DNA from: Helicobacteraceae bacterium
GTDB lineage: Bacteria > Campylobacterota > Campylobacteria > Campylobacterales > Sulfurimonadaceae
DNA length: 35,061 nt
Direction of reading: 5' to 3'
Assembly: GCA_026988515.1 (NCBI GenBank)
Contig: JALSLA010000077.1
Location: forward strand, 1-35,061
This document shows, piece after piece, positions 1-35,061 of the stretch. Within the stretch, counting starts at the first letter, position 1. Each line of letters opens with the position of its first letter. Under the pieces are notes generated by a model, which was given only the letters and a program-made list of their open reading frames with translations, was not told where the DNA came from and searched no databases. A program made the translations under genes and the position numbers.

Positions 1-178
1 GAATGTTTCTACCAATACTGTATACCTGGTATGTGTATGCAGTCATGATGAATATGATAGAAGAAATAAAGACTGCTAATAAAGCACCTTTTTAAAGCAG
101 AAGAAAATAAAGTTTACTCTTCTTTATCTTTTATGTTCAACGGAGGCAATTCTTAAATGAGAAATATTTGAAGATTAA

Positions 179-254
179 TGGTGGAGCATAGCGGGATCGA
201 ACCGCTGACCTCTTCGCTGCCAGCGAAGCGCTCTCCCAGCTGAGCTAATGCCCC
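179..254 (-). tRNA. tRNA-Ala (anticodon GGC)
   Basis: Reverse complement GGGGCATTAGCTCAGCTGGGAGAGCGCTTCGCTGGCAGCGAAGAGGTCAGCGGTTCGATCCCGCTATGCTCCACCA: full cloverleaf, encoded CCA, anticodon loop CTGGCAG. Confidence 0.97.
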
Positions 255-267
255 AAAGTAAGAGAAA

Positions 268-279
268 TTTACATGTAAA
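268..279. repeat. TTTACATGTAAA palindrome copy (extended perfect palindrome GAAATTTACATGTAAATTTC, 264-283), intergenic between the two tRNAs
   Basis: Exact 12-mer match. Confidence 0.95.
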
Positions 280-285
280 TTTCTG

Positions 286-373
286 TGGCAGACAGGAAGA
301 GATTCGAACTCTCGGTAGGTTGCCCTACACACGCGTTCCAGGCGTGCGCCTTCGACCACTCGGCCACCTGTCT
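286..373 (-). tRNA. tRNA-Ser (anticodon GGA)
   Basis: Reverse complement AGACAGGTGGCCGAGTGGTCGAAGGCGCACGCCTGGAACGCGTGTGTAGGGCAACCTACCGAGAGTTCGAATCTCTTCCTGTCTGCCA: long variable arm, anticodon loop CTGGAAC, encoded CCA. Confidence 0.97.
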
Positions 374-508
374 ACATTTTGGAAATGAGATTATAAGACA
401 AAACGCCTCTAAAAGCAAGCCAGAAGAGACTTTTTTTGATATTTTAGCAATACACTTACAATCACTACACAATCATTATGTATAATATAACACAAACAGG
501 AGAGGACC

Positions 509-1414
509 ATGAAGCATCTGCAATACATATTGATGGCACTATTGTTGTTGCTCCTTAGTGCTTGTTTTGATTTTAATGATGATAAAGCAACACGTAATAC
601 GCTCAATGTGATTAATATGAAAGTCGGTGCGCCGACCACGATGCATGTTTTTTTTGAAGAGCCGTATGATGCCAACGGTGATTATTACCATAATCTCTTT
701 TTCGATGATTGGAGCGATACGTTTATGTACGATCCGTATCCCTATATCTTTTTCCCCTACGGGGATACTCTGGATGATGAACAGAATCTGTTCTTTGGTG
801 CCAAGCACCGGTATGATTCGCCAACGCACTATACATCTATTTCATACACGTATGATTACCATGACGCAAAGCAGTATTATCTCAACATTACGGACCGCTC
901 GTTTTTAATGATTGAGACATACGGGAGTGATGATATTAAGGTTCCCGCAAACAGTCTTCGCAATCGTGAACAGAGTCTGGTCATCTTTGGAAGCAGCAGC
1001 CGCGACACCTCGTTACGAATCCCTTTGGACGTACGGGTATTTACCAATGTAAAAGCGACCCAAAGAGATCGTATAAGTATTAATGTTATTAACGCACTGC
1101 CTACAGAAGCCGGTACTGATATACTGCCGGCACTACAGTATGCATCAACCCTTCATCTCGAGATCAACGGGGTGCGTGTCAGTGAGTCGGTTGCCTATCG
1201 GGAAAATGACCGTTTCGAGATTGTCGGCGGAAGCGAGACGCCGGAGAGTATTGAATTTACATTGGTGCTGAGCAATGGTGCCGCACCGACATGGAGTAAG
1301 AGACTGCAGCATGGACATACGTACAATGTCATTGTGGGACACGGACAAAACCGCCTCTCTTCCGAACCGACACTCTTTGTGTACGATGTTACGCCTGCAA
1401 GAGATAACACTTAA
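509..1414 (+). CDS. putative lipoprotein of unknown function
   Basis: ORF with N-terminal hydrophobic stretch and lipobox (LLLLLLSAC); AGGAGAGG Shine-Dalgarno-like sequence upstream. Confidence 0.8.
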   Translation: MKHLQYILMALLLLLLSACFDFNDDKATRNTLNVINMKVGAPTTMHVFFEEPYDANGDYYHNLFFDDWSDTFMYDPYPYIFFPYGDTLDDEQNLFFGAKHRYDSPTHYTSISYTYDYHDAKQYYLNITDRSFLMIETYGSDDIKVPANSLRNREQSLVIFGSSSRDTSLRIPLDVRVFTNVKATQRDRISINVINALPTEAGTDILPALQYASTLHLEINGVRVSESVAYRENDRFEIVGGSETPESIEFTLVLSNGAAPTWSKRLQHGHTYNVIVGHGQNRLSSEPTLFVYDVTPARDNT

Positions 1415-1994
1415 GAATAGCATAGAGGCGCAGTTGTGCTTCGCTGAGGTCTCTTCCAAATGTCATGATTCCTTCGCGATGCCCTTTCATAACAAAGGCA
1501 TTGTGCGCAAACGGGTTACGGTTATTGTAAAGTGCGGCAATCTCGGTGACCATCTTCTTGGTGCCGTAGGGCGCGGTCGTGGCTAAATAGTGCTGCGTTT
1601 GCATATAGTGCCACAGCGGAAGAGAATGGACATGAATAACAGCTGAAATTTCGGGGTCTATTGTGTAAATCATTGCATGACTCAATGCTTCACTACTGGG
1701 GCGATACACCCCTTTAGAGTAGACGGTAAACGTCGTGAAATCGTAATGATGAACATAGCTGTAGTGTGCTTCTTGGAGCGAAGGCAAGGCACCGGTTTGT
1801 GTTGCGGTAATAAAAAATCCTGACGATGCAGTGTCACGTACGGAGAGATTTCCGTAACCGATGCCCTTCTTCTCACCGATGAGACCCAATGCCGTGAGAT
1901 GGGCGCGCACCTGTTCGGTTGCGGCATAGTCTGAAAATTTTACACAATGGCTTTGTGAATGCTCAATGGCATATTTAACGACACCTTCATCCAT
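1389..1994 (-). CDS. class II aldolase/adducin family protein
   Basis: Motifs GNLSVRD, AVIHVHS and KGHREGIMTFGRDLSEA; last gene of the mtnK-mtnA-aldolase operon. Confidence 0.85.
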   Translation of the reverse strand: MDEGVVKYAIEHSQSHCVKFSDYAATEQVRAHLTALGLIGEKKGIGYGNLSVRDTASSGFFITATQTGALPSLQEAHYSYVHHYDFTTFTVYSKGVYRPSSEALSHAMIYTIDPEISAVIHVHSLPLWHYMQTQHYLATTAPYGTKKMVTEIAALYNNRNPFAHNAFVMKGHREGIMTFGRDLSEAQLRLYAILKCYLLQA

Positions 1995-3058
1995 TACCGG
2001 AGCGCCTTAATGGCAGTTTCGTTGGCTGGAATGATACCGGCTTCGGTAATCAGCCCGTCAATGAGGCGTGCAGGAGTGATGTCAAAAGCATAGTTGGCAC
2101 CCTGTGCATCGGGTGGAGTGATGCGGATATTTTGGACAATACCCTCGGCGTCGATACCTCGCATAAAATGGATCTCATCATCACTACGCATCTCAATTTC
2201 GATCTCGTCAATACCGTGACAGCATTGGAAGTCAAAGGTACTCAGCGGCAACGCCACATAGAAAGGAACGTTGTTGTCTTGAGCTGCCAATGCCTTGAGA
2301 TAGGTTCCGATTTTGTTAGCAACATCACCGCAACGACTGACTCTATCGGCGCCGGTGATGACCAGATCGACCTTGCCGTGTTGCATGAGATGTCCGCCGG
2401 TATTGTCGGCAATAATAGTGTGTGCAATGCCGCTTTGCTGCAGCTCCCATGCGGTAAGATTGGCCCCTTGGTTGCGAGGACGGGTCTCATCGACCCAGAC
2501 ATGAACATGAATGCCGCGCCGCTGCGCTTCATAAATAGGTGCCAAGGCACTGCCGTTGTCAATAATTGCCAGCCATCCTGCATTGCAGTGTGTGAGTATA
2601 TGGATACACTCCAACTGTTTTTGGTGCATGATGCGTTCGATGAGGTCGCATCCGAGGGTACCGATAAGCTCACTGCGTGCGACATCCTCATCGCATATTG
2701 CCATGGCGTTGGCTTTGGCATCTTCGATGAGGTGCTGACTTGAGCGGAGTCGATCCAACATGCGATCTACCGCCCACATCAGATTGACGGCAGTAGGACG
2801 TGACGAACGAATGTGTCGTGCTTCATGTGCAAGTCGATCATAGTCGTGAGGAAACTCCCGTGCCAACAGATAGATACCCCATGCGGCGACATTGCCGATA
2901 ACACCGGCACCGCGTATGGTCATGTCGCCAATGGCTGCGACAACGTCAGCACCACGCTTGAGTGTGCGAATACGTTTTTCAAAAGGGAGAAAACGCTGGT
3001 CGAGCACCTCCAGATCACCATGAGCGTTAAGCCAAAACGGACGGTAATTACCCTGCAT
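1994..3058 (-). CDS. mtnA: S-methyl-5-thioribose-1-phosphate isomerase (MtnA family)
   Basis: Motifs TIRGAGVIGN and ITGADRVSRCGDVANKIGTYLKALAA typical of MtnA/eIF2B-like isomerases. Confidence 0.92.
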   Translation of the reverse strand: MQGNYRPFWLNAHGDLEVLDQRFLPFEKRIRTLKRGADVVAAIGDMTIRGAGVIGNVAAWGIYLLAREFPHDYDRLAHEARHIRSSRPTAVNLMWAVDRMLDRLRSSQHLIEDAKANAMAICDEDVARSELIGTLGCDLIERIMHQKQLECIHILTHCNAGWLAIIDNGSALAPIYEAQRRGIHVHVWVDETRPRNQGANLTAWELQQSGIAHTIIADNTGGHLMQHGKVDLVITGADRVSRCGDVANKIGTYLKALAAQDNNVPFYVALPLSTFDFQCCHGIDEIEIEMRSDDEIHFMRGIDAEGIVQNIRITPPDAQGANYAFDITPARLIDGLITEAGIIPANETAIKALR

Positions 3059-4256
3059 GGGAAGCCTTAATAAGCATGATTATATCTTCAGAGTTTTTTA
3101 CATGTAAATACGCGTTTATAAAACGTCTGCCAAGTGCAACGGCATGCCGATTGGCGTATTCGCGCAAACGGGCATCGGCAATACCGCGAATATCTTCAAC
3201 GCCGGCAATACCGAATTGACGCCGCAAGATTTCGCAGCCGGCAAAACCGATGCTCTCTTGAAAAAGTTGAAGCATGTAAGCGTCTTGATACTGCTTGAGA
3301 AGTTCCGGTGAAGCAAATCCTTGAGCCATTAATGCATTGTGCGGTGTCGCCTGCCATAAGGTGCGAAACGCAGTCTCAAACGTACTCCAAAATGTTTGGA
3401 TGCTTGAAAGAATCCACTGCTGATATTGGGTGTTGCCGTGAACACCGTGTGCGACATATGACATGACAAAATTGGCAATCAGGGTACCGATGTCAAACCC
3501 CATTGGACCCATAAAAGCGAACTCGGAATCGATGACATACGTTGTATGACGGTTGAGCATAATGGAGCCGGTATGCAGATCACCGTGAAGCAGGGCATCG
3601 CTGCGATTCATAAAGAGATGCTTCAGCGTGAGAATATGCATTTTTAACGGAATGTCAGCGGCAATTTCATGGGCCAGATCAGTCAGTTCGGGCAGATCCG
3701 CATTGGTCTCATGTTCCATAAACGGTGCGGTAAAAACAAAATCTTCGGTGAGCTTGCAGAGTTCTTTGTTGCCGATAAACTGAGCAATCAAATGATGATG
3801 CTCATGACTGCTCAACGAGAGGGTAGATGTTTTAAAAAGGGTATGGGCAAGAAACGTTCCTAGGTGTGTGGCGGCATGAGGGTAGATATTGGCGTTTATC
3901 ATGCCTTTGCGCATCAACGCATGATCTGCGAGGTACTCCATAATAAGCACACTCATGCACTCATCGCTATAATATATTGTAGGTATGTGGTCGCAGAGTG
4001 TGGCAAAATGTTTTAAGGAGCGAATCTCATAGATCATCCGCTCCCCGGCGCATCGCAGGTAAGGAACGGCTTGTTTGACAATCAGTTGCCTGCTGCACTC
4101 TTGGGTGGAGGTGACCAAAAAGACAAAATTCAAATTGCCGTCGCCGATCTCTTCAATACGCAGCGGTGCCCCATTGAAAAAAAGAGCAATGTCGCGCAAC
4201 GACAAGAGGTAGTGCTCTATGTTCGATGTCGTTAAAATCTTATAGGACATAAGCAC
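3048..4256 (-). CDS. mtnK: S-methyl-5-thioribose kinase (MtnK-like; aminoglycoside phosphotransferase fold)
   Basis: EIGDGNLNFVFLV N-terminal motif, LLHGDLHTGSIM catalytic motif, VIDSEFAFMGPMGFDIG; overlaps the mtnA start. Confidence 0.88.
   Translation of the reverse strand: MLMSYKILTTSNIEHYLLSLRDIALFFNGAPLRIEEIGDGNLNFVFLVTSTQECSRQLIVKQAVPYLRCAGERMIYEIRSLKHFATLCDHIPTIYYSDECMSVLIMEYLADHALMRKGMINANIYPHAATHLGTFLAHTLFKTSTLSLSSHEHHHLIAQFIGNKELCKLTEDFVFTAPFMEHETNADLPELTDLAHEIAADIPLKMHILTLKHLFMNRSDALLHGDLHTGSIMLNRHTTYVIDSEFAFMGPMGFDIGTLIANFVMSYVAHGVHGNTQYQQWILSSIQTFWSTFETAFRTLWQATPHNALMAQGFASPELLKQYQDAYMLQLFQESIGFAGCEILRRQFGIAGVEDIRGIADARLREYANRHAVALGRRFINAYLHVKNSEDIIMLIKASHAG
3097..3108. repeat. 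TTTACATGTAAA palindrome copy inside mtnK 3' end (encodes LHVK)
   Basis: Exact 12-mer match. Confidence 0.95.
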
Positions 4257-4293
4257 CTCGCTGTTTCAGATCTGCTAATTATATCATGTTGCA

Positions 4294-5256
4294 TCAGTGG
4301 TGTTGTTTGAGGATCAAATAGATAAAAAAGGGACCTCCCAAAAGTGCCGTAACCAGACCGATAGGCAGATCGCTGCCTATGCTGATACTGCGAGCAATTC
4401 CGTCACAGACAACTAAAAAAAGCCCCCCGACAAGAAACGTGGGCAGGATTAACCGAGCAATATTTTTTTGATAAAGCCTTCGTACAATATGTGGAACAAT
4501 CAAGCCGACAAACCCGATAGGACCGGTTAAACTCACCAGCACACCGATGCTTAATGACGCGACTAGCAACAGCTGTAAGCGCAGGCGTTCGCTGTGTACT
4601 CCTTTTAAGCGGGCTTGCTCTTCGGAGAGGGCAAACAGATGCAACTCATACCGTTTTACATGTAAAACACTCAAGAGTAAGAGTGTGGTTATGCCGACAA
4701 TCAAAGGGTATGTATAGCCGATGGTTGCGAGTGAGCCCATTGTATAGCGTATCAGCATTTGGGTCTCCATGGCACTGCTTAAGAAATAGAGTATCATCAG
4801 TGCCGCCGTATAGAAAAATGACAGGGCAATACCCAAAAGCAATAAGGAGTTGTTGCGGTCATACTGGAGGTAGCGGCTCAAATAGAGCAGTAAGAGTACT
4901 GTCAATACGGCACCTGAAAAACCAAACAGCGATACGGCACCGATGCCTAAAAACACGGACCCCAAACCCAGCTTCATACCGATACCCGCTCCCAAGATGG
5001 CACCGCTGGAGATACCCAGTGTATAGGGGGTCATGAGCGCATTGCGAAAAAGTGTTTGAAAGAGTAAGCCGGAGAGGGCTAACGTCGCACCCGCCATAAA
5101 AGCCAACAGCAGACGCGGCAGACGCAGTTCAAAAAAGATCCGGTGACTGAGCGTTCCAGATGTCATAATATCCGTAAGGGTCAGTGAAACCGTACCGACA
5201 AAAGGCGATAACGCAGCCATTGCGAGCAAGATGCCCAAGAGTGTTGTTTTACTCAT
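4294..5256 (-). CDS. ABC transporter permease, FecCD/BtuC family
   Basis: Multi-TM protein with FecCD motifs (AGATLALSGLLFQTLFRNALMTPYTLGISSGAILGAGIG, GPIGFVGLIVPHIVRRL, DGIARSI...DLPIGLVTALLGGPFFIYLI); start set at MSKTTLLG rather than the longer ORF start. Confidence 0.93.
   Translation of the reverse strand: MSKTTLLGILLAMAALSPFVGTVSLTLTDIMTSGTLSHRIFFELRLPRLLLAFMAGATLALSGLLFQTLFRNALMTPYTLGISSGAILGAGIGMKLGLGSVFLGIGAVSLFGFSGAVLTVLLLLYLSRYLQYDRNNSLLLLGIALSFFYTAALMILYFLSSAMETQMLIRYTMGSLATIGYTYPLIVGITTLLLLSVLHVKRYELHLFALSEEQARLKGVHSERLRLQLLLVASLSIGVLVSLTGPIGFVGLIVPHIVRRLYQKNIARLILPTFLVGGLFLVVCDGIARSISIGSDLPIGLVTALLGGPFFIYLILKQHH
4655..4666. repeat. TTTACATGTAAA palindrome copy inside the FecCD permease gene (encodes LHVK; extended GTTTTACATGTAAAAC)
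   Basis: Exact 12-mer match. Confidence 0.95.
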
Positions 5257-5986
5257 AGAGCAGTGCCTTGGTATCGGGATGAAAGGCGACACGGTAGCGG
5301 TAGTTGAGATTGTCATTGTCAAAGAACTCTTCTGTCTGCGTATAAAAGGTAGCCGTATGGTCATGCAGAAACAGTACCGAACCCTGAAGGTGTTGTACCA
5401 ATGCCAAATCGTGTGTAATTAATACGGTGGTATGGTTGCGCTGAAGCTGTTGGAAGAGTGTGGCAAATTTCAGGGTATTGTAGGGGTCAAGGTTGGCGGT
5501 AGGTTCGTCAAAAACCATAATTTTTGTCGATTGAATCAGTGCTTGAGCAATGAGAAGTAACTGCTGTTGTCCTGAGCTTAACTGGGTGACACGCCGCTTT
5601 TTGAGTCTATCAAGGCCCAATGCCGTCAGTGTTTCTTGTACCGCATCTCTATCGTACCGAGAATATGCCGCATAGGGCTCTTTGTAAGGGTAACGCCCTA
5701 AAAGTGCGAACTCTTCGACGGTAGTGTAGCGATCAAAAAGTTCGAGCTTGGCAGGAATGTAGCTGATGGTTTGGGCAATGGTACGGGGTGTCAATGTTGC
5801 AAGCTCTTGACGGTTGAGCGTCAAAGAGCCACTGTAGGGCAACAGTCCGCAAAGGGTTCGTGCCAACATGCTTTTACCCGACCCGTTAGCACCTAAAATA
5901 TTGAGATGCGCGGTGATGTGAAAGGAGAGATTGTTACTGTATGCGCGCTCATTGTAACGACAGCTTAATTCAGAAGCATCAATCAT
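5249..5986 (-). CDS. ABC transporter ATP-binding protein (BtuD/FepC-like)
   Basis: Walker A GANGSGKSMLAR, signature LSSGQQQLLLIAQAL, Walker B IMVFDEPTANLD; start set at MIDASELSC. Confidence 0.93.
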   Translation of the reverse strand: MIDASELSCRYNERAYSNNLSFHITAHLNILGANGSGKSMLARTLCGLLPYSGSLTLNRQELATLTPRTIAQTISYIPAKLELFDRYTTVEEFALLGRYPYKEPYAAYSRYDRDAVQETLTALGLDRLKKRRVTQLSSGQQQLLLIAQALIQSTKIMVFDEPTANLDPYNTLKFATLFQQLQRNHTTVLITHDLALVQHLQGSVLFLHDHTATFYTQTEEFFDNDNLNYRYRVAFHPDTKALLYE

Positions 5987-6770
5987 GAATGACCTTGCAG
6001 AGGGTGTCAATACTCTGGGCAATACGGTGTGAGGGCATGGCGATAAAGTCATTGTCAATAGTGATAATACGACCGTTTTGCGCCGCGGTTATGGGCAAAG
6101 CATACCATGCCTTCAGTGCTTGAGCTACCGGAGCGTTGGCGTTGGAATGCAGTATGATCACCACATCGGGATTGAGAGCGAGCAGTCGCTCGTAGTTAAG
6201 TATCGGCTGTTTTGGTACGGTAGCCGTGATGGCATTGTCGGCTCCGCACAACTCAATGATTTCGTTAAAAAAAACCTCGCGTCCGCTGACATAGATATTG
6301 TCGCGGAGGTCGGCAAAGAGCCCAAAGACAATTAACACACGTTGCGAGGTCGGCGCTCTGTTCGCGTAGCGTTGTTGCACCGCTTTAATATTGGCAATCA
6401 GGGTTTGTGACGCAGCAGAACGGTTACCGAGCGCATCAATGGTTTTGATGATGCTTTCAAGGTGCTCTAAATCTACTGTCTGTGTGGCAATATGCAGACT
6501 TTGAAGTTGTTTGAGTAGGGCAGCATGGTTGTTTTGAGCGATCACCAGTGTCGGATGCAACGCAAGAATGGTCTCAATATTGGGTTGAAAGTAGTCACCG
6601 ACTTTGGGCAGGGCGGCAGCTTCTTGAGGGTATCGGGTATGGTCGCTCACACCGACGACCTCACTACCGCGCCCGACGGCAAAAAGAATCTCGGCAATAG
6701 CAGGGCTCAAAGCAATAATGCGTTCGGCATGGAGGTTGAATGCCAGTAGCAATACAACAAGGAGCCGCAT
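5979..6770 (-). CDS. periplasmic substrate-binding protein (BtuF-like, cobalamin or chelate uptake)
   Basis: Signal peptide; ERIIALSPAIAEILFAVGRGSEVVGVSDHTRYPQEAAALPKVGDYFQPNIETILALHPTLVI matches the BtuF/FhuD fold signature. Confidence 0.88.
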   Translation of the reverse strand: MRLLVVLLLAFNLHAERIIALSPAIAEILFAVGRGSEVVGVSDHTRYPQEAAALPKVGDYFQPNIETILALHPTLVIAQNNHAALLKQLQSLHIATQTVDLEHLESIIKTIDALGNRSAASQTLIANIKAVQQRYANRAPTSQRVLIVFGLFADLRDNIYVSGREVFFNEIIELCGADNAITATVPKQPILNYERLLALNPDVVIILHSNANAPVAQALKAWYALPITAAQNGRIITIDNDFIAMPSHRIAQSIDTLCKVIHD

Positions 6771-6771
6771 C

Positions 6772-8691
6772 TTAATAGCGTACTTTCAATCCGGCGATAA
6801 AGGTGGTTGAAGCATTTAAAGGGTAGATGGCGTCATCGTGAATCCATAAACCGTTTTTCTGATCAAACAGATTATTGATCTTGCCGAAAAATTCGTAATG
6901 CCCTTGCAGATAGCTTAGTGTTATATCGGTGGAGCGATAGGCCTGCTGTTCTTGAACAAAACGGTTGTTAAAGTCATTGGCGGCATAGGCACTGGAGCGA
7001 TGGGTATGCAGCAAAGAGAGCGTCATATGATCGTTGGGAAGGTATGAAAGCATCACCTTGGCCGTGTGGTTAGGCACACCGGGAAGTTCATTGTTGCTGT
7101 AGTTTTCTGCGCTTTCAATCTCTTTGTCAATGATTGCTTTAACATAGTTGTAGTTGATACTGACATGAAAGGTATCGGTTACTAAAAATTTGTCGTAAAG
7201 ATCCAGACCGTATTTGTAAGAGGCATCGATATTGGTATTTTTGGCATTGACAAACGTCGGATCGGCATGATAGTAGATTTCGTCGTCCACATTCACATAA
7301 AAAAGAGAGACTTTAAATTTGTTTTGCGAAGTGATGGCATTGTAACCCACTGTCAATGTATCCGTTGTCATGGGTTTAATAAAGCCGTTAAAAGTGCCGC
7401 CGAAGTTAAAAAAGCGGTCAATGTCAGGGGCTTGGTAGGCATGCGAAAACGCGGCAAAAACGGAGCGTTCAGCACTGAGACGATAGTTGTACCCAAGCTC
7501 AATACCGTGCAGCGTCTCATCATCACGCAGGCGCTTGTCGGCGTCATGATAGCTGTAGTCCACTGTTTCATAGCGGTAGCCAGCTTTTAAGGTATGGTCT
7601 CCCAGACGGTATTGCGTCAGGAGAAATGCGGCACGGTTCTCTTTTGAGGTGTTGTTGCCGTAGCCGTCACGTTCACCGTTAAAGAGATTCAATCCGACGG
7701 TGGCACTCAGGGCATCGTTACGGTAGTCGAGTGTGGCGGCAACGCTGTCATAGGTATATTGTGCCACACTGCTGTAGGTCAGATAACGGGACTCTTTATC
7801 TTCACGAGAACCGGTGACGGAGAGCTGCAGGGCATCGGTAATATCATAAGCCAAAGAGAGAGCGTAGGCATCGCTGTCATACGCTTGTTTTGAACTGCTT
7901 GAGCTTCCTGCTTGAGAGGGATCTTCTAAAAATTCATTGAGTGTTAAGGGGCCGCCGTAAGTACTTTTGAGACGGGTTGTCTGATAGTCCACAGAGAGTT
8001 CCAGCGCATCGGTAGGTGTCAGTGACAGTGTAATACCACCGTTTTTAAGCGCTTGTTTGGCGCGGTTCTTTTGTGCGTCAACAGTGCGTACTCCGTCACT
8101 GAGATAGCGTTCGGCATGGGCCGTGATGCTGTAGAGATCATCAGCATAACCGGCATAGAGCGAGCCGTCAAAGGTGTTGTTGTTACCGGCATAAAGCCCC
8201 AATTCCAAGACATTTTCCTGTTTGGTCGTAATGTAAATAACACCGGCATTGGCACCGTCGCCAGCGCGAACAATACCGCCGCCTTTAATGATCTCAATAC
8301 GACCGATACTCGAAGGGCTGATGGCACTGAGCAGTTGCGGCACCGCATCGATATTATTGAGACGCCGTCCGTTGAGAATGACTACAATATTTTCATAGCC
8401 GTCTCCGATACCGTAGCCGTGCATATCGATCTTTTGTGTAAACGGATTGCCGTAAGAGGGCATGGCAACAAGAGACGTTTGTTGATTTAAAAATTCATAC
8501 ACGTTTTGTACGTGAGCCTTTTCAATATCATCTTGCGTGTAGATTTCAACAGCATCGGCAGCGCTGAGCTCATCGTTATGCAGCGGTGAAGAGTAGACTT
8601 CAAGAGGCTGTAGCGTGTAGGTTGCGGCATGGGCAAGCGAGTGAATGGCCAACGAGGCAATTAACGAAAGCAGTAACGGTTTTTGGATCAT
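6772..8691 (-). CDS. TonB-dependent outer membrane receptor (BtuB-like)
   Basis: Signal peptide, plug domain (IGRIEIIKGGGIVRAGDGANAGVIYITTK), C-terminal beta strand ending in aromatic RY; heads the btuFDC-like operon. Confidence 0.9.
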   Translation of the reverse strand: MIQKPLLLSLIASLAIHSLAHAATYTLQPLEVYSSPLHNDELSAADAVEIYTQDDIEKAHVQNVYEFLNQQTSLVAMPSYGNPFTQKIDMHGYGIGDGYENIVVILNGRRLNNIDAVPQLLSAISPSSIGRIEIIKGGGIVRAGDGANAGVIYITTKQENVLELGLYAGNNNTFDGSLYAGYADDLYSITAHAERYLSDGVRTVDAQKNRAKQALKNGGITLSLTPTDALELSVDYQTTRLKSTYGGPLTLNEFLEDPSQAGSSSSSKQAYDSDAYALSLAYDITDALQLSVTGSREDKESRYLTYSSVAQYTYDSVAATLDYRNDALSATVGLNLFNGERDGYGNNTSKENRAAFLLTQYRLGDHTLKAGYRYETVDYSYHDADKRLRDDETLHGIELGYNYRLSAERSVFAAFSHAYQAPDIDRFFNFGGTFNGFIKPMTTDTLTVGYNAITSQNKFKVSLFYVNVDDEIYYHADPTFVNAKNTNIDASYKYGLDLYDKFLVTDTFHVSINYNYVKAIIDKEIESAENYSNNELPGVPNHTAKVMLSYLPNDHMTLSLLHTHRSSAYAANDFNNRFVQEQQAYRSTDITLSYLQGHYEFFGKINNLFDQKNGLWIHDDAIYPLNASTTFIAGLKVRY

Positions 8692-8996
8692 ACATAGTCC
8701 TTTACGGGGAGGGTTGAATTTACATGTAAAAAAAGAGGGATTAAAAGAGGATGTTGCCGTGGTGTATGAAGCGTAGCGTACCGATAATACGAACCGCGTG
8801 AACGGGTGGGTTCATCAATGTCGGGTAGCAGTAACGGGTCATCCGTTATAGTGTCTAAACGGTCCGCTTCATCAGGAACAAACCGGTGGTGTGAGACCAC
8901 AGGCGTCATCGAACGGGTTAAGGTAACAGAAGCACTGTAAGCTTGAATGGCTGCGAGTGTAAAGTAATTTTTACCAAAACCTTTGGGAGATGACAT
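8688..8996 (-). CDS. small ORF (about 102 aa, MSSPKGFGKNYFTLAAIQAY...) directly upstream of the TonB receptor
   Basis: Stop codon overlaps the receptor start (ATGA), suggesting translational coupling; family not recognised. Confidence 0.4.
   Translation of the reverse strand: MSSPKGFGKNYFTLAAIQAYSASVTLTRSMTPVVSHHRFVPDEADRLDTITDDPLLLPDIDEPTRSRGSYYRYATLHTPRQHPLLIPLFLHVNSTLPVKDYV
8719..8730. repeat. TTTACATGTAAA palindrome copy 28 bp upstream of the TonB receptor start
   Basis: Exact 12-mer match. Confidence 0.95.
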
Positions 8997-9092
8997 ACGA
9001 GCCCTTAACTTTTTTGAGATTATAGCACATAAACAAGAGAGAAACGGGGTTGTTGTCTTCGTTGTTAACGGTGTGAGAGTGTTGATTGAACC

Positions 9093-9112
9093 GTACAAGG
9101 AGGCCCTTGTAC
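9093..9112 (-). terminator. stem-loop downstream of cspA (GTACAAGG-N4-CCTTGTAC)
   Basis: Perfect 8-bp inverted repeat just after the cspA stop; no strong T-tract, so the terminator role is tentative. Confidence 0.45.
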
Positions 9113-9122
9113 AGCGTTTGTT

Positions 9123-9341
9123 TTAGAGTGCGGTGACGTTTTCGGCTTGCGGCCCTTTTTGACCTTCACCCAGTTCGTAGGTTACCTGTTGTCCCTCTGC
9201 TAAAGAGATCCGCCCCGGTCCGGTACTGTTGACTTGACGGAAATGGACAAAAACATCCTTGCCGCCATCATTTTGCTGGATAAATCCATAACCTTTTTCT
9301 TCGTTGAACCATTTTACCGTACCATTGAGCAATTCTGCCAT
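9123..9341 (-). CDS. cold-shock protein, CspA family
   Basis: [34 protein letters not shown] contains the RNP1/RNP2 cold-shock motifs. Confidence 0.97.
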
Positions 9342-9572
9342 GTTGTGTTACCTCATTGTATATATTGAAACTCTCTGTTTGCAAAACAGATGCTTCATTG
9401 TCGAAGATTATAGCGGTTTTTTGTAATAATTGTAGTGCAAACAAGCGTTAAGGTATGATATGAGGGTATAACCGACTCTTTTAGACTTGAGCGTATGTTA
9501 CAATCGCATGACAAGACGGTGTTGCATCGATAAAGTGGCAATACCTAAACTTCATATTTGGCGGTAGTACAG

Positions 9573-10904
9573 ATGAAACATTCCCATTTACAGCAAGTGG
9601 TTGCGTGGATGCAATCCTTTACGCGTATTGGTGCCATTCACAGAGTGTCAAATAATATTATTTCCATTGTTTTTGATCGTCATGAGGTACTCAATTTTAA
9701 TATGCAGCGCTCCAATGCCACCATTTTTACATGTCACAAGGAGATTGAGCGATCGCGAATCTTTCAGGCCCCTTTTGACGTATTGTTGGCAAAACGGTTC
9801 GAGCGCAGTACCATAGAGAGCATTGAGTTGCACAATAATGATAAAATCATTCGTATTAAAGCCTCGCAAAGCGGTTCGTACAAGGCCTCGTCGGCACTGC
9901 TCCAACTGGAGTTTACGGGTAAATATACCAATGCCATTATTCTTGATGAGAAGGGTATTGTCCTTGAAGCATTGCGACATATTGACGAGAGTGTCTCTTC
10001 GCGACGCGTGAAAGTGGGCGAGAAACTTGAAGATCCGCCCCCGCCCCGTTATGTGCCCAAAGCATACCCGCTTGAAGATGTACGCCGTTTTCTTGAAGAG
10101 AATTACCGTAGCGAGCACGCGCGCAAGCTTGCCGTACTCAAGAAGCAAAAGCTAAAAATACTTCGGCAACGTTTGCAGAGACTGCAAAAACATTATGATG
10201 CGTTAGAGAGTGAAGAGACATTACAGCAACAGGCCGAATCGTACCGTCAGATTGGGCATCTTATTGTGGCAAATCTGCACAATATCCGCCCGTTTGATTT
10301 ACATGTAAATTTAAAGCATTATGACGGTTCGACATACCATTTAGCGCTTCCCAAAGCATTTTCGAGTGCCAACGCTATGAAAGAGTATTATTTTAAACTG
10401 GCAAAAAAAACGGTACAGCGTGCTGAAAACTTACACATTGAACGCGAGAATCTTGAAGGAAAAATTACCTATTTAAAACATTTTATGCATACGGTAGAGC
10501 ATGCACAAGAGAGTGCGTCGATTACGGCACTGTTTCCCCAAAAAGTGAATCGGCATAAGCAAGAGCACCGCAATGATATGGTCGAAGTCTTTTTTATTGA
10601 AGGTTATAAAGTACTTTTAGGCAAAAATGAACGGGGCAATATTGCACTGCTTCAGCGTGCCAAAGCACGTGATATCTGGTTGCACCTAAAAGGTCGTCCT
10701 TCAGCACACGTCATTATAGTGACGGACAAACAAAACGTACCGCAGCATGTCATTGAAAGAGCGGCTGCATTGTGTGTTAACTTCTCGGTATTTGAGCGGG
10801 GTGAATATCTTGTCGATTATACTCCCAGACGAGAGGTAAAAATTCAAGAAGGAGCTAATGTTTTGTATTATAATTACAATACAATCTCTGTTAGTAAGAG
10901 TTAG
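9573..10904 (+). CDS. NFACT family RNA-binding protein (RqcH/FbpA-like)
   Basis: N-terminal NFACT-N-like region, coiled coil, C-terminal NFACT-R (ARDIWLHLKGRPSAHVII). Confidence 0.85.
   Translation: MKHSHLQQVVAWMQSFTRIGAIHRVSNNIISIVFDRHEVLNFNMQRSNATIFTCHKEIERSRIFQAPFDVLLAKRFERSTIESIELHNNDKIIRIKASQSGSYKASSALLQLEFTGKYTNAIILDEKGIVLEALRHIDESVSSRRVKVGEKLEDPPPPRYVPKAYPLEDVRRFLEENYRSEHARKLAVLKKQKLKILRQRLQRLQKHYDALESEETLQQQAESYRQIGHLIVANLHNIRPFDLHVNLKHYDGSTYHLALPKAFSSANAMKEYYFKLAKKTVQRAENLHIERENLEGKITYLKHFMHTVEHAQESASITALFPQKVNRHKQEHRNDMVEVFFIEGYKVLLGKNERGNIALLQRAKARDIWLHLKGRPSAHVIIVTDKQNVPQHVIERAAALCVNFSVFERGEYLVDYTPRREVKIQEGANVLYYNYNTISVSKS
10298..10309. repeat. TTTACATGTAAA palindrome copy inside the NFACT gene (encodes LHVN)
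   Basis: Exact 12-mer match. Confidence 0.95.
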
Positions 10905-10946
10905 CTATAATATTTGTGAGACAAATAAACTGGTGAAGGAGTGGTT

Positions 10947-11285
10947 ATGGCAAGTATGGGCCCTATTGGGAATGCAATTTATGTCAATCAGCTTACCGCT
11001 AACGTTGCCAGTGAAAAAAATGCCGTTCAAAACAGGGTAGAATTGCAAAATATGGCAGCGGCAAATGCTTCAAATGCCAAAACCAAAGAGATTGAAGAGG
11101 TGCGACCGACCGAAGAGATTCATAAAATCGATCCCGACCGTGAACATCACAATCAGCGTGCTAAAGAAGAGACGCCTCAAGAAAAAGAGCCTCAGGCGTC
11201 ATCCGAAGAAGAGGAAGGGCGTGAGGCGGACTCCTCTTCGAGCGAGACGGAACCGCTACATCGGCGGCTCGATATCACCGTGTAG
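10947..11285 (+). CDS. hypothetical protein, low complexity charged C-terminus
   Basis: ORF with Shine-Dalgarno-like sequence (aaggagtgg) upstream of ATG; E/S-rich C-terminal half. Confidence 0.65.
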   Translation: MASMGPIGNAIYVNQLTANVASEKNAVQNRVELQNMAAANASNAKTKEIEEVRPTEEIHKIDPDREHHNQRAKEETPQEKEPQASSEEEEGREADSSSSETEPLHRRLDITV

Positions 11286-11867
11286 CTAGCGGGAAATAAT
11301 TTTTGCTTTGAGCTGTCTAAACTCTTCTTCTGATATGATGCCTTGCTCTTTCAGATTGTAAAGTTTGCTGATTTCGTCACTTACCGAGCCGGACGCTTGA
11401 GATGGTTTAGGGGGAATCAGCTTTGTGTTATCTGTGTCAATGCTAAGCTCCGAGCCGCTTAAAAAAGTATTGGACAGCTCCAAAATGGCAATTGATTTTG
11501 GCAGCACTTTCATGGTAAAGTCGCCTCCTTCTTGCGGAAGCATACGAATAAAATATTCGGTCCCGTTTTCCAGATTCAGAGTGACGCGGTGCTCCAGTAT
11601 GCCGTTGGCAATCGCGCGAAATGTTGCCCTGCCTGCTTTCAGATGTACCGGTGCATACTCACCGCCGCGTAAGATATAGGAAATTTTTTCATTATCGACA
11701 TAGAGGCGATACCCAACATCGTTGCTTCCGTGTACTAAAGGACGGTAGAGATAGACCAAGGCACTCTCGTCAGCCACCTTCTCTTTGACAAAGGGCTGTT
11801 TTTGTACACATGAGACGGTGAATAACGCGATGACGAATAGAAGAGAAACGGTAAGGATTATGCGCAT
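11286..11867 (-). CDS. lipoprotein with DUF2846-like domain and C-terminal SHOCT domain
   Basis: Lipobox FTVSC; ALVYLYRP...; C-terminal DEISKLYNLKEQGIISEEEFRQLKAKII (SHOCT). Confidence 0.8.
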   Translation of the reverse strand: MRIILTVSLLFVIALFTVSCVQKQPFVKEKVADESALVYLYRPLVHGSNDVGYRLYVDNEKISYILRGGEYAPVHLKAGRATFRAIANGILEHRVTLNLENGTEYFIRMLPQEGGDFTMKVLPKSIAILELSNTFLSGSELSIDTDNTKLIPPKPSQASGSVSDEISKLYNLKEQGIISEEEFRQLKAKIISR

Positions 11868-11891
11868 TTTCAGGTGCCTCCAAAATAAGAA

Positions 11892-11903
11892 TTTACATGT
11901 AGA
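11892..11903. repeat. near-exact palindrome copy TTTACATGTAgA, intergenic
   Basis: 11/12 match to TTTACATGTAAA. Confidence 0.8.
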
Positions 11904-11987
11904 TTATAGCGAAAGATTCCCGAAGATATTTAGCCCTAATTTTGTTTTTAGTAGTATAATCATAAAAATGAATTGTTTGGGGATTGT

Positions 11988-12734
11988 ATGGCAATAGATA
12001 AAGAGCGTATTGTAACGGGAGTCCTTTTAGTCGGAGGCGTTTACCTTATTGGTGTGATTGACAGCTTCTTCTTAATGTGGCTCTTTTTAGGAGCAGTATA
12101 TATGCTTGCTTTTTATGAGGCAATGAAACTGTTCGGGTTGCGTCACAATGCGCTGTTTTTTTATGCTTTGGCGTTGTGGATTGTAGCGAGTTTCTACCCG
12201 TACGGAGATGACCTGTTTGTGATTGCCGGAGTGATTTTTGCCTCGATTGTCGCGTATACACAGCGTTTGGAATGGGATTATTTTAAACCGTTTCTCTACC
12301 CGACTGCGGGAATGCTCTTTATATTAAGTCTCTACCAGGAGTACAGCATGACGGCAATGTTGTGGTTGTTGGTAGTTGTCGCCGTGACCGATATCGGTGC
12401 TTATGTAGTGGGAAAAAGCATTGGAAAACGTTCTTTTTGCGCCACATCACCTAAAAAAACGCTTGAAGGGGTGATGGGCGGCGTGGTACTGGCCACCATA
12501 GCCGGTACTTATGTCGGCGTCTATCTGGTCGATATTGAAAAAGCGTTCATTGTCTCGTTTTTTGTAGCACTGAGCTCTGTCTTCGGCGATCTGTTTGAAA
12601 GTTATCTCAAACGTCAGGCCGGAGTGAAAGACAGCGGCTCTGTTTTACCGGGTCACGGCGGGGTACTTGATCGTATTGACGGGTATCTCTTCGGCGGTGT
12701 CGTTATGCTGGTATTGCTGCGGGGTATCGTTTGA
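11988..12734 (+). CDS. cdsA: phosphatidate cytidylyltransferase
   Basis: C-terminal CdsA signature KDSGSVLPGHGGVLDRIDG. Confidence 0.96.
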   Translation: MAIDKERIVTGVLLVGGVYLIGVIDSFFLMWLFLGAVYMLAFYEAMKLFGLRHNALFFYALALWIVASFYPYGDDLFVIAGVIFASIVAYTQRLEWDYFKPFLYPTAGMLFILSLYQEYSMTAMLWLLVVVAVTDIGAYVVGKSIGKRSFCATSPKKTLEGVMGGVVLATIAGTYVGVYLVDIEKAFIVSFFVALSSVFGDLFESYLKRQAGVKDSGSVLPGHGGVLDRIDGYLFGGVVMLVLLRGIV

Positions 12735-13801
12735 TCCTTTTAGGTTCAACCGGCTCTATTGGAGTCAATGCGTTGCAGATTGCCGCGCAGTTTCATTTGG
12801 ATGTTGACGTATTGGCTGCAGGGCGTAACATTACGCTGTTGAATCAGCAGATACAACAGCACCGCCCTCGTGTTGTCGTCATTGCCGATGAAGCCGATCG
12901 CCATCGGGTGGCGCACCCGAATATTCTTGTCGGTGAGGCCGGTATGTTAGACGCTATTGAGGGTTCAGATGCGACACAGGTCGTCAATGCTATTGTCGGT
13001 TTTGCCGGTTTAAAACCGACACTCAAGGCCATTGCCTGCAATAAGGCCATTGCATTGGCCAACAAAGAGTCTTTGGTAGCGGGGGGCTCTTTTGTCGATA
13101 CCGCCAATATTCAGCCTATCGATAGCGAACATTTTGGCCTGTGGTATTTGATGCAGCCATCCAAGCCGTTGCGAAAAATGACAATTACCGCCAGTGGCGG
13201 CGCCTTTCGCGATTGGCCGCTAGAGCGTCTTAAAGATGCTTCGCTCGAAGACGCACTGAAGCATCCCAACTGGTCGATGGGGCAAAAAATCACGATTGAC
13301 AGTGCTTCTATGATGAACAAACTCTTTGAGTTGCTTGAAGCACGTTGGCTTTTTGGAGAAGGGGAGTACGATGCCATCATCGAGACCCGTTCGCTTATTC
13401 ATGCGCTCATTGACTTTCAAGACGGCTCCACTACGGCACATATGGCGCATGCTTCCATGCAGCTACCCATTGCCTATGCATTATGTGCTACTGTCGATCA
13501 GACAATTTTACAACCGGTCGATTTGGTTCAGGTCGGATCGTTGGAGTTTCGTGCTATTGCGTGTGACCGCTACCCGATTTGGCAGATTAAAGAGGCTCTG
13601 CTCAAAGAACCTGAACGCGGTGTCATTGTGAATGCCGCCAATGAGGCGGCCATTGAAAAATTTGTCGATAAAAAGATTGGATTTTTAGAGATATCGCATC
13701 AGGTATTGCAGGCGTACGATACCTTTACGACTGCGCCAAAAAATATTGATGAGGTCTTTTTGCTCGACACTGAAGTGCGGAGGTATGTTGCGTTATTATG
13801 A
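12731..13801 (+). CDS. dxr: 1-deoxy-D-xylulose 5-phosphate reductoisomerase
   Basis: ILLGSTGSIGVNAL, ALANKESLVAGG, NHPNWSMGQKITIDSASMMNK-type motif; TTG start overlaps the cdsA stop. Confidence 0.96.
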   Translation: MILLGSTGSIGVNALQIAAQFHLDVDVLAAGRNITLLNQQIQQHRPRVVVIADEADRHRVAHPNILVGEAGMLDAIEGSDATQVVNAIVGFAGLKPTLKAIACNKAIALANKESLVAGGSFVDTANIQPIDSEHFGLWYLMQPSKPLRKMTITASGGAFRDWPLERLKDASLEDALKHPNWSMGQKITIDSASMMNKLFELLEARWLFGEGEYDAIIETRSLIHALIDFQDGSTTAHMAHASMQLPIAYALCATVDQTILQPVDLVQVGSLEFRAIACDRYPIWQIKEALLKEPERGVIVNAANEAAIEKFVDKKIGFLEISHQVLQAYDTFTTAPKNIDEVFLLDTEVRRYVALL

Positions 13802-14337
13802 AAACAAAGGTTCTGATTTTACACGGTTGGCACGGTTCAGAGGCACCGCATTGGCAAGACTGGCTCTATCATCAGTTGCGCGAAGCGGGATACGAGGTAG
13901 CATTTCCTCAGTTTAGCGACAACATGCATCCCAGTAAAGAGGTTTGGCTTCGTGAAGCACAAGCGGCTTACAAAGAGATACAGCCTACTGTTGTGATTGC
14001 CCACTCTATGGGAAATACTCTCTGGTTTCATCTGTGCAATGAAGGCCTTGTGGGCTCTGTGGAACGGTTGCTTTTGGTGGCGCCGCCTCGTGATTTAAGT
14101 GACTATGATGATGTAGCCGAATTTTTTCCTGTTGAAGTTAAAGGATTTTGTGCCGATGAGGTTTTAATGGTGAGCTCAACGGATGATCCGTATATGAGCA
14201 AAGCGGAAGCCGCTGAATTTGCTCGAGCACACAGTATCAAGCAAAAAGTAGTCCAAAACGGCGGTCACATTAACAGTGAAAGTGGTTTTGGCCCTTGGCC
14301 CTGGGTATTGGAGTGGGTAAAAAAGGGTAGCGGATGA
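13798..14337 (+). CDS. alpha/beta hydrolase, RBBP9/YdeN family
   Basis: [18 protein letters not shown] and [12 protein letters not shown] (GHSLG-type nucleophile), C-terminal GGHIN. Confidence 0.9.
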
Positions 14338-15311
14338 TACTGAGTATTGAGAGCAGTTGTGATGACAGCTCCATAGCCGTGACCGAGATAGCAACAGGAA
14401 AACTGCTGTATCACAAAAAAATATCGCAAGAGTTGGAACATGCACAATACGGTGGAGTTGTACCGGAACTGGCGTCGCGTCTGCATGTTGAGGCGCTGCC
14501 TAAAATTTTGCAGGAGTGCCGACCCTATTTTCCCTCGTTGAAAGCAGTTGCCGTGACCAATGAACCGGGACTTGGCGTCACGTTGGTAGAGGGGGTGATG
14601 ATGGCAAAAGCGTTGGCTGTTGCGCTTTCGATTCCACTGATTGGCGTCAACCATCTCATAGGGCATATCTATTCGCTTTTTATTGAAAAAGAGGCGCGTT
14701 TGCCATTAACCGTGTTGCTTGTTTCCGGAGGCCATACGCAACTGATGGAAGTTGAGGGTATCGACACTGTAAAAACTGTAGCGCGTACTATGGATGACAG
14801 CTTTGGCGAGAGTTTTGACAAGGTGGCTAAAATGATGCATTTAGGCTACCCCGGCGGTCCTGTTATTGAAACATTGGCAAAAAACGGTGATGCATTTCGT
14901 TATAATTTTACGGTGCCGTTGCACCAATCACCAAAGATTGCTTTTAGCTATTCGGGCTTGAAAAATGCGGTACGGCTTGCCGTTGAAGCGGCCAATGAAA
15001 AGGAGTATGCCGATATTGCGGCATCATTTCAACGTGTGGCAACCGCTCACCTGATACAAAAGCTGAAAAAATATTTTAAAGCGCACCCGCCCCGTTGCTT
15101 TGCTATTGTCGGAGGAGCCAGTGCAAACCGCTATTTGCGCGAACAGGTTCAAGAGATGTTAAAGCCTTTCGGTGCTACACTTCTATTGTCTGAGTTGCGT
15201 TATTGTTCCGATAATGCAGCCATGATAGGGCGCGCTGCTATTGAGATGTATCACAAAAAAGCATGGAGTCGGGTCGAAAATTTACATGTAAATGCACAAT
15301 CAACTCTTTAG
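14334..15311 (+). CDS. tsaD: tRNA N6-adenosine threonylcarbamoyltransferase TsaD
   Basis: [47 protein letters not shown]. Confidence 0.96.
15281..15292. repeat. TTTACATGTAAA palindrome copy near the tsaD 3' end (encodes LHVN)
   Basis: Exact 12-mer match. Confidence 0.95.
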
Positions 15312-15412
15312 CTAAGCTTAAGGAAAATCGGGTCTTAATGAATTAAGATAAATATTATCCGATTTAAGTAGAATTTCGACATAAAATTTAAAACAACAAA
15401 AAAGGAGCCAAA

Positions 15413-15916
15413 ATGGCAACGACAAAATTTAAAGGTACAGACGTAGAACTTCTAGGTAATGAGGTTAATGTTGGTGATAAAGCTCCGGAAGTTACTGTAG
15501 TTAACTCAGACGGTCTCGGTGATGTTACCGTGGGCGGTGCTCAAGGTAAAAAACAACTCATTATTGTTGTTCCGTCACTCGATACGGGTGTATGTGCTAC
15601 AGAAACACGTAACTTTAATGCCAAAGCTGCTGATCTTAAAGACGTGATTACTACGATTGTTTCTCTTGACCTTCCGTTTGCTGCAGGACGTTTTTGTTCA
15701 GCTGAAGGTATTAACAATTTGACCGTAACATCGGATTTCCGTAACAAAGATTTTGCGAATGCGTACGGTGTACTTTTAGGCGGTTCAGTACTTGCCGGTG
15801 TGACGTGTCGTGCAATTTTCGTTGTTGATGAAAACGGAACGGTTACGTATAAAGAGATTGTTCCAGAAATTACAGAAGAGCCAAACTACGACGCTGCTTT
15901 AGCTGCTGTTCAGTAG
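15413..15916 (+). CDS. tpx: thiol peroxidase (Tpx, peroxiredoxin)
   Basis: VPSLDTGVCATETRNFN catalytic motif, DLPFAAGRFCSAEGI. Confidence 0.96.
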   Translation: MATTKFKGTDVELLGNEVNVGDKAPEVTVVNSDGLGDVTVGGAQGKKQLIIVVPSLDTGVCATETRNFNAKAADLKDVITTIVSLDLPFAAGRFCSAEGINNLTVTSDFRNKDFANAYGVLLGGSVLAGVTCRAIFVVDENGTVTYKEIVPEITEEPNYDAALAAVQ

Positions 15917-15929
15917 GCACTGCTCTCAT

Positions 15930-15957
15930 AAGAGTCAAACGAAACCGTTTGACTCTT
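15930..15957 (+). terminator. stem-loop terminator downstream of tpx
   Basis: Perfect 12-bp stem AAGAGTCAAACG / CGTTTGACTCTT with AAAC loop, 14 nt after the tpx stop. Confidence 0.8.
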
Positions 15958-16061
15958 TGGTGGTATACCGCTTTATTCTTTCTTAATCCACAACTTTATA
16001 TTAGATTCTCTTAATTTTTCTTTGCTATAGTATGACTCATTTTACGCTCTAGGACTCTTCA

Positions 16062-16823
16062 ATGAAAAACTTGCTTGTATGCGCGATGTTTGTATCGCTA
16101 TCTTCGTTGTCGCTTAATGCTGACCTATTTAGAATTGAAGGTGCTGTCGGTGCATGGAAAGCTGAACCTAGCGGAGACATGAACTATAAAAAAAGTGCGA
16201 CATTCGATTTACAAAAGACGCTGTCGTATGAGAGTGAAAACATTACCTATGCGTGGTTTTTAATAAAGCATCCCGTTCCGATGCTTCCGAATGTACGTTT
16301 GGAATACAACGATTTAGGCTATTCCGGAGTCAGTCAACAGGGGTACACATGGGAAGGGACTACTGTTGGTGTAGGTGCTCAAAGTGCGTTATCGCTAAAA
16401 CAGTACGATGCTATTGTTTACTATAACCTTCTTGATAATACCTTTTGGGCAACTGTGGATGTAGGGTTGGATGCCAAGTTTATCAAAGCATCATTTGATA
16501 TTAACGACCCCGGCGATAATTATACGTACCGTGCAAGCGATAATATCGTACTCCCCATGCTGTACGGACGCGTGCGTGCCGAAGTACCGCTTACGAACAT
16601 TGGAGTAGAAGCGGATATCAAATGGATTGGCTATGGCAGTGCGGATGCTTATGAGATTCGAATGAAAGCAGACTATACCTTTGATGCTTTTATACTTGAG
16701 CCGATGCTGGAAATTGGGTACCGTACCCTAGTGTTGAATATAGACAGCAGTGATTACGATATTGACGGCAGTCTGGATGCAGATTTTTCAGGGTTGTATG
16801 TGGGTGTGGGCATTCGATACTAG
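16062..16823 (+). CDS. outer membrane beta-barrel protein (TIGR04219-like)
   Basis: Signal peptide, alternating beta strands, C-terminal GLYVGVGIRY. Confidence 0.75.
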   Translation: MKNLLVCAMFVSLSSLSLNADLFRIEGAVGAWKAEPSGDMNYKKSATFDLQKTLSYESENITYAWFLIKHPVPMLPNVRLEYNDLGYSGVSQQGYTWEGTTVGVGAQSALSLKQYDAIVYYNLLDNTFWATVDVGLDAKFIKASFDINDPGDNYTYRASDNIVLPMLYGRVRAEVPLTNIGVEADIKWIGYGSADAYEIRMKADYTFDAFILEPMLEIGYRTLVLNIDSSDYDIDGSLDADFSGLYVGVGIRY

Positions 16824-17452
16824 TGTAACGAGATGCGAATAAGACCCCGCTGTTTGAGAAGGCTGTAGCGGTACTTACCGTCTAGCACTATAACAACTCT
16901 ATAGTAAGTGCCGTGATTTCCGTATTTTATTTTAGTGAAAGGTGCTTGCGTGAGCGGTATCATTTTGGTTTTTTCGCTACTGCTACGTTTAAAGTCAATG
17001 ACGATCCGATGCGGATTTACAAGAATAAAATTCCGAATGACAGTATCGTTACTTTGCAGTTCCATCATGTTGTCTTGAATACGATAGCGTATAAAAGGGG
17101 TAATGGGCTTATATGTTGTACGGGCTGTATTGGAGTGTTTGTGCGGTTTGCTTGAACCGCTGTTCCCGTATGATTGGGATATAAAAACAGGAATGTGCCA
17201 ATCGACACGATGATCAAGTGTAATCGATTTGCTCTCTAGCGATCCATCAAGATTTTGGTACTTTAGGGTAACTTTTTTTAAGATACGTGCATTATCGGGC
17301 AGTGTGATTGCAGCACGTTCCAAGGGGGGTCTTTTTGAGACGACATTGGACGATATGGGTAGATCTTTCATCCCTTCGGAAGGAAAAAACGGATTTTCTC
17401 TAGCAGTTAGCAGTGATGTTACAATAAGAAAAGAGAGCAGAATATTTTTCAC
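16820..17452 (-). CDS. AMIN domain-containing secreted protein
   Basis: Signal peptide; HRIVIDFKRSS and FTKIKYGNHGTYYRVVIVLDGKYRYSL resemble AMIN domain repeats. Confidence 0.7.
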   Translation of the reverse strand: MKNILLSFLIVTSLLTARENPFFPSEGMKDLPISSNVVSKRPPLERAAITLPDNARILKKVTLKYQNLDGSLESKSITLDHRVDWHIPVFISQSYGNSGSSKPHKHSNTARTTYKPITPFIRYRIQDNMMELQSNDTVIRNFILVNPHRIVIDFKRSSSEKTKMIPLTQAPFTKIKYGNHGTYYRVVIVLDGKYRYSLLKQRGLIRISLH

Positions 17453-17494
17453 AAAACCACCTGAATTAAAATAACGTCGTATTATTATAGCAAA

Positions 17495-17788
17495 CTATTC
17501 AAGATTCCCATCAGGTTGCAGTCCTTTAAGTTCAAAATACTCTTTTTGCAAGGCGGCGTTCTCCAGTTTGAGCCGATCGGTTTCGTTAATGAGGTAGTCT
17601 TCATACTCCTCAAGTTGAAAAAGAACTTCTAAAGAATTTTCACCAAAGAGCAATACGCCAATGTAGATACCCAAAAAAACAACGAGAACAAGGGCAAGAA
17701 AGAGTTTTGCCCACGAGAGACCAAAATAGCGCTCAGAAACACTTTGACGGTATTCTATCTCTTCATAAAGGTCATTGTTTTCCTGCAT
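17495..17788 (-). CDS. small membrane protein with TM helix and coiled coil (FtsB/DivIC-like)
   Basis: Single TM followed by a heptad-like region NETDRLKLENAALQKEYFELKGLQP. Confidence 0.6.
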   Translation of the reverse strand: MQENNDLYEEIEYRQSVSERYFGLSWAKLFLALVLVVFLGIYIGVLLFGENSLEVLFQLEEYEDYLINETDRLKLENAALQKEYFELKGLQPDGNLE

Positions 17789-17797
17789 TGTTACGGT

Positions 17798-19066
17798 CTA
17801 ACGAAAAAGAGAATGACCCAGATATTCACCGTAAACAACTTCATTTTCAATCTCTAAGAGGCGATTGTATTTAGCGGTGCGTTCACCCCGTGCAGTAGAT
17901 CCGGTTTTAATTTCGCCGCAATTTAGCGCTACGGCAAAGTCAGCAATAAAAGCATCTTCACTTTCACCGGAGCGGTGACTCATGACACAGGTATAGCCGT
18001 TACGTTGTGCCAAACGAACAGTGAGCATGGTCTCACTGACCGAACCGATCTGATTGGGTTTAATTAAAATAGAGTTTGCAATGTTTTTTTCGATTCCTTC
18101 GTTGAGGATGTTGGCATTGGTGACAAACAGGTCATCACCAACCAGTTGTACGCTGTTAGAGAGTTTTTCGGTGAGAATTTTCCAGCCCGCCCAGTCATCT
18201 TCGCTTAAGCCGTCTTCAATAGAGACAATAGGATATTTGGCACACAGATCAACATAGTAATCGACCAGGGCTTCCGCTGAGAGTGTACGATTCTCCGAAT
18301 CGAGACGGTAGCCCCCTTCGGTAACGAGTTCCGATGCGGCAACATCAAGGGCTATGGCTATCTGCTCGCCGGCTTTATAACCCGCGGCTTCAATAGCCTG
18401 CATAATAATTTGAATCGGCTCTTCATTGGAGCTTAAGTCAGGTGCAAACCCTCCTTCATCACCTAATGCGGTATTGTGTTTGGCATTTTTAAGAATTTTT
18501 TTAAGATGGTGATAGACTTCGGCAGAAGCACGCAGTGAAGCGGAAAAATCATCAAACCCTACCGGCATTATCATATATTCTTGAAAATCTACCGAGTTGT
18601 CCGCATGCGAGCCGCCGTTAATAATATTGAGCATCGGCGTTGGAATGACCATGGCGTTGGCTCCCCCCAAATAACGGTATAGCGGCATCCCCAAACTGAT
18701 AGCCGCAACACGTGCTACCGCCATAGAGACGCCCAAGACGGCATTGGCACCCAGTGAGCCGTAATTGTCAGTACCGTCGAGCTCTTTCATGGTTGCATCA
18801 ATGAGTGCCTGATTAAACGGACTTAAACCGATCAGTTCATCGGCAATTTGATTGTTAACGTTTTCAACAGCGTTCAACACCCCTTTCCCCATGTAACGAT
18901 CGCCACCGTCCCGAAGTTCCAAAGCCTCACGTTTTCCGGTGCTGGCACCACTGGGAACAATAGCTGACGCCTCGGTGCCGTCACTCAGTGTGACGGTGGC
19001 TTTTACGGTTGGATTACCGCGAGAATCCATCACTTCGATTGCTGTTACATTGTCTATAAAAATCAT
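17798..19066 (-). CDS. eno: enolase
   Basis: [46 protein letters not shown]. Confidence 0.98.
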
Positions 19067-20100
19067 TCATCTACCTCGTTCATTTCAGTTTCGCTCATGG
19101 TCATGACGTTGGACATACCCATTGCAGTTTTTATTTTTTGTTCAATTTCAGCTGCTAATTCGGGTTCATCTTTAAACTTTTGCTTGACGTTTTCACGTCC
19201 TTGCCCAAGTTTAATGTCGTCATAGCTAAACCATGCTCCGCTTTTGTCTATTATATCTAATTTTACACCATAATCAACCAATTCACCCTCTTTTGAGATC
19301 CCTTCTCCGAACATTATGTCAAATTCGGCTTGTCGAAAGGGAGGCGCAACCTTGTTTTTAATGACTTTGGCTTTGACCCGATTGCCGATTTGGCTCTCTC
19401 CTTGTTTGAGTGTTGCAATTTTACGAACATCAATACGGACGGAGGCGTAGAATTTCAGTGCATTGCCTCCGGTTGTTGTTTCGGGAGAACCGTAGCCCAT
19501 CATGCCGATTTTCATACGAATCTGGTTAATGAAGATAATGGTGCAGTTCATTTTATGAAGCACTCCGGTAAGTTTTCGAAGTGCTTTGGACATGAGTCGG
19601 GCCTGTACGCCGACCTGCTGATCGGTCATTTCACCGTCTATTTCAACTTTAGGAGTGAGCGCGGCAACAGAGTCAACGACTATGAGGTCAATGGCACCGC
19701 TACGTGCAATTGTTTCGACAATATCAAGCGCCTGCTCTCCGTAATCGGGCTGAGAAACTAACAGATTTTCAATATCGACGCCCAAGTTTTTGGCATAGAC
19801 GACATCGAGGGCATGTTCCGCATCAATAAACGCGCAAACCCCTCCGTTTTTTTGACATTCTGCTGTCATTTGGAGAGCCAGTGTTGTTTTACCGGAGCTT
19901 TCCGGTCCATAAATTTCAATAACACGCCCCTCGGGAATACCGCCGACTCCCAGTGCCAAATCAAGACCGATCGAACCGGTACTGATCGCCTTGGTGGGCA
20001 CGACTTCTTTATCGCCAAGACGCATTAAGACCCCTTTGCCAAAGGCTTTATCGATCTGTTTCATTGCCAAGTCTAAAGATTTTTGTTTGTTTGCATCCAT
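19063..20100 (-). CDS. recA: recombinase RecA
   Basis: [13 protein letters not shown] Walker [31 protein letters not shown]; stop overlaps the eno start. Confidence 0.98.
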
Positions 20101-20268
20101 GTGTAGTGTTCCTCAACAGTTTTATTGTTTCAATTATATATGACAATCTGACATGTTGAATCATAATATTGCAAATTGAAATATTTTTAAAATAAGTCTG
20201 TAATTTTATCCTTTTTGAGTTAAAATCTAATTGATTTTTTGATCATATAACAATAATTAGGATTCCGC

Positions 20269-21132
20269 TTGAAAAATATGGTGATTGCACACTCTCCGGA
20301 TGCTGATGATATTTTCATGTATTACGCCATAAAGTTTGGTTGGATTACAATGAAAGGGGTACAGTTTGATAATCGCGCACTCGATATAGAGACGCTTAAT
20401 GAGGAAGCGTTAAAGGGTACGTATGATATCACCGCTATCAGTTTTGCCTTGTATCCGCATATTAAAGAGGAGTATGCGCTTTTAAAAACTGCCGTCAGTT
20501 TCGGAGAGGGTTACGGTCCCAAGCTGATTAAACGCAAAGGTATGCGACTGAAGCGACACTTTAGTGTAGCATTGAGCGGAAAGTATACGACCAATGCGAT
20601 GCTTTTTCGTATGGCCTATCCCGAAGCGCGCATAACCTATATGAATTTTTTAGAGATTGAAGAAGCAATTGTAACAGGACGCGTTGATGCAGGCGTTTTG
20701 ATTCATGAGAGTATTTTAACATTTCACGACGATCTGGAAGTTGAGCGTGAGATGTGGGATATTTGGCAAGAACTTGCCGGCAGTGATGTGCCGCTGCCGC
20801 TTGGGGGCATGGCATTGCGACGCTCCCTGCCGCTTACCAAAGCCATAGCGTATGAACAGTTGTTAATAGATGCGGTGACCATCGCGCGCGCGCACAAAGA
20901 GCGGCTTTCGTCAATGTTAATGGAGCGGAATTTGGTACGGATTGATGCAGCAACGCTTGAAACCTATTTGGAACTGTATGCCAACGATGACTCTATTGCA
21001 TTGAGTGACATCCAGCTACATGCGATTAACAGACTTTTTGAATTGGGGCATGAGCATGGGTTTTATGACGAATGTATCGATATTAACGATTATCTTATTC
21101 CCAATGAGTATGGTGAGTTAAGGAGAGGCTAA
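20269..21132 (+). CDS. mqnD: MqnD-like 1,4-dihydroxy-6-naphthoate synthase (futalosine menaquinone pathway)
   Basis: IAHSPDADDIFMYYAI N-terminus, GPKLIKRK, DAGVLIHESILTF; TTG start. Confidence 0.82.
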   Translation: MKNMVIAHSPDADDIFMYYAIKFGWITMKGVQFDNRALDIETLNEEALKGTYDITAISFALYPHIKEEYALLKTAVSFGEGYGPKLIKRKGMRLKRHFSVALSGKYTTNAMLFRMAYPEARITYMNFLEIEEAIVTGRVDAGVLIHESILTFHDDLEVEREMWDIWQELAGSDVPLPLGGMALRRSLPLTKAIAYEQLLIDAVTIARAHKERLSSMLMERNLVRIDAATLETYLELYANDDSIALSDIQLHAINRLFELGHEHGFYDECIDINDYLIPNEYGELRRG

Positions 21133-21398
21133 TGGAATCAACACTAATCAGTTTGGGGGTAGAGACCTTTAAAATTGCGTTGGAACTTGCGCTTCCGGGT
21201 CTTTTGGTCGGGATGTTTCTGGGGCTTGCGGTGAGTATTTTTCAGGCTACAACACAGATTAATGAGATGACGCTGAGTTTTATTCCTAAAATTATCGGTG
21301 TCGTCATTGTTATTATCTTAACCATGCCGTGGATGTTGAACAGCATGAATGACTTTGCAACGAAAGTGTTTAACATGATTCCGTCGTTTGTGCAATGA
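21132..21398 (+). CDS. fliQ: flagellar export protein FliQ
   Basis: 88 aa, two TM helices, LLVGMFLGLAVSIFQATTQINEMTLSFIPKI. Confidence 0.96.
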   Translation: MESTLISLGVETFKIALELALPGLLVGMFLGLAVSIFQATTQINEMTLSFIPKIIGVVIVIILTMPWMLNSMNDFATKVFNMIPSFVQ

Positions 21399-22204
21399 GT
21401 GTTTACAAGACTATTGATTTTTCACGATACTCCTCTATTAAGATCGGCCCGACTGTTGATGTTTTTGTCATTGAACAAGGGCATAAACACGATCTTCACG
21501 ACGCGTACCTGATCGGTGGTGCCAACAACCTGCTGCTCTCACCCACACCGCCGCCGCTCATGATGCTCTCAAAACAGTATGATTACATATATATACAAAA
21601 CGGCCGATTAGTTATTGGTGCAGCAACGCCCGGTGGCAAGGTGGTTTCATTTTGTAAACGGCACAATATTGCCAACTTTGAGTTTATGGCGCATCTTCCC
21701 GGTACGGTCGGTGGCATGATCAAGATGAATGCCGGTCTCAAAGAGTGGGAAATCTTTAAGCATCTGTATGCTCTGAAACTTGCGAGCGGCTATTGTCTTA
21801 AAGAAGATATTGTACACGGTTACCGCTACTGTTGTCTGGATTCAGTCGTCTATGAGGCACAGTTTCATATGGAGACGGGTTTTAATGCCAAACATCTGGA
21901 GTTGTTTCGTTCGATGCGGAGCAATCAGCCCAAAGAGTCCAGCGCGGGAAGCTGTTTTAAAAACCCCAAAGGGGATTATGCCGGACGCTTGATCGAGGCC
22001 GTCGGTCTTAAAGGGGTACGTCGTGGGGCAATGGCATTTAGCGAGCTTCATGCTAACTTTTTAGTCAATTTCGGCGGTGGAACATTTGAAGATGCCACCA
22101 GCTTGATCGTGCTGGCACAAGAGCGTGTTCAGGAGAAGTTTGGCATCTGTTTAGAGAGAGAAATTGTTGTCTTAGACAGAAATGAGCATGCTAAAATGAC
22201 GTAA
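21395..22204 (+). CDS. murB: UDP-N-acetylmuramate dehydrogenase (MurB)
   Basis: YSSIKIGP, LPGTVGGMIKMNAG, SAGSCFKNP, LIEAVGLKG, HANFLVNFGGGTFED. Confidence 0.95.
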   Translation: MSVYKTIDFSRYSSIKIGPTVDVFVIEQGHKHDLHDAYLIGGANNLLLSPTPPPLMMLSKQYDYIYIQNGRLVIGAATPGGKVVSFCKRHNIANFEFMAHLPGTVGGMIKMNAGLKEWEIFKHLYALKLASGYCLKEDIVHGYRYCCLDSVVYEAQFHMETGFNAKHLELFRSMRSNQPKESSAGSCFKNPKGDYAGRLIEAVGLKGVRRGAMAFSELHANFLVNFGGGTFEDATSLIVLAQERVQEKFGICLEREIVVLDRNEHAKMT

Positions 22205-22219
22205 AAAATATTTTTTTAC

Positions 22220-22249
22220 TTGACTATTTACGTCACAACTTGCTACAAT
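22220..22249 (+). promoter_or_regulatory. putative sigma70-type promoter TTGACT-N18-TACAAT
   Basis: Upstream of the recombinase-like/ccoG operon. Confidence 0.45.
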
Positions 22250-22290
22250 GACGATGAAATTATAGAAATAAGAGAGGTTTTATCGTTACT

Positions 22291-22947
22291 ATGATTATAA
22301 GCTATATTCGTCCCGACAAACATTTTGACGGTGTCTATGAGCAGTTGAAATACATCAATCTGTATGCGGAACAACAGGCATTGGAGATTGATTATGAGTA
22401 TATTGATCACAAGTCACAAAACAAACCGTTATTGCAACGTGAAGAGTTGGTGACATTTTTGCGTTCTAAAAAATCTGATATTTTGATTATTTATGATGTT
22501 TGGACCTTGAGCAGTCACATTGATGACTTGGTACAGATGTTCAGCTGTCTGTTAAAAAACAACATGACGCTGCATATTGTCAAACCCTCAGTGATTATCA
22601 ATCAGCAAAGCGATATTATGTTAGTGCTGGGACTTATTGATCAGTTACGTCAGAAGCTTCAAGACGAGAGCAAGAAATCCATTGGCAGACCCAAAGGGAG
22701 TCGTTCATCGTCAAAGTTCGATAAATATCAAGAGGATATTCTGAGATTTTTACGTGAAGAGTGGACGGTGAGCGAAATGGCACGTACTCTCAATGTCAGC
22801 CGCAGTTCCTTAAAAGATTATATTGAATCACGTGAATTAAAAGAGGTGGCAACGGCTACCGCATTGCCGCATTGCCCCAAAGAGGCTATTAGTAAAGTTA
22901 TTGGTGCTATTGAGTGTCCAAAAATTCAATCAACAACAGGAGAATAA
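22291..22947 (+). CDS. serine recombinase/invertase-like protein with C-terminal HTH
   Basis: IISYIRPDK..EQLKYINLYAEQQ resembles a resolvase N-terminal domain; IGRPKGSRSSSKFDKYQEDILRFLREEWTVSEMARTLNVSRSSLKDYI HTH. Confidence 0.75.
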   Translation: MIISYIRPDKHFDGVYEQLKYINLYAEQQALEIDYEYIDHKSQNKPLLQREELVTFLRSKKSDILIIYDVWTLSSHIDDLVQMFSCLLKNNMTLHIVKPSVIINQQSDIMLVLGLIDQLRQKLQDESKKSIGRPKGSRSSSKFDKYQEDILRFLREEWTVSEMARTLNVSRSSLKDYIESRELKEVATATALPHCPKEAISKVIGAIECPKIQSTTGE

Positions 22948-22950
22948 CGT

Positions 22951-24387
22951 ATGTCAGATACAGAACATGTCGCAGTGAAAAAAACCCCGTTTCGATACAA
23001 ACGGTACTACTTTTATATTTTTGTTACCATCATGTCTTTGGTGATACCATGGATTACCATAGATGGGAATCACCTCTTCTTATTAAGTTTTGATAAGTTA
23101 AAACTTCATCTTGCTTTTATTCAATTTGATATGCAAGAACTGTATTTGATGCCATTTTTGTTAATGCTGCTTTTTATTACCATTTTTGGTATGACGGTTC
23201 TCGGCGGTCGGGTTTTTTGCGGATGGGTGTGTCCGCAGACGATTTTTCGCGTCATCTATCGGGATCTGATTGAAACAAAGCTGGTTGGATTGCGCAAACG
23301 TATTAAAAACAAGCAGCAAGAGCCTGATATGAGCAAGCTTGAAAACAAGATCAAAAAAGCGATTGCCGTAAGCATCTGGGTTGTGCTCTCGTTTATTGCC
23401 GCATCCAATCTGATGTGGTATTTTGTACCGCCTGAGGACTTTTTTACCTATTTACACAATCCGATGGATCATATGATTTTATTCGGTACCGTTTTGGTAA
23501 CGGTAGCTTTTTTACTTTATGATATTGTCATACTCAAAGAGAACTTCTGTATCTATGTTTGCCCCTATTCGCGTATTCAGTCGGTATTGTATGATGACGA
23601 CACCGTCATGGCTATTTACAATCCGCATCGTGGCGGCGATATTTACGATGAGCATAAACACAAGCAGTTTAGCAAACAAAAAGATCTTTTAGCAGCCAAC
23701 CCCAATGCCGAGTGTACGGCGTGTGAGAGTTGTGTAACCGTCTGTCCGACCCATATTGACATTCGAAAAGGGTTGCAGTTAGAGTGTATTAACTGTTTGG
23801 AGTGTGTCGATGCCTGTGTAACGGTTATGGGTAAACTTGGCAAAGAGAGTCTTATTACATGGTCGAGTGAAAAAGAGATTATTGAGCAAAAAGGGAAGAC
23901 CAACTTTTTTCGACCGAAAATTATTGGTTATATTGCCATACTGGTCATCATCACGGTCATTTTAGGCATGATGGGAACGACCAAAGAGTACATGCTGCTT
24001 AATATTAACAAAGAAGAGGGACGCCTTTACAGTGTCAAGCGTATCAGTGACGATGTGGTTCATGTAGAGAATGCCTATGTCTTTTTGTTGCAAAATACAT
24101 TGAGTGTACCGCATAAATACTATTTTGACGTGATCGCTCCCGAGGGTATGGAAGGTAAAATTAAAATTAAAAAACCATCGGCTCCGTTTACGGCAAATCC
24201 GGCTACGAAAAAGAAAAAGGTCGTCATTTTATACACCGATGAGGTATTGGTAGAGAACGATCGTAAAGATACAATCATTCCGATTACCATTAAAGCGTAT
24301 GCCTTGGATGATAAAGAGAAAGTGGTTGTGTATCGTCAATCAACGTTTGTCTATCCGCGTATTGATATTGTAAAACACGCGCCATAG
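22951..24387 (+). CDS. ccoG: cytochrome c oxidase accessory protein CcoG (RdxA/FixG-like ferredoxin)
   Basis: GRVFCGWVCPQTIFR, CTACESCVTVCPTHIDIRKGLQLECINCLECVDAC. Confidence 0.95.
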   Translation: MSDTEHVAVKKTPFRYKRYYFYIFVTIMSLVIPWITIDGNHLFLLSFDKLKLHLAFIQFDMQELYLMPFLLMLLFITIFGMTVLGGRVFCGWVCPQTIFRVIYRDLIETKLVGLRKRIKNKQQEPDMSKLENKIKKAIAVSIWVVLSFIAASNLMWYFVPPEDFFTYLHNPMDHMILFGTVLVTVAFLLYDIVILKENFCIYVCPYSRIQSVLYDDDTVMAIYNPHRGGDIYDEHKHKQFSKQKDLLAANPNAECTACESCVTVCPTHIDIRKGLQLECINCLECVDACVTVMGKLGKESLITWSSEKEIIEQKGKTNFFRPKIIGYIAILVIITVILGMMGTTKEYMLLNINKEEGRLYSVKRISDDVVHVENAYVFLLQNTLSVPHKYYFDVIAPEGMEGKIKIKKPSAPFTANPATKKKKVVILYTDEVLVENDRKDTIIPITIKAYALDDKEKVVVYRQSTFVYPRIDIVKHAP

Positions 24388-24401
24388 CAAGGGGAAATCA
24401 T

Positions 24402-24421
24402 GCTTTTCCCTTGAGAAAAGC
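24402..24421. terminator. stem-loop GCTTTTC-N6-GAAAAGC downstream of ccoG
   Basis: 7-bp perfect stem between convergent genes; no clear T-tract. Confidence 0.45.
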
Positions 24422-24430
24422 AGTGTACGA

Positions 24431-24442
24431 TTTACATGTAAA
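24431..24442. repeat. TTTACATGTAAA palindrome copy (extended GATTTACATGTAAATC, 24429-24444), between convergent genes
   Basis: Exact 12-mer match. Confidence 0.95.
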
Positions 24443-24451
24443 TCTTCAGAC

Positions 24452-24775
24452 CTAAATGCTCCGATTGGCAAACTGGTTGAGTTTGTCTTTGACATGTTGA
24501 TCGGCCATATCGAAACTCCATTCGGGTTCCCAGACCACCTCTGCTTTGCAGGAAGCGGCGTTTGTATGCTTCATGACGGCCTCTTCAACCCACTGTATCA
24601 TCATCTGATGCAAGGGGCAGGCACGTGTTGAGAGTGTCATGGTGACATGAACATTATTCTCATCATCAATGACAGCGTCGTAAATAAGCCCCATCTCCAC
24701 CAAATTAAAACCGACTTCCGGGTCAATGACCGTACTAATGGCCTGAAAGACCTCTTCTTTGGTAACGTTATTCAT
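24452..24775 (-). CDS. DUF59/MIP18 family metal-sulfur cluster assembly protein
   Basis: VIDPEVGFNLVEMGLIYDAVID...VTMTLSTRACPLHQMM motif of the DUF59 family. Confidence 0.9.
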   Translation of the reverse strand: MNNVTKEEVFQAISTVIDPEVGFNLVEMGLIYDAVIDDENNVHVTMTLSTRACPLHQMMIQWVEEAVMKHTNAASCKAEVVWEPEWSFDMADQHVKDKLNQFANRSI

Positions 24776-24776
24776 G

Positions 24777-26018
24777 TTAAAGTACTTCCTTTCCGTAGTG
24801 CATCATGGTATAAACGGCGTAGAGCAAAAAAGAGCCGCCGACAACCAGTACGGAGACTCCGCCGTAGAACAGCGTATTGGAGTGTACCAGTAAAGCGATG
24901 CCGACACTGCCCGTACCGATAGCGGTACAATACATTTGCATGGTGGCTTCGCGTAGCGGAACCATCTCGTGTAACATGGGAACATCTTGTTTGCCGACAA
25001 GCGGTGCATAGCGTTCGAACCAGACTAAAAAAGGGATGATCTTATACAGATGCGATGTAATGAGAAACCCGACAAAGCCTACGGTCACAAACCATCCGCC
25101 ACTCATCAGAAAACGCTCGCCGCCACCAAGCAGATAAATGCTGAACAACAGCAGTGAGAGCGCGAGTGACATAAAAGCAATAGCGAGTGATTTTGCCCAA
25201 ATATCATTTTCTTTGCGTGCCCGTTTGCGTTCAATCAGGTAAATTTGGTAACCGTAGCTCACGACTGAGGCAAAAACGGCTACTATACCGGCATAAGAAA
25301 GCAGGAGCAATGAGAGCAGTGAGCCGACAATGATGATACTGACACCGCCGACCATGAGGCGGTATGCCCACAATATCGGCTGATCATTAAAACCGTGCGA
25401 GAGTCCGAACATCGGCAACAGTATCATGGAGAGCCCCATAATAGTCAGCAAGACATAGCCTCCGAACACGGCATATACATGTGCTTGAAGCCATGGCTGC
25501 GGATCAATCTCAAGAACACCGCCAAAAGAGAGCGCCATTATAAATCCGCTAAGAATACCCACAAGTAAAAAAATATTACTCGCTTTGATGCTGCTGATGA
25601 CTACAGAACGTCGTTCTCCTCGGCGCAAGGTTGCAAAGAGATCCGCAGCAAAAACAACCATACTCAACAGTACCAACAGGCCGCCGTACGGCAACAGCAC
25701 CGGAAGTGTGAAAAAACCTGTGACCATGATAAGGGTGCCCAAAGTGAGTAGCGGCCAGATAATATAGAAAAAATCGACGGCGGCATGTCCTACTTCGATA
25801 ACTACCGGAACGAGCTGTGCCATAGCTCCGAAAATTGTCATCATCACAAACCCCAGTAAAAAGAGGTGCATCCAACCCACCGTTGTCAGCTGAGAGAATG
25901 TTGCCGTACTTTCAAACGAAAACAGCAACAGCATACTCAGACCGTAACATAAAACTCCTATAAGAAAAAAAGGGGCAATAAGACGAAACGGCGGAGCGAA
26001 ATCACGGGTAATATTCAT
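24777..26018 (-). CDS. polytopic (about 12 TM) membrane protein, heme-copper oxidase subunit I-like or NnrS-like
   Basis: Conserved-looking His in TM segments (GWMHLFLLGFVMM, QAHVYAVFGGYVLLTIMG, GLSHGF, HLYKIIPFLVWFERY); family assignment tentative. Confidence 0.6.
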   Translation of the reverse strand: MNITRDFAPPFRLIAPFFLIGVLCYGLSMLLLFSFESTATFSQLTTVGWMHLFLLGFVMMTIFGAMAQLVPVVIEVGHAAVDFFYIIWPLLTLGTLIMVTGFFTLPVLLPYGGLLVLLSMVVFAADLFATLRRGERRSVVISSIKASNIFLLVGILSGFIMALSFGGVLEIDPQPWLQAHVYAVFGGYVLLTIMGLSMILLPMFGLSHGFNDQPILWAYRLMVGGVSIIIVGSLLSLLLLSYAGIVAVFASVVSYGYQIYLIERKRARKENDIWAKSLAIAFMSLALSLLLFSIYLLGGGERFLMSGGWFVTVGFVGFLITSHLYKIIPFLVWFERYAPLVGKQDVPMLHEMVPLREATMQMYCTAIGTGSVGIALLVHSNTLFYGGVSVLVVGGSFLLYAVYTMMHYGKEVL

Positions 26019-26020
26019 TG

Positions 26021-26362
26021 CTAATGGCAGCTGGTATCGCTAAGATCAGCTTTACTGCTTGCTCCCTCAATGTAGCTAAAAACTATTTTTACCTTGCCCT
26101 CTTCAATATCGTGAATCTCATACGAAAAGTTCTCCCCGATTTTAGAGAAAAGACCTCCGGGCGCTTTGTGATTAATCATAACCAGTTTTTTGTTGCTGCC
26201 GTCAAGCAACTTTAGCCCTGCCATAGCATTCACCATGGGTTCAGGCGGTCCGGTCATTGAAGAGTCGAATTGGTAGAAAGTTGTATTACCGTCTTGGTAG
26301 GTGTAAAAATCAACGGTTGCTCCGGCTACATCGATTTTCTGTGCATTCTCAGGTAAATTCAT
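26021..26362 (-). CDS. DUF2249-like small protein
   Basis: GPPEPMVNAMAGLKLLDGSNKKLVMINHKAPGGLFSKIGENFSYEI pattern; AAGGAG Shine-Dalgarno before MNLPENAQ. Confidence 0.6.
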   Translation of the reverse strand: MNLPENAQKIDVAGATVDFYTYQDGNTTFYQFDSSMTGPPEPMVNAMAGLKLLDGSNKKLVMINHKAPGGLFSKIGENFSYEIHDIEEGKVKIVFSYIEGASSKADLSDTSCH

Positions 26363-26458
26363 CGAGACATCTCCTTGGCATTCATCTGTAAAAGTGTACA
26401 CCAATACCTAAGACCAATTAATTGATATGTATCAACAAAAGTGCGTAAATAACAGGAT

Positions 26459-27613
26459 TTAAATGGTTTCAATACGTAATAATTTGGTTTTTCCTACCAT
26501 AAGATCGATACTCATGACAATCCGCTTGAAAACGCTCTCTTGGCGGTACTGTAAATTATGTTTTTGACAGATCTCTTTGGTGATGGGTTGCATTCTCTGG
26601 TAAAAACTCTGCGGCATGTTGGGAAAGAGATGGTGCTCAATCTGGTAATTTAAAAATCCGTGTAAAAAATCGATAAAATCCGAACCGGTATGGTAGTTGA
26701 CACTTCCCATAATTTGACGCAGATAAAACTCTCCTTGGCTTTGGTGCGGTTCGCTGAACATGTAAATGTCTTCTGCAGAGTGGTTGGGAACAATCACTAA
26801 AAAAGAGTGCAGGTTGGCAAAAAATTCAGCAAGCAGAAAAATGATGAGCGTTCCTGTGACTGCGCTCCAGCCAAAAGGTAAAAACAGTAGCGGAATGAGA
26901 ATAAATTTAATGAAGGCATACGGCAACATATAGCTTTTCCAAAGTTCAAAACCGTTTTTGGTAAACGGGTTGTATTCATACGAACGTACTTCGGGCTCTT
27001 TACGTTTACGACGCTCTTTATTTTCTAAAATCAGCAGGGTGTTGGGTGCGTAGTAGGTAAATTTCCAGGTTCCGGCAAAAGCGTAAATAATAATATAACG
27101 CAGCCACATCGGCGTGTTGGACTGAATGAGCCACTGCAGATTTTTTTCGACATTATCCGGATCCTCATGTTCGCCGAGATGGTAGTGGTGCATAATATTG
27201 TGTTCATACTCCCATGCTTCGGGTTTTATCCAGTCCAACCAGTGCCAATAGCGCCGCCATCCCCGTGCATAACCGGCTTTGGTGTAGTGGTAGGGAATGC
27301 CGGGAACTTTGTCATAGGCACCGTGTAAAATAGGATGGGTTACGTTGGCCCAGCGTGAAACGTTCCCAATACCCAGCAACAGTGCCGCTACCAGTGCCGT
27401 TACCCAAAATGCCAAACCGCTCAGGCCAAAATAGGCAATGACAACAGTGAGAATAAATCCCGATGCGGTGCACATTCTGCCCCAACGTTCCAACTTTAAA
27501 AGATGCTGGTAGTCTTCCCAGGTCGGGTCGCCAATGGTTGCTTTAATGGTTTCAATATCGCGTTGAAGCTGCTCTTTGTCGATGTCGTGGTAGGGTGTGT
27601 AAGATTGTTGCAC
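26459..27613 (-). CDS. membrane fatty acid desaturase family protein
   Basis: His boxes HPILHG, HNIMHHYHLGEHED and QIEHHLFP with TM segments. Confidence 0.9.
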   Translation of the reverse strand: MQQSYTPYHDIDKEQLQRDIETIKATIGDPTWEDYQHLLKLERWGRMCTASGFILTVVIAYFGLSGLAFWVTALVAALLLGIGNVSRWANVTHPILHGAYDKVPGIPYHYTKAGYARGWRRYWHWLDWIKPEAWEYEHNIMHHYHLGEHEDPDNVEKNLQWLIQSNTPMWLRYIIIYAFAGTWKFTYYAPNTLLILENKERRKRKEPEVRSYEYNPFTKNGFELWKSYMLPYAFIKFILIPLLFLPFGWSAVTGTLIIFLLAEFFANLHSFLVIVPNHSAEDIYMFSEPHQSQGEFYLRQIMGSVNYHTGSDFIDFLHGFLNYQIEHHLFPNMPQSFYQRMQPITKEICQKHNLQYRQESVFKRIVMSIDLMVGKTKLLRIETI

Positions 27614-27678
27614 GCTAAAAGCCCTTTATCTATAGAAAATGGTGAAATAAAAACGGAATTGTATAGTAAAAAAACTTG

Positions 27679-27690
27679 TTTACATGTAAA
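27679..27690. repeat. TTTACATGTAAA palindrome copy abutting the kinase/phosphatase stop codon
   Basis: Exact 12-mer match. Confidence 0.95.
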
Positions 27691-29328
27691 TTACGAAATA
27701 AGCATCATCAGTAAAATACCGTTAAGTCCTAAAAGAAGAAAAAATGCCGTTTTGTAAAATTTTAACGGGTCACGTTCAAGCAACGGGGCATCTTTTTTGT
27801 AAAACGGTTTGACGTTTTCGGGTGATTTTAACTCGTAAAAAAACTCCGAATAGTGCTGATAGCGGTTGTTCGGATCGACAGCGATTGTACGTAAAATAAT
27901 AGCGTCAAACCAGTCGGGAATATTTTTGTTGTAGTGACTCGGCGGCTTGGGTGTTTTAAACGTAGGGGTCTGAAACGGCTCAATCTCTCCATAAGGAAAC
28001 TTTCCGGTGAGTGCCCAATAGAGGGTTACGCCGATGGAAAACAGTTCGGTCGATTCATTAATATTGCCGCCGCTAAAGCGCTCCGGTGCCAGATAGCTCG
28101 GTGTTCCGGCACGGCTGTCGGTGGAGAAAATTTCGACTATGGAGCCGAAGTCCACCATTTTAAAGACGGTTCCTGCCGAATCTGCTTCACGATAGACAAT
28201 GATGTTTTCGGGCTTAATATCACCATGCACCAATCCTAAATGCAGGAGGTGGGCTTCGGCTTTATGCAGAAATTTTGCCAGTGCAATGGCGTTATCGACG
28301 GAGAGATGTTTGTCGCCCAAAAATTCAATCAGGTTATTCCCTTCAATCAATTCCATAAGGTAGTAGCGTACGGTACGTTTTTGCGGTACCCATGCTTTTC
28401 CGAAGGAGCGGTGGTTGATCTGTTTGGCATACCATGCTTCGCGGACGAACTCGTCCAGATCATGTGCATCATCGGCGCTCATTGGAAACTTCATGACCAG
28501 CATGGTCTCTTTTTTACGGACTTTCCAGATACGTTCATGCTGCATCATCGGTTCAATCAGCTCGTAGCCGTCGATGAGGTCTCCTTTTTTCGGCGATTCG
28601 GGAATGGGGAGATTAAGATTTTTGAGTGCACATATTTGACTGAGACTTTCAACGGTAAAGATCTGCATGGAGGCGTCGTCGCGCTCATGATCTTTATGGC
28701 CTTTGGTAATGGCATTGACAATGAGTTTGGCGCTGAGTCCTTTGCAGAGCTGTTCATGCAGTGTCGAGGTGTCGGTAAGGTTATAGACTCCGTCACTGCA
28801 AAGAACGAGACGATCACCGACGGCTATGGTAGTGACGGTAACGGCAGGGTCAATATTTTCACTCAAACCGCAGGCTTGCGTGAGGACGTGACTCATATCT
28901 TCTTCATCCATAACATGATCATCGCTCAACAGTTCCAGTGTGTCGTGATGCTGCAGATAGATATGTGAATCGCCCAAATTGAGTGTGTAGAGCTGATCGC
29001 CTTCAATCACGGCGACACAAAGCGTTGTCAGCAGCTCAATCTGCTCATACTGTGTCATGGACTCTTTAAAAAGAATGCGGTTAATGTGTTTGGTAAACGA
29101 GATAAGCGTCTGCTCAATGGTCCAGTTTGTCGGACGCGTTTTAAACTGGTCAATGAAAAACTTTACCGTCTGGCGCGCTGCGGCACCGCCACGTTTGGCA
29201 CTGCCGACACCGTCACACAGTACGGCGATGAGCAGCTCGTTGTCAATCAGCTCATACGCGCAGGCATCATCACCCTTGACATCGGCGGCTTTGGGAAGAA
29301 TAAATTCAGAAGCACGAACTTTTAGCAT
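27691..29328 (-). CDS. bifunctional PP2C-type phosphatase / Ser-Thr protein kinase with C-terminal TM
   Basis: PP2C motif LCDGVGSAKRGGAAA; kinase motifs GLVHGDIKPENIIVYR and MVDFGSI; C-terminal hydrophobic helix. Confidence 0.93.
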   Translation of the reverse strand: MLKVRASEFILPKAADVKGDDACAYELIDNELLIAVLCDGVGSAKRGGAAARQTVKFFIDQFKTRPTNWTIEQTLISFTKHINRILFKESMTQYEQIELLTTLCVAVIEGDQLYTLNLGDSHIYLQHHDTLELLSDDHVMDEEDMSHVLTQACGLSENIDPAVTVTTIAVGDRLVLCSDGVYNLTDTSTLHEQLCKGLSAKLIVNAITKGHKDHERDDASMQIFTVESLSQICALKNLNLPIPESPKKGDLIDGYELIEPMMQHERIWKVRKKETMLVMKFPMSADDAHDLDEFVREAWYAKQINHRSFGKAWVPQKRTVRYYLMELIEGNNLIEFLGDKHLSVDNAIALAKFLHKAEAHLLHLGLVHGDIKPENIIVYREADSAGTVFKMVDFGSIVEIFSTDSRAGTPSYLAPERFSGGNINESTELFSIGVTLYWALTGKFPYGEIEPFQTPTFKTPKPPSHYNKNIPDWFDAIILRTIAVDPNNRYQHYSEFFYELKSPENVKPFYKKDAPLLERDPLKFYKTAFFLLLGLNGILLMMLIS

Positions 29329-29343
29329 CTGCTACCCTTTTGT

Positions 29344-29355
29344 GTTACATGTAAA
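29344..29355. repeat. near-exact palindrome copy gTTACATGTAAA, 16 bp upstream of the kinase/phosphatase start
   Basis: 11/12 match. Confidence 0.8.
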
Positions 29356-29443
29356 TTGCCCTATTGTAGCAAAAGGAGACGATGTTTGCATCAAATAGTG
29401 GTGAAAAAGTAGACAAAATTACTTTGAGGGAGTATGATTGCAG

Positions 29444-29746
29444 ATGATGAAAACAAAAGTAACAAAGATAGTTAAAGATCCGAAAGTTAAAGAGGCGGTT
29501 CGCTCCATGAAACCGACCAAAACGATCTGGGGATTTTTGGGAGTCGTACTCTTTTTTATTGTACCTGAGCTTATTGCTTTTGGGTGGGGTGAATCGATTA
29601 CCCGTTTCGCGCAGGAGGCACAACTCCATAGTGACGGCGAAGCCATGAAAGCGTACTATAAAGCCTTGGTGTTTCTTTTTGAAGACGGCGGAAGCTGGAT
29701 AAATTTGGGTATTGGAGTGGCATTTTTAGTTTGGCTGTTTGTCTAA
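29444..29746 (+). CDS. small membrane protein of unknown function
   Basis: Two hydrophobic helices (TIWGFLGVVLFFIVPELIAFGW; WINLGIGVAFLVWLFV); located between kinase and narK genes. Confidence 0.65.
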   Translation: MMKTKVTKIVKDPKVKEAVRSMKPTKTIWGFLGVVLFFIVPELIAFGWGESITRFAQEAQLHSDGEAMKAYYKALVFLFEDGGSWINLGIGVAFLVWLFV

Positions 29747-29783
29747 AGAGCCCGTGGCGGGACGAGCTTTTTAGTAAGAAGGA

Positions 29784-31064
29784 CTAAATGCGTCCGCCTG
29801 CAGCTGCACCCCATGTGGTTCTCCAGCGGGTTTTCACAAAGCTGATACCGGCAATGGCAATGAGAACGACTGCGGCAAAGATTAAAAAACCGGCTGTATA
29901 GCCGTCGAATGCACCTTTGGACCATCCGAGTGTCTTAATCAATGCGGTTCCGCCCAATCCACCGGCACACCCGACAATACCGGTCATAATACCGATATCT
30001 TTACCAAACCGTTGCGGTACGAGCTGAAAGACCGCGCCGTTTGCCATCCCCAGATTGGCCATAATTAAAAAGAGTACCAAAATAGCAACATAAAACGGTA
30101 ATTCAACGAGCGCGCTGGTGCTTACCAACAGTGCCACCATGCCGTAGAAAATGTAGAGCGATTTAATACCGCCCATTTTATCGGCAATCCCGCCGCCGAC
30201 AGGGCGAAGTACCGCACCGGCAAAAATACAGAGCGCGCCGAAGTAACCGGCAACGACTTTTACATTGCCTTCATCTAAAAAGTCTAGACCAAAAGCGCTC
30301 ATGTCAGCTTGGTACGTATTCATTAAATAGACTTTCATATAGCCCGCGAATCCGACAAATCCGCCAAAACTGATGGCATAAAACAAGGAGAACCACCACG
30401 TGTCTTTATCTTTGAGCAGTTTGCCGTAATCTTTGAGTTTTTTCGGGTTGGCCTGATAGACGGACTCCGGTGCATCTTTGGCAATAAACGCATAGGCGAC
30501 AAAGGTTACGATTGCCATGACCGCACCGACGAGAAATACGGCATCCCAGCCCCAAAGTTCGGCAATTTTCGGTGCAAACAAGAAGTCAATAACGACACCG
30601 ATATTTCCCGCACCTGCAATGCCCAGAACAACGCCTTGGAGTTTTGGCGGATACCACTGCCCTGCCTGCGGCAGTGCCACGGCAAAAGAGGCCCCGGCAA
30701 ACCCAAGGCCGAGGGCTACGATCAACAGGGCATTGTAGGTAATGTTTTCACCCATCAAATAGGCGGTCAATAATGAGGCAATAACCACCGACTGTGCCAA
30801 AAGTGCCGTCATTTTAGGACCGAGCTTATCGACTCCAAATCCCAACACAATCCGCAAGATGGCACCCGATAAAATAGGTAACGAGAGCAGCGTTGCCTTT
30901 TCTCCTGCTGTCATTAAATGACCGTTTAGCGCCAATGCCTCGGTAATTTCCGTACTTAACGGTCCGAGCATTGTCCAGACCATAAAACTCACATCGAAAT
31001 ATAAAAAAGCCATGAACAGCGTCGGTGCGTGTCCTTCACCTTTTAAATCTTTAAATCCTGCCAT
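29784..31064 (-). CDS. NarK-type nitrate/nitrite MFS transporter
   Basis: 12-TM MFS protein; ILSGAILRIVLGFGVDKLGPK, GLGFAGASFAVALPQAGQWYPPKLQGVVLGIAGAGNIGV, GNANGA-like motif NLGMANGAVFQLVP. Confidence 0.9.
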   Translation of the reverse strand: MAGFKDLKGEGHAPTLFMAFLYFDVSFMVWTMLGPLSTEITEALALNGHLMTAGEKATLLSLPILSGAILRIVLGFGVDKLGPKMTALLAQSVVIASLLTAYLMGENITYNALLIVALGLGFAGASFAVALPQAGQWYPPKLQGVVLGIAGAGNIGVVIDFLFAPKIAELWGWDAVFLVGAVMAIVTFVAYAFIAKDAPESVYQANPKKLKDYGKLLKDKDTWWFSLFYAISFGGFVGFAGYMKVYLMNTYQADMSAFGLDFLDEGNVKVVAGYFGALCIFAGAVLRPVGGGIADKMGGIKSLYIFYGMVALLVSTSALVELPFYVAILVLFLIMANLGMANGAVFQLVPQRFGKDIGIMTGIVGCAGGLGGTALIKTLGWSKGAFDGYTAGFLIFAAVVLIAIAGISFVKTRWRTTWGAAAGGRI

Positions 31065-31141
31065 GTAAAATTCCTTTAACGCATGTTGTAATTGTTTGGG
31101 GGAATTATAATAGATATAAGCGCCAGAGAGAGCAAGAGTTG

Positions 31142-31158
31142 TGATTAAAAAATAATCA
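31142..31158. promoter_or_regulatory. inverted repeat TGATTA-N5-TAATCA, candidate regulator site 1
   Basis: Perfect 6-bp arms in the intergenic region between divergent narK and FeS-DmsC/NasA-like genes. Confidence 0.5.
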
Positions 31159-31186
31159 ATAAGTAAATCTTATGGCCTTGAAAATA

Positions 31187-31203
31187 TGATTAAAAAATAA
31201 GCA
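31187..31203. promoter_or_regulatory. imperfect inverted repeat TGATTA-N5-TAAgCA, candidate regulator site 2
   Basis: Shares 14 identical bases TGATTAAAAAATAA with site 1, offset 45 bp. Confidence 0.45.
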
Positions 31204-31212
31204 ACAGAGGAA

Positions 31213-31224
31213 TTTACATGTAAA
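31213..31224. repeat. TTTACATGTAAA palindrome copy upstream of the FeS-DmsC fusion gene, overlapping a possible -35 box
   Basis: Exact 12-mer; TTTACA-N16-TATAAT (31213-31240) reads as a promoter. Confidence 0.95.
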
Positions 31225-31286
31225 ATGAACCCGCTATAATTTTGAATATAATAGTAACTAGTAATATAGTAAAGACGAGGAACAGC

Positions 31287-32867
31287 GTGCAAACAACCCC
31301 TTTAGAAAATTTTATAGAGTATAAAGCTCAAACCGGTATGCAGTGCGGGAATTACGCCATTGACGTACCGCCGCTTAATGCGGGTGAGCAGTACCGATTT
31401 CATTTTGATGCAACGGCATGTGTAGGGTGCCGTTGCTGTGAAGTGGCATGTAACGAGCAGAACAATAATCCGGCCGATGTCAAGTGGCGCCGTGTCGGTG
31501 AGATGGAGGGCGGTGTATTTCCTCAGGTGATGCAGCTGTTTAACTCAATGAGTTGTAATCACTGTATCGATCCGGCATGTCTTATTGGCTGTCCGACTGA
31601 GAGTTATATTAAAATAGAAGCTACCGGGATTGTCGTTCATGATGATGAAACATGCATCGGATGCCAGTACTGCACATGGAACTGTCCCTACGGTGTGCCG
31701 GTCTATCATGAAGAGCGTCATATTGTTACCAAGTGCCACATGTGTCATGAACGGCTTGATGTCGGGCAGTCTCCGGCATGCGTGCAGGCGTGTCCATCAG
31801 GTGCCATTATGATTGAGACGGTCAATATTGAGAGATGGACAAGTGAGCAGATGGATGATCAGGGCAATATGCCGTACCTTCCCGATGCACGTCTGACCAA
31901 TGCAACGACCCGCTATACGCTTCCTGAAAACTTGGAGGCGGTAATGGACGACATGATTGAACGTGATGAACACCTCTTGAAGCCTGCGCACTCAGAACTT
32001 CCGCTTGTTTTTATGACGGTATTGACCCAAGTGTCGCTGGGGGCATTTGCGGCACTGATGCTGGGGAATGTATTGAGTCTTTTTGGTTTAAGCACACCCA
32101 ATTGGGTCATGGCCGTTGCGGCACTGATTCCCGCCGCTTTGGGCTTGCCGCTTTCGGCACTGCATCTGGGACGGCCGCTTCGTGCTATGACGGCAATGAA
32201 AAACATTAAAACCTCATGGCTCTCCCGTGAAGCATTGGCATTGGGAATATTTGTCGGTATGATGACTCTCAATGTTCTTTGGTATGCCATAGGCATACCC
32301 AAAGGGTTACATGTAATATTTGAATTATTGACTTTGGGCGTAGGTGTGTACGGTATTTATGCGCAGTCCATGATTTATCGTATTGCGGCGCGTCCCTCAT
32401 GGAATCGTATGACCACAAACCTGAAGTTTTTCGGTGTGGGATACGTCGGTTTTACTCTGATGGCTCTGGTCGCACTGATGCAGCATGTTGAGAGTGCGGT
32501 AACGCCACTGCTGGCAACGGCACTGGTAGCGGCGGCGGCACAGGCTTTTTTCAGTTATGAAGATCGTCGAACTTTGAAAAAGAATGGAGCGTATGCCTAC
32601 CAACTGCAACGCACCTTGCGTCTGTATCGTGAGTTGTTTTCACGACAGGTAACAATACGTGCGGTTATGTTTGTTGTCGGTGCCTTGCTGATGCCGTTGC
32701 TGGTGCTTGTTTTAGCGGGTGCCGGTGCACATACTGCTGCGGTTGCGGTGCTGATTTTGAGTATTGTATTAAGTATGGGGAGTGAGTTGGTTGACCGCTT
32801 TTTATTTTATGCAACTGTGGTACCCTTAGGGATGGCAGGTTCATTTTTTGTAGGAAAACAGCGATGA
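31287..32867 (+). CDS. fusion of four-cluster ferredoxin subunit (DmsB/NrfC-like) and DmsC-like membrane anchor
   Basis: CVGCRCCEVACNEQ, CIDPACLIGCP, CIGCQYCTWNCPYG, CHMCHERLDVGQSPACVQACP; then TM region with LHLGRPLRAMTAMKNIKTSWLSREAL; GTG start after GAGGAA preferred over TTG 31242. Confidence 0.9.
   Translation: MQTTPLENFIEYKAQTGMQCGNYAIDVPPLNAGEQYRFHFDATACVGCRCCEVACNEQNNNPADVKWRRVGEMEGGVFPQVMQLFNSMSCNHCIDPACLIGCPTESYIKIEATGIVVHDDETCIGCQYCTWNCPYGVPVYHEERHIVTKCHMCHERLDVGQSPACVQACPSGAIMIETVNIERWTSEQMDDQGNMPYLPDARLTNATTRYTLPENLEAVMDDMIERDEHLLKPAHSELPLVFMTVLTQVSLGAFAALMLGNVLSLFGLSTPNWVMAVAALIPAALGLPLSALHLGRPLRAMTAMKNIKTSWLSREALALGIFVGMMTLNVLWYAIGIPKGLHVIFELLTLGVGVYGIYAQSMIYRIAARPSWNRMTTNLKFFGVGYVGFTLMALVALMQHVESAVTPLLATALVAAAAQAFFSYEDRRTLKKNGAYAYQLQRTLRLYRELFSRQVTIRAVMFVVGALLMPLLVLVLAGAGAHTAAVAVLILSIVLSMGSELVDRFLFYATVVPLGMAGSFFVGKQR
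32306..32317. repeat. near-exact palindrome copy gTTACATGTAAt inside the FeS-DmsC fusion gene (encodes LHV)
   Basis: Core TTACATGTAA exact (32307-32316). Confidence 0.7.
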
Positions 32868-35061
32868 TAAAAACAGTAAAAAACTTTCTAGGTCTGGACA
32901 TTCAAGAAGCACGATACAAGCTGAGTAACGATCCGCAATTCGGCATGATCAGTGATGCAAAAAAACCCGATAAATGGGTCCTTTCTACCTGTGGATACTG
33001 CGGAGTGGGGTGCGGTCTGTATATTGGCGTCAAAAACGGTGAAGCACTCTATACCAAAGGCAACCCCAAACATGCCGTCAATATGGGTACGCTCTGCCCC
33101 AAAGGGCTCAGTGAGCATCAGCTCTTGAACTCTCCCGAGCGCATAGTGCATCCTCAAATACGTAACAACGGTGTGTTGCAAGATGCGAGTTGGGAAGATG
33201 CTTTCAAGAAGGTGAGTGCTACATTTAAACAGATTACCGATACTTACGGCTCCAAAGCGATCGGCATTATCTCAACAGGGCAGATGCTTACCGAAGAGTT
33301 TTATGCTTTAGGAAAGTTGGCACAGTTGGGATTGCGTACCAATAATTTTGACGGCAATACGACGTTGTGCATGGCTTCGGCAGTGATGGGCTACAAACAG
33401 TCATTGGGTTCTGATGGAGCGGTAGGCAGCTATGAAGACTTTGAAGAGGCTAACGTTATTGTGCTTATCGGTGCCAATATTGCCGACAATCATCCCATTT
33501 TAAAACTCCATATTGCCAAAAACAAAAAGAAGCCCAAAATTATTGTTATTGATCCCAGAGCTTCGAAGACATCACAGATGGCTGATCTGTTTGTACCGCT
33601 TCGGCCGCGTACCGATCTGGCGCTTCTCAATGGTTTGGCATACATTATTATTGAACAGGGATGGGAAAATCAGGATTACATTCAAGCCAATACCAACGGC
33701 TTTAAGGCACTGAAAAAATTTCTTCGGGATTACCCGCCGCAGGAGGTGGCCAATATTACCGGTATTGACGTGAAGACACTGTATGAGTTGGCACGTCAGT
33801 ATGCGTCACAAGAGGCGGTATTGACGGCATGGACTATGGGTGTGAACCAGTCTGCCATGGGAACCGATACGGTGAGTGCCATTATTAACCTGCACCTGCT
33901 CACCGGAAAAATCGGTACGCCCGGAAGTGGACCGTTTAGTATTACGGGTCAGTGCAATGCGATGGGAACACGCGAAAGCGGGTTTACCTCATCGCTTCCG
34001 GGATATCGCAACTTTGGTGACATGGAAGCGGCACGGGAGTATGCCGAGATTGTAAACATCCCCGTAGAGAGGGTTCCGACCGAACGCGGTTACAAATATG
34101 CCGAGATTATCGATGCGATTGATCGGGGTGAAATTAAAGCGTTATGGGTGGTGGCAACCAATCCGCTGGTTAGTTTTCCCGACCAGGAAAAGTTGCGTAA
34201 CACGTTGAAAAAGCTCGATATTTTGGTGGTGCAAGATGCTTTTATGTCCGATACCGCAGAGGTGGCCGATGTTCTCTTCGCTGCGGCGACATGGGGCGAG
34301 AAAGAAGGTACTTACACCAATTCGGAGCGACGGGTTAACCGTGCCAACAAAGCGGTAGAACCCCGTGGCACGGCAATGAGTGATTTTGATATTTTTCTTG
34401 AGTTTTCCAAATATTTTGAAGGTGTCAATGCGTTAATTTATCCAAACTGGAGTGCGCCTGTCGATGCCTTTAACGAGTGGAAAGAGGTAAGCCGCGGCAG
34501 ACTGTGCGACTATTCGGGAATTACCTATGATATGCTTGAGACACACGGCGGTATTCAGTGGCCGTGTAATGAGGAGCGACCCATGGGAACAAAACGGTTG
34601 TACGGTGAAGGAATGCCATTTCGAACTCCCGATGCTAAAGCCAATTTTACGACATCAGCGTGGTTTCCGATGCAAGAGGCGGTCTGTGCCGAATTTCCGC
34701 TTGTTTTAAATACCGGTCGTACCGTAGAACAGTGGCATACGCGCACCAAAACGCGAAGTATCGATATTTTAAATGATCTTGCCCCCGAAGCTTGGGTTGA
34801 CATCAACCCAAGCGATGCCGCGCTTTTACATGTAAAAAGCGGTGATCGTATTGCGCTCTCAAGCCCGCGCGGTAGAGTAGAGGACGTGGTCGTTAAAGTG
34901 ACACAAACCGTAGCACCCGGAACGGTTTTTGTACCGTTTCATTTTAATACGCAGTTGGTCAATCGTCTGACACAGACCGAAGTCTGCCCAAAATCGGGTG
35001 AGCCCAACTTTAAGCAGACGGCAATTCAGCTGCACTCTTTGAAAGTTCCTGAAGGGATTCG
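32864..35061 (+). CDS. NasA-like molybdopterin oxidoreductase (assimilatory-type nitrate reductase catalytic subunit), truncated by the window end
   Basis: CGYCGVGCGLYIG FeS motif, LCPKGLSEHQLLNSPER, MGVNQSAMGTDTVSAIINLHLLTGKIGTPGSGPFSITGQCNAMGTRESG, WGEKEGTYTNSERRV; open to window end; ATG overlaps the upstream TGA. Confidence 0.9.
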   Translation, partial: MIKTVKNFLGLDIQEARYKLSNDPQFGMISDAKKPDKWVLSTCGYCGVGCGLYIGVKNGEALYTKGNPKHAVNMGTLCPKGLSEHQLLNSPERIVHPQIRNNGVLQDASWEDAFKKVSATFKQITDTYGSKAIGIISTGQMLTEEFYALGKLAQLGLRTNNFDGNTTLCMASAVMGYKQSLGSDGAVGSYEDFEEANVIVLIGANIADNHPILKLHIAKNKKKPKIIVIDPRASKTSQMADLFVPLRPRTDLALLNGLAYIIIEQGWENQDYIQANTNGFKALKKFLRDYPPQEVANITGIDVKTLYELARQYASQEAVLTAWTMGVNQSAMGTDTVSAIINLHLLTGKIGTPGSGPFSITGQCNAMGTRESGFTSSLPGYRNFGDMEAAREYAEIVNIPVERVPTERGYKYAEIIDAIDRGEIKALWVVATNPLVSFPDQEKLRNTLKKLDILVVQDAFMSDTAEVADVLFAAATWGEKEGTYTNSERRVNRANKAVEPRGTAMSDFDIFLEFSKYFEGVNALIYPNWSAPVDAFNEWKEVSRGRLCDYSGITYDMLETHGGIQWPCNEERPMGTKRLYGEGMPFRTPDAKANFTTSAWFPMQEAVCAEFPLVLNTGRTVEQWHTRTKTRSIDILNDLAPEAWVDINPSDAALLHVKSGDRIALSSPRGRVEDVVVKVTQTVAPGTVFVPFHFNTQLVNRLTQTEVCPKSGEPNFKQTAIQLHSLKVPEGI
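34825..34836. repeat. TTTACATGTAAA palindrome copy inside the nasA-like gene (encodes LHVK)
   Basis: Exact 12-mer match. Confidence 0.95.

Follow-up and report, generated by a model that had tools for sequence, protein, structure and literature searches.

A highly iterated palindrome in Campylobacterota and an orphan adenine methyltransferase as its candidate partner

Known palindromes and CATG methyltransferases

Some short, strict palindromes of the chromosome, namely the Noc, SlmA, MatP, and ParB sites, are concentrated in one part of it or excluded from one part. Highly iterated palindromes have had no settled purpose since HIP1 was first described, reportedly in 1995. HIP1 (GCGATCGC) of cyanobacteria is an octameric palindrome, and the orphan methyltransferases associated with it have their target within it (PMC4390886). 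The systems iceA1/NlaIII and hpyIM have been published as CATG-specific (PMC4687069, PMC2749054), and CtsM of Campylobacter jejuni, with the target RAATTY, as the basis of methylation-dependent DNA uptake (PMC8468864).

Here we analyzed a 12-bp palindrome, TTTACATGTAAA. It is probably the most frequent version of a highly iterated palindrome whose core, TACATGTA, is strict and whose A/T flanks are soft; the system would be analogous to HIP1, with its sites methylated at or within the palindrome, and new for the phylum. Our search of open-access full texts turned up no description of the motif in these bacteria.

The palindrome, its strict core, and its distribution

The window, i.e., the whole stretch of 35,061 nucleotides analyzed, contains all ten exact copies of TTTACATGTAAA at the starts given by an earlier note on this DNA (Table 1). 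The near copies named there at 11892 and 29344 stand, with one mismatch each, and the third (32306) is one by virtue of its core, TACATGTA, located at 32308. Matches with at most one mismatch thus numbered 12, versus a mean of 0.15 and a maximum of 2 in dinucleotide shuffles. Genome-wide, the palindrome was found 226 times in 1.99 Mb and its reversed pattern, counted in the same genome as a control, once, so the over-representation is real; for the core octamer the counts were 675 and 29. The density of the 12-mer in the window was above the genome average (10 copies in 35 kb versus about 4 expected from 226/1.99 Mb). When 8-bp palindromes were ranked by enrichment, TACATGTA came top in both genomes sampled, and the rival over-represented palindromes of the same genomes were all weak (e.g., CAATATTG).

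The invariant unit turned out to be TACATGTA, the outer TT..AA letters being only preferred, more softly and to an extent varying by lineage; the earlier view that the full 12-bp palindrome and not a shorter core is maintained was therefore wrong in detail. One-base departures within the core occurred at chance level, while outer T variants exceeded expectation tens to hundreds of times. The sequence shared among copies ends at about 14 bp, and a search for spaced half-sites of the palindrome found none. The window holds 20 ACATGT hexamers, 13 of which are TACATGTA, so that 7 lack the T/A letters, and not about five, as had been claimed for hexamers without symmetric arms.

Table 1. Copies of the palindrome in the window, and the methyltransferase gene of the same genome (G numbers are our handles for genomes)
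Feature	Position	Strand	Context
TTTACATGTAAA	268..279	.	between tRNA-Ala (179-254) and tRNA-Ser (286-373)
TTTACATGTAAA	3097..3108	.	close to 3' end of methylthioribose kinase gene (3048-4256, - strand)
TTTACATGTAAA	4655..4666	.	within BtuC/FhuB-like ABC permease gene
TTTACATGTAAA	8719..8730	.	directly upstream of TonB-dependent receptor gene (6772-8691, - strand); core kept in G001, G003
TTTACATGTAAA	10298..10309	.	within RqcH/fibronectin-binding-like gene; core kept in G001, G003
near copy TTTACATGTAGA, core TACATGTA intact	11892..11903	.	intergenic
TTTACATGTAAA	15281..15292	.	close to 3' end of tsaD (14334-15311); core kept in G002, G007
TTTACATGTAAA	24431..24442	.	between convergent genes: ccoG end 24387, next gene 24452-24775 (- strand)
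TTTACATGTAAA	27679..27690	.	between genes 26459-27613 and 27691-29328 (both - strand); core kept in G001, G002, G003
near copy GTTACATGTAAA, core TACATGTA intact	29344..29355	.	upstream of phosphatase-kinase gene (27691-29328, - strand)
TTTACATGTAAA	31213..31224	.	between divergent genes: narK-like 29784-31064 (-), ferredoxin-type 31242-32867 (+); core kept in G001
near copy GTTACATGTAAT, core TACATGTA intact	32306..32317	.	within gene 31242-32867
TTTACATGTAAA	34825..34836	.	within molybdopterin oxidoreductase gene (nitrate reductase / formate dehydrogenase alpha-like)
orphan methyltransferase gene	G000:C24:39551-40528	-	encoded outside the window, same genome

In a survey of about 400 Campylobacterota genomes, most had 0 to 3 copies of the 12-mer, the window's own genus 130 to 226, and Sulfurospirillum relatives 14 to 792. 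About two thirds of the sites lie inside genes, where they are distributed evenly along the gene length; site density is 5- to 6-fold higher in intergenic than in coding DNA, and divergent intergenic regions are not favored (in G055, 8 of 75 sites on 10.8 of 47 kb). This location bears out the note's statement that the palindrome is not the operator of one regulon, and it rules out a promoter operator of a transcription regulator. The G055 chromosome carries 4 to 13 sites per 20 kb everywhere, with no trend. Because site density shows no ori-ter pattern, a chromosome-organization protein of the Noc/SlmA/MatP type, which had been among the suggested binders, is unsupported, and we rejected this role. 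Sites are spaced somewhat more regularly than random placement would give, and this is clearest in the window's genome (G000). Part of a mobile plasmid (pSulSP, 1-50 kb) had only 4 sites versus 24.6 expected; plasmid pSDCE1 had 14 versus 19.6, a difference that was not significant.

The methyltransferase gene and the fate of the sites

The best partner found was an orphan D12-class adenine methyltransferase of the hpyIM/M.NlaIII lineage, a PF02086 match (E 4.2e-47) with an invariant DPPY motif and an N-terminal FAGSG motif (FxGxG-type, AdoMet); no solved structure matched the enzyme profile by sequence. In the window's genome its gene adjoins xseA/ubiE, and no endonuclease was matched among the neighbors tested. 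Since none of the site-rich genomes tested had an ICEA gene within 1.5 kb, we regard the enzyme as an orphan and not as part of a restriction system. Beta-class methyltransferases (PF01555) were absent from nine site-rich genomes and are therefore not a general partner. As a possible sign of autoregulation, we also considered whether sites cluster near the methyltransferase gene; such clustering was not general.

Relatives of the enzyme differ in what accompanies them. Where a relative lies beside PF05315 (ICEA), the observed/expected ratio of CATG was 0.10, lower than for any other of the 16 four-base palindromes, and the genomes had 0 to 2 copies of TACATGTA, with the exception of G021 (25 versus 52 for the control). 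Orphan relatives beside tsaD accompany an enrichment of TACATGTA/ACATGTA, the former reaching 99 to 848 copies versus 29 to 57 for the controls. In site-rich genomes CATG stands at 0.80 to 0.91 of expectation, i.e., it is not strongly depleted. Judged from the CATG depletion alongside the ICEA-linked relatives, the family probably reads the central CATG.

Copies are conserved between syntenic orthologs, a point that the earlier note had raised: in seven Sulfurospirillum-group genomes with the methyltransferase gene, 65 of 83 sites were intact in orthologous DNA of 76 to 83% identity, versus 20 expected from control 8-mers. Only 2 of 26 orthologous sites were intact in two genomes in which the gene is absent (G186 and G220). 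One-mismatch variants of the core numbered 34 versus 49.7 expected in genomes with the gene, i.e., there was no near-miss halo, and 51 versus 16.3 in G186, G220, and G385, which show such a halo of decay. In Sulfurospirillum species without the methyltransferase at its usual locus the sites are mostly lost or decaying, and four genomes (G186, G220, G246, and G385) have the genes that flank it elsewhere, for a response regulator and a transglutaminase, next to each other without it. Among orthologous alleles with and without a site, some are separated by several substitutions or by a gap of 11 bp, and allele exchange between species is visible at one site.

The methyltransferase family is present in most enriched genomes. 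No intact member was found in ten of the enriched genomes tallied (G170, G276, G204, G385, G220, G341, G401, G365, G354, and G186, the last only weakly enriched). At least two of these, G276 and G204, are site-rich and have no decay halo; when a replacement gene was sought at the locus, G204 had no trace of the gene beside the anchor and G276 lacked the anchor neighbor. A relative that has no ICEA and no tsaD within 1.5 kb is carried by six genomes (G104, G006, G058, G209, G360, and G106), none of them enriched, and G213 is enriched despite a possible EcoRII-C-like endonuclease (a match just at the Pfam cut-off) beside the methyltransferase. With these exceptions, the co-occurrence of a CATG-family orphan adenine methyltransferase and the decay of sites in several relatives without it favor the note's analogy to HIP1 and its proposal of a methylation-linked highly iterated palindrome.

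Proposed explanation, rivals, and comparison with known systems

We infer that TACATGTA is adenine-methylated by the orphan enzyme and that this methylation is the reason why the sites are kept. An ancestral restriction-modification system would have lost its IceA/NlaIII-type endonuclease, leaving the methyltransferase as an orphan that writes an m6A mark at or within the TACATGTA core. As long as the enzyme is present, the sites would be under strong selection or active restoration, and once its gene is lost they would decay on the scale of divergence seen inside one genus. By analogy with the CtsM-methylated sites of C. jejuni, we guess that the marked sites most likely serve in the recognition of self-DNA in natural transformation. 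A tentative extension is that a former restriction CATG methyltransferase became the writer of a methylated self-recognition sequence and that biased uptake filled the genomes with TACATGTA, which would then be an uptake sequence marked by methylation and would account for one or more classes of highly iterated palindromes. A CATG enzyme alone fails to explain why eight bases are retained and not every CATG.

The excess could instead be a functionless by-product of methylation-dependent repair or mutational bias, with biased repair creating or restoring sites, as in the published model of HIP1 (PMC4390886). The tolerance of departures at outer positions only and the even spread of in-gene sites along genes agree with this, but we hold it to be rather unlikely: coding DNA is 5 to 6 times poorer in sites, so that coding constraint must oppose them, the spacing is somewhat more even than random, and alleles that differ by several substitutions or a gap are not the outcome of single repairs. 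Binding of the sites by an undiscovered sequence-specific protein (nucleoid, segregation, or global regulator), with the methyltransferase as a bystander or a modulator of binding, appears distinctly unlikely. A strict palindromic core of 8 bp flanked by A/T would suit a dimeric binder, and G276 and G204 hold their sites without decay though no methyltransferase was found in them; however, neither an ori-ter pattern nor a preference for divergent promoter regions was seen, the central CATG appears to be read independently by the methyltransferase family, and a bystander would not predict decay coinciding with the absence of the methyltransferase in three genomes.

We consider it very unlikely that the sites are a classical DUS/USS uptake sequence, which the competence machinery would recognize directly and independently of methylation, even though they are dispersed, combine a strict core with flank dialects by lineage, are sparse in the pSulSP segment, and include one with visible exchange between species. 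ComEC (PF03772), tried as a partner, is encoded in 39 of 39 genomes tested, as that account would have it, but equally in site-free ones, and is therefore non-discriminating and uninformative. Moreover, classical uptake sequences are to our knowledge not palindromic, a near-miss halo is absent, and the link to a CATG-family methyltransferase would be left unexplained. A restriction target or the footprint of a mobile element is scarcely credible as the source of the repeats: a relative of the methyltransferase does belong to restriction systems, but restriction targets are depleted and not enriched, and the copies share nothing beyond about 14 bp and occupy conserved orthologous positions.

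Under the preferred reading, a palindrome kept through methylation by an orphan enzyme, close species of a culturable genus have one palindrome present, fading, or lost, tracking (with exceptions) one removable gene, and restriction-linked cousins of that gene act oppositely on the same central sequence. Its cause and purpose are therefore directly testable, and these species provide a natural experiment on why bacterial genomes contain such repeats.

Like HIP1, TACATGTA is a genome-wide over-represented octamer with a patchy occurrence among relatives and variation at the outer positions only, and it is associated with orphan methyltransferases targeting the inside of the palindrome, here in the form of a candidate enzyme. 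It differs from HIP1 in phylum, sequence (a CATG center), and enzyme class (D12 m6A, hpyIM lineage), and in that two things were seen directly, namely that sites decay in close relatives lacking the gene and that the sign is reversed in restriction-linked ones. The orphan shares PF02086, a full-length alignment, and the DPPY motif with hpyIM and M.NlaIII (PMC4687069, PMC2749054) but, unlike these enzymes with IceA1/NlaIII, has no adjacent IceA in site-rich genomes, which, unlike those with CATG restriction-modification, largely keep CATG and enrich TACATGTA. Unlike the Noc, SlmA, MatP, and ParB sites, the TACATGTA sites are even along the chromosome. CtsM, from the same phylum, is likewise an orphan adenine methyltransferase with a palindromic target, and DNA marked by it is accepted for uptake; its target differs, and for TACATGTA an uptake role is hypothetical.

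Abundance, form, and maintenance of the palindrome

The ten exact copies of the 12-bp palindrome TTTACATGTAAA that an earlier note had reported in the window were all found where it had placed them. We then counted the palindrome in the whole genome (G000, 1.99 Mb) and obtained 226 copies, versus one of the reversed letter string, a control of unchanged composition. A 434-kb sample of G000 held 142 copies of the strict 8-bp core, TACATGTA, versus 9.3 expected from trinucleotide composition; no other 8-bp palindrome came close to this over-representation. Since variants with one mismatch within the core were at chance level and substitutions at the outer two letters flanking it were common, the unit is the 8-bp core with soft flanks, which form dialects (ATT-core-AAT in G000, CTT-core-AAG in Sulfurospirillum diekertiae, G055). 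A second palindrome, CAATATTG, was more mildly over-represented, with 52 copies versus 13.5 expected in the G000 sample (L016-L035 and the window) and 27 versus about 12 in G055.

Among 397 Campylobacterota genomes, most had 0 to 3 copies of TTTACATGTAAA, and high counts marked certain lineages: one family, comprising genus g37 of the Sulfurospirillum relatives (14 to 792), g65 (two of its three genomes, with 283 and 310), and g69 (346 in one of two), the window's own genus (226, 204, 151, and 130), and isolated genomes elsewhere (G370, 338; G170, 86). Because the flanks vary, TTTACATGTAAA under-counts the sites; G022 and G007 had 1042 and 1768 copies of TACATGTA and merely 41 and 27 of TTTACATGTAAA.

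With genes predicted by a simple gene caller, site density between genes was 5 to 6 times that inside genes, where the sites were evenly spread and mostly in the frame reading His-Val. No preference for divergent promoter regions was found among the sites, and density along the complete G055 chromosome was even, with no origin-terminus pattern. Compared with random placement preserving the coding/intergenic split, site counts per 20 kb were less variable in both G000 and G055, with variation this low arising in about 2% of simulations, and gap evenness was above random in G000 only. The window also carries a gene fusing PP2C-type phosphatase and Ser/Thr kinase domains, adjoining NarK-like transporter and nitrate-reductase-like genes.

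When a 35-kb G055 region was aligned to relatives (76 to 83% identity), 65 of 83 sites were intact in seven genomes, with 20 predicted by control 8-mers. The window's genus retained 5 of 9, 2 of 6, and 5 of 5 (control rates, 22 to 27%), and G186 and G220 (80 to 82% identity) 2 of 26. The palindrome is real, maintained, lineage specific, and highly iterated. At one aligned place (L042, L062, L064, L065), G243, 98% identical to G055 overall, and G271 have a near-identical non-site allele, which suggests between-species recombination. At another site, the aligned relatives have an 11-bp gap (L061-L071 aligned to L042/L060), so some sites may arise through insertion, not point mutation.

Positions of individual features
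Feature	Sequence	Position
Phosphatase-kinase gene	window	27691-29328
Site with shared non-site allele	L042 (G055)	17711
Site at 11-bp gap	G055 reference	27651
IS21 copy, coordinates identical in pSDCE1 of strain ACSDCE	G055, second contig	4188-4696
TACATGTA clusters (methyltransferase relative; dinB/lexA)	L323 (pSDCE1)	1692-2732 and 20494-21355
TACATGTA clusters (same)	L324 (pSDIE1)	27938-28797

A candidate methyltransferase partner

PF01555 methyltransferases were missing from many site-rich genomes and ComEC was present in all 39 genomes tested, and both were rejected as partners. A D12-class (PF02086) methyltransferase of about 325 to 335 residues tracked the sites. Its gene adjoins xseA and ubiE in G000 and has one inherited locus in Sulfurospirillum, next to transglutaminase-like and response-regulator genes; in G186, G220, G246, and G385 these two lie together with no methyltransferase between them. 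Relatives in named genomes were 50 to 67% identical, and their names make Sulfurimonadaceae the probable family of the window's genome. The gene of a plasmid-borne relative (pSDCE1, pSDIE1) itself contains four TACATGTA, with a further five grouped around a dinB/lexA pair on the plasmid.

Around relatives adjacent to ICEA (PF05315), CATG was at 0.10 of expectation (nine strongly depleted loci pooled), the lowest among four-base palindromes. Published work relates IceA1 to NlaIII and assigns CATG specificity to hpyIM (PMC2749054, PMC4687069). Together, depletion and published specificity suggest that the family reads CATG, the four central letters of TACATGTA, a link reached independently of the motif. 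Orphans immediately upstream of tsaD in Sulfurimonas-type genomes accompany an ACATGTA excess, and whole-genome TACATGTA counts were in excess in five tsaD-linked genomes and not in six IceA-linked ones. The tsaD-linked loci (L245, L269, L282, L302, L305) were also poor in GATC (0.28 of expectation) and GGCC (0.14).

If the enzyme maintains the sites, genomes without the gene should hold half-broken copies. Core variants numbered 51 versus 16.3 expected in G385, G220, and G186, which lack it, and 34 versus 49.7 in genomes with it. G276 and G204, also without the gene, showed no excess (13 versus 12.2), which would mean that the loss is very recent, that an assembly gap hides the gene, or that some other factor takes its role. 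G246, with a different methyltransferase relative, retains a relaxed form whose outer core letter may be G (GACATGTA, 19 versus 1.2 expected; TACATGTA, 27 versus 0.65; L074, L228-L231). In a 48-genome set, picked with 12-mer counts known and not a random sample, ten genomes were enriched without an intact gene (G186 weakly), and six carried a relative of unassigned neighbour class without enrichment; G213 was enriched despite a possible endonuclease adjoining its gene. The link is strong but not complete, and the palindrome is most probably tied to an orphan methyltransferase descended from a CATG restriction system.

Possible uses and known systems

Three uses are candidates. The sites could be produced by repair or serve it, in the manner suggested for the cyanobacterial palindrome HIP1 (PMC4390886), or could form a methylation-sensitive binding site; a self-DNA mark in transformation is weakly favoured. 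Low TACATGTA density on part of the mobile plasmid pSulSP, 4 versus 24.6 in a half-mobile stretch (L325:1-50000), fits such a mark. The count was 11 versus 24.6 in a stretch with organohalide and cobamide genes (L326), and both stretches look as if recently acquired DNA had yet to gain sites. Another plasmid had near-chromosomal density. Uptake by C. jejuni is limited to CtsM-methylated DNA (PMC8468864), a precedent in the same phylum for a methylation mark in transformation.
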